This document shows positions 1 to 64,000 of a stretch of 64,000 bases of DNA, one piece after another. The notes beneath the pieces were generated by a model that made no database searches, was not told the DNA's origin, and saw nothing but the letters and a program-made list of their open reading frames with translations. Position numbers and translations under genes: made by a program. The stretch is from the NCBI RefSeq assembly GCF_000384215.1, contig NZ_KB913032.1:9571605-9635604 (forward strand), in the 5' to 3' direction. The first letter of the stretch is position 1. The number at the start of each line of letters is the position of its first letter. Source of the DNA: Amycolatopsis alba DSM 44262 (lineage in GTDB: Bacteria > Actinomycetota > Actinomycetes > Mycobacteriales > Pseudonocardiaceae).

Positions 1-1446
1 TTCGGTCTCGTCGGCTTCCGGGCCGATCCCGATGGCGATCAACGGCAGCGGGCGCTCCGGGTCGCGCAGCTTTCCCAGTTCGGCCATCAGTTTCTCGCGG
101 CCGATGCCGTCGGGATCGGTGTCGCGGCCGTCGGTCATCACGATGACCAGGTTCAGCTTCCCCTGCTCCCATTCCTTGCGCGCCAGCCGATAGACGTCGA
201 GGACGCTGTCGTAGAGCCCGGTCTGCCCGTCCGGGACGGCGCGGACCGCGCGCAACCGGTCCACCGCCTTCAGCTGCTGCCCGACCGGCGCCATCGGCAG
301 GATCTCCCGGTAGTCACGCTCACCGTCCACTTTGGTCGCGAAAGCCAGGAAACGGATCTGTGACGCGGGTTTGAACAAGTGCAGGGCGTTCTCCGCCGCT
401 TCCAGCGTGATCCGCAGCCGGGACTTGCCGGTGCCGGGGACCGGCGCGCTCATCGAACCGGAAACGTCGATGAGCACCTGGACCCGTGCGCTCGCGGTCA
501 CCCCGGCCCACGCGCTGAGCGCTTTGTCGACCTCGACCGCGGCCGGGATCTCGGCGCTGCGCTGCCCTTGCGCCTCGACGCGCCGATCGGTTTCGGGCAG
601 CCGCAACGCTTGCCCGCCCGAACCGCGAAGCCCGGACTGCGTGCTGGTCGCGGAGCCGTAGAGCAGGGCACGTTTCAGTTCCGCGACGGCCCTGCCCTGC
701 TGCGGGGTCGCGCCCGCGAGCTCGACGAACGGGTAGTCGAGCGACAGGGCAGCCGGTGAGTACGCGGCCACCAGCGCGACCTCGCCCCCGGAGAGCTCGG
801 AGTTGTGCCGCAGCACCGCGTTCTCCGACGCCGGGTACACCGTCGGCGAGGCCCCGGCGGAGAACTTCCGGAGCAGGGCCACGTACGCGGCGGCGGGATC
901 CACGGAGTCCTTCGCGACGTCGCGGAGCGCCAGCAGCGCGGAAACACCGACGGGGTCACGCACGGGATCCGGCATCCCGGCGGCGATCCCGGCACTGCCG
1001 AGCACATCCGCCCAGGTCAGCGATTTGCCGGGCCAGCCGAGCGCTTTCGCGACCGGCTCCTGGACCGCGAGCACCACCGGTGAACTGGCCACCGACGGCC
1101 CGGAGACGGGAGACCCGTCGGCACGCCGCAGGAACAGCGTCGAGGACGGGATCCAGGCTTGGAACCGGGGCGTCGTTCCGGGCAGTTCCCCCGCCACCTG
1201 GAGGGAATCCCTGGACTGGACGTCGAACACGACGCAGGCGAGCCCGAGGTCCTTTGCGGTCTGGGTGACGGCGGGGGCGATGTCCGGCGACGCGGCGACG
1301 GCCACCCGCACGGGCTCGCAGCCGGGATCGGACCGGGCCAGGGCCACGGCCACCCAGGTGGCCGTGCCGAGCACGGCCGCCAGCGCGAGCGCCAGCAGCG
1401 GGAGCAGCATCCGTCTTCGGGTCCGGGCGGTGGTGTGGCGTCCCAT
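1..1446 (-). CDS. Solute-binding/von Willebrand factor A domain protein, 3' end outside window
   Basis: The 482 residues in the window start with a basic N-terminus and a hydrophobic segment at about residues 13-36, so the product is exported or membrane-anchored. The central part resembles an extracellular solute-binding domain. The C-terminal part is a VWA domain with a MIDAS motif (DVSGS, near residue 327) and a second metal-site motif (TDGRD, near 435). VWA domains usually make metal-dependent protein contacts; the specific role is unknown. I chose the ATG at 1446 because GGGAGAG lies just upstream; an in-frame ATG at 1461 is weaker. The reading frame is still open at the left edge, so the end is missing. 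Confidence 0.85.
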   Translation of the reverse strand, partial: MGRHTTARTRRRMLLPLLALALAAVLGTATWVAVALARSDPGCEPVRVAVAASPDIAPAVTQTAKDLGLACVVFDVQSRDSLQVAGELPGTTPRFQAWIPSSTLFLRRADGSPVSGPSVASSPVVLAVQEPVAKALGWPGKSLTWADVLGSAGIAAGMPDPVRDPVGVSALLALRDVAKDSVDPAAAYVALLRKFSAGASPTVYPASENAVLRHNSELSGGEVALVAAYSPAALSLDYPFVELAGATPQQGRAVAELKRALLYGSATSTQSGLRGSGGQALRLPETDRRVEAQGQRSAEIPAAVEVDKALSAWAGVTASARVQVLIDVSGSMSAPVPGTGKSRLRITLEAAENALHLFKPASQIRFLAFATKVDGERDYREILPMAPVGQQLKAVDRLRAVRAVPDGQTGLYDSVLDVYRLARKEWEQGKLNLVIVMTDGRDTDPDGIGREKLMAELGKLRDPERPLPLIAIGIGPEADETE

Positions 1447-1618
1447 CGGCTCTCCCGGCATGGGGCTCGAGGAGCGTCCGAGGGTACGCCGCCCGCACCC
1501 CTAGGGGAAGGCTGCGACTTTCGTCGTAGAAGGACCCCACCAAGGCGGGAGGTGCCCCGGCGCGGGTCACGGAACACTTGCCCGGTAAGGAAAGCACTCG
1601 AAACCGGGGGAATCCGTG

Positions 1619-1738
1619 ATGAACCGGCCCACTCGTGCGGAACAGCGCAAAGCCCGCAACGCCCTCTTCGGTCAGGCGGTCATGATCGCCTTCGCTCTGC
1701 TGCTGACGGCGGCCGCCGGTCGGCCTTCATCGGGATGA
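1619..1738 (+). CDS. Possible 39-residue single-span membrane peptide, perhaps a truncated gene
   Basis: A short frame beginning MNRPTRAEQRKARN continues into a hydrophobic stretch (AVMIAFALLLTAAA) and stops soon after. GGGGGAA lies about 6 bases upstream of a GTG that directly precedes the ATG, and the basic N-terminus plus single span look like a real small membrane protein. Its end overlaps, on the opposite strand, the odd C-terminal end of the pentapeptide-repeat gene. Both genes may therefore have lost their 3' ends at one junction. Function unknown; coding status is inferred from ribosome binding site and composition only. Confidence 0.4.
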   Translation: MNRPTRAEQRKARNALFGQAVMIAFALLLTAAAGRPSSG

Positions 1739-2522
1739 GCCGCGCTTGCGCGACCGGCGAGGTGACCCAAGGACGCCAGGGTGACGGCCAGGAGTGCGCG
1801 GCGCCGGGCTGCTCCACCCGCGCGTCGGAGAAGTCCGCCCGGTGCTTGAACTCGGCCTCGGCGAAGGTGGTCGTCCCGCTGAACATCGCACCGCTGAAAC
1901 TGGCGACCTCGGGGAAGACCGCCGCTCGGAAGTCGGTGTCGCCGGTGAACCAGGCCCGGTCGAAATTCGCGAAGCGCCAGAACCTGGCACGCCGGAAGTT
2001 CCCGCCGACGACCACGCCGTCCCGGAAGTCGGCGTCGCTGAGATCGCACTCCTCGAAGTCCGGCTCGACGAGCACCGCGTCTCGGAGTTCCAGTTCCTCG
2101 ACCTCCCAGTACTCGGCGCCCCCGGACCGCCGGAGATGCCGGGTGAGCAGGCCCTGCGCGGCGCGCCGGATCTCGAACTCTTCCTCGTCTTCGACCGGGT
2201 GACGGAAGGGCCTGCGCAGGTAAGCGCACGTCAGCTCGATGACGTCTTCCCGCACGTCGGGGTTCTCGCGCCCGCACCGCTCCAGCTCCCCGAGGCCCGC
2301 GAGGCGCTCGGCGGCGTCCTCGCTGTCCAGCATCGCGGCGAAGCCGTCCAGCATCTCGGCAAGGCGTCGCCAGTGATCCTGTTGCCGCGCCTGAACCATT
2401 CGCTCGGGCCGCAGCCGCCGGTCACGCCGGGCCCCTTCGATCCAGATCAGGCCCACATAGACCGCGCCCACGCCCAGTGCGACACCCGCCAGCGCCGCCA
2501 CGACGTACACCCCCACCATCAT
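1680..2522 (-). CDS. Membrane-anchored pentapeptide-repeat protein
   Basis: The protein has 280 residues. A hydrophobic segment at residues 4-26 should anchor it, followed by a charged helical region. From about residue 145 to 240 it shows degenerate pentapeptide repeats with the typical A(D/N)(L/F)xx pattern (for example CDLSDADFRD and FSGAMFSG), which fold as a right-handed quadrilateral helix. The target is unknown. There is no Shine-Dalgarno sequence, but CATAAT lies 6 bases before the ATG (2534 to 2529), which fits leaderless transcription. The last 35 residues or so are Pro/Arg-rich and unlike the repeats. This could be read-through past an ancestral end, or a frameshift or deletion near 1740. 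Confidence 0.7.
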   Translation of the reverse strand: MMVGVYVVAALAGVALGVGAVYVGLIWIEGARRDRRLRPERMVQARQQDHWRRLAEMLDGFAAMLDSEDAAERLAGLGELERCGRENPDVREDVIELTCAYLRRPFRHPVEDEEEFEIRRAAQGLLTRHLRRSGGAEYWEVEELELRDAVLVEPDFEECDLSDADFRDGVVVGGNFRRARFWRFANFDRAWFTGDTDFRAAVFPEVASFSGAMFSGTTTFAEAEFKHRADFSDARVEQPGAAHSWPSPWRPWVTSPVAQARLIPMKADRRPPSAAERRRS

Positions 2523-2538
2523 GCGGTGATTATGCGCG

Positions 2539-2576
2539 TGAAGGCCCCCTCACTCGACTGAGTAAGAGGGCCTTCA
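2539..2576 (-). terminator. Hairpin terminator after rnj
   Basis: Inverted repeat with 17-base arms (2539-2555 and 2560-2576, 15 of 17 paired) and a 4-base loop, 13 bases beyond the rnj stop. There is no U tract, as is common in actinobacteria. The stem contains the TGAAGGCC/GGCCTTCA core also present in the hairpins at 10344 and 61023. It lies inside the region that should carry the promoter of the pentapeptide gene. Confidence 0.7.
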
Positions 2577-2588
2577 GACGCGTTCGGG

Positions 2589-5407
<2,819 letters not shown>

Positions 5408-6907
5408 CTATTTGACCTTGGTGGTGATCTGCGTCGGGATCTGGCTGCCGTCGGTCTTGGCGAGCAGGCAGAGGAACCCGCGGGAGTAGTTCCGCTCCTC
5501 CTCGCTGGGCGGACGGTTCCATTCGGCCTCGGTCGGCACGACGGGCCGCCAGATCAGTGTCGACCGCTGCTGCGCCGGGACGACGTCCGAGTTGAAGGTC
5601 GCCGAGCAGATCGCCTCGGCGATCCGGTTCACCGTCTCCGCGCCGGGATACGCCACGACCTTGGCGTCGTCGTCGGAGGAGGACTCGACGTCGAGCAAGC
5701 TGCGCTTCGCGAAGACCTCCATCAGGTGATCGTCACTGCAACTGGTCCCGTTGTTCAGATTGATGCCCTCTTTGAGGGGCACGTTGTAGCAGTCCCCGGA
5801 GGAACCGAGCTTGACCTGGCCGTTGATGCCGTAGGTCAGCGTGGGCTGTGCCTGCGTGTTCCCGGCGGGCGTGGCCATCCAGCGGCCGAGGAAGATGCCG
5901 CCGACCAGCGCGCCGATCACGGCGACCGCGGCCAGGCTGAGCCACAGCGGACGGAGGTTGCGCTTCGCGGGGGCGGGCGCGAGCCGGGTCATCGGCTGTC
6001 CTGGCTGCATCATCGCCGTGCCGCCCGAGGGCGGGGTCGGCTGGGCCTGCACGCCCTGTGCCGCCGAAAGCAGGCTGCGGACCTGGTCGTAGGACATCCG
6101 CGCTTCGGGCTTGGTGACCAGGAGGCCGAGGATCGCGGCGGCCAGCGGGCCCTGGACCCTGGTCAGGTACGGCGCCTCGGTCATGATCGCGTGCAGTGTC
6201 GCCGCGGTGGTCGAACGCTCGAACGCGACGATGCCCTCGGCGGCGAAGAACAGGGTCGTGCCCAGGGACCAGAAGTCCGATTCGGGCATCGCGTCGCGGC
6301 CTTCGACCCGTTCCGGCGCCATGAACGCGGGCGAGCCGACGATCATGCCGCTGGTGGTCAGGCGCGGGTCGTCCGCGGCGTGCGCGATGCCGAAGTCGGT
6401 GAGCTTCACCCGGCCGTCCGGGGCGACCATGATGTTCGCCGGTTTGACGTCACGGTGCACGATCCCGGCGCCGTGCGCGGCGCGCAGCGCGGACAGCACC
6501 CGCTCCCCCACCAGCGCCACCTGCTGGGCGGGCAGGGGTCCGTGCTCGCGGACCAGATCGGCCAGCGTCGGCGCCTCGACCAGCTCCATCACGATGTACG
6601 TGGCGCCGTTCTCGGTGACGACGTCGTACACGGTGACCACGGCCGGGTCGTTGAGGCGCCCGCCGGAGCGGACCTCGCGCAGCATCCGCTCCGAAAGCAC
6701 CGAAGCGTCCTCGGGCGCGTTGGGGAACTTCAGCTCCTTGATCGCCACCTGGCGGCCGATCACCTGGTCCTGGGCACGCCAGACGATCCCCATCCCGCCG
6801 CGGCCGAGCTCGCCCAGCAGGGCGTACCGGCCGGCGACGATCCGCGCGCCGGCGGCCTGATACGTCTGCTGGGGCGGCCCGTACGGACGGGTCTGTTCGT
6901 CGGTCAA
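5408..6907 (-). CDS. Membrane serine/threonine protein kinase with septum-formation-like ectodomain
   Basis: 499 residues. The N-terminal kinase domain (about 27-285) has the glycine loop GRGGMG, the lysine of AIKEL, HRDVKPANIM, DFG and the MAPE motif, so it should be active. The activation loop carries two adjacent threonines. A proline-rich linker, one transmembrane span (near 315-340) and an exported C-terminal domain with four cysteines follow. The ectodomain pattern (GDCYNVP, then TSCSDDH, then two later cysteines) resembles the Septum_form family, suggesting a sensor of cell-surface or division state. The start is TTG at 6907 with AAGGAG upstream. It sits between dapA and the thyX/ACT pair. 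Confidence 0.9.
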   Translation of the reverse strand: MTDEQTRPYGPPQQTYQAAGARIVAGRYALLGELGRGGMGIVWRAQDQVIGRQVAIKELKFPNAPEDASVLSERMLREVRSGGRLNDPAVVTVYDVVTENGATYIVMELVEAPTLADLVREHGPLPAQQVALVGERVLSALRAAHGAGIVHRDVKPANIMVAPDGRVKLTDFGIAHAADDPRLTTSGMIVGSPAFMAPERVEGRDAMPESDFWSLGTTLFFAAEGIVAFERSTTAATLHAIMTEAPYLTRVQGPLAAAILGLLVTKPEARMSYDQVRSLLSAAQGVQAQPTPPSGGTAMMQPGQPMTRLAPAPAKRNLRPLWLSLAAVAVIGALVGGIFLGRWMATPAGNTQAQPTLTYGINGQVKLGSSGDCYNVPLKEGINLNNGTSCSDDHLMEVFAKRSLLDVESSSDDDAKVVAYPGAETVNRIAEAICSATFNSDVVPAQQRSTLIWRPVVPTEAEWNRPPSEEERNYSRGFLCLLAKTDGSQIPTQITTKVK

Positions 6908-6989
6908 GGTTCGGTGCTCCTTCGGTTCGCGCCGGATGCTGACTCGGACCCGTTCGCGCCCCGAAAGGTTCCTTCGCCGAGCTCGTGAA

Positions 6990-7382
6990 TCAGAGCGTGA
7001 CCTCGTGGCCGGATTCCCGGAGCGCCTTCACCGCGCGTTCCAGTTCGGGAGCCCGGACCAGCACGTGGTCGGTGTCGAAAGTGGACAGCGAGAACAGCGC
7101 CACCCCGGCGGCGGCCAGCTCGCTCGACAGCGCCGCGATGATGCCGGTCAGCGTGAAGGCCAGCGGCCCGCGGACCGACAGCAGCCGCCAGCCGTCCTCG
7201 ACCGTGGCCCCGGCAGGCGCGAGACCGGCCGGGCAGATCACCGACAGTTCTTCGGGCGTCCGCGTGATCGAGATCAGCACGGGCTCGCCGGGGTCGAGCA
7301 GGTTCGCCGGAACCGGCGCGTCCGGGGCGAGGCGGGCGACCGCGTACTCGCCGGGCCGGACGTCGATCGCGAGGCGTCGCAT
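6990..7382 (-). CDS. ACT domain protein
   Basis: 130-residue protein made of two ACT-type modules; the second (FTLTGIIAALSSELAAAGVALF) carries the usual hydrophobic beta-alpha-beta pattern. ACT domains bind small ligands, mostly amino acids, and act as regulators. No catalytic domain is attached. Its ATG overlaps the thyX stop as TGATG at 7380-7384, so it is coupled to thyX. The ligand cannot be told from sequence. Confidence 0.8.
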   Translation of the reverse strand: MRRLAIDVRPGEYAVARLAPDAPVPANLLDPGEPVLISITRTPEELSVICPAGLAPAGATVEDGWRLLSVRGPLAFTLTGIIAALSSELAAAGVALFSLSTFDTDHVLVRAPELERAVKALRESGHEVTL

Positions 7383-8134
7383 CAGCCTTCGAGCACCTTC
7401 GGGCTGGACGCGACCTCGGTGCCGTCGGGCAGCGCGGAGATGGTGAAGTCCGCGAACACGTTGCCCGAGGCCTTCTGCAGCTCGCGCAGGCAGTCGATGG
7501 CCAGGGCGCGGATCTCGACGTCGGCGTGCTCGGTGGCGCGCATCGCGATGAAGTGCCGCCAGGCGCGGTAGTTGCCGGTGACGACGATGCGGGTCTCGGT
7601 CGCGTTCGGGAGCACGGCGCGGGCGGCCTGGCGGGCCTGCTTGCGGCGCAGGGTCGCGCTCGGCACGTCGGCGAACTTCTCCTCCAGCCCGGCGAGAAGC
7701 TCGGTGTAGGCGTCGACGGCGGCCTGTGAGGCGGCGAGGAACTTCGCGTGCAGCTCCGGGTCCTGCGCGATGACGTCGGGCTCGACGAACGCGGCGTCGC
7801 GCTCCGGGACGTAACGCTGCGAAAGCTGCGAGTACGAGAAGTGCCGGTGACGGATCAGCTCGTGCGTCAGCGACCGGGAGATCCCGGTGATGTAGAAGCT
7901 GACGGACCCGTGCTCCAGCACCGACAGGTGGCCGACGTCGATGATGTGCTCGAGGTAGCCGGCGTTGGTGGCCGTCTTCGGGTTCGGCTTCTTCCAGGAC
8001 TGGTAGCAGGCCCGGCCCGCGAATTCGGCCAGCGCCTCACCACCGTCGGCATCGGTCGACCACGGTACGTCCGACGGCGGGAAGAACTCCGTCTTCGCGA
8101 TCAGTTGAACCTTGGGTGACACGGTCTCGGCCAC
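7382..8134 (-). CDS. thyX: Flavin-dependent thymidylate synthase
   Basis: Makes dTMP from dUMP using methylenetetrahydrofolate with FAD/NADPH. The ThyX signature RHRxxSxxxxSxR is present as [13 protein letters not shown] near residue 90, and the length of 250 residues is normal. The start is GTG at 8134 with AAGGGAG just upstream; the frame stays open for 22 more codons without support. In M. tuberculosis thyX is also close to dapA and rnj. It is divergent from the HicB-like gene, and its upstream region contains that gene's operator sites. Confidence 0.96.
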
Positions 8135-8206
8135 GTTCGCACTCCCTTTCGACCCCTGCTCCACGACTCCAAGCAGCGTAACCGCAGCCCTCCCTGACAC
8201 CCCGGC

Positions 8207-8268
8207 GACATCACGGTGACGTCAGCGCCTCCTTGACTGACATCACAAGTGACGTCATAGTGGTGTCA
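8207..8268 (+). promoter_or_regulatory. Promoter and double operator of the ribbon-helix-helix gene
   Basis: Two nearly identical inverted repeats of TGACGTCAC lie at 8207-8224 and 8239-8257, with a third half site (GTGGTGTCA) at 8260-8268 running into the ATG. A good promoter overlaps them: -35 TTGACT (8233-8238) and -10 CATAGT (8256-8261) with a 17-base spacer. The second operator fills this spacer exactly. The -10 box ends 6 bases before the ATG, so the mRNA is probably leaderless. Binding by the encoded RHH protein is an inference from family behaviour (Arc, CopG and antitoxin autoregulation). Confidence 0.75.
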
Positions 8269-8798
8269 TGGATCTGACGCCGTACATCACAAGCCTTCGC
8301 GAGGACCTCGCGAACACGGCTTCGGCCGGCGACGAGCAGACGCGGCGCGCTGCCGCGCTGCTGTCGTCGGCGCTGGAGCCGGCCGCCCGGCTGACCATCA
8401 TGAACGCCCTCGCCGACCTGGCCGCCGAAGTGACTTCGGCACTGCCAGGACACGCCGTCGACGTCCGGCTCGACGGCCGCGACGTGCGCGTCGTCGTCAC
8501 CGGCTCGCCCTCCGCGGAGGGCGCCGAGCGGTCCGCGCCCCGCCAGGAGGCGCCGCGGGATGCCCCGCGCGCACCCAAGGTGGACACGGGTGACATCACC
8601 CGCATCACGCTGCGCCTGTTCGAGCAGGTCAAGGGCCAGGCCGAAGCCGCGGCCGCCTCGCAGGGCGTTTCGCTGAACACGTTCGTCTCGCAGGCCGTCC
8701 AGGGGGCGCTGGGCAAGAGCGGTAGCGAGCACTGGCAGTACAAGCAGAAGCCGGGCGGCGGTGCCGGTTCGCACCTGCACGGCTGGGTCCAGGGCTGA
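8268..8798 (+). CDS. HicB-like ribbon-helix-helix protein
   Basis: 176 residues. The N-terminal 80 residues form a helix-rich and beta region (ending VDVRLDGRDVRVVVTG) like the partial RNase H-type fold of HicB antitoxins. After a Pro/Ala linker, residues 110-147 form a ribbon-helix-helix DNA-binding domain (ITRITLRLFEQVKGQAE, then GVSLNTFVSQAV). The C-terminus is Gly/His-rich. No HicA-type toxin is next to it; the following gene is a DUF4097 protein, a pairing I recall from other actinobacteria. It is probably an autoregulated DNA-binding protein rather than half of a toxin-antitoxin pair. Confidence 0.8.
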   Translation: MDLTPYITSLREDLANTASAGDEQTRRAAALLSSALEPAARLTIMNALADLAAEVTSALPGHAVDVRLDGRDVRVVVTGSPSAEGAERSAPRQEAPRDAPRAPKVDTGDITRITLRLFEQVKGQAEAAAASQGVSLNTFVSQAVQGALGKSGSEHWQYKQKPGGGAGSHLHGWVQG

Positions 8799-8983
8799 GG
8801 CCTGTGGGCGGAGCTGAAGACACACTTCGAAAGCGGCCAAACGCGTGAACCCGCCCCGGCCGAAGGCCCCGCTATCGCGGTGGCAGGGCGCCTTCATCCG
8901 CCACCGTGACGGAGAAGACCAAGCAGCGTCCTGCCGACGTCGATCGCGGTCGCGGGTTCACCACCAGACACTGAGGGACGGAA

Positions 8984-9892
8984 ATGACCGAGGAAAGCAC
9001 TCCCGCGGGTGAAGAGATCGTGCGCGTCGAGGACTTCGAGGCCGAGGGCCCGATCGAGATCGACGTGAGCGTGGCCATCGGCCGGGTGACCATCGACCTG
9101 ACCGGCGAAAGCGGTGTCCACGCCGAGGTCCGCCGCGACGGCGGCGAGCAGCAGCCGTGGGTGGACGGGATGACGAGCCTGCTCAGCTGGGTCGGGGAAC
9201 GCTTCGGCGACCAGCTCGGCACCGACCCCCGCGGCTCTGTGGGTGACGCCGTGGCGCAGACGCGGATCGAGAAGGTCGGCAACCGGCTGGTCGTCCAGGC
9301 GCCGAAGGCCTGGCAGCTGAAGAACATCCCGCTCGCCGTGACCGTCCGGGCACCCGCCGGTTCGCATCTGGAGGTGCGGGCCGGGGCGGCCGACGTCACG
9401 GTGACCGGTTCCGCCGGACGCGCCGACCTCCTCACCGGCGCCGGCAAGATCGGCCTGGAGCGGGCCGACGGTTCGGCGATCGTCCGCACCGGCACCGGCG
9501 ACGTCAAACTCGGGCCGACACTGTCCGGCCTGCAGTTGCGCACCGGCAGCGGCTCCGTCGAAGCGGCCTCGGTGAACGGTTCGGCCACGGTCGCGACCGG
9601 TACCGGTGACGTCTGGCTCGGCGAGGTCGCGGGCGAGGTCCTGGCGCGCACCGGCAGCGGCGACCTCTCGGTGGCGGACGCCGCCTCCGGGTCGCTGGAG
9701 CTGACCACCGGCTCGGGCGAGGTCCGGGTCGGGATCCGCGGCGGCGTCCAGGCGGAGATCGACCTCTCGTCGACCACCGGGTCCGTGTCGAGCGAGCTGG
9801 AAGTCGCGGAGACCGCTCCTTCCGAGGTCTCGCTGAAGGTGCGGGCGCGCACCGGCACCGGCGACGCGAAGGTGACCAGCGCGGCCCGGTGA
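8984..9892 (+). CDS. DUF4097-family beta-strand-repeat protein
   Basis: 302 residues without signal peptide or membrane span. From about residue 115 onward it is built of repeated units with a (R/T)TG(T/S)G(D/S)(V/L) core (for example VRTGTGDVKLG, ARTGSGDLSVA, LTTGSGEVRVG). This is the stacked-strand pattern of the DUF4097/adhesin-like family. The function of the family is unknown. A GGGACGG ribosome binding site precedes the ATG. The gap of 185 bases after the HicB-like gene has no obvious terminator, so co-transcription is likely. Confidence 0.8.
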   Translation: MTEESTPAGEEIVRVEDFEAEGPIEIDVSVAIGRVTIDLTGESGVHAEVRRDGGEQQPWVDGMTSLLSWVGERFGDQLGTDPRGSVGDAVAQTRIEKVGNRLVVQAPKAWQLKNIPLAVTVRAPAGSHLEVRAGAADVTVTGSAGRADLLTGAGKIGLERADGSAIVRTGTGDVKLGPTLSGLQLRTGSGSVEAASVNGSATVATGTGDVWLGEVAGEVLARTGSGDLSVADAASGSLELTTGSGEVRVGIRGGVQAEIDLSSTTGSVSSELEVAETAPSEVSLKVRARTGTGDAKVTSAAR

Positions 9893-9913
9893 GGCCGCGG
9901 ACTGCAGGGGGAT

Positions 9914-9965
9914 CGAGGGACCTTTGCTCTCACTTTTCCACGGGGGTGAGAGCAAAGGTCCCTCG
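9914..9965 (+). terminator. Strong hairpin terminator after the DUF4097 gene
   Basis: Perfect inverted repeat with 20-base arms (9914-9933 and 9946-9965) and a 12-base loop, starting 22 bases after the stop codon. Confidence 0.8.
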
Positions 9966-9999
9966 TGTGCCGGGCTCGTGGGCAGGGTGACGCGACACC

Positions 10000-10062
10000 G
10001 CACGAGAGTTCCGTGCCCAAGCACGCGAGTCACGTCCCTGATCACGCCAGTCACGCCTTCGA
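10000..10062 (-). repeat. 21-bp tandem repeat cluster, three units
   Basis: Three consecutive degenerate 21-base units (10000-10020, 10021-10041, 10042-10062), each carrying a CACG core followed by AGT at the same place. Read on the minus strand they match the CGCGTGA-type start of the units at 28249 and 41787. Confidence 0.7.
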
Positions 10063-10166
10063 CCCCAGTGAGCGGCCGTCCTCGTGAGTGTTCAGGACGG
10101 TTGGAGCAGGCGGTGTCTTAGGTGCCTGCTGGATTGTGGCCGCGGTTGATCACGGGGTCCGCCGCG

Positions 10167-10208
10167 TGGCGTCCATCTGGACACGCGTGTCGTCCCTTCC
10201 GTCACGCG
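10167..10208 (-). repeat. 21-bp tandem repeat, two well-preserved units
   Basis: Two units at 10167-10187 and 10188-10208. On the minus strand they begin CGCGTG and end GGACGCCA or GGACGACA, closest to the units at 28270 and 41850. They end 15 bases before a 53-bp element. Confidence 0.75.
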
Positions 10209-10225
10209 AGTCCGCAGCCGCAGGT

Positions 10226-10278
10226 GTCGCGAAAGCCACTTTCGCGACACCTGATGTCCCGAAAGTGGCTTTCGCGAC
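10226..10278. repeat. 53-bp double-stem element, copy A
   Basis: Architecture: 23-base arm, 7-base spacer, 23-base arm. Each arm is a 9-base stem around a 5-base loop, GCCAC in the left arm and GTGGC in the right, and the two arms are also inverted copies of each other. It can fold as two small hairpins or as one long hairpin. With flanks the long stem covers 10224-10280. It lies between convergent genes. Confidence 0.85.
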
Positions 10279-10343
10279 ACTGCCCGGCCTCACTGGACGC
10301 GGGGTCAGCCGGGCAGGGCCGTGAACGAGCCAGAGCGCACGGG

Positions 10344-10398
10344 TGTCCTGAAGGCCCCCTTTGAGAAGTTCAACGCCTCAAAGGGGGCCTTCAGGACA
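10344..10398 (-). terminator. Long hairpin terminator downstream of the YcaQ-like gene
   Basis: Perfect inverted repeat with 22-base arms (10344-10365 and 10377-10398) and an 11-base loop, 34 bases beyond the stop of the minus-strand gene. It contains the TGAAGGCC core seen in other hairpins here and may stop transcription from both sides. Confidence 0.8.
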
Positions 10399-10431
10399 CC
10401 GCGACAACCGCCCTAGCCACTCACGAGGCCT

Positions 10432-11652
10432 CTAGCGCACGAGGCGCGAGAGGACGGGGGCGAGATCGCCCCGCTTCCCCACCGCGACCCCGTCCAGCCC
10501 CTGCCACTCGGCCATCAGCCGCAGCTCGCCCGCCAGCTCGCTCGCGACCCGCGCGACGTCCACCCCTGGCTCGGCGAAGGCGCCCTGGACGCGAAGCACC
10601 CCGGCGGCACGATCGCATTTGAGGTCGACGCGGCCGACGAGTTCGCCGTCCAGCAGGAACGGGAACACGTAATAGCCGTAGATCCGCTTCGGCTCGGGTA
10701 CGTAGATCTCGATGCGGTAGAAGAAGTCGAAGATGCGCTCGGTCCGCGCGCGTTCCCAGATCAGCGGGTCGAACGGCGACAGCAGCGCGCGGCCGGTGAC
10801 CGCGCGAGGCGCCTTCGCCGCGACGTGCCGGTACGCCGGGGCGGGCCAGCCGTCCACGGTCACCGGTTCCAGCACACCCGCGTCGACCAGTTCGGCCACG
10901 GCCCGCTTGCTGACGTCGGGGCCGAGCCGGTAGTAGTCCCGCAGGTCCGGTTCGGTGCCGATGCCCAGCGCGACGGCCGCGCGGGTGATCAGTTCGCGGG
11001 CGCCTTCCTCCGGGCTCACCCTCAGCGACAGGATCTCCGGCGGCACGACACGTTCTGTCAGGTCGTACAGCCGCTGGAACGACCGGCGCGTGCCGGTGGT
11101 CAGCTGCCCCATGCCGAACAGCCACTCGCAGGCCTTCTTGACCTCCGAACGCTCCCACCATGAGCCGGGCTTGTAGCCGCCCGAATCGCTTTCCAGCGCG
11201 CGCTCGATGTCGCCCGCGCCGATCGGTCCCTGTTCCTTGACCACGGCGAGAATGTCGTCCACCAGCTGGGGCGTCTGCTCCAGCACGCGGGCGTAGTTCG
11301 TCCACCAGCCCATGCGTTTCGCCCCGGACCGCAGCAACGGCCAGTCCGCCACCGGCAGCAGGCTCGCCTCGTGCGCCCAGGACTCGACCAGCATCCGGGG
11401 TTTGCGCGCGGAATGGGACCAGGCCGCGTCGTCCACCAGCGCGGGCTCGTACGCGCCGAGCCGGGAGAAGATCGGCATGTAGTGCGCGCGGACCGCGACG
11501 TTCACCGAATCCAGTTGCAGCAACTGGGTTCGCGACAGCACGCGCTGCAGATGCCGTCTCGTCACCGCCCCGCTTGGACGTGCTTCGGCGAATCCCTGCG
11601 CGGCCAGGGCGATCCGGCGCGCGGCCGGTCCGCTGATGGTCGAAGTGCTCAT
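10432..11652 (-). CDS. YcaQ-family winged-helix protein
   Basis: 406 residues of the HTH_42/YcaQ family. The E. coli relative YcaQ and the Streptomyces relative AlkX are DNA glycosylases for interstrand crosslinks. The N-terminal QLDSVNV motif, holding the QxD catalytic residues of the family, is present near residue 48. Also visible are a winged-helix block and the C-terminal block LLSPFDPLIWERARTERIF typical of the family. Start at ATG 11652 (MSTSTISGP); the frame is open 22 codons further but without support. A crosslink-repair role is inferred from the family. Confidence 0.85.
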   Translation of the reverse strand: MSTSTISGPAARRIALAAQGFAEARPSGAVTRRHLQRVLSRTQLLQLDSVNVAVRAHYMPIFSRLGAYEPALVDDAAWSHSARKPRMLVESWAHEASLLPVADWPLLRSGAKRMGWWTNYARVLEQTPQLVDDILAVVKEQGPIGAGDIERALESDSGGYKPGSWWERSEVKKACEWLFGMGQLTTGTRRSFQRLYDLTERVVPPEILSLRVSPEEGARELITRAAVALGIGTEPDLRDYYRLGPDVSKRAVAELVDAGVLEPVTVDGWPAPAYRHVAAKAPRAVTGRALLSPFDPLIWERARTERIFDFFYRIEIYVPEPKRIYGYYVFPFLLDGELVGRVDLKCDRAAGVLRVQGAFAEPGVDVARVASELAGELRLMAEWQGLDGVAVGKRGDLAPVLSRLVR

Positions 11653-11763
11653 CGTCGGAATGGTGCCATCCGCCACCGACAGTTTTCGGCGGCAGGCTAA
11701 CTCCACCTTCCTCCCCACCCCACCCTCAACGGATTGAGCTTCGCTCCGCTGTAGGTTTCCAGC

Positions 11764-12324
11764 ATGGCCGCCGCCGAAGTCCGCCCCGCAGTCGTGTCCG
11801 ACGCCCCCGAGATCGCCCGCATCCAGCGCGATACCTGGCGAAGCGCGTACACGGAATTGCTCGGCGAAGCGGCCGTCGCCGGACTGGACCTCGCGGAGCT
11901 CGAAGAGACCTGGGCCGAGACGATCGCGTACGCGGGCACGCGCGTCTTCCTCGCCACCGAAGGAGAGTTCACCGTCGGTTTCTGCGTCGTCGGCCGGGCT
12001 CCGGAGAGCGAAGTGGCCACCGCCGACGGAGCGCTGCCCGACGACGCTTCGACGACGGCGCTCATCGCCTCACTGCTGGTCGAGCCGCGCTGGGGACGGC
12101 GCGGGCACGCGGGACGGCTGCTGGCGAACGCGTCCGCCTGGCTGCGCGAAGACGGCGCCACCCGCGGGATCAGCTGGGTCGCCCAGACCGATCACGCGTC
12201 ATTGGGCTTCTTCCGCCGCGCGGGCTGGTCCCCCGACGGGACCGTCCGCATCCTCGACACCGGAAGCACGAACGTGCGCGAAGTCCGGCTCACCGGCGGC
12301 CTCGACTTCGAGCTCACTCCCTGA
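11764..12324 (+). CDS. GNAT-family N-acetyltransferase
   Basis: 186 residues with the GNAT fold. The acetyl-CoA binding motif appears as SLLVEPRWGRRGHAGRLL near residue 103, followed by the late strand/helix (ASLGFFRRAGW) typical of the family. The substrate is unknown. The 3' end overlaps the GtrA-like gene on the other strand by 126 bases. Confidence 0.85.
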   Translation: MAAAEVRPAVVSDAPEIARIQRDTWRSAYTELLGEAAVAGLDLAELEETWAETIAYAGTRVFLATEGEFTVGFCVVGRAPESEVATADGALPDDASTTALIASLLVEPRWGRRGHAGRLLANASAWLREDGATRGISWVAQTDHASLGFFRRAGWSPDGTVRILDTGSTNVREVRLTGGLDFELTP

Positions 12325-12798
12325 CTTCGCGAACACGACCCACCGCATCACCGAGTACATGAAGACGCCTTCGCACGCCCCGGCGATGAGCCTGGACAGG
12401 CGGTAGTCGACGCCCAGCGCGGCCAGTCCCGCGCCGACGCCGAGCAAGAACGCCAGATAGTTGATGACGATCGCGACGACGTACAGCACCGCCTGCCTGC
12501 CCACGGGCGCGTGCGAGCGGAAGTTCATGCTGCGGTTGAGCACGAAGCTCAGCCCGAACGCCACCCCGTACGCGAGCGTGATCGCCAGCCACACCGGCAG
12601 CCCGAGCCAGCCGCGAAGCAGGGTCAGCAGAAGCAGGTCGACCCCGAAGGTGAACCCGTTGATGAGCGCGAAACCGAGGAAACTCGGCGCCACCAGCCGG
12701 GCAAGCCCGAAAGGAAGGCGCCGGACCACGGCCGCGCAGAAGTCGGCGAAGCGATCCGCGAAACCTTTGCCGCGGACCGCGTCGTGCACGTCGGCCAC
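12199..12798 (-). CDS. GtrA-like membrane protein
   Basis: 199 residues with four hydrophobic segments (about 38-62, 66-90, 100-125, 132-155) and the conserved N-R-x-x-F stretch (SFVLNRSMNFRSH) of the GtrA family, which helps move polyprenyl-linked sugars across the membrane. The start is GTG at 12798 without a strong ribosome binding site. The normal family end is near residue 157 (MRWVVFAKSG). The last 40 or so residues are encoded antisense to the GNAT gene and look like read-through. Confidence 0.75.
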   Translation of the reverse strand: MADVHDAVRGKGFADRFADFCAAVVRRLPFGLARLVAPSFLGFALINGFTFGVDLLLLTLLRGWLGLPVWLAITLAYGVAFGLSFVLNRSMNFRSHAPVGRQAVLYVVAIVINYLAFLLGVGAGLAALGVDYRLSRLIAGACEGVFMYSVMRWVVFAKSGSELEVEAAGEPDFAHVRASGVEDADGPVGGPARAAEEAQ

Positions 12799-12947
12799 CC
12801 GTTCAGGATGGCAGCGGCAGGTGGCCGCGAGCCGACGTACAGGTGATCTTCTGGTGCGCGCCCGAGGCCGGTAACGGGGGCTGGCCCCAGTGCGACCCGT
12901 ATTTCAGCTGATAACTTGGAGAGAACGAAGATAACGGGGAGGCAACG

Positions 12948-13469
12948 ATGGTGGGCTGGTTGCTCCTGTCGTTCGGCGTCGCCTTCGGTTCGGCGATCCT
13001 GCCCGTGGTCAGTGTCGAGATGTTCCTCATCGGTCTGTGCGCCAGCCAGCCGACGATGCCGTGGCTGCTGCTCGGCGCCATCGTCGCGGCCGGTCAGGTC
13101 GGCGGGAAGACGCTCTACTACCTCGCCGCGAAGGGCACGATAAAGCTGCCGAAACCTCTGCACGATCGCCTGCACCGGGAGCGGCCGCCCACCCCGCGCC
13201 GGGAACGGTGGCGGGCGCGCACCAAGAAGATGCGCGCCCGGCTCGACGCCCTCCGTGAACGCTGCCACCGGCATCCGCACTGGATGGCGGGCACGTACGG
13301 GGTGAGTTCGATTCTCGGGCTGCCGCCGTACATGGCCACGAGCGTGCTGGCGGGACTGGTGAAGATGCCGCTGGCGAGCTTCCTGGCCACCGGTTTCCTC
13401 GGCCGCTGGCTGCGGTTCAGCCTGCTGGCCGCGTCACCTGCCCTGTTCGCCGGCTGGTTCCACTACTGA
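12948..13469 (+). CDS. VTT/YqaA-like small membrane protein
   Basis: 173 residues. Hydrophobic segments at about 2-30, 38-62 and 120-170 flank a very basic cytoplasmic stretch (about 68-108). The N-terminal half (FGSAILPVVSVEMFLIGL) and the later GLPPYMATSVLAGLVKMP block resemble the SNARE-associated/VTT (DedA, YqaA) superfamily of membrane proteins linked to lipid transport. A strong GGGGAGG precedes the ATG. The family call is tentative. Confidence 0.65.
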   Translation: MVGWLLLSFGVAFGSAILPVVSVEMFLIGLCASQPTMPWLLLGAIVAAGQVGGKTLYYLAAKGTIKLPKPLHDRLHRERPPTPRRERWRARTKKMRARLDALRERCHRHPHWMAGTYGVSSILGLPPYMATSVLAGLVKMPLASFLATGFLGRWLRFSLLAASPALFAGWFHY

Positions 13470-13494
13470 GCTGAAGGGGACAGCGTCCTTCAGC

Positions 13495-13498
<4 letters not shown>
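13466..13498. terminator. Bidirectional hairpin containing both stop codons
   Basis: Perfect 12-base arms (13466-13477 and 13487-13498) with a 9-base loop. The left arm contains the TGA of the VTT-like gene and the right arm contains the TGA of the convergent TPR gene, so one hairpin serves both. Confidence 0.75.
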
Positions 13499-16045
<2,547 letters not shown>

Positions 16046-16067
16046 CGGATCCCTTACTCACATGTCA

Positions 16068-16112
16068 TGAAAGGGCCGTTCAGGACAGCCAGTGCCCCGA
16101 ACGACCCTTTCA
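16068..16112 (-). terminator. Hairpin between pnp and pepR
   Basis: 14-base arms (16068-16081 and 16099-16112) with one G-U type exchange and a 17-base loop, 31 bases after the pnp stop. It could attenuate or process the pnp-pepR transcript. Confidence 0.55.
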
Positions 16113-16142
16113 CGGCGTTTCACATCGGTTAAGCAGGACTGC

Positions 16143-18398
16143 TTACGCGTCGGCCTTCGGAGCGTCGGCCTTGTCAGCCTCGGCCTCGGCGGGCTTCTCG
16201 GCGGCGTCCTCTTCCTTGACCACGATCAGGCTGATCTTGCCGCGGTTGTCGATGTCGGCGATCTCGACGCGGAGCTTGTCGCCCACGTTGACCACGTCCT
16301 CGACCTTGGCGATCCGCTTGCCGTTGCCCAGCTTCGAGATGTGCACCAGGCCGTCCTTGCCCGGCAGCAGCGAGACGAACGCGCCGAACGCGGCCGTCTT
16401 CACCACGGTGCCGAGGAAGCGCTCGCCGACCTTGGGCAGCTGCGGGTTGGCGATGGCGTTGATCTTGTCGATCGCCGCCTCCGCCGACGGGCCGTCGGCC
16501 GCACCAACGTAGATCGTGCCGTCGTCCTCGATGGAGATGTCGGCGCCGGTCTCCTCGGTGATCGAGTTGATCATCTTGCCCTTCGGGCCGATGACCTCGC
16601 CGATCTTGTCCACCGGGATCTTCACGCTGGTGACGCGCGGGGCGTACGGGCTCATCTCGTCCGGGCCGTCGATCGCCTCGGCGATGACCTCCAGGATGGT
16701 GAGGCGAGCGTCCTTCGCCTGCTTCAGCGCGGCCGCGAGGACCTCCGACGGGATGCCGTCGAGCTTCGTGTCGAGCTGCAGCGCGGTGATGATGTCCTTG
16801 GTGCCGGCGACCTTGAAGTCCATGTCGCCCATGGCGTCCTCGGCACCGAGGATGTCGGTCAGCGCGACGTAGCGGGTCTCACCGTCGACCTCGTCGGAGA
16901 TGAGGCCCATGGCGATGCCGGCGACCGGCGCCTTCAGCGGGACACCCGCGTTCAGCAGGCCCATGGTCGACGCGCAGACCGAGCCCATCGAGGTGGAGCC
17001 GTTGGAGCCCAGCGCCTCGGAGACCTGGCGGATCGCGTACGGGAACTCGTCCCGCTTCGGCAGGACCGGGACCAGGGCGCGCTCGGCGAGCATGCCGTGG
17101 CCGATCTCGCGCCGCTTCGGCGAACCGACGCGGCCGGTCTCGCCGGTGGAGAACGGCGGGAAGTTGTAGTGGTGCAGGTACCGCTTCGTGGTCTCCGGGG
17201 AGAGCGAGTCGATCTGCTGCTCCATGCGGAGCATGTTCAGCGTGGTGACGCCCAGGATCTGGGTCTCACCGCGCTCGAACAGCGCGGAACCGTGCGCCCG
17301 CGGGATCACGGCGACCTCGGCGGCGAGCGACCGGATGTCGGTCAGGCCGCGGCCGTCCATGCGGATCTTGTCCGTGAGGACGCGCTTGCGCATGATCTTC
17401 TTCGACAGGGCCTTGAACGCCGCGCCGATTTCCTTCTCGCGGCCCTGGAAGGCTTCGCCCTCGCCCAGGCCGACCTTCTCCAGCACCGCGGCCTTGACCT
17501 GGTCGGTCGCGTTGTCACGGTCCTGCTTGCCCGCGATGGTCAGGGCGTTCGCGAGGTCGTCGGTCGCGATGGCGGCGACGGCGTCGAACGCGTCCTGCTC
17601 GTAGGCCAGGAAGACCGGGAACTCGCCGGTCGGCTTGGCGGCGAGCTCGGCCAGCTGCTGCTGGGCCTCGCACAGGACCTTGATGAACGGCTTCGCGGCC
17701 TCGAGGCCCTCGGCAACGGCGATCTCGTCCGGCGCCTTGCCACCGTCGGCGATCAGGTCGAGCGTGCGCTCGGTGCCCTCGGCCTCGACCATCATGATCG
17801 CGACGTCGTCACCGACGATACGGCCGGCGACCACCATGTTGAAGGTGGCGTCTTCCAGCTGCTTCCAGGTCGGGAACGCGACCCACTGGCCCTCGATCAG
17901 CGCGACGCGGACGCCGCCGACCGGGCCCGAGAACGGCAGGCCGGCGATCTGGGTCGAGGCCGAGGCCGCGTTGATCGCGAGCACGTCGTACGGGTCGTCC
18001 GGGTTGAGGCTCTGGACGGTGATGACGACCTGGATCTCGTTGCGGAGACCGTCGGCGAACGACGGGCGCAGCGGCCGGTCGATCAGGCGGCAGGTCAGGA
18101 TCGCGTCGGTCGACGGGCGACCTTCGCGACGGAAGAACGCGCCGGGGATGCGTCCGGCGGCGTACATCCGCTCCTCGACGTCCACGGTCAGCGGGAAGAA
18201 GTCGAAGTGGTCCTTCGGGTGCTTCGACGCGGTGGTCGCCGAGAGCAGCATGGTCTCTTCGTCGAGGTACGCGACGACGGCGCCGGCGGCCTGACGGGCC
18301 AGGCGGCCGGTCTCGAAGCGGACGGTGCGGGTGCCGAAACGGCCGTTGTCGATCACGGCTTCGGTTTCGTGCACGGTGACTCCGGTGGAGTCGGTCAT
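16143..18398 (-). CDS. pnp: Polyribonucleotide nucleotidyltransferase
   Basis: Phosphorolytic 3'-5' exoribonuclease that also synthesizes RNA tails (GpsI in actinobacteria). 751 residues: two RNase PH domains separated by an alpha-helical domain, then a KH domain ([18 protein letters not shown]) and an S1 domain ([19 protein letters not shown]). The acidic Lys/Ala/Glu tail is typical. The start is ATG at 18398 with AGAGGAG at the right distance; the frame is open 16 codons further without a signal. Together with RNase J, two core RNA-decay enzymes lie in this window. Confidence 0.97.
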
Positions 18399-18585
18399 AG
18401 GGTGTATCTCCTCTTTTGATCCTCTGTAACGGCGCGAGTCTCCCACCCTGGGACCTGTTTCGCCTGCGGACGCTCGAGGAGTGAGGCCGGTCTTCGATCG
18501 AAGCTCACGGGCCGTTGCCCGTGAACCACTACCGAGGACCGGCGGACGGTTCCTCGTGCGCGCTCGCGCCGCGTGTTTTCTTAAG

Positions 18586-18622
18586 CCGAGGGGGAGCGGC
18601 CGGTGTGGTCACTCCCCCTCGG
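18586..18622 (-). terminator. rpsO-pnp intergenic hairpin
   Basis: Perfect 11-base arms (18586-18596 and 18612-18622) with a 15-base loop, directly after the rpsO stop. No U tract follows. In other bacteria the rpsO-pnp gap carries terminator and RNase processing hairpins, so either role is possible. Confidence 0.6.
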
Positions 18623-18629
18623 GTTCAAG

Positions 18630-18899
18630 CTATCGGCGCAGGCCGAGACGCTGGATCAGCGCACGGTAACGCTCGATGTCCACCTTCATCACGTAGTTCA
18701 GCAGCCGGCGGCGGCGGCCGACCAGCAGCAGAAGCCCGCGACGGGAGTGGTGGTCGTGCTTGTGAGCCTTGAGGTGCTCGGTGAGGCCGACGATGCGCTT
18801 GGTCAGCAGCGCGACCTGGGCCTCCGGGGATCCGGTGTCCGAGTCGTGCACGCCGTACTCGGCAAGGATCGACTTCTTCTCTTCGGTGGACAAAGCCAC
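18630..18899 (-). CDS. rpsO: 30S ribosomal protein S15
   Basis: 89 residues, the normal size, with the S15 signature [14 protein letters not shown] and the [14 protein letters not shown] block near the C-terminus. It binds 16S rRNA early in 30S assembly. GGAGCAC precedes the ATG. rpsO followed by pnp is the usual arrangement. Confidence 0.97.
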
Positions 18900-19027
18900 A
18901 GTGGTGCTCCTAGATGTTCTGTGCCGTGCGGCCCGGACGATGCTTCACGCCGGGTGAGACGGTCACGGCCGCCACGGACTGCAGCCGGACCCAATCATCG
19001 AGGTTACCAGCCCCGTGATCAGCGGCT

Positions 19028-19537
19028 TCAGGCGCGGGCGTGGTTCAACGCGTACGACCGGATCACCCGGTAGCGCGAACTGCCTTGCTCTCGTTCACTG
19101 CTCATCAGAACGGCTTCGGTCGCCGTCCAAGTCTCACTGGTGAACCCGGCCAGCCGCTCCTCCCACGCGCTCGCGGCTGCAGGCCGGTCGCGGGGGAAGC
19201 GGGCCAGTGTCAGGTGGGCCACGTACGGCCTGCCCTCACTCCCCGCGCCTGCCTTCTCGGCCAGCTCGTGGAGCCCGGTTCCGAGAACACTCAACCACAG
19301 GAGCCCCGGAAATGTCGCGGCCTTTTCCAGCCGGAGGTCGATCGCTTCCGCACCGGCCAGCCGTCCGGCGAGCCATTCGCCGCGCCCGGCCGCGTCGTCC
19401 GCGCCGTAGAAACCGAGGGTGACGTGCCAGTTCTCGCGCGCTGACCAGCGGAAATCGCCCTCCTCGGGCGTGCCCAGCGCGGTGGCGACCTCGTCGAGGA
19501 CGCTGTCAGGCGGGACCAGCGCACTGAAAAGCGGCAT
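19028..19537 (-). CDS. thpR: RNA 2',3'-cyclic phosphodiesterase (2H family, ThpR/LigT-like)
   Basis: 169 residues with the two HxTx motifs of 2H phosphoesterases, HVTL near residue 38 and HLTL near residue 112. Bacterial members open 2',3'-cyclic RNA ends or ligate 2'-5' bonds; the physiological role is unclear. The ATG at 19537 follows the XRE gene stop by 2 bases (TGACGATG), so the two are co-transcribed. Confidence 0.88.
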   Translation of the reverse strand: MPLFSALVPPDSVLDEVATALGTPEEGDFRWSARENWHVTLGFYGADDAAGRGEWLAGRLAGAEAIDLRLEKAATFPGLLWLSVLGTGLHELAEKAGAGSEGRPYVAHLTLARFPRDRPAAASAWEERLAGFTSETWTATEAVLMSSEREQGSSRYRVIRSYALNHARA

Positions 19538-19539
19538 CG

Positions 19540-20019
19540 TCAGGCGTTCTTGGCGGCCCGGCGCAGCAGGTCCGCCAGAGACGGGAAATCGTCGTCGAGC
19601 AGCTTCGCGGCTTCGGTGAGGTCTTCGTCCTCGCCGATGTCCCGCAGCGCCACGAGCACACCCTGGTCGTCGGCGACGGCACCGACCGGGATGCTGTCCC
19701 GGCCCACCGTCGGCCGCGAATCGCGGACGTCCTCCAGCGCCTCCTGCATGGCCTTGCGGTCCCCCGCGGCGACCGCCGGGACCAGGACCTTGCGCTCCAG
19801 CATGATCATCTTGGCGAGGACGACCGGGTTGCCGATCTTCGCCCGCCGTCCGCTCATCACCTGGCTGAGCATGGGCGCGCTGATGCCGAGGACCTCGGCG
19901 AGGAAGGCCTGGGAGATGTCGAAGGCGACGACCAGTCTCCGCACCCGATCGCCGAGCGGCTCCCCATACCACTCCTTCTGCAGCGCGATGTTCCGCTGGA
20001 CGATCTTGTGGTCCTCCAC
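19540..20019 (-). CDS. XRE-like helix-turn-helix regulator
   Basis: 159 residues. A helix-turn-helix (FDISQAFLAEVLGISAPMLSQ, split as SQAFLAEVLG and SAPMLSQVM) lies near residue 35-55, and the rest is a helical domain ending in an acidic region. I chose GTG at 20019 because GGGGAG lies 9 bases upstream; the frame is open 22 codons further. It precedes thpR by 2 bases. Targets unknown. Confidence 0.75.
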   Translation of the reverse strand: MEDHKIVQRNIALQKEWYGEPLGDRVRRLVVAFDISQAFLAEVLGISAPMLSQVMSGRRAKIGNPVVLAKMIMLERKVLVPAVAAGDRKAMQEALEDVRDSRPTVGRDSIPVGAVADDQGVLVALRDIGEDEDLTEAAKLLDDDFPSLADLLRRAAKNA

Positions 20020-20133
20020 CTGGTCCGCTCCCCTAACCCCTCGAACGCCCTGCGCGGTCCGTGACATCTTGCCACCGAAGCGCACTGTGACGGGTGTGTT
20101 TGTAGATTCTCGTCCGGCTCCGTCCGGGGCCGG

Positions 20134-21096
20134 TCAGTCCTGCCCGTCCAGCAGCTGCCTGGTCCGCGTGACGTCCTCGTCGATCTGCTTCACCAGACCT
20201 TCCGACGTCGGGAAACGGACCTGATCACGCAGCTTGGCGACGAAATCGAGCGCGACGTGCTGCCCGTAGAAATCCTCGTCGATGTCGAGTACGAAGGCCT
20301 CGACGGTGCGCTCCCGCCCCGAGAACGTCGGATTGGTACCGACCGACACCGCCGCGCGCAGCCGGCCGCCAGGATCCGACGAACGGGTGAACCAGGCGGC
20401 ATAGACACCGTCGGCGGGCACGGCCGCGAACCGCGGCGTCGACAGGTTCGCCGTCGGGTAGCCGAGGTCGTGCCCCCGGCCGTCGCCCCGGACGACGATG
20501 CCCTCCAGCCGGTGCGGCCTGCCGAGCGCCTCGGACGCCGCGATGACGTCCCCGGCGTCGATGCACGAGCGGACGTAGGTCGAGGAGAAGGTGATCTCGT
20601 TCTCCGTCTGCTCCTGCGCCAGCAGGCCTTGCAGTTCCGCGCCGAACGCCACGAAGCCGAACCGTTTCCCCAAGGTGCGAAGGAGACTGACATCACCGGC
20701 GGCCTTCGCGCCGAAGGTGAAGTTCTCCCCCACGATCACCGCGGCCGCGTGAAGTTTGTCCACCAGGACCTCGTGCACGAACTCGTGCGCCGTCAGCCGT
20801 GACAGTTCGAGGGTGAACGGCAGCACGCAGAAGACGTCGACACCCAGGCCCTCGACCAGTTCCGCCTTGCGGCGCAACGTGGTCAGCTGCGCGGGATGGC
20901 TGCCCGGCCGGATCACCTCCGAGGGATGCGGGTCGAAGGTCAGCACCACACTCGGCACGCCGCGTTCGGCGGCGGCGCGGACCGTCCTCGAGATCAGCTC
21001 CCGATGCCCGCGGTGCACGCCGTCGAAGACGCCGATCGTCACCACGCACCGTCCCCAGCTACCGGGAAGGTCACCCAAACCACGCCAACGCTGCAC
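20134..21096 (-). CDS. ribF: Bifunctional riboflavin kinase/FAD synthetase
   Basis: 320 residues. The N-terminal adenylyltransferase domain has GVFDGVHRGHRELI (HxGH type). The C-terminal flavokinase domain has GYPTANL and the GTNPTF and VEAFVLDIDEDFYG blocks. It converts riboflavin to FMN and FAD. The GTG at 21096 has GGAGGAG upstream at a slightly long distance. The truB-ribF order is conserved. Confidence 0.96.
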   Translation of the reverse strand: MQRWRGLGDLPGSWGRCVVTIGVFDGVHRGHRELISRTVRAAAERGVPSVVLTFDPHPSEVIRPGSHPAQLTTLRRKAELVEGLGVDVFCVLPFTLELSRLTAHEFVHEVLVDKLHAAAVIVGENFTFGAKAAGDVSLLRTLGKRFGFVAFGAELQGLLAQEQTENEITFSSTYVRSCIDAGDVIAASEALGRPHRLEGIVVRGDGRGHDLGYPTANLSTPRFAAVPADGVYAAWFTRSSDPGGRLRAAVSVGTNPTFSGRERTVEAFVLDIDEDFYGQHVALDFVAKLRDQVRFPTSEGLVKQIDEDVTRTRQLLDGQD

Positions 21097-21133
21097 TTGT
21101 GCCCCGTCTCCTCCAGCCCGCTTGTGCACCACC

Positions 21134-22057
21134 CTAGGCGGGCAGCAGCACGACCACCGACCGGGCCACTCCGCCCTCGTCCGCGGCGAGCGCGAGCACC
21201 CGGCCGTCCGGTCCGAACATCCCGTAGGTGCCCTCGATCCCGGCCGCGGGCACCCTCTGTCCATATCGGACCGCCTGCGCCGTGCGGGCGTCCAGATCGC
21301 GGCGCGGGAACGCGGCGGCGACGGCGGCGTCGAGGTCGAGCGACAGCTCCGGCTTGTCTTCGAGCTGGTCGAGCGTGCGGGCCTTGGCGAGGGTGAACGG
21401 GCCGACCGTGGTGCGCCGCAACGCGAGCAGGTGCCCGCCGACACCGAGCCCGGCGCCGAGATCGCGGGCCAGCGCCCGGACGTAGGTGCCCGATGAACAT
21501 TCGACGACGGCATCGAGTTCGATCCGGCCCGCCTCGCGGCGGGTGGCGAGCAGATCGAAGCGGTGCACGGTGACCGGGCGCGGCGGGATCACGACCTCTT
21601 CGCCTGCCCGGACGCGGGCGTACGCGCGTTTGCCGTCGATCTTGACCGCGCTGACCGCGCTCGGCACCTGCTGGATGTCGCCGGTCAACGCGGCGATCCC
21701 GGCGGCGATCCCGGCGTCGGTGACCTTCTCGACGGCGTCCGGGGCGGCTTCGGCGATCGGGTCGCCCTCGGCGTCGTCGGTCGTGGTCGACAGTCCCAAA
21801 GAGAGGGTCGCGAGGTAGGTCTTGCGGTCCAGGGCCAGATGGCCGAGGAGTTTCGTCGCGCGTTCGATGCCGAGCACGAGGACACCGGTGGCCATCGGGT
21901 CGAGGGTGCCGGCGTGCCCGACCTTGCGGGTGCCCATGAAGCGGCGCGCCTTGGCGACGACGTCGTGGGAGGTCATCCCGGACGGCTTGTCGACGATGAC
22001 GAGACCGGGCGGCGGGGCGGGACGTTTCTTGGCAGGAGCCTGATTGGGGCGCGACAC
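21134..22057 (-). CDS. truB: tRNA pseudouridine(55) synthase
   Basis: 307 residues. The catalytic aspartate motif is AGTLDPMATGVL near residue 48, followed by KTYLATL and the later SSGTYVRALARDLG block. It makes pseudouridine 55 in the T-loop of tRNAs. The GTG at 22057 gives a Pro/Lys-rich N-terminus before the conserved GLVIVDKPSGMTSHDVV start. Confidence 0.96.
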   Translation of the reverse strand: MSRPNQAPAKKRPAPPPGLVIVDKPSGMTSHDVVAKARRFMGTRKVGHAGTLDPMATGVLVLGIERATKLLGHLALDRKTYLATLSLGLSTTTDDAEGDPIAEAAPDAVEKVTDAGIAAGIAALTGDIQQVPSAVSAVKIDGKRAYARVRAGEEVVIPPRPVTVHRFDLLATRREAGRIELDAVVECSSGTYVRALARDLGAGLGVGGHLLALRRTTVGPFTLAKARTLDQLEDKPELSLDLDAAVAAAFPRRDLDARTAQAVRYGQRVPAAGIEGTYGMFGPDGRVLALAADEGGVARSVVVLLPA

Positions 22058-22086
22058 GGGCCGAACCCTATCTTTCGCGCCCTCGC

Positions 22087-23397
22087 CTAGGACGAGACGG
22101 GCAGCGGCGCTACGGCGTCCCACCGGCGGCGCCGGATCTGCACCGGGATCCGCTCGCCGCGGGCCTCGGCCTCGAACAGCGCGGCGCGGGTGCGCCGCCA
22201 CCACACGAGCATCCGGAAGGTGCCGAAAGCGAGCACCGCGATCACGGACAGCAGCGCCAGGCGGAACGCGCCGCCGGTCCATTCCAGCAGCACGCCGACC
22301 GCGAGCGCGGAGATCGTCGTGGCCACGAACCCGCCGACGTTCACGACACCGGTCGCGGTGCCGACACGCGAGAGCGGGTTGTAGTCCCGTGCCAGCGCGA
22401 AGCCGATCATCGACGCGGGGCCGCCGAGGGAAAGGAAGGCGAACGCGGGGACCAGGACCGCGACCGGGGTCGTCCCGCCCCAGCCGAGCAGGACCGCCCA
22501 CATCACCGCGGCGCCGCCGATGTACCCGCCGACGAGCGGCATCCGCAGCGACGGGCGCCGTCCGATCAGGCCGCCGACGAACGGGCCGCCGATCATCGAG
22601 CCGAACACGAACACGATCAGCAGCGAACTCGCGGTGGACTTCGGGTAGCCCTGTCCCTGCACCAGGAACGGGACACCCCACAGCATGGTCAGCACGTTGG
22701 GCGCGAACATCGTGCTGAAGTGGACCCAGAAGCCCAGCCGGGTCCCCGGCGTCCGCCACGCCTCGGCGACCTGGCGGCCGAGCACCTTCGGGTGCACCTT
22801 TCCGCGCACGGGCTCCGGCTCGCCGGGCGGCGTGTCCTTGACGCGAAGGGCGACGACGGCGGCGTACAGCGCCGTCACCAGGCCGACGGCGAGGAACGTC
22901 GGGGTCCAGCCGGGACCGTCGAGCAGCAGGCCGAGCGGGACGGTCGCGGCGAGGTTGCCGACGTACCCGATGGCGCCGGTCAGCGCGGCGAGCAGGGCGT
23001 ACTGGCGGCCGGGGAAATGCGCGGCGATCAGCCGCATGATGCTCACGAAGGTCAGCGCGTCACCGAAGCCGACGACGGCGCGGGCGGCCAGGCCGAGCGG
23101 ATACGAATCGGCGATCGCGAGCAGGATCTGGCCGAGCCCGAGGAAGAACACGGCGGCGGTGAGCACCCGGCGCGGGCCGTAGCGGTCGACGAGCACGCCG
23201 GTGGGGATCTGCATCGCGGCGTACACACCGACCTGCAGGACGGTGAACGTGCCGAGCGCGGCCGCGCCGACGCCGAAGCGGTCGGCGGCCTGCAGCCCGG
23301 CGACGCCGAACGACGTCCGGTGGAAGACGGCGAGGAGGTAGACGGTGACGGCGGCGAACCAGATGAACCAGGACCGGCGGGTGGCTCGGCCAGTCAC
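22087..23397 (-). CDS. MFS transporter
   Basis: 436 residues with about 12 hydrophobic spans and the MFS motif A-like loop (VDRYGPRRVLT) after span 2. GAGGAGGAAAC lies before the GTG start. It resembles nitrate/sugar-phosphate-type permeases only broadly, and the substrate is unknown. It lies between truB and the MATE gene on the same strand. Confidence 0.88.
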   Translation of the reverse strand: MTGRATRRSWFIWFAAVTVYLLAVFHRTSFGVAGLQAADRFGVGAAALGTFTVLQVGVYAAMQIPTGVLVDRYGPRRVLTAAVFFLGLGQILLAIADSYPLGLAARAVVGFGDALTFVSIMRLIAAHFPGRQYALLAALTGAIGYVGNLAATVPLGLLLDGPGWTPTFLAVGLVTALYAAVVALRVKDTPPGEPEPVRGKVHPKVLGRQVAEAWRTPGTRLGFWVHFSTMFAPNVLTMLWGVPFLVQGQGYPKSTASSLLIVFVFGSMIGGPFVGGLIGRRPSLRMPLVGGYIGGAAVMWAVLLGWGGTTPVAVLVPAFAFLSLGGPASMIGFALARDYNPLSRVGTATGVVNVGGFVATTISALAVGVLLEWTGGAFRLALLSVIAVLAFGTFRMLVWWRRTRAALFEAEARGERIPVQIRRRRWDAVAPLPVSS

Positions 23398-23528
23398 AGT
23401 GTTTCCTCCTCGAGAACGGTTTCGGGCAAAGAGTGACGCCCGCGCTGCCGCCTCATATAGTTGTAGCTCCTAAGCAACGGCGAAACATACCCGTTACACG
23501 GGTGGTTTTCACCACAGCACGGGCCGCC

Positions 23529-24854
23529 TCAGGCCGCGCGGACGGCGCCTTCCACGGCCCACCGGCCCGAGCGCCACCGCACCAGCAGGGTCGCCAGCCG
23601 CAACAGCATGAACAGCGAGAGCCCGGTCCAGATCCCGGCCAGCCCCCACCCGAACGCGAGCGACAACCAGATCAGCGGCAGGAACCCCAGCGCCGCGCTC
23701 AGCAATGTCGCGTTGCGCAGGAAAGCGGCGTCGCCCGCGCCGAGCAGGACACCGTCCAGCGCGAACACCACCCCCGCGATCGGCTGCAACGCCACGAAGA
23801 ACCACCACGCGTGCGGGATCTCACCGAGTACGGCCGCGTCCGAGGTGAACACCTGCGGCAGCACCCCGGCCAGCGAGGCGAACACGACACCGAGGAAGCA
23901 GCCGAAGATCAGCCCGTAGCCGGTGATCTGGCTCGACAACCCCCGCGCCCGTTTGCTCGCCCCGGCGCCGAGGGCGGCCCCCACGAGCGACTGCGCGGCG
24001 ATCGCGAGCGAGTCCAGCACCAGCGCGAGGAACGTCCACAGCTGCAACACGACCTGATGCGCGCCGACGGCCTCGGTGGACGTCCGCGCGGCGACCGCGG
24101 CGGCGGAGACGAAGCACGCTTGGAAGGCGAGGCTGCGCACCACGAGATCCCGGCCGAGGCCGAGCTGGGCCCGCATCACCTTCGGCTCCGGGCGCAGCGG
24201 GACCCGCTCCCGCACCAGGGCCACGATGAACAGCGACGCCGAGATCACCTGCGCGACGACATTCGCGATCGCCGAACCTTCCAGCCCCCAGCCCGCGCCG
24301 TACACCAGCACCGGGCACAGCACGGCCGAGATCCCGTTGCCCGCCAGGACATAGCGCAACGGTTTCGCGGAATCCTGCACGCCGCGCATCCAGCCGTTGC
24401 CCGCCATCGTGATCAGGATGAACGGCGTCCCGAACAACGCGATCCGCAGCCAGGAGACGGCGGCGTCGGTGATCGCGGCGTCCCCGGAGAGGACCCGCGC
24501 GATGGGCGCGGCCAGCAGCTGCCCGGCGACGATCACGACCAGCCCGACGATCACCGCGAGCCAGGTCGCCTGGACGCCTTCGCGGACCGCCTCGCCGCGA
24601 CGTCCGGCGCCGTGCAGCCGGGCCGTCCGCGACGTGGTGCCGTAGGAGAGGAACGTCAGCTGGCTCGACACCTGCGACAGCACGACACCGCCGACGGCGA
24701 GCCCGGCCAGCGGCAACGCGCCGAGATGCCCGACGACGGCCGTGTCCACCAGGACGTACAGCGGTTCGGCCGCGAGGACGCCGAGCGCGGGCACGGCGAG
24801 ACCGAGGACGCGTTTCGGCGGGACGCGCTCGTCGGGTTCGGAAACTTCAGGCAC
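23529..24854 (-). CDS. MATE/DinF-family efflux transporter
   Basis: 441 residues, about 12 spans in two similar halves, beginning LGLAVPALGVLAAEPLYVLVD as in DinF-type MATE proteins. Members export cationic drugs or metabolites in exchange for H+ or Na+. M. tuberculosis has the DinF homologue Rv2836c next to nrnA; here a SecY-like gene lies between. Confidence 0.88.
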   Translation of the reverse strand: MPEVSEPDERVPPKRVLGLAVPALGVLAAEPLYVLVDTAVVGHLGALPLAGLAVGGVVLSQVSSQLTFLSYGTTSRTARLHGAGRRGEAVREGVQATWLAVIVGLVVIVAGQLLAAPIARVLSGDAAITDAAVSWLRIALFGTPFILITMAGNGWMRGVQDSAKPLRYVLAGNGISAVLCPVLVYGAGWGLEGSAIANVVAQVISASLFIVALVRERVPLRPEPKVMRAQLGLGRDLVVRSLAFQACFVSAAAVAARTSTEAVGAHQVVLQLWTFLALVLDSLAIAAQSLVGAALGAGASKRARGLSSQITGYGLIFGCFLGVVFASLAGVLPQVFTSDAAVLGEIPHAWWFFVALQPIAGVVFALDGVLLGAGDAAFLRNATLLSAALGFLPLIWLSLAFGWGLAGIWTGLSLFMLLRLATLLVRWRSGRWAVEGAVRAA

Positions 24855-24901
24855 CAGCGCAGACTAGACGTCTGGTACGACAGTCCCAGTCGCCGGGAAG
24901 A

Positions 24902-26083
24902 TCACCGGAGGAACGGCCCGTACTCCTTCCGCAGGCGCAGCGCGTCGAACTGCCGCGCGGTGTCGAGCGTGACACTGACGAGGAACACGAGGACGACCAG
25001 CAGGGCGACACCCGCGAAGGGAAGCCTCGGATTCACGTCCAGCAAGGCCAGGCCGATGGCCGGGATCAGCGCCACCACCCCGGAGCAGAGCGCGCCGAAG
25101 GCGATGACCCGGCGGTTCACGTAGTCGAGGTATTCGGCGGTCCATGGTCCGGGCCGGATCCCCGGCACGAAGCCACCCACCCGCACGAGCTCGCCCGCCA
25201 CCTTGTCCATGTCCTGCGACAAGGCCGCTCTGATGAACGCGAAGGCACAGACGAGGACGAAGTAGACCGCGATCCGCCAGGGGTTGCCCTCGTCGCCCAG
25301 CCAGCCCACGCCGGGCCAGAGCGACGGCAAGGACAGCAGCGCCGCGGCGAGGACGGCCGGGCTGTTCGCCTGGGGGAACCGAAGGGGGATGTAGGTCGGG
25401 GCCCCGCCGTAGGCGCGCACACCGATCATCCGCTTGGCGTACTGCACGGGGACACGGCGTTGGCCCTGCGCGAGGACGACCGTGAGCACCGCGATCGACA
25501 GCGCCACCACGGCCATGACCACGACCGCGGCCCAGCCCTTCGTTCCGTACAGGCGCAGGAACTCCGCCGGCAGTACCGCCAGGACCTGCGCGAGCAGCAG
25601 GATCCGGACGCCGTCGCCGAATCCCCGGTCGGTGATCACCTCGGTCAGCCGCAGGACCAGTGCGGCGCCCGCCGTCAGGCACGCCACGGCCACAACGCTG
25701 TGGAGGACCTCCAGGCCGCGGAAGGTGACCACGGCGATGGCCCCCGGCAAGCCGAGTACGACGGTGAGCCGTCGCTGATACCGCAGCAGCGCACGGGCAC
25801 CGGCTTCGCCTTCGGTCCGGAGCGCGGCCAGCCGCGGGATCAGGACGATCAGCGTCCGCAGGACAGGCAAGGCGACCAGGCTGGGAAGGACGCCGAACGC
25901 GAACACCGGCAGGGTGGCCAGGCCACCGCCGGTGGCCAGGTCGAGGATCCAGCGCAGCGGATGATCGTCTTCGGGCGCGCGGGCGGTCAGGTGGGGAGTC
26001 GGCAGGCTCTGACCCAGCCGGAACAGCACGATCACGCCCAGCGTGACCAGGATCCGGCGGCGAAGGGAGGCGTCGGCGTTCAT
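24902..26083 (-). CDS. SecY-like translocon paralogue
   Basis: 393 residues with about 10 spans, clearly related to SecY. The features are ILVTLGVIVLFRLGQSLPTP at span 1, the plug/span-2 region (LPVFAFGVLPSLVALPVL) and QGQRRVPVQYAKRMIG before the conserved YIPLRFPQANSPAVL. It is shorter at the N-terminus than housekeeping SecY (about 435 residues) and diverges in the span-2 lateral gate. It lies far from a ribosomal protein cluster and has no secA2 or accessory sec gene beside it. There is no ribosome binding site, but TAACGT lies 8 bases before the ATG (26097 to 26092), which suggests a leaderless mRNA. Confidence 0.85.
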   Translation of the reverse strand: MNADASLRRRILVTLGVIVLFRLGQSLPTPHLTARAPEDDHPLRWILDLATGGGLATLPVFAFGVLPSLVALPVLRTLIVLIPRLAALRTEGEAGARALLRYQRRLTVVLGLPGAIAVVTFRGLEVLHSVVAVACLTAGAALVLRLTEVITDRGFGDGVRILLLAQVLAVLPAEFLRLYGTKGWAAVVVMAVVALSIAVLTVVLAQGQRRVPVQYAKRMIGVRAYGGAPTYIPLRFPQANSPAVLAAALLSLPSLWPGVGWLGDEGNPWRIAVYFVLVCAFAFIRAALSQDMDKVAGELVRVGGFVPGIRPGPWTAEYLDYVNRRVIAFGALCSGVVALIPAIGLALLDVNPRLPFAGVALLVVLVFLVSVTLDTARQFDALRLRKEYGPFLR

Positions 26084-26139
26084 CGCGGATCACGTTAGGA
26101 ACCGCCGATGAAATTACGATGACACCGCCCGTCACCGGG

Positions 26140-27150
26140 TCACAGCAGCGGCGCCCTCGACAGGGCCGCCCTCAGCCTGTCGAGCACCTCCCCCGCCGTG
26201 CCCTCCGCGGTGCATCCGGCAGCCTGACGATGTCCGCCGCCACCCAGTTCCCCGGCGGCGGCCGAGACATCGACGCCGCCCGCCGAACGGAGCGAGACCG
26301 TCCACCGCTGCCCCGGCCCGATCGGTTCGGCTTCCTTGAGCACCACGGCGACCCCGGCCTCACGAGTGGACCGGATGACGTCGATGACCGCTTCGACCTC
26401 CTCCGCGCGCACGCTCCGCGCGGCGTCGAGCGTCACGACGGCGTGCGCGAGGCCGAAGCCACGCGCCTCGTCCGGTTCGAGCCGGGCCCCCGCGAGGACG
26501 CCCGAGAGCATCGGCAGCCACGCGAACGGGTGGTCCTCGACGATCTCGCGGACCACCTTGTCCGGGTTGACCCCGGCTTCGAGCAGCTTCGCGGCCATCA
26601 CGTGAGTGGACGGCCGGGCGCGGCGGAAGCCGCTCGTGTCGGTGACGAGCCCCGCGTACAGGCAGCGCGCGATCGGCTCGTCGATCTCGGTGCCGAGCTC
26701 TTCCAGCAACGCGAAAACGAGGACGGCCGTCGCTTCGGCGGTGTCGTCGACGACATGCGTCGTCCCGAAGAAGACGTTGGAGGCGTGGTGATCGATCACC
26801 AGGACCTCGCCCCCGGCCGCGCGGACGGCGTCCACCCTCGGCGCGAGTTTCCCGAGCCTGCCGGGGGTGGGCGTGTCGAGCGCGACCAGCAGCTGTTCAC
26901 TCTCCGGCAGCTCGCTCGCGGGGACGTAGAGCCCGCCGACGTCCAGGCTCCGCAGGGTTTCCGGCATCTCTTCCGGCTCGCCGACCGAGACGCGGACCTT
27001 GGCGCCCCGCAGCTGCAGTGCCCGGCCCAGTGCCAGCGCACTGCCGAGCGCGTCGGCGTCCGGCCGGACATGGCCGAGCAGGGTCACATCGTTCGCGCGC
27101 GCCAGCAGGGCGGCGGCTTCCTTCAGGTTCGGCACTGGAGTCGCTGTCAC
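26140..27150 (-). CDS. nrnA: DHH/DHHA1 nanoRNase and pAp phosphatase
   Basis: 336 residues. The DHH domain shows DADALGSALAL and DHHASN; the C-terminal DHHA1 domain shows GGGGHRQAAG. NrnA degrades RNA oligomers of a few bases and dephosphorylates pAp; mycobacterial relatives also hydrolyse cyclic di-AMP/di-GMP. I chose GTG at 27150 because a -10 like TAGCTT ends 8 bases before it, which fits a leaderless mRNA; TTG at 27156 is the alternative. In related genomes rbfA directly precedes this gene; here it is 5 kb away. Confidence 0.92.
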   Translation of the reverse strand: MTATPVPNLKEAAALLARANDVTLLGHVRPDADALGSALALGRALQLRGAKVRVSVGEPEEMPETLRSLDVGGLYVPASELPESEQLLVALDTPTPGRLGKLAPRVDAVRAAGGEVLVIDHHASNVFFGTTHVVDDTAEATAVLVFALLEELGTEIDEPIARCLYAGLVTDTSGFRRARPSTHVMAAKLLEAGVNPDKVVREIVEDHPFAWLPMLSGVLAGARLEPDEARGFGLAHAVVTLDAARSVRAEEVEAVIDVIRSTREAGVAVVLKEAEPIGPGQRWTVSLRSAGGVDVSAAAGELGGGGHRQAAGCTAEGTAGEVLDRLRAALSRAPLL

Positions 27151-27175
27151 AATCAATCAAGCTACGCTCTACCGG
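27151..27175. promoter_or_regulatory. Overlapping divergent leaderless promoters
   Basis: Only 25 bases separate the start codons of nrnA (minus) and the methyltransferase (plus). TACGCT (27163-27168, plus) ends 7 bases before ATG 27176. TAGCTT (27164 to 27159, minus) ends 8 bases before GTG 27150. The two -10 boxes share bases, and neither gene has a Shine-Dalgarno sequence. The -35 regions would lie inside the opposite coding sequences; I see no clear hexamers there. Confidence 0.6.
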
Positions 27176-28219
27176 ATGTCCGAGTACGCGATCCTGGTCT
27201 ACCCGTCCGCCAACCGGGTCTACACCGATTCCACCCCGGCCCTGCTGCGCGCGGAGCTGGCGGTGTTCGGCCTGTCCGCTCTGGAGACCGAGATCTCCGA
27301 GATCGGCGAGACGGAACTCGGTGGCGTCAGCTACCTCACCTTCACCACTCCCGCCCCGTTGAGCGAACGCGATCTCGCGCTCCTTTCGAACCTTTCCGCG
27401 CTGTACGCGCTGTTCGAACGCGGCGACGGTGTCCTGAAGCCGGTGACGATCAGCCCGCTCGCGAACTTCGACTCGGATCTGCTGACCATCCAGAAGTACC
27501 CCGGCAAGACGAACGAGCTGTTCACCAAACTTCTCGTCAACGTCACCCTGCTGTCCACCGCGAATCCCACCGCGATGCTGGACGGGCCGCTGCATCTGCT
27601 CGACCCGCTCTGCGGCCGCGGCACCACGCTGAACCAGGCGATGATGTACGGCTTCGACGCGACCGGGCTCGACGTCGACGGCAAGGATTTCGACTCCTAC
27701 GAGCTGTTCGTCAAGACCTGGCTGAAGCAGAAGCGCATCAAGCACAGCGCCGAATCCGGTCAGGTGCGGCGCAACAAGGTCCGGCTCGGCAGGCGGCTCG
27801 ACATCGGGTTCGGGATCACCAAGGAGCAGTACAAGGCGGGTGACGTCCGCAAGCTGAGCTACCTCAACTGCGACACGCTCACCACGGACGAACTGCTGCG
27901 GCCGAACTCGGTGGACCTCATCGTCACCGACGCCCCGTACGGCGTGCAGCACGGCAGCCACCGCACCCAGGACGCGTCGCTCGCGCGCAGCCCGCGAGAC
28001 CTGCTCGCGGCCGCTGTCCCGGTGTGGACACGGGTGCTGCGGCCCGGCGGCGCGCTCGGCATCTCCTGGAACACCAACGTCGCGCCGCGCGAGGAACTCG
28101 CCGCGATCCTCGACAAGGCGGGACTGGACGTCCGCGAGGACGGCCCGTACGCCGGTTTCGCCCACCGGGTGGACCAGGCGATCGTGCGGGACCTGATCGT
28201 CGCCGCCAAGCCTGTCTAG
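27176..28219 (+). CDS. Trm-G10/UPF0020-like nucleic acid methyltransferase
   Basis: 347 residues. The N-terminal 150 residues resemble the pre-catalytic part of Trm11/Trm-G10 enzymes. The SAM-binding motif is LLDPLCGRGTTLNQA near 140, and the catalytic N-methyltransferase motif appears as TDAPYG (usually D/N-P-P-Y) near 246, where alanine replaces the first proline. The product probably methylates guanine or adenine in RNA, but a DNA substrate cannot be excluded. It is divergent from nrnA with overlapping promoters. Confidence 0.8.
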   Translation: MSEYAILVYPSANRVYTDSTPALLRAELAVFGLSALETEISEIGETELGGVSYLTFTTPAPLSERDLALLSNLSALYALFERGDGVLKPVTISPLANFDSDLLTIQKYPGKTNELFTKLLVNVTLLSTANPTAMLDGPLHLLDPLCGRGTTLNQAMMYGFDATGLDVDGKDFDSYELFVKTWLKQKRIKHSAESGQVRRNKVRLGRRLDIGFGITKEQYKAGDVRKLSYLNCDTLTTDELLRPNSVDLIVTDAPYGVQHGSHRTQDASLARSPRDLLAAAVPVWTRVLRPGGALGISWNTNVAPREELAAILDKAGLDVREDGPYAGFAHRVDQAIVRDLIVAAKPV

Positions 28220-28248
28220 TCCCGCACCTTTCGCCGCCAGGGCGGTTT

Positions 28249-28332
28249 CGCGTGACTGGACGGACGGCACGTGTGATCAGATGGACGACACACGTGACGG
28301 GGTGGACGACACACACGTGCCGGGGTCCGCCA
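28249..28332 (+). repeat. 21-bp tandem repeat cluster, four units
   Basis: Four consecutive 21-base units at 28249-28269, 28270-28290, 28291-28311 and 28312-28332. Units 1-3 share a (C)GTG start and a GGACG(A/G)(C)A end. They are the same family as the clusters near 10 kb and 41.8 kb. They fill the gap between the methyltransferase gene and the ABC transporter promoter. Confidence 0.8.
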
Positions 28333-28337
28333 CGTGT

Positions 28338-28397
28338 TTCCAGTATCTGGAACCGGCACCGGCTTCGTTGACCGGAACGGGCAAGCCTTCCTAAAGT
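28338..28397 (+). promoter_or_regulatory. Promoter and palindrome upstream of the ABC transporter
   Basis: -35 TTGACC (28368-28373) and -10 TAAAGT (28392-28397) with an 18-base spacer. A perfect 15-base palindrome, TTCCAG-TAT-CTGGAA (28338-28352), lies just before the -35 and is a candidate regulator site. The leader up to 28507 is richer in A+T than its surroundings. Confidence 0.6.
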
Positions 28398-28507
28398 CGG
28401 CTCGACGAGAAGGAAAGCGGCGATCAATGCCGCGGCGAGGACATTTCCTTTTCGATCTTCCCCGCTTTCGGCGATTCATGCTGCCCATTTCCCGAGACAG
28501 GTGCCCT

Positions 28508-29446
28508 ATGACGAGTGATCTGGACGCGCCACCGGCAGCACCTGCCCGGCCGGAGGAGGCGCTGAAGATCGTGCCCGCCCGGCGTCCGCTGACCTGGCTG
28601 GCCGCCGCGGCGGTCGCCGTCCTGGTGGCCATGGCCGGACACGCCCTGGTGACCAACCAGGCCTGGGAATGGTCGGTCGTCGCCGACTACGTGTTCGCCG
28701 ACGCCGTTCTCTCTTCGGTCGTCCTGACGATCGAATTGACCGTGTTCGGCGTGGTCGCGGGATTCTTGCTCGGCACGATTCTCGCCCTCATGCGCATTTC
28801 CCGGAATCCGCTCCTACGGTCTGTCAGCTGGACTTATACCTGGATCTTCCGGTCGGTGCCACTCATTCTCCAGCTGCTTTTCTGGTACAACCTCGCCATT
28901 CTCTACAACCAGCTTTCCTTCGGCGTCCCGTTCGGCCCGTCGTTCGTCTCGTTCGACACGATGAGCCTGATCCCGCCGTTCCTCGCCGCCGGGCTCGGCC
29001 TCGGCCTGCACCAGGCCGCCTACTCCGGGGAGATCGTGCGCGCCGGGCTCCTCTCCGTCGATCAGGGACAGCGGGAGGCGGCCGCGGCGCTGGGCATCCC
29101 GGCGAGCAGGCAGTTCCGCAGGATCGTGCTGCCGCAAGCGATGCGCTCGATCGTGCCGAACGCGGCCAACGAGATCATCGGCATGGTCAAGAACACCTCG
29201 CAGGTGTACGTGATGGCGCTGCCGGAACTCTTCTACCAGGTCCAGGTGATCTACAGCCGGAGCGGCCGGGTGATCCCGCTGCTGCTGGTGGCCACCGTCT
29301 GGTACCTGGTGCTCACCACGCTTCTTTCGATCGCGCAGTTCTACGTCGAACGCCACTACGCCAAGGGCGCGCTGCGCACCGTCCCGCCCACTCCCCTGCA
29401 GAAGGCCCGCGCCGGCCTCGCCAAACTGAAGGCGGCTGCCCGATGA
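28508..29446 (+). CDS. Amino-acid-type ABC transporter permease
   Basis: 312 residues. Five or six spans and the HisM/PAAT permease signature (about 200-250: [20 protein letters not shown] then EAAAALG), where the EAA loop contacts the ATPase. Polar amino acids are the usual cargo of the family. The ATG at 28508 has AGGTG close upstream. An in-frame ATG at 28428 with a distant GAAGGAAA would add 26 basic residues. The gene overlaps the ATPase gene as ATGA. No second permease is present, so a homodimer is likely. Confidence 0.9.
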
Positions 29447-30210
29447 GCGAAGACTTCAAGGTCGATGTCCGCGGCGTGCACAAGGCCTTCGGCACGCTGA
29501 CCGTGCTCGACGGGATCGACCTCCAGGTCCGCACCGGCGAGGTGACCGTGGTGCTGGGCCCGTCCGGCTCCGGCAAGTCCACCCTGCTCCGGCTGATCAA
29601 CCACCTCGACCGCGCCGACCGCGGCTTCATCAGCGTCGGCGGCGAACTGATGGGCTACCGGCGCTCGGGCGACCGGCTGCACGAACTGCGCGAACGCGAG
29701 ATCCTCAAGCAGCGCACGAGGATCGGGTTCGTGTTCCAGAACTTCAACCTGTTCGGGCATCTCACGACACTGGAAAACGTCGTCGAGGCACCGATTTCGG
29801 CGCAACGCCGGTCTCGCGAGGAGGCGACCGCCCACGCGCGGGACCTGCTCACGCTGGTCGGGCTCGCGGACAAGGCGGACGCCTACCCGCGGCAGCTCTC
29901 CGGCGGGCAGCAGCAACGGGTCGCGATCGCCCGCGCGCTCGCGGTGCGCCCCGAAGTCCTGCTGTTCGACGAGCCGACGTCAGCGCTCGACCCGGAACTG
30001 GTCGGCGAAGTGCTCGACGTGATCAAGAAACTCGCTCGCGACGGCACCACGATGATCGTCGTCACCCACGAGATCGGCTTCGCCAGGGAAGTGGCGGACA
30101 CCGTGGTGTTCATGGACGCCGGCCGCGTCGTCGAACACGGCCCGCCCGCCCGGATCCTCGACGCGCCCGAGCATCCCCGCACCAAAGCGTTCCTCGAAAA
30201 GGTTCTTTAA
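29443..30210 (+). CDS. Amino-acid-type ABC transporter ATP-binding protein
   Basis: 255 residues with Walker A (GPSGSGKST), the Q-loop (VFQNFNLF), signature LSGGQQQR, Walker B ([12 protein letters not shown]) and the H-loop (VVTHEIGFA), i.e. the GlnQ/HisP group. It powers the permease encoded just upstream, with which it shares an ATGA overlap at 29443-29446. Confidence 0.95.
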
Positions 30211-30221
30211 GGAGTACCACC

Positions 30222-31169
30222 GTGAGAAAGCTCTTGTACCCGATCCTGCTCGTGTCCACGGTCGCGCTGGCCGCGTGCGGGACGACCGAGGCCGCGGCCC
30301 CCGCCCCGCCTCAGCCGGGGACCTCGGGGATCAACATCACCGCGCAGCAGAACCGGATCCGCGCGCAGAAGGTCGACGCCGTCGCGAATCTGGTGCCGAA
30401 AGCGGTGCGCGACACCGGGAAACTGACCGTCGGCACCACCGGCAACGGCACTCCCCCGCTGACGTTCCGCGCCGACGACGACAAGACGGTGATCGGCGTC
30501 GAGGTCGACATCGCGCAACTGGTCGCGGACGTGCTGGGGCTGGAACTCGACCTTCAGGCGACGTCCTGGGAGAACCTCTTCCTCTCGGTGGAGACAGGCC
30601 AGTACGCGGCCGGGTTCTCCAACATCACGGTGACCGAGGAGCGCAAGGACAAGTACGACTTCGCCACCTACCGCAAGGACACCATCGCCTTCGAAGTCAA
30701 GAAGGCCCGTGACGTCACCGTGAAGGAGCCCAAGGACATCGCCGGGCTCAAGGTGGGCGTGGGTTCCGGGACCAACCAGGAGCAGATCCTGGTGCGCTGG
30801 GACGAGCAGAACAAGGCGGCGGGCCTGAAACCGGTGGAGTTCCAGTACTTCCAGAACACCACCGACTACTACCTGGCACTGCAGTCCGGCCGGATCGACG
30901 CCTACGCGGGCCCCAACCCGACGGCCGCGTATCACGTCGCCGTGGACGGGCAGACGAAGATCGTCGGGTCGGTCTCCGGCGGCGGCCAGATCCCGGCCGA
31001 CATCGCGGCGATGACCAAGAAGGGCAACGGGCTGGCCGAACCGCTGCGCCAGGCCATCCAGAGCGTGCTCACGAGCGGCCAGTACGCCGAGGTGCTCAAA
31101 CGCTGGAACCTGGGGAGCGAGGCCGTGGAGGCGTCGCAGATCAACCCGCAAGGCCTCCCGCGCAAGTAG
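30222..31169 (+). CDS. ABC transporter substrate-binding lipoprotein
   Basis: 315 residues. Signal peptide with lipobox LAAC (Cys 19), then a SBP_bac_3 domain (LTVGTTGNGTPPLTFRADDD, later VGVGSGTNQEQILVRWD). It should capture the cargo for the permease/ATPase pair. GTG start with AAGGAG upstream, 11 bases after the ATPase stop. Its last codons (GLPRK and stop) are repeated 165 bases downstream, see the direct repeat. Confidence 0.93.
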   Translation: MRKLLYPILLVSTVALAACGTTEAAAPAPPQPGTSGINITAQQNRIRAQKVDAVANLVPKAVRDTGKLTVGTTGNGTPPLTFRADDDKTVIGVEVDIAQLVADVLGLELDLQATSWENLFLSVETGQYAAGFSNITVTEERKDKYDFATYRKDTIAFEVKKARDVTVKEPKDIAGLKVGVGSGTNQEQILVRWDEQNKAAGLKPVEFQYFQNTTDYYLALQSGRIDAYAGPNPTAAYHVAVDGQTKIVGSVSGGGQIPADIAAMTKKGNGLAEPLRQAIQSVLTSGQYAEVLKRWNLGSEAVEASQINPQGLPRK

Positions 31170-31227
31170 TCACCTCCTTGCGGTGGTCCCACGCGCGCCA
31201 CGAAGGTCCGGACGAGGGGCAGGACGT

Positions 31228-31280
31228 GTCGCGAAAGCCACTTTCGCGACGTCTGATGTCCCGAAAGTGGCTTTCGCGAC
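31228..31280. repeat. 53-bp double-stem element, copy B
   Basis: Same 23-7-23 layout and loops (GCCAC, GTGGC) as copy A and identical in both arms; only the first two bases of the spacer differ (GTCTGAT here, ACCTGAT in copy A). It lies between convergent genes, 58 bases after the substrate-binding protein stop. Confidence 0.85.
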
Positions 31281-31321
31281 ACGGTCACTGGAGGATCTCG
31301 AGAGGCGCGCGCTCGGGGCCT

Positions 31322-31351
31322 CCCCCGCAAGTAGTCACCTACTTGCGGGGG
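31322..31351. terminator. Bidirectional hairpin between SBP and esterase genes
   Basis: Perfect 13-base arms (31322-31334 and 31339-31351) with a TCAC loop, directly next to the esterase stop codon (31352-31354). It is the better-preserved copy of the repeat at 31153. Confidence 0.75.
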
Positions 31352-32230
31352 TCAGGCGAGGCGTTCCCCGACGAACTTCATCATCTCGGGCATGATGCCC
31401 CGCCAATAGTCTTCGTTGTGCTCGCCGGGGGTCATCCTCGCGACGGCCGGGTCGAGCGCCTTGATGAGTTTGCGGTCGGCGCGGGCGAAGGGATCCGAAT
31501 TCCCGCACCACACCCCGGTCGACGACGCCGGGAGATCGCCGACGTGCAGCAGCGGCTCATGCGATTCCCACTGCTCCCGATCCGCGAAAACCTTGCGGGA
31601 CTTGGCATCGGGCCAGCTCACGAACAGCGCGGCACTCGCGACGGCGACGGCTTTCAGGTTCTTGTGCTCGCGGGCGTAGCGCAACGTACCGAACCCGCCC
31701 ATCGAGATCCCGAACATCGCCGACGGCGGCCGCAGCTGGCGCTTGGCGAGCCAGCCGGGCAGTTCCTCGGACAGCATCCGCTGCGGGTCGTCGCCCTTGC
31801 CGACGTCCACCCAGTAGTCGGCCCCGTCGACGGAGGCCACCGCGAAGGCGGGCAGCCCGGCCGCGACGACTTGGTTCAGCGCGTTCTGCACGCCGAGGTC
31901 CAGGAACGTCCGGGCGTCCGCGCCGCGCCCGTGCAGGGCGACGCAGACCGGCATTCCGACCCGTGACACGCCGTCCGGCGCGATGATGACGAGGTTGACG
32001 TCGCGGTTCCGGGCCGCGGACCGCATCTTCTGCACCGTGACCGCTTCGGTGAGCGGGGTCGGGGTGGTCGGTGGGGCCACCGTCGGCGGCCCCACCAAAG
32101 GTGCTTTCCCGGCGCCGCAAGCGGAAAGCAGCGCCGAGCCACCGAGAGCCGCGGCTCCCAGCAGCAGGTCACGCCTGTTCAGGGCGTGGCCCGCGTCCTC
32201 AGCCCCGCGTCTCCTCATCGGCGAACTCAT
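31352..32230 (-). CDS. Tat/lipoprotein-type alpha/beta-hydrolase (esterase D-like)
   Basis: 292 residues. The N-terminus [20 protein letters not shown] combines a twin-arginine start with a lipobox cysteine, so it is probably an exported lipoprotein. The hydrolase part has an oxyanion region (VALHGRGAD), the nucleophile elbow GISMGGFG, and a C-terminal GEHNEDYW histidine, like the esterase/antigen-85-like group. The start is ATG at 32230 (GGAAGAGG upstream), overlapping rbfA by 32 bases; ATG 32218 is possible. It takes the place that nrnA has in related genomes. Confidence 0.82.
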
Positions 32231-32675
32231 CGTTTTCGGCCTCTTCCCGTGGCGGCTTGTACGGGTCGGCTTCACCGGCGTGCTGTGCTCCGGTCGCCCG
32301 CCGGGCGACCTCCGCATCGGCTTCCCTGGCCTTCGCGAGGAGGTCCTCGATGCGCTTGGCGTCCTCAGGGATGCTGTCGGCCACGAAGGCCAGCGTCGGA
32401 GTGTAGCGGACTCCCGTGCCTTGACCGACCTTCGTGCGCAGCACACCACGGGCGGATTCGAGCGCCGCCGCGGCACCGGCGTGATCGGGCGTGGACTCCA
32501 GGTTCTCGCCGAGCACCGTGTAATAGACCGTGGCGTCGTGCAGATCCGCCGTGATCTTCGTGTCGGTGATGGTCACGTGGTTGAGCCGCGGATCCTTGAT
32601 GTCGTGCTCGATCGCGTGCGCGACGATCTGTGAGATCCGCTTGGCGAGCTTGCGAGCCCGAGCGGGGTCGGCCAT
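32199..32675 (-). CDS. rbfA: Ribosome-binding factor A
   Basis: 158 residues. The KH-like fold of RbfA is visible ([20 protein letters not shown], then [21 protein letters not shown]). It acts in 30S maturation. GAGGAGAC before the ATG at 32675 fixes the start. The acidic tail overlaps the esterase gene. It is 25 bases from the ylxP stop. Confidence 0.95.
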
Positions 32676-32700
32676 GGGATTCGTCTCCTCGAAAGATCGA

Positions 32701-32994
32701 TCAGTCATCTGGGCCGAGCAGCCGGCGGCGGGCGGAGAGCAGTTCGAACTCCGGCCTCCCGGCCACGAGGCGCTCACACGAGTCGAGCACGTCACGAACA
32801 TGCTCGCCACTCGCCGCGACCACGGCCACACCGATCAGCGCACGCCGGTGCAGGTCCTGCTGACCGGCCTCGGCGACGGAGACGTCGAAACGCCTGCGGA
32901 CCTCGGCCAGCACCGGCTTGATCACGGATCGCTTCTGCTTGAGCGAACGAACGTCGCCCAGCAGGATGTCGAGCTCAAGAGCTCCTACGAACAT
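32701..32994 (-). CDS. ylxP: DUF503 family protein (YlxP-like)
   Basis: 97 residues matching the conserved DUF503 pattern ([22 protein letters not shown], in two parts [15 protein letters not shown] and [12 protein letters not shown]). The family is encoded between infB and rbfA in many Gram-positive bacteria and is thought to act in translation or ribosome assembly; the biochemical role is unclear. No good ribosome binding site is seen. Confidence 0.9.
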
Positions 32995-33023
32995 TTGGGG
33001 TTCTGGGTTGTTTCGAAGGTGAA

Positions 33024-33061
33024 GCGGCGCTCCCCCCGCCCAGATGCGAGGGGAGCGCCGC
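33024..33061 (-). terminator. Hairpin after infB
   Basis: Perfect 12-base arms (33024-33035 and 33050-33061) with a 14-base loop, 10 bases beyond the infB stop. It may separate infB from ylxP-rbfA or reduce read-through. Confidence 0.7.
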
Positions 33062-33070
33062 CCGTGTCAC

Positions 33071-36000
33071 TTACGCACGCGGCTTTTCGCGCTGCTCGTA
33101 GGTCTCGATGACGTCGCCGACCTTGAGGTCGCTGTACGACCCCAGCGTCAGACCACACTCGTAACCGTCGCGAACCTCGACCACGTCGTCCTTGAACCGC
33201 CGCAGCGAGCTGATCGGCAGGTTCTCGGCGATGACGGTCGCGTCGCGGAGCAGACGGGCCCGCGCGTTGCGGCGGATCTCGCCCGAGATGACGAGACAAC
33301 CGGCGATGGTGCCGATCTTCGACGACTTGAAGACGTCGCGGATCTCCGCCTTGCCGAGCTCGACCTCTTCGTACTCCGGCTTGAGCATGCCCTTCAGAGC
33401 CTGCTCGATCTCCTCGATCGCCTGGTAGATGACCGTGTAGTACCGGACATCGACGCCTTCGCGGGTGGCCCGCTCGGTCGCCTTGCCCTGCGCACGGACG
33501 TTGAAGCCCAGGACGATCGCGTCGGACGCGGTCGCCAGGTCGATGTCGGACTCGGTGACGCCACCGACACCGCGGTGGACGACGTTGAGTTCGACGTCGT
33601 CGCCGACATCGAGCTGCACCAGGGAGGCTTCGAGCGCCTCGACGGTACCGGAGTTGTCACCCTTGATGATCAGGTTGAGGCTGTTCGTCTCCTTCAAGGC
33701 GGAGTCGAGGTCCTCGAGGCTGACCCGCTTGCGACGCGACGCGTTGAGGGCGTTGCGCGTCCGGGCGGAACGGCGCTCGGCGATCTGCCGGGCGACGCGG
33801 TCCTCGTCGACCACCAGGAAGGTGTCGCCCGCACCCGGCACCGAGGTGAACCCGATGACCTGGACGGGACGCGACGGGTACGCCTCCGTGACGTCGACGT
33901 TGTGCTCGTCGACCATCCGGCGGACGCGGCCGTAGGCGTCACCCGCCACGACCGAGTCACCGACGCGGAGCGTGCCTCGCTGGACCAGCACCGTGGCCAC
34001 CGGACCGCGGCCGCGGTCGAGGTGGGCCTCGATCGCGACACCCTGTGCCTCCATGGCCGGGTTGGCCCGGAGGTCCAGCGCGGCGTCGGCGGTCAGCAGG
34101 ATCGCCTCGAGCAGGCCGTCGATGTTGATGTTCTGCCGCGCGGAGATCTCGACGAACATCGTGTCGCCGCCGTACTCCTCGGCGACCAGGCCGTACTCGG
34201 TCAGCTGCTGCCGGATCTTGTCCGGGTTCGCGCCTTCCTTGTCGATCTTGTTGATCGCGACCACGATCGGCGCCTTGGCGGCCTGCGCGTGGTTGATCGC
34301 CTCGACCGTCTGCGGCATCACACCGTCGTCGGCCGCCACCACGATCACCGCGATGTCGGTCGAGTTCGCACCACGGGCACGCATGGCGGTGAACGCCTCG
34401 TGACCGGGGGTGTCGATGAAGGTGATCAGACGCGGGTTGCCCTCAAGCTCGGTCTCGATCTGGTAGGCGCCGATGTGCTGGGTGATGCCACCGGCTTCAC
34501 CTTCGCGCACCTTCGTCTTGCGGATCGTGTCGAGCAGGCGGGTCTTACCGTGGTCGACGTGACCCATGATGGTCACGACCGGCGGCCGGACCTGCAGGTC
34601 TTCTTCCTCACCCGCGTCTTCGCCGTAGGTGATGTCGAAGGTCTCGAGCAGCTCCCGGTCCTCTTCCTCGGGACTGACGACCTGAACGTTGTAGTTCATT
34701 TCGCCGCCGAGCAGTTCCAGGATGTCGTCCGACACCGACTGCGTCGCCGTGACCATCTCACCGAGGTGGAAGAGCACCTGCACCAGCGAAGCCGGGTTGG
34801 CGTCGATCTTCTCGGCGAAGTCGGTCAGCGAGGCACCACGCGGCAGCCGGATCGTCTCGCCCTGGCCCTTGGGCAGGCGGACGCCGCCGACGCTGGGCGC
34901 CTGCATGTTGTCCATGTATTCCTGGCGCTTCTGCCGCTTCGACTTGCGGCCCTTGCGCGAGGGACCACCGGGACGCCCGAAGGCACCCGCGGTACCGCCA
35001 CGGCCACCGGGGCCGCCACGACCGCCGCCGCCGCGGAAACCGCCGCCACCGGCCGGGGCACCGCCGCCGCCACCGGGGCCACCGCCACCGGGACGGAAAC
35101 CGCCGCCGCCGCCACCGCCGGGACGGAAGCCGCCACCGCCGCCACCGCCACCGGGACCGCCGCGGAAACCTCCGCCGCCGCCACCGGGACCGCCACGAGC
35201 GCCGCCACCGGGGCCACCACGGGCTCCGCCGCCGGGTCCACCACGGCCGCCACCGGGACCACCGGCCGGACGGGCCGGACGGCCCGGCATCATGCCGGGG
35301 TTCGGGCGCGGGGGCATGTTGCCGGGGTTCGGGCGGTTACCGCCGGGAGCGCCGCCACCGGGCCGCGGGGCCGGACGGTCGCCGCCCTGCCCGCCACCGG
35401 GACGCGGCGGACGGTTGTCGCCGCCTTGCTGGTTGCCGCCGCCGGGACGCGGCCCCGACGGACGCGGCGCCGGGGCGCCGGAACCCACACCGAACGGGTT
35501 GTTGCCGACACGCGGGGTGCGCGGGCCGGGCTTCGGGCCGGCGGGCTTGGGGCCCTGCGGCTTCGGCGGCACGACCGAACCCTGCGACGGCGCCTGGGAC
35601 GCCGGCGGGGTGGCCGGTGCTGCCGGGGTCTCCTGCTTGGGCTCGGCCGGAGCGGCCTTCGCCGCGGGAGCGACCTCTTCCTTGGGCGCCGGCGGCCTGG
35701 GGCCGGGGCGCGGGCCGGGGCGGACACCCGGAGTGGCGGGACGGGACGGCTGCTGGGCCGGAGCCGGAGCCGACGGGGCCGGAGCGGACGCCGCGGGGGC
35801 GGCCGGGGCCTCGGTCTTCGCCACGGGCGCGGGCTGAGCGGGCTTCGCGGCCGGAGCCGGGGCAGCGGGCTTCGCCGGCGGACGCGGTCCGGGAGTCGGG
35901 ACGGGCTTCTTGCTCTGGCCGTCCTTGGACGAATAGGCGTCGCGAAGACGTCGGGCCACGGGTGCCTCGACGGTCGACGACGCGGACTTCACGAACTCGC

Positions 36001-36085
36001 CCTGATCCTTCAACTTGGCGAGAACTTCCTTGCTGGTGATGCCGAGCTCTTTCGCGAGCTCATGTACTCGGGCCTTGCCTGGCAC
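33071..36085 (-). CDS. infB: Translation initiation factor IF-2
   Basis: 1004 residues. N-terminal IF2_N subdomain ([22 protein letters not shown]), then a long Pro/Ala region and a Gly/Arg-rich tract (about residues 235-365) made of runs such as [10 protein letters not shown]. The GTPase domain follows ([21 protein letters not shown]), then domains II-IV. It places initiator tRNA on the 30S subunit. I chose GTG at 36085 because AGGAGAG lies directly upstream; the ATG at 36097 is part of that signal. About 145 bases separate it from ylxR, enough for an internal promoter. Confidence 0.97.
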
Positions 36086-36229
36086 AGCTCTCCTCATCTG
36101 GGGAGGCCGGCGGCAGACCCGCAGACCTCGTCCTATTGTCGCGCGTTCATTGATTCAGCTTCACGGCTGACTCATGACGGGTCGACCTGCTTCCTGATTC
36201 CAACTGGCACCGGGGATGTCCCGGCGCCT

Positions 36230-36559
36230 TCAGCTTCCGGCGAGCCGCTCCAGGCGTTCGTGGACACCTTGGGCGTCGAGCGACCCCGGAACACGAAGTG
36301 CTCGGGGAAACGCTCTGCGCCGCTCGGCCTTGGCAAGACAGTCCGGCACGGGGTGCAGCCAAGCACCCCGGCCCGGCAACCGCCGACGTTCGTCGACGAT
36401 CAGCCGCCCGTCCGCCGCGACCACTCGCAGCAACTCGCCGATCAAGGCCCGCCGACGGCAACCCACACAGGTGCGGACCGGAGCTTCCCGGTCATGCTGG
36501 AGGTCGGTTCCCGGCCGCGGGCTCTGAACCACTCGTAAGTCTAGCGCTTCGACCTTCAC
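36230..36559 (-). CDS. ylxR: YlxR family RNA-binding protein
   Basis: 109 residues. The conserved core is [19 protein letters not shown] and GRGAWLHP of the YlxR/DUF448 family, small RNA-binding proteins (RnpM in Bacillus modulates RNase P). The GTG start overlaps the nusA stop as GTGA at 36556-36559, giving a 25-residue N-terminal extension before the core. Order nusA-ylxR-infB is conserved. Confidence 0.9.
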
Positions 36560-37596
36560 TCAGCCGAACCGGTTGCCGCGGCGGGCCGCGACTGCCCGGC
36601 GTGTGCTTCGTCACCCTGCTCAGGAGCGGCGTCGCTGCGGATGTCGATTCGCCAGCCGGTGAGCCGGGCGGCGAGGCGGGCGTTCTGTCCTTCCTTGCCG
36701 ATCGCGAGCGAAAGCTGGAAGTCCGGGACGACGACGCGAGCGGTCTTGGCCCGCTCGTCGACGACCCGAACCGATACAACCTTCGCGGGCGACAGCGCAT
36801 TCCCGACGAACTTCGCCGGGTCCTCGGAGAAGTCGATGATGTCGATCTTCTCGCCCGCGAGTTCGCTCATCACGTTCCGCACCCGCGCGCCGACCGGGCC
36901 GATGCACGCGCCCTTGGCGTTGACGCCGGGCACCGTCGAGCGGACCGCGATCTTGGTCCGGTGTCCCGGCTCCCGTGCGACGGCGGCGATCTCGACCGTG
37001 CCGTCGGCGATCTCGGGGACTTCGAGCGCGAACAGCTTGTGCACCAGCTTCGGGTGCGAACGCGACAGCGTGATCTGCGGGCCGCGGTTGCCGCGCGCGA
37101 CGGTCACGACGTAGGCCTTGATGCGGTCGCCGTGCTCGTAGGTCTCACCGGGCACCTGCTCGATCGCGGGCAGCACGCCTTCGATGTCGCCGACCTGGAT
37201 GACGACCATGCCGCGGGCGTTGGCGCGGGCATCGCGCTGCACCACGCCGGCGACGAGCTCGTTCTCCTTGGCGGAGAACTCGCCGAAGGTCTTCTCGTGC
37301 TCGGCGTCGCGCAAGCGCTGCAGGATGACCTGCCGCGCGGTGGTGGCGGCGATCCGCCCGAAGCCCTCGGGGGTGTCGTCCCACTCTTCGTCGATCTGGC
37401 CGTCCGGGGTGAGGGTGTGCGCGAGGACGCGCACCAGGCCGCTCTTGTGATCGATGTCGATCCTGGCGTGCGGCTGATGGCCCTCGGTGTGCTTGTACGC
37501 GGTGAGCAAGGCGGTTTCGATCGCTTCGATCACCGTCTCGAAGGGGATGTCCTTGTCCCGCTCGATCGCGCGCAGCGCTGCGATGTCGACGTTCAC
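36556..37596 (-). CDS. nusA: Transcription factor NusA
   Basis: 346 residues, the short actinobacterial form: N-terminal RNA polymerase-binding domain, S1 domain ([20 protein letters not shown]), then two KH domains ([18 protein letters not shown] and [17 protein letters not shown]). There are no C-terminal acidic repeats. It controls pausing, termination and antitermination. The GTG start overlaps the rimP stop as GTGA at 37593-37596. Confidence 0.97.
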
Positions 37597-38132
37597 TTCG
37601 GCTCCTCCTTCGGCTCCGTGGTGGCGGCGTTCAGGGCCGACGCATCGGTTTCCAACAGTTTCAGGTCCTCGGCAGGTGGTTGCTTGAACTCGATCTCGAT
37701 GACCGCTTTGGTCAGCGAGGCATAACCGACGTCCCGGATCTCGCCGTCGACGAGCACGCGCGCGGACTTCTCCCCCGCGTGCCCGACACGGCCGATGAAG
37801 GCGGCACCCTCGGCCGGGGTGACCTTGACGAGGCGGAACTTCGCGCGACGCCAGTGCCTTTGCAGGGTCAGCGGCCTGTCGAGGCCGGGCGAAGTGACTT
37901 CGAGCGTGTACGCGCTGGCGAGCACGTGCTCGTTCTCGTCGAGCGTGGCGGAGACTGCCCGGCTGACGCTCGCCACCTCGTCCAGCCCGACGCCGTCGTC
38001 CCCGTCGACGACGACCTTGACCAGCTGACGGCGGCCTGCCTGCTGGACCTCGAAGGAATCGAGGTCGAAACCCGCGGCCTTGACGGCTTCGGCCACGATG
38101 GGCTCCAGCCTGCTGGCGAGGTCGTTGGGCAC
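37593..38132 (-). CDS. rimP: Ribosome maturation factor RimP
   Basis: 179 residues with the two RimP domains; [22 protein letters not shown] and [11 protein letters not shown] motifs are visible (actual: [22 protein letters not shown]). It is needed for 30S assembly. The GTG at 38132 has AGGAGCG about 9 bases upstream. It is the first gene of the rimP-nusA-ylxR-infB operon and is divergent from the ferritin-like gene. The acidic Glu/Lys tail overlaps nusA. Confidence 0.95.
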
Positions 38133-38267
38133 GGTGGAGCGCTCCTGTTCGGCGGTGGGCGACCCGGCGGCGTGGATCCGGGTTCGGTAGTGGACCAGCT
38201 TATCTGGTGACCCCCGCGTGACGCGCGAGCGGCAGCTCCGCACGGGGTACTGGCAGGATGGGGCGGC

Positions 38268-39206
38268 GTGACCGGAAGATCGTCAGAGCCTGCCTTGCCG
38301 AGCCGTCGCGCTTTCCTGCGGATGGGAGCGCTGGCCGCGGTGGCCGTGCCGCTGGCCGCCGCCTGCTCCCCCGGATTCGACGAAACCCCCGATCCTTTGG
38401 GCCCGCTGCTGCGCGCGGCGGAGACCGACGCGAAGGGCGCGAAGGCGGTGACGGGTGCCGAGGGTGAAGCCGTCGCGGCAGCGCGGGCCGCGCACGCGGC
38501 GGCCCTCAAGACCGAGGTGGACCGGCTCAACCGGCCCAAGCCGGACCAGTCCGGACCGGCCGAGACCCCGCCGTCGTCGGTGGACGGACTCAGGGAACGG
38601 CTCGCCCAGGCCCGCAAACAGGCCGAGGGCCTGGTGCCTTCGCTGCCCCGCTACCGCGCCGGGATGGTCGCTTCGATCGCCGCGGGCTGCGCGGCGCTGC
38701 AGCAGAGTTCGGACAAACTCGGCCGCGGCGACGACGCCGGAGCCGTCGACGTGCCCGCCGGTGTCCAGCTCGGCGGGGAGACGGCCGAGGCCGTCCAGCA
38801 GGCGCTGGCGGCCGAGCACGCGGCGATCTGGGTGTACGGGCTGGTCAGCGCCTATCTGCCGGCCGCGTTCGCCGGCGCGGTGTCACGGGGCACGGCCGAG
38901 CACGTCAAGCGCCGGAACGTCTGCGAACGGATGCTGTCCGCGGCCGGCCAGACGGCCGCGGGACCGGAGGCCGCGTACGTGCCGCCGAAGCCGGTGACCG
39001 AGGCGAAGTCGGCGATGGAACTGGTGGCGACGGCCGAGTCGGATGTGGCGGCGGCCTGGCTCGGCGTGATCGACCGGACCGACGACGCGGCTTTGCGGAC
39101 GACGGCGCTGAACGCGCTGACCGGGTCGGCGCGGCGGGGGACGGCCTGGCGGGCGGAGTTCGGCGCGAAGCCGGTGGCGATCGCGATGCCGGGCCAGTCG
39201 GTCTGA
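38268..39206 (+). CDS. Ferritin-like DUF4439 lipoprotein
   Basis: 312 residues. The N-terminus SRRAFLRMGALAAVAV is twin-arginine like and ends in a lipobox (AAAC). The C-terminal part (about 165-300) is a ferritin-like four-helix domain (ALAAEHAAIWVYGLVSAYLP, then HVKRRNVCERML), the DUF4439 family. M. tuberculosis has such a gene (Rv2844) beside rimP. The metal-binding role is unproven. Confidence 0.85.
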   Translation: MTGRSSEPALPSRRAFLRMGALAAVAVPLAAACSPGFDETPDPLGPLLRAAETDAKGAKAVTGAEGEAVAAARAAHAAALKTEVDRLNRPKPDQSGPAETPPSSVDGLRERLAQARKQAEGLVPSLPRYRAGMVASIAAGCAALQQSSDKLGRGDDAGAVDVPAGVQLGGETAEAVQQALAAEHAAIWVYGLVSAYLPAAFAGAVSRGTAEHVKRRNVCERMLSAAGQTAAGPEAAYVPPKPVTEAKSAMELVATAESDVAAAWLGVIDRTDDAALRTTALNALTGSARRGTAWRAEFGAKPVAIAMPGQSV

Positions 39207-39228
39207 GACTGGCCCGGAGGGCGAAAAC

Positions 39229-39903
39229 TCAGCGGCGCAGGTCACCCGAAAGCCGCAAGGCGTCGGTCGCGATCCGTTCCAGTAGCGGCTTGTCGGTCTG
39301 CTTGTTGTAGAAACCGGCCAGCACGATGGCCACCTCGGGTCCGGTGACGTGGGAGTCGTAGGCGGCGTCCTGCCCGGAGATCTTCGGGACGCCCTGCCCC
39401 TTGAAAGTGCCGTCGCGCACCAGGTCGGACACGTTGCCGGTGCCGTCCTTGTCGGTGAGCGCCTTCAGCTGGGTCGCGGTGACCTCGCCCGGCATGGTGA
39501 CCAGGACGACCGACACGAGCGCCTTCTTGCCGCCGCTCTCGGTCGTGTACAGCGCCCGCGACAGCCGCGTGCACGGCGTCTGGGTGAAGAAACCCTTGGT
39601 GTCGCCGTAGGCCTTGCTCGCGCAGTCGGTGGTGACCTGCGGGCCCTCGGCCAGCGTGTACTGGAACTGGCCGCTCTTCGACGGCGTGTCCGCGACCGGG
39701 GTCACCTCCGGCTCGTGCCGGATCAGCCACCAGAGCAGCGACGAGACGACCGCGATGGCGACCAGCCCGGCGCCCTTCAGCGCCAGGGCCTTGGTGTCCC
39801 TCGACGGCTTCGGCGCGGGCGGTGGCCCGCCCTGCCCTGCCGGTCGCACCGGCTGAAGCCGGGCCGTTTCCGTCGCTCCCTGGGAATATTGCGCACCAAC
39901 CAC
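39229..39903 (-). CDS. Membrane-anchored protein of unknown function
   Basis: 224 residues: a Pro-rich cytoplasmic N-terminus, one transmembrane span (about 43-62), and an exported domain of about 160 residues with two cysteines (TTDCASKAYG and TPCTRLSRALY). The exported part resembles uncharacterized actinobacterial surface domains. GTG start at 39903, no clear ribosome binding site. Confidence 0.75.
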   Translation of the reverse strand: MVGAQYSQGATETARLQPVRPAGQGGPPPAPKPSRDTKALALKGAGLVAIAVVSSLLWWLIRHEPEVTPVADTPSKSGQFQYTLAEGPQVTTDCASKAYGDTKGFFTQTPCTRLSRALYTTESGGKKALVSVVLVTMPGEVTATQLKALTDKDGTGNVSDLVRDGTFKGQGVPKISGQDAAYDSHVTGPEVAIVLAGFYNKQTDKPLLERIATDALRLSGDLRR

Positions 39904-39937
39904 GGGAACATACGGTAGTTCACGCCGGTCCGACGGT

Positions 39938-40957
39938 TCACCTGAACGTGCTTATCACCCGTTCGACGTCGTCAGCCGTGTTGTAGAGATGGAACCCGAA
40001 GCGCTGCCTTCCGGCCCGGCTACCGGCCACGATGCCCGCTTCCCGCACCCGGTCGGCGTCAACGTCGAGCGAGACGATCGCACTCCCCTGAACGGGTGAC
40101 CCGAGCGCTTCGAGAAGCGAATCGGCGAGACCCACGCAGTGCGCGCGGACGGCGTGGAGGTCCAAGGAGCCGAGGTAGTCCAGCGAGGCGGCGGCGCCGA
40201 CGTAGGCGAGCCAAGCCGGGGACAGGTCGAGTGAGCGGGTGCCCTCCGCGAGCCGCAACGGGAGGCCGTACACGGTCTGCCAGCGATCCTGTCCGGCGTA
40301 CCAGTTCGCCGCGACCGGCACCGCCCGCTCCAGCACACGGGGATGCGCGGCCAGCCACGCCGCCCCACGCGGCGCGAGCAGCCATTTGTACCCGGCGGCG
40401 ACCACCCAGTCGGCCCAGCCGAGGTCCAGCGGCTGCCATCCGGCGGCCTGCGTGGCGTCGAGCAGGACCGCCGCGCCCGCCGCCTCGGCCGCGGCGCGGA
40501 GCCTGCCGAGGTCGACCTGGGCGCCGTCCGCCGACTGGACGACGCTGACCGCGACCAGGTCATGACCTTCGACGCGCTCGGGCAGTTCGGCCAGCGGGAC
40601 TTCGGTGACCTTCACCCCGCGGTACGCCTGAGCCGCGAACGGGAAGGTGACGCTGGTGAAGTCGTTCCCGGCGACCAGCACACTGGCACCGTCGGGCAGC
40701 CCGGCCGCCACGTTCGCGATCAGCTGCGAGACGGACGCCCCGATCGCGACCCGGTCCGCCGTGACCCCGATCAGCGCGCCGAACCCCGCCCGTGTCCGCG
40801 CGACGGGCTCGTCGAAGTCCGACGGCCGGGCCTCGCCGCGCCGCCACCGCTCGACGGCCTCCGCCACCGCGTCCGCCACGTGCGACGGCGGGACGCCGAT
40901 GCTGGGCGTGTTCAGATACCCCGGCGGAACGGCGAATTCGGCTCCGAATGTCTGCAT
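39938..40957 (-). CDS. Class V aminotransferase (PLP-dependent)
   Basis: 339 residues with the fold-type I layout of the NifS/SufS/kynureninase group. The PLP lysine is in VVAAGYKWLLAPRG (near residue 193) and the aspartate in LLDATQAAGW. The substrate is unknown; desulfurase, kynureninase-like or isopenicillin epimerase-like activities all use this fold. It starts 10 bases after the PEP-mutase-like gene stop, so the two are co-transcribed. Confidence 0.87.
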   Translation of the reverse strand: MQTFGAEFAVPPGYLNTPSIGVPPSHVADAVAEAVERWRRGEARPSDFDEPVARTRAGFGALIGVTADRVAIGASVSQLIANVAAGLPDGASVLVAGNDFTSVTFPFAAQAYRGVKVTEVPLAELPERVEGHDLVAVSVVQSADGAQVDLGRLRAAAEAAGAAVLLDATQAAGWQPLDLGWADWVVAAGYKWLLAPRGAAWLAAHPRVLERAVPVAANWYAGQDRWQTVYGLPLRLAEGTRSLDLSPAWLAYVGAAASLDYLGSLDLHAVRAHCVGLADSLLEALGSPVQGSAIVSLDVDADRVREAGIVAGSRAGRQRFGFHLYNTADDVERVISTFR

Positions 40958-40967
40958 GTTCCCGAGG

Positions 40968-41729
40968 TTAACGAGATTCCGGGAGCAAGGCCGCGACGTC
41001 GGCGTAGGACGGCGGGATCAGCGGGAGCTCGCCGCCGTCGCGGACGGTCTCGACGGTGCGCAGGGTGGCGGCCAGCGCCATCCGGTACGGCAACGAGCCG
41101 AGGCTGACGCGCGCGACCCCGAGCCCGGCCAGGCCGTCGACGGTGACCTTGCCGGGAAGGAACAGCAGGTTCACCGGCACCCCGACGGCCTTCACCAGCC
41201 GCTCGACGTCCGCGGGCCCGGCGAGGCCCGGCACGAACACCCCGTCGGCCCCTGCGTCCACATAGGACAGTGAGCGCTCGATGGCGGACCCGATGTCAGG
41301 CTCCCCCAGCCAATGCGTGTCCGTGCGCGCGTTGACGAAGAGACCGGGAGCGTGTTCCTTCGCCGCCGCGATCTTGGCCGCGTGCCGCACCGGGTCGCCG
41401 AGGGCGTCTTCGAGGTTGATGCCCGCGACACCGGCATCGGCGAGCTCCGCCGCCAGCGCGCCGACCTCGCCGGGGTCTTCGCTGAACCCGTCGGCGAGGT
41501 CGACGCTGATCAGCGCGTCCAGCCCGGTGAGCCGCCGGGCCAGCCGGACGGTGGCGTCCTTCGAGGACGGGGCGCCGTCGGGCTCACCCTCGGCGGCCGA
41601 GACGCCGAGGCTGGTCGTGCCGAGCGCCGGGAAGCCTTGCGCGGCGAGGAAGGCGGCGGTGCCGAACTCCCAGACGTTCGGCAGGAGCAGCGGGGAACCG
41701 GGGACGTGCAGTGCGGCGAAGGCGGTCAT
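40968..41729 (-). CDS. Isocitrate lyase/PEP mutase superfamily protein
   Basis: 253 residues. The TIM-barrel has LPNVWEFGTAAFLAAQGFPA, SVDLADGFSEDPGEV (the metal-binding D-x-D-x-G-type loop) and GINLEDALGDP, as in PEP mutase/2-methylisocitrate lyase relatives. The usual catalytic loop K-K-C-G-H is not present in that form, so a phosphonomutase activity is doubtful and C-C lyase or oxaloacetase activity is more likely. Start at ATG 41729, just below a hairpin. Confidence 0.82.
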   Translation of the reverse strand: MTAFAALHVPGSPLLLPNVWEFGTAAFLAAQGFPALGTTSLGVSAAEGEPDGAPSSKDATVRLARRLTGLDALISVDLADGFSEDPGEVGALAAELADAGVAGINLEDALGDPVRHAAKIAAAKEHAPGLFVNARTDTHWLGEPDIGSAIERSLSYVDAGADGVFVPGLAGPADVERLVKAVGVPVNLLFLPGKVTVDGLAGLGVARVSLGSLPYRMALAATLRTVETVRDGGELPLIPPSYADVAALLPESR

Positions 41730-41750
41730 GTCACGACGGTAGCCAGGGGA

Positions 41751-41772
41751 CGCTTCGGCCGCGGCCGAAGCG
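41751..41772. terminator. Short perfect hairpin upstream of the PEP-mutase-like gene
   Basis: Palindrome with 10-base arms (41751-41760 and 41763-41772), 22 bases before the ATG on the minus strand. It may end transcripts coming from the PH-domain genes, or act in the leader of the gene. Confidence 0.5.
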
Positions 41773-41786
41773 TCAGGCGGGTGGGT

Positions 41787-41962
41787 CGCGTGATCGGGCC
41801 CGAGACTCGCGTGATCAGAAGCGGAACTCACGTGCTTGGACGGACGACACGCGTGATGGGACGGACGACACTGGTGTCCGGATGGACGACTCGCCGCGGG
41901 ACGCCGGGTGCGCACGTGTCGTCCGTCCTGTCACGTGTGTCGTCCGCCTGCGCACACGTGCC
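41787..41962. repeat. 21-bp tandem repeats: five direct units followed by inverted units
   Basis: Five exact 21-base steps from 41787 to 41891 (units at 41787, 41808, 41829, 41850, 41871), most starting CGCGTGA or CACGTG and ending GGACGAC(A/T). After a short gap, 41913-41962 carries similar units on the opposite strand (rich in ACGTGT and TCGTCC). No unique spacers separate units, so this is a satellite-like tandem repeat and not a CRISPR array. Confidence 0.8.
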
Positions 41963-41972
41963 GGTCCCGAAT

Positions 41973-42025
41973 GTCGCGAAAGCCACATTCGGGACGCCCG
42001 ATGTCCCGAAAGTGGCTTTCGCGAC
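41973..42025. repeat. 53-bp double-stem element, copy C
   Basis: Same 23-7-23 layout with loops GCCAC and GTGGC. The left arm has an A in place of the first T after the loop and a GGGAC end; the long outer stem (flanks included, 41971-42027) has only one internal mismatch. It lies 69 bases past the stop of the PH-domain gene and 11 bases from the 21-bp repeats. Confidence 0.85.
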
Positions 42026-42093
42026 ATCTCTTGCGAGGCCACGTGCCCGCCGCCGATGTCGGTCAACGCGCACGCGTTCACCCCGGAGCCGGG

Positions 42094-43599
42094 TCAGGCC
42101 CGTTCAAGGAAAGGTGTCAGCAGGTCCGGCACGGACTCCTCCGCGAACAGCAGGCCCTGCTCCTCCCCCGCGTCGTACACCGAGTACGCCCCGGTCCCGG
42201 CCGCCGTGGTCGCCACGACGGTCAGCAAACCCTTGCGCCGCTGGAAGATCGACTGCTTGACCGTCCAGCCGATCACCCCGTCGCGCTCCAGGGCGAACGT
42301 GCTCCGCCGCACGGTCCCGTGCCGCCCGACCAGGTACCGCCCGGTGATCCCGTGCCCGAGGTTGCGGTAGGCGTCCAGCGCCAGCAGTACCGAAACCGGC
42401 AGCAGGACGACCCCGAGCGCGGCGCCGATCACCAGCAGGACGCCGGTCAGCAGGAAGCCGAGGATCGCGAAGATCGCCAGCAGGACCACCACCGAACCGA
42501 TCCACCAGCGCAGCAGCCGTCCCCGCGCGGCGCGCGGATGTCCGGCGAGCCGGACGGCCTCGGTCGGCGAAACCGGCTCGCGCAGGACCGCCGCGGCGAT
42601 CCGGTTGGCCGTCGCGACCGGCGCGGCGGGCAGGAGCGTGTGGTAGTCGGTCTTGTCCTGGTCGTCGTTCTGCCGTGTGCCGGTGGCGATCGCGTCGACG
42701 CGGGCCGCGCCGGAGATCCGGTTCCCGAGCGGCTCGACGAGGTCGACCCCGCGCAGGCGGGCTTCCTCGATCGAGATCGAGCGCGTGGTGAACAGCCCGC
42801 GACGCACTCGCAGCGTGCCGCCCGCTTCGCGGTCGAGCCGGTAGTTCCACCACATCTCGACCCACAGGCCCAGCGCGCCGACCACCCCGACGACCATCGC
42901 GATCGCCAGCAGGATCAGGATCGCCACCACCAGCGGGATGCCGCGGAACAGGCCGATCACCCAGTCGATCAGGCCCTTCTGCAGCCCCGCCCATTCGGAG
43001 ACCTGCATGAGCCCGCCGCCCGCCGCGAGGCCGAGCGCCGGGGAGAGGAACGACATCGGCGCGTAGCGGATCCAGCTCCGGTCCAGCTCGGCGAGCGGCG
43101 CGTCCTCGTCGGTCTCCGCGATTTCCGCGCGGCGCAACAGGTCCGCGCGCAGCCGCTCGGCCTCGGCGCGAGAGACCGGGTTGAGCTTGATCCGGCCCTG
43201 TCCACCCGGTTCCTGCGATCCGGTGCCGATGGTCACCACGGCGACACCGAACAGCCGGTGCAGCGGGTTCGCGGTCAGGTCGACGTTGCGGATCCGTTCG
43301 CGCTGCAGGGATTTCCGCGAGCGGAAGACCAGGGTGAACGCCGTCTCCAGCCGGTCCGGCGTGACCCGGTACCGCACCCCCTTCCAGTAGAACAGCTCCG
43401 CCAGCACACCACCGCCGACGAGGACCACCCCGCCTGCCACGACCCAGGCGAGCGCGACCCAGAGCCGCCCTCCGCCGCCCACGATCGCGGCCGTGATCGG
43501 GATCGCGGCACCGACGGCCGCACCTGTCATGGTCAGCGCGGTGACCGGGAGCGTCCGCTTGTCGAGCGTGCTCCAGCCTTCGAACTCACCCGAGGTCAT
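42094..43599 (-). CDS. PH-domain membrane protein (YdbT-like)
   Basis: 501 residues with six hydrophobic segments in three pairs and three bacterial PH_2 (YdbS/YdbT) modules. One repeated signature is VRYRVTPDRLETAFTLVFR; another is LRVRRGLFTTRSISIEEAR. The family is widespread in actinobacteria; Bacillus relatives protect against certain lantibiotics and membrane stress. The ATG overlaps the preceding gene stop (ATGA, 43596-43599). Confidence 0.88.
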   Translation of the reverse strand: MTSGEFEGWSTLDKRTLPVTALTMTGAAVGAAIPITAAIVGGGGRLWVALAWVVAGGVVLVGGGVLAELFYWKGVRYRVTPDRLETAFTLVFRSRKSLQRERIRNVDLTANPLHRLFGVAVVTIGTGSQEPGGQGRIKLNPVSRAEAERLRADLLRRAEIAETDEDAPLAELDRSWIRYAPMSFLSPALGLAAGGGLMQVSEWAGLQKGLIDWVIGLFRGIPLVVAILILLAIAMVVGVVGALGLWVEMWWNYRLDREAGGTLRVRRGLFTTRSISIEEARLRGVDLVEPLGNRISGAARVDAIATGTRQNDDQDKTDYHTLLPAAPVATANRIAAAVLREPVSPTEAVRLAGHPRAARGRLLRWWIGSVVVLLAIFAILGFLLTGVLLVIGAALGVVLLPVSVLLALDAYRNLGHGITGRYLVGRHGTVRRSTFALERDGVIGWTVKQSIFQRRKGLLTVVATTAAGTGAYSVYDAGEEQGLLFAEESVPDLLTPFLERA

Positions 43600-44099
43600 G
43601 TCGCGTCCCCCGGCGTCGCCTGCGTCGTCTCCGTGAGCTGCTCCGCCAGGCTCGCCGCCAGTTCGTGGTCGAGCCCGCGGATCTTGACCGCGCCCCGCGC
43701 CGACGCCGTGGTGACCGTGACGGTCGCGAGCTTGAACACCTGCTGCAGCGGCCCGCGCAGGGTGTCCACGGTCTGGATCCGCGACATCGGCGCGACCCGC
43801 CACTCCTGCCAGAAGAACCCGGACCGCGCGTACACCGCGGTCTCCGTGACCTCCCAGCGATGCACCTTGAACCACCACAACGGCATCGCGAGCACCCAGA
43901 GCACGCCCAGTACCGCGAACACCGCCGCCGGCATCAGCAGCCAGAACCGCGCGGGCGTGATGAGCAGCCCGAGCAGCACCAGTACCAGCACCGGCGAGAT
44001 CCAGAACAGCGTTCCCTGCAGCCGCCACCAGCCCACGACCCGCCGGTCCAGCGCGTTCCGCGGCGGCCTCAGCCGCACCTTCCCCAGATCGGCTTCCAC
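43596..44099 (-). CDS. PH-domain membrane protein (YdbS-like)
   Basis: About 167 residues: two transmembrane spans (about 28-48 and 54-76), then one PH_2 module (VYARSGFFWQEWRVAPMSRI, QTVDTLRGPLQQVF). YdbS and YdbT are typically encoded together, as here. GTG at 44099 has GGGGG 8 bases upstream; GTG at 44108 is an alternative. The promoter is covered by the two TetR palindromes. Confidence 0.83.
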   Translation of the reverse strand: MEADLGKVRLRPPRNALDRRVVGWWRLQGTLFWISPVLVLVLLGLLITPARFWLLMPAAVFAVLGVLWVLAMPLWWFKVHRWEVTETAVYARSGFFWQEWRVAPMSRIQTVDTLRGPLQQVFKLATVTVTTASARGAVKIRGLDHELAASLAEQLTETTQATPGDAT

Positions 44100-44120
44100 C
44101 GAATTCACCCCCGACGTTCG

Positions 44121-44179
44121 TTTACAATGCGATCGCATCGTAATAGCCTGGGACCGTAGTGGCAATGCGATCGCATTGC
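44121..44179. promoter_or_regulatory. Divergent promoters with paired TetR operators
   Basis: Two palindromes with the core ATGCGATCGCAT: 44125-44140 and the perfect 18-base 44162-44179. Minus promoter: -35 TTGCCA (44165 to 44160), -10 TACGAT (44142 to 44137), 17-base spacer. Plus promoter: -35 TTTACA (44121-44126), -10 TAGCCT (44144-44149), 17-base spacer. Site 1 overlaps the minus -10 and the plus spacer; site 2 overlaps the minus -35. TetR binding here is inferred from position and symmetry. Confidence 0.75.
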
Positions 44180-44193
44180 AAACCACGGAACGG

Positions 44194-44814
44194 ATGGTGA
44201 AGGTGCCGAAACAGGTGGATCACGCCGCGCGGCGCGCGGAGATCGCCGAGGCGCTCAGGCGGCTGACGGCCACGCGCGGCCTCGAAGGAGTCAGCCTCCG
44301 TCACGTCGCCGCCGAAGCCGGCATGTCGATGGGCCTGGTGCAGCACTACTTCAAAACCAAGGACGAGATGCTGCTTTTCGCCATCGAGCGCCGTTCGCAG
44401 ATGTACGAGGAGCGTCTCAAAGCCCGGCTGGACGCGGGCGAAGTGCCGTCGACCCCCAAGGCCATCCTGCGCGCGATCATCGCCGAGATCCTGCCGCTCG
44501 ACGAACGCCGCCGCGGCGACTGGCTGATGGGCGTCGCGTTCTTCATCCGGTCGATTTCCGACTCCTCCTTCGGGACCGCGCTCACCGAAGGCGTGCCTCA
44601 GCTGTTCGAACTGTTCGCCGTGCTGATCCGCCAGGGCCAGGACGCGGGCGAAGTCGACAAGTCGGCCGACGCGATGCACGAATCGACGATCCTCTGGGCG
44701 CTCGCGGATTCGCAGGGCACCAACATCGTGATGAAGCACCGCACGCCGGACGAGGCGATGTCCACTGTGGACTACTACCTCGACCGGCTGTTCGGCTCAG
44801 CTCCCGCCGGATGA
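44194..44814 (+). CDS. TetR-family regulator
   Basis: 206 residues. N-terminal helix-turn-helix (VSLRHVAAEAGMSMGLVQHYF, in parts VSLRHVAAEAGM and GLVQHYFKTKDEML), then a BetI-like C-terminal helical domain. It probably represses itself and the divergent PH-domain operon through the two palindromes. Start at ATG 44194, with GTG 44197 possible. The 3' end overlaps the convergent GPP34 gene by 18 bases. Confidence 0.9.
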   Translation: MVKVPKQVDHAARRAEIAEALRRLTATRGLEGVSLRHVAAEAGMSMGLVQHYFKTKDEMLLFAIERRSQMYEERLKARLDAGEVPSTPKAILRAIIAEILPLDERRRGDWLMGVAFFIRSISDSSFGTALTEGVPQLFELFAVLIRQGQDAGEVDKSADAMHESTILWALADSQGTNIVMKHRTPDEAMSTVDYYLDRLFGSAPAG

Positions 44815-45441
44815 CGACACGGCCGACGCCCGCACCGCCCGCAGTTCCCGGAACAGCTTGCGCAGCGCGGGAACCGCGTCGCCGCCGCGTTCGCCCAGCT
44901 CCTCGATCCGATCCTTGTACCGGCGCCGGTCCTTGCCCGAAACGACACCGCGGAGTTCCACAGCGGCCGCCAGGGCGGTGAGCGCGGCGTCCGTGTCGGA
45001 CACCGGCGAGGGGCCGCGCAGCGCCTGATCGACCGACGCCCGCAGCCGTTCGACGACGGCCGGATCCCGCACGATCGGGTTCCGCGACGGGAACAGGCCC
45101 AGCACCCGGCCGGTCTTCATGTCGATCACGCCCGCCGTTTCCAGCTGGGACTCCAGCGCCTCCAAGGTGCCGCGCGCGTCCTTGCGCACCCACCATTTCC
45201 ACTTGCGGGGGCTCTCCCCCGCGATCTCGGCGAGCATCTCGTCGAGGACGAGGTCCCCGGTCGGCCCGGCATCCGGCACCGCGACCTTGCCGTCGTCGTC
45301 GGCGACGCGGCCGCGCAGCACGAGGTCGGTCAGCGCGGCGCCACGGATCATCAGGCCCGCCCGCTGCCGGTCGCGCAGCTTGTTCTTCCCGACGTCGCAA
45401 GCGAGCAGATATGCCTTGGCGGGCAACGAAAGTTCGGTCAT
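44797..45441 (-). CDS. GOLPH3/VPS74 (GPP34) family protein
   Basis: 214 residues of the GPP34 family: LSLPAKAYLLACDVGKNKL at the N-terminus, then AGLMIRGAALTDLVLRGRV and later the LGLFPSRNPIV block. Eukaryotic members bind phosphatidylinositol 4-phosphate and keep glycosyltransferases in the Golgi. Bacterial members are common in actinobacteria with unknown role. Here the gene starts 2 bases after the stop of a membrane glycosyltransferase gene (TGACGATG). Confidence 0.9.
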   Translation of the reverse strand: MTELSLPAKAYLLACDVGKNKLRDRQRAGLMIRGAALTDLVLRGRVADDDGKVAVPDAGPTGDLVLDEMLAEIAGESPRKWKWWVRKDARGTLEALESQLETAGVIDMKTGRVLGLFPSRNPIVRDPAVVERLRASVDQALRGPSPVSDTDAALTALAAAVELRGVVSGKDRRRYKDRIEELGERGGDAVPALRKLFRELRAVRASAVSSSGGS

Positions 45442-45443
45442 CG

Positions 45444-46898
45444 TCAGTGCCTTTCCAGCTTGGGCCAGATGTCGTCCCAGGAACCCTGTCTGCCGTCGTA
45501 CCGCCACAGCAGGCCTTCCACCACCGGGGTCACCGTGGTGAAGTACGGCTTGAGCAGTCCCGGATCGAAGCCGGCGAACAGCACGCTGTCCGCGGACCCC
45601 GGTGGCCGGTCGAAGTACCAGTAGCCGCGGTGGCCACTGTAAACGTGGTCGATGCCGTACCGCGCGCCGTAGAACTCGGTCGCGGCGGCGAACGGGTAGA
45701 TCTCGGCGTAGACGGCGGTGCGTGCCCGCTGCTCCGGCGGCAGGGCCGCGTACGTTTCGCCGATCGCCTTGACCAGTTCCTGTTGCGGCAGTTCACCACC
45801 GGCGAAGGAACTGCCGAGCGTGATCGGGCCGAAGCTCGTCCGGGTCATGGTCGCCGGGTAGATCGGCAGGCCGGCGAGGGTGATCACGGCCGAAAGCACC
45901 ATCGCGGGCCAGGCCACCAGCCGCCATTTCGGAACGTGCTGCGCGAAGCCCGTCGCCGCGGCGGCGAACGGCAGCGCGAAGACGCTCATCAGATAGTAGG
46001 AACGGCCGTGCAACAGCAGGAACGCCACGATGAGCGCGGCTATCACCACCCCCAGGAAGCGATAGCCGCGAAGTTCACGCGAAACGATCAGCCGGACGAG
46101 GCCGTAGACGAACGCGAGCACACCCGCCCCGACGCCCGCCGTCAGGAATCCGTCGCGGAGAAAGGGCCACGTGCCGGGGAATTCCGCCGAGACGACGTCG
46201 TTCATGATCAGGTACGGCCAGCCGTTCGACGCCTGCCAGAGCAGCGTCGGGATCGTCGCGACGACAGCGATTCCCGCGCCCAGCCACAGTTTCGGCCGTC
46301 GCAGCAACTCCCTCGGCCCTAGTACCAGCGCGGCGAGCAGAGTGAGCGCCCAGAAGGCGGGGATGAGGAACTTCGTCTGCAGGGAGATCGCGGTGACCAC
46401 CCCCGCCCAGACCAGCAGCCCGTCACGGCGGGTCCGCACCCAGCGGACGACCAGCCAGACGATCACCGTCCAGAGGAACGGGTCGAAGACGTAGGTGCCG
46501 ATCCAGTGGCTGACGATGATCACCCCGGACGTGGCGTAAAGCCCGGCCGCGAGCACCTGCGCGCCGCGTCCGCCGCCCAGTTCCCTGGCGATCAGCGCGG
46601 TGACGACCACCCCGGCGGCCGCGGCCAGCGTCATCGGCAGGCGCAGCATCACCAGCGAACCGGGGAACAGCGAGTCCATCGCCCCGGCCAGCGCCGGGAT
46701 CAGCGGCGGCTGGTCGAAATAGCCCCACGCCAGATGTTCCCGGCCCGCCATCAGGAAGTACAGCTCGTCGAAGCCGTGCGCGTACCGGCCGCTCGTGGCC
46801 AGGAGCGCGGCGGCGGCCAGCGCGGCGACGACGAACACCGGCAGGCGGGCGAAGGCGTGTTCCTGTCCTGTTCGGACTGTTTGAGTCGCGATGCTCAT
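45444..46898 (-). CDS. GT39-type membrane glycosyltransferase
   Basis: 484 residues, about 10-12 spans. The first loop carries the acidic pair typical of the PMT/ArnT group (GFDELYFLMAGREHLAWGYF near residue 42; DE pair) and the following YFDQPPLIP block. Such enzymes transfer sugars from polyprenyl phosphate to proteins or lipids on the outer membrane face. The substrate is unknown. The gene is coupled with the GPP34 gene and divergent from the NarL-type two-component system. Confidence 0.88.
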   Translation of the reverse strand: MSIATQTVRTGQEHAFARLPVFVVAALAAAALLATSGRYAHGFDELYFLMAGREHLAWGYFDQPPLIPALAGAMDSLFPGSLVMLRLPMTLAAAAGVVVTALIARELGGGRGAQVLAAGLYATSGVIIVSHWIGTYVFDPFLWTVIVWLVVRWVRTRRDGLLVWAGVVTAISLQTKFLIPAFWALTLLAALVLGPRELLRRPKLWLGAGIAVVATIPTLLWQASNGWPYLIMNDVVSAEFPGTWPFLRDGFLTAGVGAGVLAFVYGLVRLIVSRELRGYRFLGVVIAALIVAFLLLHGRSYYLMSVFALPFAAAATGFAQHVPKWRLVAWPAMVLSAVITLAGLPIYPATMTRTSFGPITLGSSFAGGELPQQELVKAIGETYAALPPEQRARTAVYAEIYPFAAATEFYGARYGIDHVYSGHRGYWYFDRPPGSADSVLFAGFDPGLLKPYFTTVTPVVEGLLWRYDGRQGSWDDIWPKLERH

Positions 46899-47011
46899 GA
46901 GCCCAGTCCACCCGAGACGGTCGCGGCGGGAAACCGGGTAAGGAGGGTGAACGGATAGACGAAAGTTGCGGATCTCCCCGCCGTCGGTCGACGGCTGGCT
47001 ACCGTGATCCG

Positions 47012-48220
47012 GTGGAGAAAAGCAGGCCGTTCCGGCCGGGACCGGTCGACACCTTGTGGCTCACGCTGGCCTCACTCGCGTTCGCGGGCCTGGACGTCAC
47101 GCTGTACGTGTTCGGCGAACCGACGACCGGCTGGGCGGGGCCCGCGGCGGGGGTCACCCTGCAGGTGCTGCTCGATCTCTCGCTGATCCTGCTGTTCCGG
47201 TATCCGAAGCTGGTCGCGGGCCTGGTCACGGCGGGCGGGCTGCTGATGCTCGCCTCCGATCTGTTCTCGCCGGGGCTGCTGGTGCCGGAGCGGCAGCTGA
47301 CGCTGATGACCGTCCCGACGATCACCCCGGTGGTGCTGAGCCAGCTGGCCCGCCTGATGGACCGGCGGACCCTGCTCTGGCTGACCGCGATCCTGGTGGC
47401 CTGCGCGTCGCGGCCGTGGGACGCGCACTGGAACACCACCCCGTTCGGGCTGCTGGGCACGGCCTTGCCCACCACGCTTTCGCTGTACTTCGAGGCGCGG
47501 CGGCAGTTGCTGCGCTCACTGCGGGACCGTGCCGAACGCGCCGAACGCGAACAGCACCTGCTCGCCGAACGCGCCCGCGCGGAGGAACGGCGGAAGCTGG
47601 CCGAAGAGATGCACGACGTCGTCACGCACCGGCTGAGCCTGATGGTGCTGCACGCCGGCGCGCTCGGCGTCGTCTCGGCGGACGAGGCGGTGCGAACCTC
47701 CGCCGAGGACATCCGGCGCGAAGGCGCGCTCGCCCTGGACGAACTGCGTGATCTCGTCGGGGTGCTGCGCAACGGCGCGAACGCCGAACCCCGCACGCTC
47801 ACCGACGGCGCGGCCGGCGATCCGGCGACGCTCGTCGAGGAGTCGGCGTCGGTGGGCATCCCGACGGAACTGACCGTGCGCGGCGATCCGGGGCGGATCT
47901 CCCCGACCGTCGCGCGCACGGCGTACCGCGTCGTGCAGGAAGCGCTGACGAACGTCCGCAAGCACGCGCCGGGATCGACCGCGACCGTCGATCTCCGCTA
48001 TCACGCGGGTGGTCTGGACATCGCGGTGGAGAACACGCGCGCGGGCGCCGCACCCGATCCGGCGCTGGCGGGCAGCGGTTCCGGCGCCGGACTCGCCGGG
48101 CTGCGGCAGCGCGTCGAGCTGATCGGCGGCCGGTTCGACGCCGGACCGCGAACGGGCGGCGGGTACCGCGTCGGTGCGATACTTCCGGCCTACGTCCCGA
48201 CGACGGAAGGAGATCGGTGA
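47012..48220 (+). CDS. Sensor histidine kinase, HisKA_3 type
   Basis: 402 residues: four to five transmembrane segments in the first 155 residues without a large sensor domain, a coiled-coil, then the phosphoacceptor helix EERRKLAEEMHDVVTHRLSL (His near 202) and an ATPase domain (AYRVVQEALTNVRKHAPG; GAGLAGLRQRV). DesK/LiaS-like kinases of this shape often sense membrane stress. GTG start. It overlaps the regulator gene as GTGA (48217-48220). Confidence 0.92.
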   Translation: MEKSRPFRPGPVDTLWLTLASLAFAGLDVTLYVFGEPTTGWAGPAAGVTLQVLLDLSLILLFRYPKLVAGLVTAGGLLMLASDLFSPGLLVPERQLTLMTVPTITPVVLSQLARLMDRRTLLWLTAILVACASRPWDAHWNTTPFGLLGTALPTTLSLYFEARRQLLRSLRDRAERAEREQHLLAERARAEERRKLAEEMHDVVTHRLSLMVLHAGALGVVSADEAVRTSAEDIRREGALALDELRDLVGVLRNGANAEPRTLTDGAAGDPATLVEESASVGIPTELTVRGDPGRISPTVARTAYRVVQEALTNVRKHAPGSTATVDLRYHAGGLDIAVENTRAGAAPDPALAGSGSGAGLAGLRQRVELIGGRFDAGPRTGGGYRVGAILPAYVPTTEGDR

Positions 48221-48867
48221 TCCGGGTGGTCGTCGTCGACGACGAGCCGATGGTCTGCGCGCATCTGCGGACGATCCTCGGTTCCGCGGCCGACATCGAG
48301 GTCGTGGCACAGGCGCAGGACGGCGCCGAGGCGGTCGAAGCCGTGGTCCGGCACCGGCCGCGGGTGGTGCTGATGGATCTGCGGATGCCCGGTGTCGACG
48401 GGCTGACCGCCGTCGAGCGGATCGCGAAACTCCCCGAGCCGCCCGCCGTCGTCGCGCTGACGACATTCGACGCGGACACCTACGTCATCCGCGCGCTGCG
48501 GGCGGGCGCGGCCGGGTTCCTGGTGAAGTCCACGCCGCCGGAGGATCTGATCGGCCTGGTCCGGGTCGCGGCGGACGGGCACACCGTGCTCTCCCCCGAA
48601 GCCGCGCAACGGCTGGTGGCGATGTCGGCCGACGGACGGCGTCGCGGGGACGACGCGCGGCGGAAGACCGACGGGCTCACCGAACGCGAGACGGACGTCC
48701 TGGCCTGTCTCGGCGAAGGACTGTCCAATGCGGACATCGCGGCGCGGCTGCATCTGGCCGAGGCGACGGTGAAGAGCTACGTGTCGCGGATGCTGGTCAA
48801 ACTGGACTGCGCGAACCGGACCCAGGCGGGTCTGCTCGCGCACGAGGCCGGTCTGGTCAAGCGGTGA
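48217..48867 (+). CDS. NarL/LuxR-family response regulator
   Basis: 216 residues. Receiver domain with acidic pocket (VVVDDEP), phosphoacceptor in VVLMDLRMPG (Asp near 54) and conserved K of FLVKST. C-terminal LuxR helix-turn-helix (LTERETDVLACLGEG, NADIAARLHLAEATVKSYVS). It is the partner of the kinase upstream. Confidence 0.95.
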   Translation: MIRVVVVDDEPMVCAHLRTILGSAADIEVVAQAQDGAEAVEAVVRHRPRVVLMDLRMPGVDGLTAVERIAKLPEPPAVVALTTFDADTYVIRALRAGAAGFLVKSTPPEDLIGLVRVAADGHTVLSPEAAQRLVAMSADGRRRGDDARRKTDGLTERETDVLACLGEGLSNADIAARLHLAEATVKSYVSRMLVKLDCANRTQAGLLAHEAGLVKR

Positions 48868-48924
48868 GCTGCCTCTCCAAGGGCGCCCTGCGCCCGACGG
48901 AGGCTTACCGTCGCGCGCCAGGCC

Positions 48925-49000
48925 ACGGAAACGTTTTGCAGGGCGCCTCAAGCGGTGACGCGAGTTGCTTGCCCGCCGGCGCCCTGCGACACGTTTCCGT
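48925..49000. terminator. Hairpin between the response regulator and HxlR genes
   Basis: Inverted repeat with 23-base arms (48925-48947 and 48978-49000), two mismatches and a 30-base loop. It starts 58 bases after the response regulator stop, and its right arm lies inside the HxlR coding end. A partial third copy of the GGCGCCCTGC core is at 48883. Likely bidirectional termination. Confidence 0.6.
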
Positions 49001-49367
49001 CAGCGCGCGATATGTCGGCGCCGTCGTAGGTCTTGCGGGCGTCGAGGACCTCGCCCATGTGCACGCGGGCCCATTTGTCGAGCATGTCGAGCGGTTCGGC
49101 GAGGTTGCGGCCGAGCGCGGTCAGCTCGTACTCGACGTGCGGCGGGATCTCCGGGTACGCGGTGCGCGTCAGGATGCCGTCGCGGACGAGGCTGCGCAGC
49201 GTCTGGGTGAGGACCTTCTGCGAGATGCCGCGCACGCGTTTGCCGATCTCGGTGAACCGGAGCGGGCCGTCGCCGAGCACTCCGACGATCAGCACGGTCC
49301 ACTGGTCGCCGATGCGGTCGAGCAGCGCGCGGGTGGGGCAGTCGGGATCGTACGGGTTTCCGAGCAC
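48948..49367 (-). CDS. HxlR-family winged-helix regulator
   Basis: 139 residues. Family pattern: CPTRALLDRIGDQWTVLIVG (near residue 10; the cysteine is often redox- or aldehyde-sensitive), then LRFTEIGKRVRGISQKVL and the wing RTAYPEIPPHVEYELT. GAGGAGGTCAC precedes the GTG. No catabolic or redox gene is beside it, so its targets are elsewhere or itself. Confidence 0.9.
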   Translation of the reverse strand: MLGNPYDPDCPTRALLDRIGDQWTVLIVGVLGDGPLRFTEIGKRVRGISQKVLTQTLRSLVRDGILTRTAYPEIPPHVEYELTALGRNLAEPLDMLDKWARVHMGEVLDARKTYDGADISRADGNVSQGAGGQATRVTA

Positions 49368-49378
49368 GTGACCTCCTC

Positions 49379-49395
49379 ACTCTCTCCGGGAGAGT
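49379..49395 (-). promoter_or_regulatory. Small inverted repeat upstream of the HxlR gene
   Basis: ACTCTC/GAGAGT with a 5-base centre, 11 bases before the GTG start and next to the ribosome binding site. It is placed for autoregulation or for a leader hairpin. Weak evidence by itself. Confidence 0.35.
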
Positions 49396-49402
49396 AACAT
49401 GC

Positions 49403-50026
49403 CTAGCGAGAGGGAGCGGGCTGCATCAGTGCCTCGAACAGCAGGATCAGGTGACGGCGGCCGCGCTCCCAGCGCGCCTCCAGTTCGGTCTGGTCGCGGG
49501 TCGCCCAGCTGGCGATGAGGATGCCGCGGACGACGTCCATCGCCGTGTACACCGCGTGCAGGAACTCCGGATGCGCCGCATGGTCCGGGAGCAGCGCCTT
49601 GCCGAACTCGACCAGGCTGCTCGTCGCGATCGGCTCGACCACCGCCATCTGGGCGCGCAGTTCCGCGTCGGTCCGCGAGGCCACCCACAGCTCCACGGTC
49701 GCCGAGAAGACCGGGCCCTGGTGCATCTCCCACAGCAGCTGCAACGCGTCCCCGACCGGGTCGGCCGACGCCTTGAGCCGGTCGATCTCGGCCATCGCGA
49801 CCTCGGTGCGCTTGGCCGCGAGATGCCGGATCGCGGAGGTGACGAGGTCGGTCTTCGTCGGGAAATGGTGCACCTGGGCGCCGCGGGTCACCCCGGCGCG
49901 ATCCGCGACGCGAGTGGTCGTGGTGCCCGCGTAGCCGTACTCGACGAGACAGTCGATCGTGGCGTCGAGCAGCCTGACGCGCATCGCCGCGCTGCGTTCC
50001 TCCTGCGTGCGTCGTGGGGCTGCCAT
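49403..50026 (-). CDS. TetR-family regulator
   Basis: 207 residues. N-terminal helix-turn-helix (TTTRVADRAGVTRGAQVHHF, near residue 37-56) and a helical ligand domain. It follows the SRPBCC gene by 9 bases on the same strand, so it probably controls that operon. Ligand unknown. Confidence 0.9.
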   Translation of the reverse strand: MAAPRRTQEERSAAMRVRLLDATIDCLVEYGYAGTTTTRVADRAGVTRGAQVHHFPTKTDLVTSAIRHLAAKRTEVAMAEIDRLKASADPVGDALQLLWEMHQGPVFSATVELWVASRTDAELRAQMAVVEPIATSSLVEFGKALLPDHAAHPEFLHAVYTAMDVVRGILIASWATRDQTELEARWERGRRHLILLFEALMQPAPSR

Positions 50027-50035
50027 GCACCTACT

Positions 50036-50473
50036 TTATGGTGCGCCGCGCGAGGCCCGCGTTGTGAGGCCGTCGACCATGCGCGCGAAGAAGTGCCCGA
50101 GGAACCGGCGGTAGAGCGCTCCGGTGCCGGGGATCTTGGGGACGAACGACGCGTGCCAGTGGATGTCGGTGCCGCCGAGCGCGGGCATGAGGTCGACGTA
50201 CGCGCGGTAGTCACGCAGTGGCATCCCCTTGCGCAGCGTGTACCCGAAGCGTTTGCCGGGTTCGAGCAAGATGACCTCTTCGCAGGCGTTGACGCCGTTA
50301 GTGCTGAAGACGCCGATGGCGCCGAGGCCGTTCTGATCGCCCTTCTCCAGGAGGCGGAACCTGCCCAGCGGGGACCAGTCGGGCCAGCGCTCGCGGTCCA
50401 CGAGGAGGGCGTAGACGGCTTCGGGACTCGCGCTGGTGTGGCCGTTCGCGGAAATGCGCTGGATCTTCCCCAT
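50036..50473 (-). CDS. SRPBCC (START-like) family protein
   Basis: 145 residues forming a Bet v1/START-like hydrophobic pocket: SPEAVYALLVDRERWPDWSP at the N-terminus and ALYRRFLGHFFARMVDGLT in the last helix. Members are polyketide cyclases, lipid carriers or stress proteins. AGAAGGAGAAC gives a clear ATG at 50473. In an operon with TetR. Confidence 0.85.
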   Translation of the reverse strand: MGKIQRISANGHTSASPEAVYALLVDRERWPDWSPLGRFRLLEKGDQNGLGAIGVFSTNGVNACEEVILLEPGKRFGYTLRKGMPLRDYRAYVDLMPALGGTDIHWHASFVPKIPGTGALYRRFLGHFFARMVDGLTTRASRGAP

Positions 50474-50519
50474 ACGTTCTCCTTCTTCCTCGGTCCGAGA
50501 GGGCAACTCCAGGCAGTAA

Positions 50520-50572
50520 GTCCCGAGCGCCACGTTCGAGACGATGAGCGTCCCAAGCGTGGCGCTCGGGAC
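50520..50572. repeat. 53-bp double-stem element, copy E (divergent)
   Basis: Exactly 53 bases with the 23-7-23 layout and the same GCCAC and GTGGC loops, but stems changed to GTCCCGAGC and GCTCGGGAC. The outer pair still matches perfectly, so the changes are compensated. It lies 44 bases after the CocE-like gene stop. Confidence 0.75.
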
Positions 50573-50615
50573 ACACTCACTGGGGTTCGTGGCGCGAACC
50601 ATCGCGTTCAGAGGA

Positions 50616-52403
50616 TTAAGTGCGGGAGACGACCGGGACCGAGAGCGAAGTGCCGTTCAGGTCGAAGGTCACCCGCGCACCGGGCGCGGGCAGCGCCGGG
50701 TCGAACATGTCCGCGTCGGTCCCGCCCAGGACGAGCGCCAGCCGGTGCCCCGCCGGGACGACGTGATCGAGGCTGCTCAACCGGAACGTCATCGTGTACG
50801 CCTTGCCGGGCACCAGCGGCTCGCCCCGCCACAGCGACCGGTGATGACCGAGATCCGCCCAGCCGGTCGCCACGATCTGCTTGTCCACGCTGGTCAGATC
50901 CGCGACGGTGTCGAGGAAGCAGCCGGTGTCCGCCGCGGTTCCCGCGCCCCAGCAGGAACGGCTCGTCAGGTCCTTGGTGCCCAGCGCGGGGAAGTGCGTG
51001 TTCCGCACGGTCGCGGGACCGTAGTCGACCAGCACCGCCCCGAGCCGCGCGCTCGGCTTGTCGGAACGGGCGGTCACCGTCACCGTGGCGGTCCCGGCGA
51101 TCCGGGTGTCCGAGCGCACGGGCTCACCTGCGAAGACGAGACGCTCCGGACTGGCCTGCGACGGGTTCTCCACCCACTGCGACGCACCTCGCGCCGGGTC
51201 GTCGGTCAGTGAAGCGGCACCAGCGGCGGGACGGTTCCCCAGCCCGCCGTCCGGGGAGGGCCACAAGGTGCGCGACTGCCCGGCAGGTGGCCACCGGCGT
51301 TCGTCGGTCCACCGGTCCGGGGTGTGCTCGATCCGGATCGCGGGTTCGGTCTCGACGCCGTTGCGGACGCCGAGCAGCCACCGGTCGAACCACCGGTGCA
51401 GGGTCTTCACGAACAGCGACCGGTCGAGGTCGAACGGGTCGACGTGCGCCGCCTGGTGCAGCCACGCCTTGCGCGGCACGCCGTACGCGTTCAGCGCCTC
51501 CCACCAGGGCCCGAACTGGATCGGGTTCACGTTGAGATCGTGGAAACCCATCGACGCGAAAACGCTTGCGTGCACCCTCCCGGTCTTCGCGACGTAGTCG
51601 AGCCCGCGCCAGTAGCCGTTGAAGTTCCCGTCCGTGCCCGCGCGCCGCGCGTTGTCGTCCTCGAACGGCTGGCACAGCTTCTGCGCCCGCTCGTTGTACA
51701 GACCCGGACCGCCCGCCCAGCCGAAGTACGCCCCGTCCGCGTTGTGGACCTCGTAGTACGAACTGACCCCCGCGATCGGCACGATCGTCTTGAGCCCGTC
51801 GATCCCGGACGCAGCCATCCCGATCGCCGTCGCCCCGTCCTGCGACTTCCCGATCGCCCCGACCGACCCGTTCGCCCAGCCCGCCCGGATCCGCTCCGGC
51901 CCGGACGGCGTCCGGAACGCGCTCGCGCGGCCGTTGAGCCAGTTCACGACGGCATTGCCGGAGGCGACGTCGTCGAAACACCCGGACGAGCGGTTGGTGC
52001 CCCCGATGTCGACCAGCACGACCGCGTACCCGCGCGGGACGAAGTAGTTGTCGTAGAACAGCGGGAACTGCGACGGCGTGCCGTCGGGGAGGTAGGTCTT
52101 CGGCTGGCGCTCGTTGCCGCGCCCGATCTTCTCGAAGTACGGGCTGACGTCCATGATCACCGGAACACCGGCGACCGGTTCCGACGGCCGGACGATGTCG
52201 GCGGCGACCCTGTCGACCTGGCCGTCGCGGTCGAGGTCCTGGCCGGTTTCCACCCAGGCGGTCTCCCGGATGGCCTTCTCGTAGGAGAACACCGGCGCGC
52301 TGACGCCGTCCCGCAGGACGAACGCGGGTGGTGACGCGATGGCAGGCGCGGCGGTGAGCAGCAGTGTCGCCACCACGGTGGCGGTCAAGATCTTCAGCCC
52401 CAT
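50616..52403 (-). CDS. Secreted CocE/NonD-type (S15-like) hydrolase
   Basis: 595 residues with a signal peptide (about 1-24, ending AIASPPAF). The alpha/beta-hydrolase core has the nucleophile in GKSQDG near residue 187 and the CDD region RRAGTDGNFNGYWRG. A C-terminal jelly-roll (X-Pro dipeptidyl-peptidase C-terminal type) ends VPVVSRT. Family members are X-Pro peptidases, cocaine esterase or acylases. The start is ATG 52403; the frame is open far upstream but that part is antisense to other genes. Confidence 0.88.
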   Translation of the reverse strand: MGLKILTATVVATLLLTAAPAIASPPAFVLRDGVSAPVFSYEKAIRETAWVETGQDLDRDGQVDRVAADIVRPSEPVAGVPVIMDVSPYFEKIGRGNERQPKTYLPDGTPSQFPLFYDNYFVPRGYAVVLVDIGGTNRSSGCFDDVASGNAVVNWLNGRASAFRTPSGPERIRAGWANGSVGAIGKSQDGATAIGMAASGIDGLKTIVPIAGVSSYYEVHNADGAYFGWAGGPGLYNERAQKLCQPFEDDNARRAGTDGNFNGYWRGLDYVAKTGRVHASVFASMGFHDLNVNPIQFGPWWEALNAYGVPRKAWLHQAAHVDPFDLDRSLFVKTLHRWFDRWLLGVRNGVETEPAIRIEHTPDRWTDERRWPPAGQSRTLWPSPDGGLGNRPAAGAASLTDDPARGASQWVENPSQASPERLVFAGEPVRSDTRIAGTATVTVTARSDKPSARLGAVLVDYGPATVRNTHFPALGTKDLTSRSCWGAGTAADTGCFLDTVADLTSVDKQIVATGWADLGHHRSLWRGEPLVPGKAYTMTFRLSSLDHVVPAGHRLALVLGGTDADMFDPALPAPGARVTFDLNGTSLSVPVVSRT

Positions 52404-52476
52404 CGTCCGAGTATCGCTTACAAAACCCGAACATTTCCCCCACATTCCCCGCATCTGCCCGCGCGAGGCTCTTCGC

Positions 52477-52848
52477 ATGCTGAAACACACCATCGCCGTC
52501 TGCCTCACCGCGGCCGGCCTCGTTGCCCTCGCCCCCGCTGCTTCGGCCCAGACTGCGCCCATCACGCTCAGCCCTGAGGAGTCGCAGCAGCTGTGCGCCG
52601 AATGGCTGCCCAAGCTCACCGAGCGCACCACGAAGCTCACGGACCGCATCAACGGCGGCCCCGAGATCCGCGGTTCCGTCGCTAACCTCAAAGCCAGGGC
52701 CGAGGACCAGCGCAAGAAGAACCACGCCGACACCGCCGACAGGCTCCAGAAGCGCGCCGACAAGCGCAGTGGACGGCTTCCCGAGCTCGCCGCGGCGAAG
52801 AAGAAGCTCGACGACTTCGCGGGCGCGCACTGCAAGGCGGGCAAGTGA
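52477..52848 (+). CDS. Small secreted helical protein
   Basis: 123 residues: signal peptide (about 1-24, cleavage after ASA), then a Lys/Arg/Glu-rich helical domain with two cysteines (QLCAEW and AHCKAG) likely forming a disulfide between the ends. It is similar in style to small actinobacterial hemophore-like or coiled-coil proteins, but no family can be named. The stop overlaps the next gene start (GTGA at 52845-52848). Confidence 0.75.
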   Translation: MLKHTIAVCLTAAGLVALAPAASAQTAPITLSPEESQQLCAEWLPKLTERTTKLTDRINGGPEIRGSVANLKARAEDQRKKNHADTADRLQKRADKRSGRLPELAAAKKKLDDFAGAHCKAGK

Positions 52849-53021
52849 AACGTCTCCTGACCGCGAGCCTCGCCGCGCTCGCGCTGTTCACCACGGCCGC
52901 GTGCACCGACGAGAAGCCGGCGTCGAGCCCGGCGCCCGGTTCGACGCCTGGCGAACTGAGCGACGTCCAGCGCACCCTCGACTCGATCGAGCAGGACATG
53001 GCAGGCGACCCGGCCCCGTGA
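52845..53021 (+). CDS. 58-residue lipoprotein
   Basis: GTG start overlapping the preceding stop. Signal peptide MKRLLTASLAALALF-like (first residue by GTG) with lipobox TTAAC (Cys near 20), followed by a Pro/Ser linker and one amphipathic helix (LSDVQRTLDSIEQDM). The clear lipobox and the coupling support a real gene. Function unknown; it ends 12 bases before the two-component regulator. Confidence 0.75.
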   Translation: MKRLLTASLAALALFTTAACTDEKPASSPAPGSTPGELSDVQRTLDSIEQDMAGDPAP

Positions 53022-53033
53022 CAGGATCTGCCG

Positions 53034-53723
53034 GTGACGACACAACCGGGACGCGGGCTGGTACTGGTCGTCGAGGACGACCCCGCGATCGCCGAACTCG
53101 CCTCGCTGTATCTGAAGCGGGACGGGTTCGGCGTCCAGGTCGAGGCGGACGGCGGCGCCGCGCTGGCCACGATCCGGCGGCTGCGCCCGGTCGCGATCGT
53201 CCTCGACATCGGACTGTCCGGAATGGACGGTATCGAGATCTGCCGGACGCTGCGCGCGACCGGCGACTGGACGCCGGTGCTGTTCGTGACCGCCCGCGAC
53301 GACGAACTGGACCGCTTGCTGGGCCTGGAGATCGGCGCGGACGACTATCTGACGAAACCGTTCAGCCCGCGTGAGCTCTCGGCCAGGGTCCGGACCGTCC
53401 TGCGCCGCGCCGCCGGAGCGGCACCGCCCGCCGAGACGTACACGGCGGGCGGTGTCCGCGTCGACGTCACCCAGCGCCGGGTCTGGGCCGCCGACACCGA
53501 GGTCCCGCTGACCTCGACCGAGTTCGACCTGCTCACCCACCTGGTGAAACGGCCGGGCCAGGTGTTCAGCCGCGAACAGCTGCTCAGTTCCGTCTGGGGT
53601 TACGCGGCTTCGGCGGGCACACGGACCGTCGACGTCCACATCGCCCAGCTGCGGGGGAAACTGGGCGGCCACAGTCCGATCAGGACGGTCCGCGGCATCG
53701 GCTACGCGGCGGACGCCGGATGA
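53034..53723 (+). CDS. OmpR/PhoB-family response regulator
   Basis: 229 residues: receiver domain (VVEDDPAIAEL; phosphoacceptor in IVLDIGLSGMDG near residue 61; K in LTKPF) and a C-terminal winged helix (LTSTEFDLLTHLVKRPGQVF, then WGYAASAGTRTVDVHIAQLR). The stop overlaps the kinase start as ATGA (53720-53723). Confidence 0.95.
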   Translation: MTTQPGRGLVLVVEDDPAIAELASLYLKRDGFGVQVEADGGAALATIRRLRPVAIVLDIGLSGMDGIEICRTLRATGDWTPVLFVTARDDELDRLLGLEIGADDYLTKPFSPRELSARVRTVLRRAAGAAPPAETYTAGGVRVDVTQRRVWAADTEVPLTSTEFDLLTHLVKRPGQVFSREQLLSSVWGYAASAGTRTVDVHIAQLRGKLGGHSPIRTVRGIGYAADAG

Positions 53724-55069
53724 GGCGCACGTCGCTCGCGCTGCGGATCACCGTGGTGTGCCTGGCGATCGCCGCGGTCGCGGTGGTGGTCGCCGGGCTG
53801 GTCGCGGCCCGGCTGATCCGCACCACCGGCACCGATGTGCTCCGGCAGTCACTCGCGGCGCAGGCGGACGTGGTCGCGAGCCAGCTCGACGAGACCGGGA
53901 TCGGCAACCGGCTCGGTGTCGGCAAGGTCGCGGAAGTCGTGCGCGGGCAAGGGATCGACGTCGTCGTCCGCCGTCCGAACGGGACGCTCGACGGGGCCGG
54001 GACGGTGGCGGCGATCGCCGCGGGCAAGACGGGGTTCACGCGCTCGGGCACGGTGCTCGTCGAAGGCCAGCAATACCTCGTCGAGGCCCGCGCTGTCGGC
54101 GGGAAAGGCGCCGCGTTCGCGCTCGTGCAATCGACGAAGACCGGTGAGGCGCGCGGACGGATGCTGGTGCGCAACACCGTCCTCGCCCTCGGCGCGGGAC
54201 TCGCGGTCGCCGCGATCGCCGGGCTGGTGCTCAGCCGGATGTTGTCCCGGCCGCTGCGCCGGGCCGCGTCGGTGGCGAACGGGATGCGGTCCGGGCGCCG
54301 TGACCTGCGGGTTCCCGTGGAAGGACCGTCCGAGGTCGCGGACGTGGCGAAGTCGGTCAACGAACTCGCCGACGCGCTCCAGTACAGCGAGGCGCGGCAA
54401 CGCGAGTTCCTGCTTTCGGTGTCGCACGAACTGCGGACGCCGCTGACCGCGGTCACCGGATTCGCCGAGGCGATCGGTGACGGCGTGGCCGAGGGCGAGG
54501 ACGCGCGCCGGGCCGGGCAGACCATCCACCGCGAGGCTGTCCGGCTGGAACGCCTGGTCAGCGACCTGCTGGAACTGGCGAGGCTCGGCGCCGACGAGTT
54601 CCGCCTCGACCCCGCGCGCCTGGACCTCGCCGCGCTCGTCGACGAATGCGCCGACGTCTGGCGGCTGCGCTGCGCTCAGCAGAACGTCACGCTGCTGGTC
54701 GAGCGGCCTGCCGGCGAGGTCCCGGTCATCGCCGATCCGCGGCGGCTCCGCCAGGTGGTCGACGGGCTGGCCGAGAACGCGCTGCGCGTGACACCGGCGG
54801 GCGCGCCGATCGTGTTCTCCCTGGTGGCGGCCGACGGGCAGGCGCGGCTGGCGGTGCGGGACGGCGGGCCCGGCCTGGCGCCGGAGGACTACCCGGTCGC
54901 GTTCGAACGCGGCGTGCTGAACAAGCGGTACCGCGACCGCCGTCCGGTCGGTTCGGGGATCGGGCTCGCGCTGGCCAACGGCCTGGTCACCCGCATGGGC
55001 GGGACGCTGACCGCCGGTCCGGCGCCGGAAGGCGGAGCGGCGTTCACCGTCGCATTCCGGTTAGGGTGA
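53720..55069 (+). CDS. Sensor histidine kinase with HAMP domain
   Basis: 449 residues: span 1 (about 9-32), an extracytoplasmic sensor of about 110 residues, span 2 (about 150-172), HAMP, then the HisKA helix (REFLLSVSHELRTPLTAVTG, His near 235) and ATPase domain (ENALRVTPAG; GSGIGLALANGLV). The regulator upstream is the partner. Followed 4 bases later by a LysR gene. Confidence 0.94.
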   Translation: MRRTSLALRITVVCLAIAAVAVVVAGLVAARLIRTTGTDVLRQSLAAQADVVASQLDETGIGNRLGVGKVAEVVRGQGIDVVVRRPNGTLDGAGTVAAIAAGKTGFTRSGTVLVEGQQYLVEARAVGGKGAAFALVQSTKTGEARGRMLVRNTVLALGAGLAVAAIAGLVLSRMLSRPLRRAASVANGMRSGRRDLRVPVEGPSEVADVAKSVNELADALQYSEARQREFLLSVSHELRTPLTAVTGFAEAIGDGVAEGEDARRAGQTIHREAVRLERLVSDLLELARLGADEFRLDPARLDLAALVDECADVWRLRCAQQNVTLLVERPAGEVPVIADPRRLRQVVDGLAENALRVTPAGAPIVFSLVAADGQARLAVRDGGPGLAPEDYPVAFERGVLNKRYRDRRPVGSGIGLALANGLVTRMGGTLTAGPAPEGGAAFTVAFRLG

Positions 55070-55073
55070 TCAC

Positions 55074-55982
55074 GTGGAGATGTTGCACCTGCGGTACTTC
55101 GTGGCCGTCGCCGAGGAACTGAACTTCTCCCAGGCGGCCAGGAAGCTGCACATGGCCGCCTCCCCGCTGAGCCAGCGGATCAAGGATCTCGAACACGAAC
55201 TCGGCCACAGGCTGTTCGACCGCAGCACGCACCATGTCACGCTCACGGCGGCGGGTTCCGCGCTGCTGCCGATCGCGCGGGACGTCCTCGACCAGGTCAA
55301 CGCGATTCCCTGGCGCTTGCAGGAAGCGGTGAAACCGCGGCGGAGCACCGTGTTCGTCGGTATGCCGGCCGGGGTGCACCCGGCCCTGCGGGAACGCGTC
55401 AAACGGCTCGAAGAACGCTGTCACGACCGGTTCGAGCTCAAACGCTGGCCGGGGACGACGCCGGATCTCCTCGCCGCGGTCCACGAGGGAAAGCTGGCGC
55501 TGTCACTGGTCCGGATGCCGGTCACCGATCCGGCGCTGGAGATCATTCCGGTGCAGGTCGAACGGCTCGGCGCCGTCGTCCCGGCCGACCGGTTCACCGG
55601 ACGGGAAACCGTCGACATCGCCGAATTGAGTGATCTGTCCTACATCCCGTCCGCCTCGGAGAGCATTCCGGCCTATTCGGACGACATGGACCGGAAATTG
55701 TCGAACGCGGGCATCAAGAAAAGACTCAAAGTCGGCGGAACCGAGTATTCGGGCATTTCCGAACTGGTGGCGAACGGGTCGTCGTTCTCGATCACCATGC
55801 TCGATCCGGCCAGCCCGATGCATCTGTTCCTTGTCGACGGCGCCACCATCCTGCCGTTCGCCGATTTCCGGCCCCAGCTGGAGACCGCGCTCGTCTGGCG
55901 ACGTGACCGCGCGGAAGACGGCGACCTGGCCGAGCTGGTCGCCGGGGTCCGCGAGATCTTCGCCGAGCCGCTTTCGACGTAG
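55074..55982 (+). CDS. LysR-family regulator
   Basis: 302 residues. N-terminal winged helix (LRYFVAVAEELNFSQAARKL, then ASPLSQRIKDLEHELG) and a periplasmic-binding-like effector domain. It starts 4 bases after the kinase stop, so it could share that operon, and it lies directly upstream of the acyl-CoA operon, which has a large inverted repeat at its promoter. It is the natural candidate to control that operon. Confidence 0.92.
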   Translation: MEMLHLRYFVAVAEELNFSQAARKLHMAASPLSQRIKDLEHELGHRLFDRSTHHVTLTAAGSALLPIARDVLDQVNAIPWRLQEAVKPRRSTVFVGMPAGVHPALRERVKRLEERCHDRFELKRWPGTTPDLLAAVHEGKLALSLVRMPVTDPALEIIPVQVERLGAVVPADRFTGRETVDIAELSDLSYIPSASESIPAYSDDMDRKLSNAGIKKRLKVGGTEYSGISELVANGSSFSITMLDPASPMHLFLVDGATILPFADFRPQLETALVWRRDRAEDGDLAELVAGVREIFAEPLST

Positions 55983-55993
55983 CGAGGGGCAAC

Positions 55994-56046
55994 GTTGCGA
56001 AAGCCACTTTCGCAACGTTGAAGGTTGCGAAAGTGGCTTTCGCAAC
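55994..56046. repeat. 53-bp double-stem element, copy D
   Basis: Same layout and loops as copies A-C, but every stem end reads GTTGCG/CGCAAC in place of GTCGCG/CGCGAC. All four positions changed together, so base pairing is kept. Both stems and the long outer stem are perfect. It starts 12 bases after the LysR stop. Confidence 0.85.
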
Positions 56047-56105
56047 CCTTCCAGCGGAGCCCAGGCTCCGATCACGACCACCACAACTCCGCCAATTCGG
56101 ACAAT

Positions 56106-56136
56106 GAATGGTATGACCACCCCGGTCATACCATTC
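56106..56136 (+). promoter_or_regulatory. Operator upstream of the acyl-CoA operon
   Basis: Perfect inverted repeat with 13-base arms (56106-56118 and 56124-56136) and a 5-base centre, 80 bases before the CaiB start. It contains T-N11-A spacings as used by LysR proteins, but its symmetry would also fit a TetR or GntR dimer. A possible -10, TAACTT, lies at 56175-56180. Confidence 0.65.
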
Positions 56137-56215
56137 TTCGTTTCTTGATCATTCCCTTTATCGCTATTCGCGCCTAACTTCGGTTGTAGAGCGAACAACG
56201 GCGAAGGGAAGCAAA

Positions 56216-57370
56216 ATGACTCAGACCGCCACCGGACCACTGGACGGCGTTCGCGTGATCGACCTCTCGACGGTCGTCATGGGCCCGTACGCCGCGCAGA
56301 TCCTCGGCGACCTCGGCGCCGACGTGATCAAGATCGAGTCGCCCGCCGACACCGTCCGGGTGGGCAAGTTCCGCACGACGCCGGGGATGACGCCGCTCAA
56401 CCTGAACGTGAACCGCAACAAGCGCAGCGTCGCCCTCAACCTCAAGGACGAGGAGCAGCGCGAGCAGGCGCTCGAGCTGATCGACACCGCCGACGTGCTG
56501 ATCACCAACATGCGACCGGGCGCGCTGAGCAGGCTCGGCATGAACTACGCCGACGTCGCCGCGCGCAACCCCGGCCTGGTCTACGCCCACGCCCAAGGCT
56601 TCCGCGGCGACTCCGATCGCGCGGGCCACGCCGCCTACGACGAGACCGTGCAGGCGTCGTCCGGCCTGGTCGACGTCGCGAATCGCGCGCTGGGCAAGCC
56701 GGTGTACCTGCCGACGATCATCGGCGACAAGGTCTCCTCCCTGACCATCGCCTACACCGTCCTCGCGGCGCTGGTGCACCGCGACAGGACCGGCGAAGGC
56801 CAGCGGGTCGAGATCCCGATGACCGACACGCTGATCGCGTTCAACCTGGTCGAACATCTCGCCGGACATGTCTTCGAGCCCGCCGAGGGCCCGACCGGTT
56901 TCGGTCCCTCGATGAACCCAGGGCATCAGGCCGTGCACACCAAGGACGGCATGGCCTGCGTGATCCCCTACAACCCGCAGAACTTCCGCGACTTCTTCCA
57001 CGCCGCCGGGCGGCCGGACCTGGCCGAGGACCCGCGGGTCAACGGCGACGCGATCGACGGCGCCGACCACGAGGCACTGGCCGCGATGATCGCCGAATGC
57101 GCACCGGCGCTGACCACCGCGGAGTGGACCGAAGTCTGCGCGAAGCACAGCATCCCGATGGCCCCGGTCCTCGAACTGGACAAGGCGCAGGACGACGACT
57201 ACGTCCGCGACGGTCACCTGCTCGACGTCGTCGAGCACCCGAGCGAGGGCTCGATCCGCACCATCGGCATCCCGGTGAACTTCTCCGCGACCCCCGGTTC
57301 CGTGCGGCGCCTGGCCCCTCTGCCGGGTCAGGACACCGAAGACGTCCTGCGCGAACTCGCCACCCGCTGA
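56216..57370 (+). CDS. CaiB/BaiF-family (class III) CoA-transferase
   Basis: 384 residues. The start (GVRVIDLSTVVMGPYAAQIL, then LGDLGADVIKIE) and GLVYAHAQGFRGD are typical. The catalytic aspartate is expected in the middle of the chain and fits the YDETVQASSG segment near residue 142. It would load CoA from one acid onto another, starting degradation of the operon's substrate. GAAGGGAAG precedes the ATG. First gene of a five-gene operon. Confidence 0.92.
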   Translation: MTQTATGPLDGVRVIDLSTVVMGPYAAQILGDLGADVIKIESPADTVRVGKFRTTPGMTPLNLNVNRNKRSVALNLKDEEQREQALELIDTADVLITNMRPGALSRLGMNYADVAARNPGLVYAHAQGFRGDSDRAGHAAYDETVQASSGLVDVANRALGKPVYLPTIIGDKVSSLTIAYTVLAALVHRDRTGEGQRVEIPMTDTLIAFNLVEHLAGHVFEPAEGPTGFGPSMNPGHQAVHTKDGMACVIPYNPQNFRDFFHAAGRPDLAEDPRVNGDAIDGADHEALAAMIAECAPALTTAEWTEVCAKHSIPMAPVLELDKAQDDDYVRDGHLLDVVEHPSEGSIRTIGIPVNFSATPGSVRRLAPLPGQDTEDVLRELATR

Positions 57371-57381
57371 AAGAAGAAGCC

Positions 57382-58149
57382 ATGAGCACCAACGAAGTAA
57401 GGACAGAACGGGTCGGCACCACGCTGCTGATCACGATCGACCGGCCGCAGGCCCGCAACGCGGTGAACGCCGCGGTCGCGGCAGGCCTGGCCGAAGCGCT
57501 GGACCTGGTGGAATCCGATCCTGGCCTGCGGGCCGGGGTCCTGACCGGCGCCGACGGCTCGTTCAGCGCCGGAATGGACCTCAAGGCGGCGCTGAAGGGC
57601 GAGTCACCGGACATCCCCGGTCGCGGGTTCGGCGGGCTGACCGAGGCCGGGTTGTCGAAGCCGCTGATCGCGGCCGTCGAAGGCTGGGCCATGGGCGGCG
57701 GGTTCGAACTGGCGCTGGGCTGCGACCTGATCGTCGCCGCCGAGGACGCGAAGTTCGGCTTGCCCGAGGTCAAACGCGGGCTGATCGCCGCCGGCGGCGG
57801 TGTGATCCGGCTGCCGAAGCGGATCCCGCATCACCTGGCGATGGAGTTCCTGCTCACCGGCGAGCCGATCGGTGCCGAACGCGCCGGGCGGCTGGGGCTG
57901 GTGAACCGGGTCGTCCCGAACGGCGAGGCCGCCGCCGTCGCGCTGCAACTGGCCGACCAGGTGGCCGCCAACGCTCCCCTGGCGCTGGCCCTGGTCAAGA
58001 AGATCGTCCGCGCGGCGGACGGCGTTCCCGACGCGCAAGCGTTTGCCACCCAGCGTTCGGCGATGCCGTCGCTGATGAAGTCGGCCGACGTCCGCGAGGG
58101 CATGCGGGCCTTTGCCGAACGCCGCGCTCCACAGTGGACTGGTGAGTGA
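57382..58149 (+). CDS. Enoyl-CoA hydratase/isomerase
   Basis: 255 residues of the crotonase fold: LITIDRPQARNAVNAAV, the oxyanion-hole segment GSFSAGMDLKA, and VEGWAMGGGFELALGCDLIVA. One catalytic glutamate is expected in LPEVKRGLIAAGGG and is present (PEVKRG). It would hydrate the enoyl-CoA made by the acyl-CoA dehydrogenase of this operon. Confidence 0.94.
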   Translation: MSTNEVRTERVGTTLLITIDRPQARNAVNAAVAAGLAEALDLVESDPGLRAGVLTGADGSFSAGMDLKAALKGESPDIPGRGFGGLTEAGLSKPLIAAVEGWAMGGGFELALGCDLIVAAEDAKFGLPEVKRGLIAAGGGVIRLPKRIPHHLAMEFLLTGEPIGAERAGRLGLVNRVVPNGEAAAVALQLADQVAANAPLALALVKKIVRAADGVPDAQAFATQRSAMPSLMKSADVREGMRAFAERRAPQWTGE

Positions 58150-58150
58150 A

Positions 58151-58897
58151 ATGAAGCAGCAAGAAGTCCTCCAGCACGTGACCACCCCGCTCACGAACCC
58201 GGCGTACGCGCCGGTGGTGCCCCGGTTCACGAACCGCGAGTACCTGAACATCGTCTACCGCACCGACGCCGACGCCCTGCGCGCCGTCGTGCCGGAGCCC
58301 CTGGAAATCGACGAGCCGCTGGTGCGGTTCGAGGTGATGAAGATGGGCGACGTCAGCGGATACGGGCCCTACACCGAGTCCGGGCAGGCGATCCCGGTGA
58401 ACTTCGAGGGCGAACGCGGCGAGTACCTGCACGCGATGTACCTCGACAACTTCCCGGCCACCGCGTCCGGCCGCGAGATCAGCGCCTATCCGAAAACCAT
58501 CGGCTCGCCGGGGCTGTTCGCCGAGAACGGCGCGCTCGTCGGGACCCTCGACTACGGCAGCCAGCGGGTCGCGACCGCGACCATGGGCTACAAGCACCAC
58601 CGGCTGGACGTCCGCGCGGCCGAAGCGCAGATCACCGTGCCGACGTTCATGCTCAAGACCATCCCGGACTACGACGGTTCGCCGCGGGTCTTCGAACTGG
58701 TCCGCACCGAGATCACCGATGTGGTGGTCAAGGAGGCGTGGACCGGGCCCGCGCGGCTGCAACTGTTCCAGCACGTCCTGGCCCCGCTCGCCGATCTCCC
58801 GGTGCTGGAGGTCGTGTCCGCGAGCCACATCCTCACCGACCTGACGCTCGCCCCGGTCAAGCCGGTCTTCGACTACCTGAAGGGAGCGCGGTCATGA
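58151..58897 (+). CDS. Acetoacetate decarboxylase family protein
   Basis: 248 residues. The catalytic-lysine region of acetoacetate decarboxylase is present as SAYPKTIGSPG near residue 118 (Lys), with the hydrophobic core strands (HAMYLDNFPATASGREI) before it. It may decarboxylate a beta-keto acid, but family members also include enzymes with other chemistry. Start at ATG 58151; GTG 58142 overlaps the hydratase stop and is possible. It is coupled to the next gene by ATGA (58894-58897). Confidence 0.88.
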   Translation: MKQQEVLQHVTTPLTNPAYAPVVPRFTNREYLNIVYRTDADALRAVVPEPLEIDEPLVRFEVMKMGDVSGYGPYTESGQAIPVNFEGERGEYLHAMYLDNFPATASGREISAYPKTIGSPGLFAENGALVGTLDYGSQRVATATMGYKHHRLDVRAAEAQITVPTFMLKTIPDYDGSPRVFELVRTEITDVVVKEAWTGPARLQLFQHVLAPLADLPVLEVVSASHILTDLTLAPVKPVFDYLKGARS

Positions 58898-59820
58898 CTT
58901 TTCGCACCGCCGCGGTGATCGGCGCGGGCACGATCGGCCTGTCGTGGACGGCGTTGTTCGCGGCACACGACATGGAGGTCTGGGTTACGGACCCGCGGCC
59001 GGATCTCGCCGACGCCGTCGACGGCGCGCTGGAGGCGTTCGCCCCGCATCTCGGCCGGGACGTCGCGGACCTCGCCCCTCGCGTCCACCTCGCCGCTGAC
59101 GTCTCCGAAGCCGTCCGGAACGCGGATGTCGTGCAGGAGAACGGACCGGAGAGCGTCGAGTTCAAGAAGGACCTGTTCGCGACTCTGGTCCGCGAGGCGC
59201 CCTCGCACGCGCTGCTGCTCAGCTCGTCTTCGGCGATCCCCTCGACGGCGTTCGCGGGAGACCTCGACGACGCGTCGCGAGTCCTCATCGGCCACCCGTT
59301 CAACCCGCCGCACCTGATCCCGCTGGTCGAGGTCGTGCCCGGCGAGCGCACGAGCACCGGGTCGGTGGACCGCGCCGTCGAGTTCTACCGGTTCGTCGGC
59401 CGCACCCCGGTGGTCGAACGCAAGGAGATCCCCGGCTTCGTCGGCAACCGGCTGCAGAACGCGCTGAGCCGTGAGGCGATCTACCTGGTGGAACAAGGTG
59501 TCGTGTCACCGTCCGAACTGGACGCGGTGATGACGAACTCGCTCGGCATCCGCTGGTCCACGGTCGGGCCGTTCCTCGGCTCGCATCTGGGCGGCGGCCC
59601 CGGCGGCTACCGGCACATGACCGAGCACATCGGCAAGTCGATGAAGAAGATGTGGGCCGGCCTCGGCCAGCCCTCGCAGTCCCCCGAAGAACAGGAACGG
59701 CTCATCGAAGCCGTGGAATCCGCTTACGGCTCCTCCACGTACTCGGAACTCGCCGAGACGCGCGACCGCAAGCAGCTCGCGGTGCTGTCCGCTTTGGACA
59801 CCGCCAAGGAGGAGAACTGA
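58894..59820 (+). CDS. 3-Hydroxyacyl-CoA dehydrogenase-type enzyme
   Basis: 308 residues. Rossmann motif AAVIGAGTIGLSWTALFA, the SSSSAIPSTAFA segment, and the catalytic histidine in GHPFNPPHLIPLVEVV. The C-terminal part (GPFLGSHLGGGPGGYRHM) resembles lambda-crystallin/L-carnitine dehydrogenase-type members more than fatty-acid FadB. It may therefore oxidise a free 3-hydroxy acid instead of a CoA ester. Confidence 0.9.
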   Translation: MTFRTAAVIGAGTIGLSWTALFAAHDMEVWVTDPRPDLADAVDGALEAFAPHLGRDVADLAPRVHLAADVSEAVRNADVVQENGPESVEFKKDLFATLVREAPSHALLLSSSSAIPSTAFAGDLDDASRVLIGHPFNPPHLIPLVEVVPGERTSTGSVDRAVEFYRFVGRTPVVERKEIPGFVGNRLQNALSREAIYLVEQGVVSPSELDAVMTNSLGIRWSTVGPFLGSHLGGGPGGYRHMTEHIGKSMKKMWAGLGQPSQSPEEQERLIEAVESAYGSSTYSELAETRDRKQLAVLSALDTAKEEN

Positions 59821-59821
59821 C

Positions 59822-61015
59822 ATGACCGGCACACTCAAAGAGCAACTGACCGCAGACTTCTACGACTACGAAGCCCTGCTGCCCGACGAGGAGCGCAAGC
59901 TGCTGCTCAAGGCGCGCGACTTCATGCGCACCGAGGTCAAACCGCTCGTGAACGAGAACTGGGCCAAGGGCGAGTTCCCGCACGAGCTCATCGGCAAGTT
60001 CCGCGAACAGGGCCTCGCCGGGCTGCCCTACGAGGGCTACGGCGAGCACCTCCCCGCCACGAGCCACCTGCTCAGCGGCATGATGGCGATGGAGATGACC
60101 CGCACGGACCCGTCCGTGGCCACGTTCTTCGGTGTCCACAACGGACTCGCGATGTACAGCATCTACTCGGGCGGTGACCAGGAGCAGCGTGACCGCTGGC
60201 TCCCGTCGATGGCGGCGATGGACAAGATCGGCGCGTTCGCGATGACCGAGCCGCTCGGCGGTTCCGACGTCGCGGGCGGCATGCGCACCACGGCGCGGCG
60301 CGACGGTGACACCTGGATCCTCAACGGCGCCAAGAAGTGGATCGGCAACGCGACCTTCGCCGACCTGGTCATCGTGTGGGCCCGCGACGAGGAGGACAAC
60401 AACGTCAAGGGTTTCGTGGTCGAGAAGGACTCGCCGGGGTTCGTCCCGGTGAAGATCGAGAACAAGTTCGCGTTCCGCATCGTGGAGAACGCGGAGATCA
60501 CGCTGACCGACGTCCGCGTGCCGGAGGCCAACCGGCTCCACGGCATCGACTCGTTCCGCGACGTCGCCGAGATCCTGCGCGCGACCCGCGGTGGCGTGGC
60601 CTGGCAGGCGCTGGGCGTGATGATCGGCGCCTACGAGCTCGCGCTGGACTACGCCAAGGAGCGCAAGCAGTTCGGCCGTCCGATCGCGCGGTTCCAGCTG
60701 GTGCAGGACCTGCTGGTGAAGAGCCTCGGCAACATCACCGCGTCGTGGGGCATGCTGGTGCAGCTGGCCCGGCTGCAGGACGCCGGGATCTTCAAGGACG
60801 AGCACTCGTCGCTGGCCAAGGCTTTCGTGACCTCGCGGATGCGGGAGGTCGTCGCCTGGGGCCGTGAGATCTTCGGCGGCAACGGAATCGTGCTGGACAA
60901 CGACATCATGCGGTTCTTCACCGACGCCGAGGCGATCTACTCGTTCGAAGGCACCCGCGAGATGAACACACTGATCGTCGGTAAGGCTATCACCGGCCAA
61001 AGCGCCTTCGTATAA
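59822..61015 (+). CDS. Acyl-CoA dehydrogenase
   Basis: 397 residues. FAD-binding stretches (AFAMTEPLGGSDVAGGM, KKWIGNA) and the catalytic base in YSFEGTREMNTLIVGKAITG near residue 378, the position used in glutaryl-CoA dehydrogenase. It is of the short-branched/glutaryl type. Its ATG follows the previous stop by one base. Last gene of the operon, ended by a long hairpin. Confidence 0.93.
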   Translation: MTGTLKEQLTADFYDYEALLPDEERKLLLKARDFMRTEVKPLVNENWAKGEFPHELIGKFREQGLAGLPYEGYGEHLPATSHLLSGMMAMEMTRTDPSVATFFGVHNGLAMYSIYSGGDQEQRDRWLPSMAAMDKIGAFAMTEPLGGSDVAGGMRTTARRDGDTWILNGAKKWIGNATFADLVIVWARDEEDNNVKGFVVEKDSPGFVPVKIENKFAFRIVENAEITLTDVRVPEANRLHGIDSFRDVAEILRATRGGVAWQALGVMIGAYELALDYAKERKQFGRPIARFQLVQDLLVKSLGNITASWGMLVQLARLQDAGIFKDEHSSLAKAFVTSRMREVVAWGREIFGGNGIVLDNDIMRFFTDAEAIYSFEGTREMNTLIVGKAITGQSAFV

Positions 61016-61022
61016 ACCCGCG

Positions 61023-61085
61023 GCAAGTCCGTGAAGGCCTCCTTGAGGGACTCAGAGTCCCTCAAGGAGGCCTTCACGGACTTGC
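61023..61085. terminator. 63-base perfect palindrome, bidirectional terminator
   Basis: Arms of 31 bases (61023-61053 and 61055-61085) pair perfectly around a single base, 7 bases after the acyl-CoA dehydrogenase stop and 2 bases before the stop codon (61088-61090) of the convergent gene. It contains the GTGAAGGCC core shared with the hairpins at 2539 and 10344. Confidence 0.85.
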
Positions 61086-61087
61086 GT

Positions 61088-62479
61088 CTAGCGGTATTTG
61101 GTGCCGCAGGTGCCCTGGTCGCCGGAGGAGAGGCCGTCCCGGAAGGCGGCGACCCTGGCGAAGCCCGCCGGGAGCGTCCGGCCCTGGACGTCCGCCGCGA
61201 TCAGGCTGTTCCGCGTCAGCATCTCGGCGATGGCCTCGTCGAGGTCGCCCGGCGACAAGGTGAGCGACCCGCGTTTGCCGTCCGCGATGGTCGAGGCCCA
61301 GTAGCCGGTGAGGCAGGCCGTGCGCTGCGCGGCCACCGGGCCGTCGAGCCGGAACCCGCCCTCCTGCTGGACGGCGAGGGTGTAACGCGACGCGACCTCG
61401 GCGAACGCGGCGAAGTCACCGATGCCGCCTTGCCGTCCCCTGCGCGGCGGGGTCCCGATGCGGACAAGACCGTCGAGGTCGAGGGCGATCTGGTTGGACT
61501 CCGGGCAGTACGACGCGAGCGAGTCCTCCGTCGTGACACCGCAGGCCGCTCCGGCGGTCAGCGTCGGCGGGGTGGCCGCGAGCCGGAAGGCCTGCCGGAG
61601 GCTGGTGGTGAGATCGGCCAGCGCCTCGCGATCGTCGAGACGGACGTTCGCCGCGGCCGACCCGGAACCGCCTTGTGTGCTGCGGCCCTCGATCTCCCGT
61701 TCGTCGATCATCGCGCAGCGGGCGGGCCCGTCGGTGAACCCGAACTGGAACGCGGAAACCCGGTCGAACGCGCTGCCGTGCGCGCCGTCGTCGTCGAACG
61801 CGACCCCGGCGGAGTCCCGGATCCGGAACAGCGCGGTGAGCACCTCGTTGAGCCCGCGGCCGGTGGAAACCTGGAACATCGCCGACTTGCCTTCGGCGAC
61901 CCAGCGGAAGTACGCCCCGGTGTAGCAGTCGGCCTGTTGTTCCTTGACGATCGACGGTGTCGCGGCCGGGAGGCCCAGCCGGAACTGGACGGCGTGACCG
62001 ATCTCGTGGGCGAGCACGGCCATGACCGCCGCCGATCCGATGGAGTCGCCGAGCGTCGGCAGCAGTTCCCCGCGATCCCACGCGACGACGTCTTCTCCCG
62101 CACAGTAGAAGGCGTTCACCAACCCGGCCGTCGAAGCTCCGCAGATCACCCGGCCGCGGCCCGCCGAATCGTACGAGGCGAGGGTGGCCAGCGGCCGGAA
62201 GTCGCGGTTGAAGACCGCCGGCAGATGCTCTCGCCAGTATCGCTGGACATCGGCGACGGCGTTGGCCGCGAGATTGTCGATCTCCCCGCCGTCCCCGCCG
62301 TCGACCGGGAGGGCGGCGTCGCGCACGCCGGGTTTGAGACCACTGGGGCCGTCGGTGATCTCGAGCCCGGCGACCCTGGTGGGATCCACCGGTTGTGCCG
62401 CTCCCCCTACAGTCGCGGCACAACCGGTGAGGAACAGAGACAGGCTCGCCACGATCGCCCAGCCGGACTGACGCTTCAT
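61088..62479 (-). CDS. Lipoprotein of the neutral zinc metallopeptidase type
   Basis: 463 residues. Signal peptide with lipobox (LTGC, Cys near 20). The HExxH motif is present as VLAHEIGHAVQFR near residue 158, followed by EQQADCYTGAYFRW, matching the YpfJ/Zn_peptidase family. The C-terminal half has cysteines and no known catalytic motif. GGGAA lies before ATG 62479. It starts 27 bases after the next lipoprotein's stop and may be co-transcribed with it. Confidence 0.85.
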   Translation of the reverse strand: MKRQSGWAIVASLSLFLTGCAATVGGAAQPVDPTRVAGLEITDGPSGLKPGVRDAALPVDGGDGGEIDNLAANAVADVQRYWREHLPAVFNRDFRPLATLASYDSAGRGRVICGASTAGLVNAFYCAGEDVVAWDRGELLPTLGDSIGSAAVMAVLAHEIGHAVQFRLGLPAATPSIVKEQQADCYTGAYFRWVAEGKSAMFQVSTGRGLNEVLTALFRIRDSAGVAFDDDGAHGSAFDRVSAFQFGFTDGPARCAMIDEREIEGRSTQGGSGSAAANVRLDDREALADLTTSLRQAFRLAATPPTLTAGAACGVTTEDSLASYCPESNQIALDLDGLVRIGTPPRRGRQGGIGDFAAFAEVASRYTLAVQQEGGFRLDGPVAAQRTACLTGYWASTIADGKRGSLTLSPGDLDEAIAEMLTRNSLIAADVQGRTLPAGFARVAAFRDGLSSGDQGTCGTKYR

Positions 62480-62505
62480 CACACCATTCCCGTCTCTGCC
62501 GTCTG

Positions 62506-63390
62506 TCAACCGAAGAAGACCGAGCTGACCGTGTCGTCGAACCCGAGCTTCGCGAGATCCTTGACGTCCCCGTCGATGACGAGGGACTTGCCCTTGCAGT
62601 CCTTTTCGGACCAGAGCTTGAGCGAACCGGACGCGGAGACCGACGACGTCACGTCCGGACGGGCGACGTTCTGGCAGCCCTTGCCCGCGAGCCCCTGCGA
62701 CGGTTCATCGTCGCTGAAGTTCTTGCCGTCGAAGAGAATCGCGCTCGACGCGGGCTTCTGCGGCGACGTGCTCTCGTCCGGCTGCCCGCCCTGCGCCTTC
62801 TGGCCGTTCGGCGCGAGCCCGAACCATGTTCCCCCGACACCCTGGCCGAGCGTGTCGCCGGGCTTGGCGTCCTTCGCGAACCGGTAGGCGGGCCAGCCGC
62901 CGACGGTCAGCTGCAAGGTGCCGTCGTCCCGCTTGACCGTGCCGACGGCGGATTTCCTGACCCCGGCGAGGAAAACCTTGCTGCCCGGCGTGACCAGCAC
63001 CGGCGGCCACGTCTTGGCGCAGTCGCCGTTGCAGGTCGACTTCGACGGCTTGGCGGTGTCCTTGTCGAAGCGGTACAACGTCAGGCCCGCGCCGTTGACG
63101 ACCACCGGATCGAGGTTTCCCGCCTTGGCCGCCTTGAGCTGCACCCATTTGCGGGCGACGTTCTGGTCCGCGGTGCCGGGCGTCCCGTCCGGCCCGGTCG
63201 CCCAGTCACCGGTCTTGGGCTGCGCGTTGTTGGCCTTCGCGCTCCCCGCGAGGAAGGACAACTCGCCGGCGACCTGTTCGACCGGCGCCGGGTCCTGCCG
63301 CGGCGCGGCTTCCCTTGTACCGCAAGCCGCGAGCGACAACGCCCCCGCGGCGACGAGCACGGCGACCGGCACGATCCGTTTGCTGAGCAC
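62506..63390 (-). CDS. Lipoprotein with YxFxxD repeat (COG4315-like)
   Basis: 294 residues. Signal peptide and lipobox LAAC. The COG4315 pattern appears as LTLYRFDKDTAKPSKSTC with a second copy (WPAYRFAKDAKPGDT), separated by CNGDCAKTWPPVL. This secreted repeat is common in actinobacteria; SCO0930-like members are linked to the cell envelope. A Ser/Pro linker and a C-terminal two-cysteine domain (KGCQNV, KDCKGKSL) follow. GGAGAAGG precedes the GTG start. Confidence 0.83.
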   Translation of the reverse strand: MLSKRIVPVAVLVAAGALSLAACGTREAAPRQDPAPVEQVAGELSFLAGSAKANNAQPKTGDWATGPDGTPGTADQNVARKWVQLKAAKAGNLDPVVVNGAGLTLYRFDKDTAKPSKSTCNGDCAKTWPPVLVTPGSKVFLAGVRKSAVGTVKRDDGTLQLTVGGWPAYRFAKDAKPGDTLGQGVGGTWFGLAPNGQKAQGGQPDESTSPQKPASSAILFDGKNFSDDEPSQGLAGKGCQNVARPDVTSSVSASGSLKLWSEKDCKGKSLVIDGDVKDLAKLGFDDTVSSVFFG

Positions 63391-63504
63391 GATTCCTTCT
63401 CCCCTGCACCCTGGGTTCCGGGCTGTCCGGAACTCCCCTACGCCATCGACACGGACGGCGATGCGATGCGGTTCAAAAGAATCTTGGAAAAGTTTCCGTG
63501 CGGC

Positions 63505-64000
63505 TCAGTTGACGCAGCCGGCCATCGCGGACGGCGCGGCAGGAGTCGAGGAAGACGAAGGCGGGGCGGCGACCGACGAAGTGGCCGCCACCGGCTTGAC
63601 CCCGATCCCACCGGTCGGCTCCCCCACCGCGGCGACGGTCGTCGACGTCAGCGCGGACTTCACGAACGCCTTCACCGCGGCCGGGTCCACCTTCACCGCG
63701 TCGCCGTCGGACGGCGTCGGCAGCGAAAGGCTCTGGACCGGGATCGTCTGGAATTTGATCGCGCCCGAACTCATCCCCCGCAGCTGCTGCGCGAAGCTCA
63801 GCACGTCCCAGCCGCGGTCGAGCACGACCGAACCCTGGATCGCGCCGATCAGCGCGCTCAGCCGGGTGGGGTCGGTGAAGGTCCCGGCGTCCAGCATGGT
63901 CTTGGCCATGCTGGACAGGAACGCCTGCTGCCGCGCGATGCGGTCGAGGTCGCTGGGCAGCCCGTGCCGCTGCCGCACGAAGGCGAGCGCCTGCGCGCCG
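63505..64000 (-). CDS. LytR-CpsA-Psr (LCP) family protein, 5' end outside window
   Basis: The last 165 residues of an LCP protein. The frame is open to the right edge. The conserved catalytic/lipid-binding block VRQRHGLPSDLDRIARQQAF is present (R..D..R..RQQ pattern). It is followed by an Ala/Thr/Pro/Ser-rich tail with a final cysteine. LCP enzymes attach glycopolymers such as arabinogalactan or teichoic acids to peptidoglycan. Confidence 0.88.
   Translation of the reverse strand, partial: GAQALAFVRQRHGLPSDLDRIARQQAFLSSMAKTMLDAGTFTDPTRLSALIGAIQGSVVLDRGWDVLSFAQQLRGMSSGAIKFQTIPVQSLSLPTPSDGDAVKVDPAAVKAFVKSALTSTTVAAVGEPTGGIGVKPVAATSSVAAPPSSSSTPAAPSAMAGCVN

Follow-up and report, generated by a model that had tools for sequence, protein, structure and literature searches.

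A possibly orphan REPIN-like repeat with two cores exactly 30 bp apart in Amycolatopsis

A 53-bp palindromic element is dispersed through a genome of Amycolatopsis, a genus of antibiotic producers. Five copies had been described at first, and a search by loops plus spacing found 256 copies in the 9.81-Mb genome; a lack of further copies, which would have refuted the first description, was therefore not seen. In each unit, a 23-bp quasi-palindromic arm is followed by a second, inverted one. Both have a core that is usually GAARG-NNN-CYTTC, and together they form one 53-bp palindrome, in which the pairing that is conserved is that of a single long hairpin. Distinct sequence families in several genera carry the same cores, and the rule covering this superfamily is two AARGNNNCYTT cores exactly 30 bp apart. 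We lean slightly towards reading the element as an orphan REPIN-like dispersed repeat that is kept up at the DNA level.

Results

A first-pass annotation of the window (the whole 64-kb stretch of DNA analysed) had reported five copies of exactly 53 bp with a 23-7-23 layout and the loops GCCAC and GTGGC, and all five were recovered in this form (Table 1). The pattern GCCAC-N25-GTGGC has 5 matches in the window against a shuffle mean of 0.11, and at least 5 matches were seen in 0 of 100 shuffles. Two further 53-bp members of the same geometry had been overlooked, given as the sixth and seventh members. It was correctly noted that all copies except A lie within about 70 bp of an upstream stop (copy A is 153 and 333 bp from its stops). 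The copies had also been placed entirely between genes, which holds for A, B, C and E; copy D is overlapped by a mechanical gene call at 50036-50602 (minus), the start of which, we think, is over-extended across the copy. The flanks of copy A are also present at four other sites of the genome, with 93-94% identity over 144-311 bp. An Rfam search of the window at the gathering score gave nothing at the copies, the sole match being Actino-pnp at 18486-18543.

Table 1. Members of the 53-bp element in the window, with subtype and gene context
Member	Position	Strand	Features
Copy A	10226..10278	.	GTC subtype; convergent neighbours 8984-9892 (+) and 10432-11718 (-)
Sixth member	10345..10397	.	23-7-23, cores 30 bp apart, loops GCCCC/GGGGC; 34 bp from stop of minus-strand gene at 10432
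Copy B	31228..31280	.	GTC subtype; between convergent genes, stops 58 and 71 bp away
Copy C	41973..42025	.	GTC subtype, substitution in one core; 68 bp past stop of 42094-43599 (-)
Copy D	50520..50572	.	AGC subtype, deviates from AARG core; 43 bp past stop of 50616-52403 (-)
Copy E	55994..56046	.	GTT subtype; long palindrome perfect 23/23; 11 bp past stop of 55074-55982 (+)
Seventh member	61028..61080	.	family TCCGTGAAGGCCTCC...; long palindrome perfect 23/23; convergent genes, stops 12 and 7 bp away

The first-pass annotation proposed compensated 9-bp stems in two small hairpins, which would exchange with one long hairpin. This part of the proposal was not confirmed. The two small stems match at 9 and 8 of 9 positions in copies A and B, at 7 and 8 in C and D, and at 9 and 9 in E, which leaves copy E alone with both small stems perfect. 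The long hairpin matches at 22 of 23 positions in A, B and C and at 20 in D. The pair GTCCCGAGC/GCTCGGGAC, offered as small-stem compensation in E, joins the outer ends of both arms, i.e., the long hairpin, and is found in the copy at 50520, with GTTGCG found in that at 55994; the letters D and E had been swapped. Among 104 distinct windows chosen without regard to pairing, the long hairpin fits better in 88, compared with 1 for the small stems. Across sequence families, small-stem pairing is 0.633 (0.450 in shuffles) and long pairing is far higher at 0.867-0.967, with the columns outside the cores covarying in the long form. Compensated changes are nearly absent within the GTC subtype, the largest with 47 distinct sequences (long 2, short 0). 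The predicted RNA folds into the long form every time, at -39.4 to -44.2 kcal/mol compared with -18.8 to -27.2 kcal/mol when the pair span is limited to 23 bases. On the long-form pairing, the folding energies and the lack of small-stem compensation in the GTC subtype, we rejected the two-hairpin form as the conserved structure.

The elements are located at the 3' ends of genes: in the gene context of 95 copies, 54 are convergent, 36 tandem and 1 divergent. The median distance to the nearest or upstream stop is 57.5 bp in G000 and 59 bp at 80 other Amycolatopsis loci, and 6 of 9 sites in G041, measured from the 43-bp core pair, are within 14 bp of both convergent stops. Such placement would suit a lineage-specific bidirectional terminator without a U tract ('I-shaped') or a 3'-protecting hairpin, selected as RNA, in which length and pairing are kept, sequence drifts and the palindromes of the superfamily are interchangeable. 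The median stop distances are similar to the 66-76 nt given for Streptomyces transcript ends in PMC12207403, and the predicted energies also argue for this reading, as does the abundance of U-poor ends in Streptomyces clavuligerus, where they make up 353 of the 535 structured 3' ends (PMC8269248). The sequence after the hairpin points the other way. At least 4 T in 8 nt were found in just 1 of 190 flanks, and the first 10 nt hold 1.5-1.95 T, fewer than the 3-4 that PMC12207403 gives for Streptomyces terminators. Half-compensated stem pairs on the sense strand of 136 tandem elements comprise 35 G.U and 41 A.C, so an RNA-level preference for G.U was not seen in the stems; one clear convergent subset of several, with the spacer included, has 75 G.U and 51 A.C (p 0.04). 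As the elements have neither a U tract nor a sense-strand G.U preference in the stems, upkeep as DNA is favoured over upkeep as RNA. The first-pass annotation was right that this is a structured intergenic repeat of fixed length near gene ends; covariation alone is no proof of selection on RNA, since G.U is no commoner than A.C. Moreover, copy A has a further hairpin closer to each of its two flanking stops, and the 30-bp register of the cores is not required by RNA pairing alone. A link between orientation and transcription was also rejected, as the tandem contexts have 7 GTC copies in the same and 12 in the opposite direction, and 5 and 6 GTT copies. We consider the terminator or 3'-hairpin reading rather unlikely as the account of the family, and judge from the sequence that terminator activity of copies is possible.

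The register of the cores is sharp. In 2.56 Mb, 329 core pairs (duplicates included; 196 distinct windows) are spaced by 30 bp, compared with 4 at 29 bp and 2 at 31 bp. The core-pair pattern has 523 matches in this genome. Within the family that includes Amycolatopsis it occurs in 48 of 130 genomes and 23 of 46 genera, and none of the 148 actinobacterial genomes sampled outside the family has a match. Single arms, loop-flipped copies and runs of three and ten cores were seen, and the multimers keep the same register. One may account for this by a chromosomal binding site, where a dimer on each 13-bp palindromic core would cooperate across 30 bp on the same helix face, either to organise the chromosome or to form a roadblock where genes converge, with hundreds of sites per genome retained for this use. 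The palindromic cores, the runs of up to 10 of them, their recurrence in separate sequence families of several genera and the strand symmetry of G.U and A.C would all agree with it. It explains neither the pairing of columns outside the cores nor the copy numbers, and we regard it as improbable: the strict family has 2-274 copies in each of the 18 nearest relatives (18/18) and is nearly missing from 61 congeners further away, and superfamily counts are only 0-6 in many congeners. Repeat content shifts fast between related species, and orthologous gaps in relatives hold other palindromes or none.

Signs of mobility were sought in several ways. The Y1 transposase family (RAYT, PF01797) was found in 0 of 80 Amycolatopsis congeners, and a RAYT-driven REP is thus rejected for the genus. 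Because other carriers of the superfamily do hold a Y1 match (2 of 21 and 6 of 20 genomes), Y1 may play a role there; no core pair lies near the Y1 matches in the loci of about 1.9-3.4 kb available for 12 of the 16 matches. No constant unpaired GTAG/GTGG tag was found at one end, where the flank composition conserves only R-Y per side, nor a constant CGTC tag: with both strands considered, 43 of the 95 copies carry CGTC at their inner foot, and the GTT consensus lacks it. None of the best 24 of 88 presence/absence alignments shows a clean single-copy insertion. The changes range from 54 to 291 bp, and of the two alignments closest to 53 bp, one shows the interior of a different palindrome and the other a replacement. 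The relatives, at 90-95% identity, are too distant for clean empty sites. Outside the doubles, 28 arm-like sites were found in 1.13 Mb, several being chance matches within genes, and no pair of single arms was seen to flank a gene, which also dismisses an autonomous element with the arms as its ends. A classical MITE, i.e., a DDE transposon reduced to its ends by internal deletion and moved with duplication of the target, would agree with an inverted-repeat unit in many copies and is highly improbable, given this lack of arm pairs, a 7-bp spacer too short for internal sequence, and flanking repeats at chance level (none of at least 3 bases; identical dinucleotides 16, 14.3 expected). No mobilising gene was found for the repeats.

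Discussion

For the DNA-repeat reading, we counted the copy numbers, the 30-bp register, the long-form covariation, the 3'-end placement, the single arms, flips and multi-core runs, the differing orthologous gaps, the G.U-A.C strand symmetry and the precedent of template switching, which is known to create and repair inverted-repeat arms (PMC8794818). Against it we counted that there is no clean insertion or target duplication and no mobilising gene, and that Y1 is present in some carrier genomes. In the mechanism that we propose, a candidate DNA-binding or DNA-processing protein other than a Y1 transposase would recognise the paired cores and spread or copy the unit, and the 30-bp spacing, about three helical turns, would be its footprint. 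The pairing of the arms would mostly be renewed by template switching during replication within the palindrome, by which arms would be made alike and loops and spacers could flip. Copies would persist chiefly between gene ends, insertions in genes and promoters being lost, and some may secondarily serve as bidirectional terminators or 3' hairpins. More tentatively, and with less than even confidence, we suggest a REP-like, Y1-independent system, observed to date in the family of Amycolatopsis alone, in which a candidate protein would read a pair of GAARGNNNCYTTC cores separated by exactly 30 bp. From genus to genus the cores and register would stay the same and the remaining palindrome would drift through paired changes, so that many unlike families would be variants of a single ruler-like element.

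The prevailing view is that REPIN populations need RAYT transposases, and here an abundant REPIN-like population occurs in a genus with no detected Y1 transposase. Two cores and 30 bp form a simple searchable rule, which unites unlike repeat families across genera and provides a probe for the responsible protein. Counting G.U against A.C on the sense strand offers a cheap general test of whether a pairing is maintained at the RNA or the DNA level. Should the copies turn out to end transcripts, each genome would hold several hundred bidirectional terminators.

Comparison with known systems

The first-pass annotation compared the element to paired REP/BIME elements and knew no name for it. The likeness holds in that short palindromes are paired in inverted orientation at a constant distance, in high copy and outside genes, and no name was found in the open-licence literature. 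There, the 13-mers GAAAGCCACTTTC and GAAAGTGGCTTTC and six strings from other repeat families had no match, and the papers matching one of two 11-mers are, by their titles, not about repeats. The same literature yielded no account of these palindromic repeats in Amycolatopsis or Pseudonocardia (the accessible text of PMC6749651 names A. mediterranei only in a satellite-count table) and no case of REP or REPIN/RAYT in actinobacteria.

REPINs are GTAG-tagged REP doublets with RAYT, for which alternative long and two-hairpin folds were proposed earlier (PMC3116915, PMC2817692 and PMC3733652). As described there, they share with our repeats the two short palindromes, inverted and at a set distance, that form one long hairpin, the hundreds of intergenic copies, the 3'-end placement, the compensatory changes, the single-arm remnants and the ordered clusters. 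Unlike them, the Amycolatopsis repeats are actinobacterial, have no GTAG foot and no Y1 transposase in the 80 congeners, are conserved in the middle of each arm, and are spaced by 30 bp from centre to centre compared with the 71 bp reported between the 16-mers of SBW25 GI REPINs. CGTC-tagged REPs are likewise inverted dimers of short palindromes, often with dissimilar partners and with no dedicated transposase known, and Actinobacteria are not among the phyla listed for them in PMC3733652. Unlike in those repeats, CGTC at the inner foot is confined to under half of our copies. The motifs of BIMEs are unrelated to those of the Amycolatopsis repeats. The BIMEs of enterobacteria resemble them as mosaics in which palindromic units are arrayed between the ends of genes (PMC2817692), but have variable linkers instead of a fixed 30-bp register. 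Finally, the U-poor 'I-shaped' terminators of GC-rich bacteria are also long stable hairpins past the stop codon with no U tract (PMC8269248 and PMC12207403), whereas the Amycolatopsis repeat, in which termination is putative, is an interspersed family with a fixed spacing of its cores.

Pairing in the five window copies

The first-pass annotation had listed five elements in the window (A to E), each 53 bp long with the loops GCCAC and GTGGC, and direct sequence check bore out coordinates, length and loops for all five. The following table gives their positions and pairing together with those of the other elements in the window. The pattern GCCAC-N25-GTGGC occurs five times there, while the average in shuffles is 0.11 and none of the 100 shuffles reached five or more. 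The predicted RNA energy of the five copies is -39.4 to -44.2 kcal/mol unrestricted, and -18.8 to -27.2 kcal/mol when the pair span is restricted to at most 23 bases. Copy A is embedded in a longer block common to four other places.

Coordinates of the five 53-bp copies and of other elements in the window, with the pairing in the small stems (inside each arm) and in the long hairpin (arm 1 versus reverse complement of arm 2)
Feature	Position	Small-stem matches of 9 (arm 1/arm 2)	Long-hairpin matches of 23	Remarks
Copy A	10226-10278	9/8	22	
Copy B	31228-31280	9/8	22	
Copy C	41973-42025	7/8	22	
Copy D	50520-50572	7/8	20	
Copy E	55994-56046	9/9	23	
Terminator-like hairpin	9914-9965			CGAGGGACCTTTGCTC...; directly past gene 8984-9892
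Actino-pnp RNA (Rfam RF01688)	18486-18543			minus strand; 69.3 bits; sole gathering-score match in the window
Inverted match to GTGTCGTCCGTCC family	28265-28312			another lies close to copy A
Separate repeat family	41838-41928			GTGTCGTCCGTCC; three exact places across both strands; adjoins copy C
Palindrome	56106-56139			GAATGGTATGACCACC..GGTCATACCATTCTTC; upstream of gene 56216-57370

The terminator-like hairpin is conserved in 10 of the 10 relatives compared, and the sequence farther out all changes. The palindrome beyond copy E looks like a putative operator.

Long hairpin and small stems

Among 102 distinct copies of the GCCAC/GTGGC family, a set pre-filtered on long pairing (15, 17 or 19 of 23), the long hairpin is better in 43, the small stems in 1, and 58 are tied. 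Compensated changes in the long versus the short pairing number 10 vs 3 in subtype GTT, 35 vs 21 in AGC-like copies and 2 vs 0 in GTC. A loop-blind scan returned 118 matches, 116 of them with a 7-base spacer, and the loops are complementary in 113 of these 116, GCCTC/GAGGC and GCCCC/GGGGC among them. In 104 distinct superfamily windows outside the family (two AARGNNNCYTT cores 30 bp apart, taken without selection for pairing outside the cores), long pairing is better in 88, short in 1, and 15 are equal. For 10 representatives (<36/53 identity), long pairing holds in 0.867 of cells in the outer columns, 0.933 in the inner and 0.967 in the core-NNN columns, against shuffle values of 0.547, 0.421 and 0.385; slid partners pair at 0.15-0.40. 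Small-stem pairing in these representatives is likewise above chance (0.633 vs 0.450 shuffled).

Copy number, range and the 30-bp core pair

With loops and spacing fixed, the A. alba genome (one contig, 9,811,274 bp) holds 153 GTC-kind and 103 GTT-kind copies, with 0 for the control pattern; a stricter pattern gives 230. This strict pattern is present in 47 of 390 family genomes and 4 of 46 genera, and in 23 of 62 genomes of genus g30. When relatives were ranked by similarity over one 1.6-kb segment, all 18 nearest (93-97%) were found to carry it, at 2 to 274 copies each, as do 3 of 61 more distant congeners (47, 40 and 1 copies in genomes G163, G154 and G112), the single G112 match being probably due to chance. 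One exact GTT sequence occurs at at least 80 loci, and every one among the matches listed comes from Amycolatopsis, in species such as A. roodepoortensis, A. keratiniphila, A. azurea and A. pittospori. In 15 loci examined from genome G309, core and geometry are as in the GCCAC/GTGGC family; spacers and outer arms are unlike it, the latter being GGCAG/CTGCC in most.

A 656-kb scan gave 44 strong palindromes, of which 11 (12 at a lower threshold) belong to the family. AARGNNNCYTT is present in 30 of the 44, and the spacing is 30 bp in 27 of the 29 with two cores. Copy D, with the rest of the AGC subtype (10 of 95 copies), deviates from the AARG core. Over 2.56 Mb (A. alba, eleven relatives and 80 loci; duplicates included, choice partly guided by the GCCAC/GTGGC family), 329 core pairs are spaced at 30 bp, 4 at 29 bp and 2 at 31 bp; with the CCA/TGG family removed, the counts are 124, 4 and 1. 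Core runs at 30-bp steps comprise two cores in 315 cases and three in 7, and a ten-core array exists at one locus of genome G040 (L287 2516-2801, genus g6), nine at exact 30-bp steps and with alternating 7-bp spacers.

The pattern GAARGNNNCYTT-N19-AARGNNNCYTTC has 523 matches in A. alba, 289-665 in 18 sisters and at least one in 71 of 80 congeners. Of the 130 family genomes searched 48 carry it, as do 23 of the 46 genera; none of the 148 other genomes in the phylum sample does. Genomes with only one or two matches may represent chance matches; G057 and G066 share a match at one common place. With the reversed control, nearly all genomes give 0; the exceptions are G327 with 5 and G004 and G005 with 1 each.

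Placement relative to genes

From 1.13 Mb of A. alba, 95 copies were gathered (at least 15 of 23 long matches) and their contexts assigned with a simple purpose-made gene caller: 54 are convergent, 36 tandem and 1 divergent, 3 overlap a called gene and 1 is at a segment edge, compared with 24.5% convergent, 46.5% tandem and 29% divergent expected from intergenic room. Many segments were picked because they contained known copies, which biases the rates of gap occupancy and, to a lesser degree, the proportions of context types. The upstream stop is the nearer one for 26 of the 36 tandem copies. For the same family, 80 loci from other Amycolatopsis gave 53 convergent, 35 tandem, 3 divergent and 7 edge cases, and the regions of relatives 9, 14 and 2 in the first three contexts. 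The 15 G309 loci are 9 tandem, 4 convergent, 1 divergent and 1 inside a called gene. In genome G041, both convergent stops lie within 14 bp at 6 of 9 sites.

Insertion and upkeep

Orthologous gaps in relatives (90-95% identical) hold different palindromes or none. No clean single insertion was found in the best 24 of 88 presence/absence alignments, where size changes were 54-291 bp, and no target duplication at the A. alba copies. At the 95 copies, the 53-bp unit is followed outward on each side by a purine and then a pyrimidine (R 0.92, Y 0.98; n=190), with no covariation between the two sides and no conserved bases beyond. Within the first 2.98 Mb of A. alba, AGC copies and odd-loop clusters excluded, all 13 pairs of neighbours at most 400 bp apart combine a GTC with a GTT copy (e.g. 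117147 and 117235), which was equalled by 1 of 20,000 label shuffles. In genome G090, two copies of the same type lie 50 bp from each other.

Under RNA-level selection G.U is expected to prevail among half-compensated stem pairs on the sense strand. In 136 tandem elements these pairs are 35 G.U vs 41 A.C. One subset among several (83 clear convergent elements, spacer counted) gave 75 vs 51 (p 0.04), and the stems alone in these elements 35 vs 32. The flanks lack a T tract, 4 or more T in 8 bases being present in 1 of 190. The A. alba cluster at 1184336-1184607 contains several arms, including doubles with GCCAC as both loops (one loop flipped). The strand symmetry is consistent with a DNA-level process, as are the loop flips, the single arms and the runs of three cores. 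Inverted-repeat arms are reported to be created and mended by template switching (PMC8794818; see also PMC8604942).

Comparison with REPINs

REPINs are REP doublets moved by RAYT, a Y1 transposase. A Y1 transposase was detected in none of the 80 congeners, and in two sets of other superfamily carriers in 2 of 21 and 6 of 20 genomes; no core pair lies near the Y1 matches in the 12 loci examined (of 16 matches). The Amycolatopsis repeat works like a REPIN, and on the marks tested it is not a member of that class. REP dimers with unlike partners were already reported, as was placement at 3' ends (PMC3733652), and REPINs as described in PMC3116915 have the same anatomy as the Amycolatopsis repeat and also the same idea of two alternative folds.
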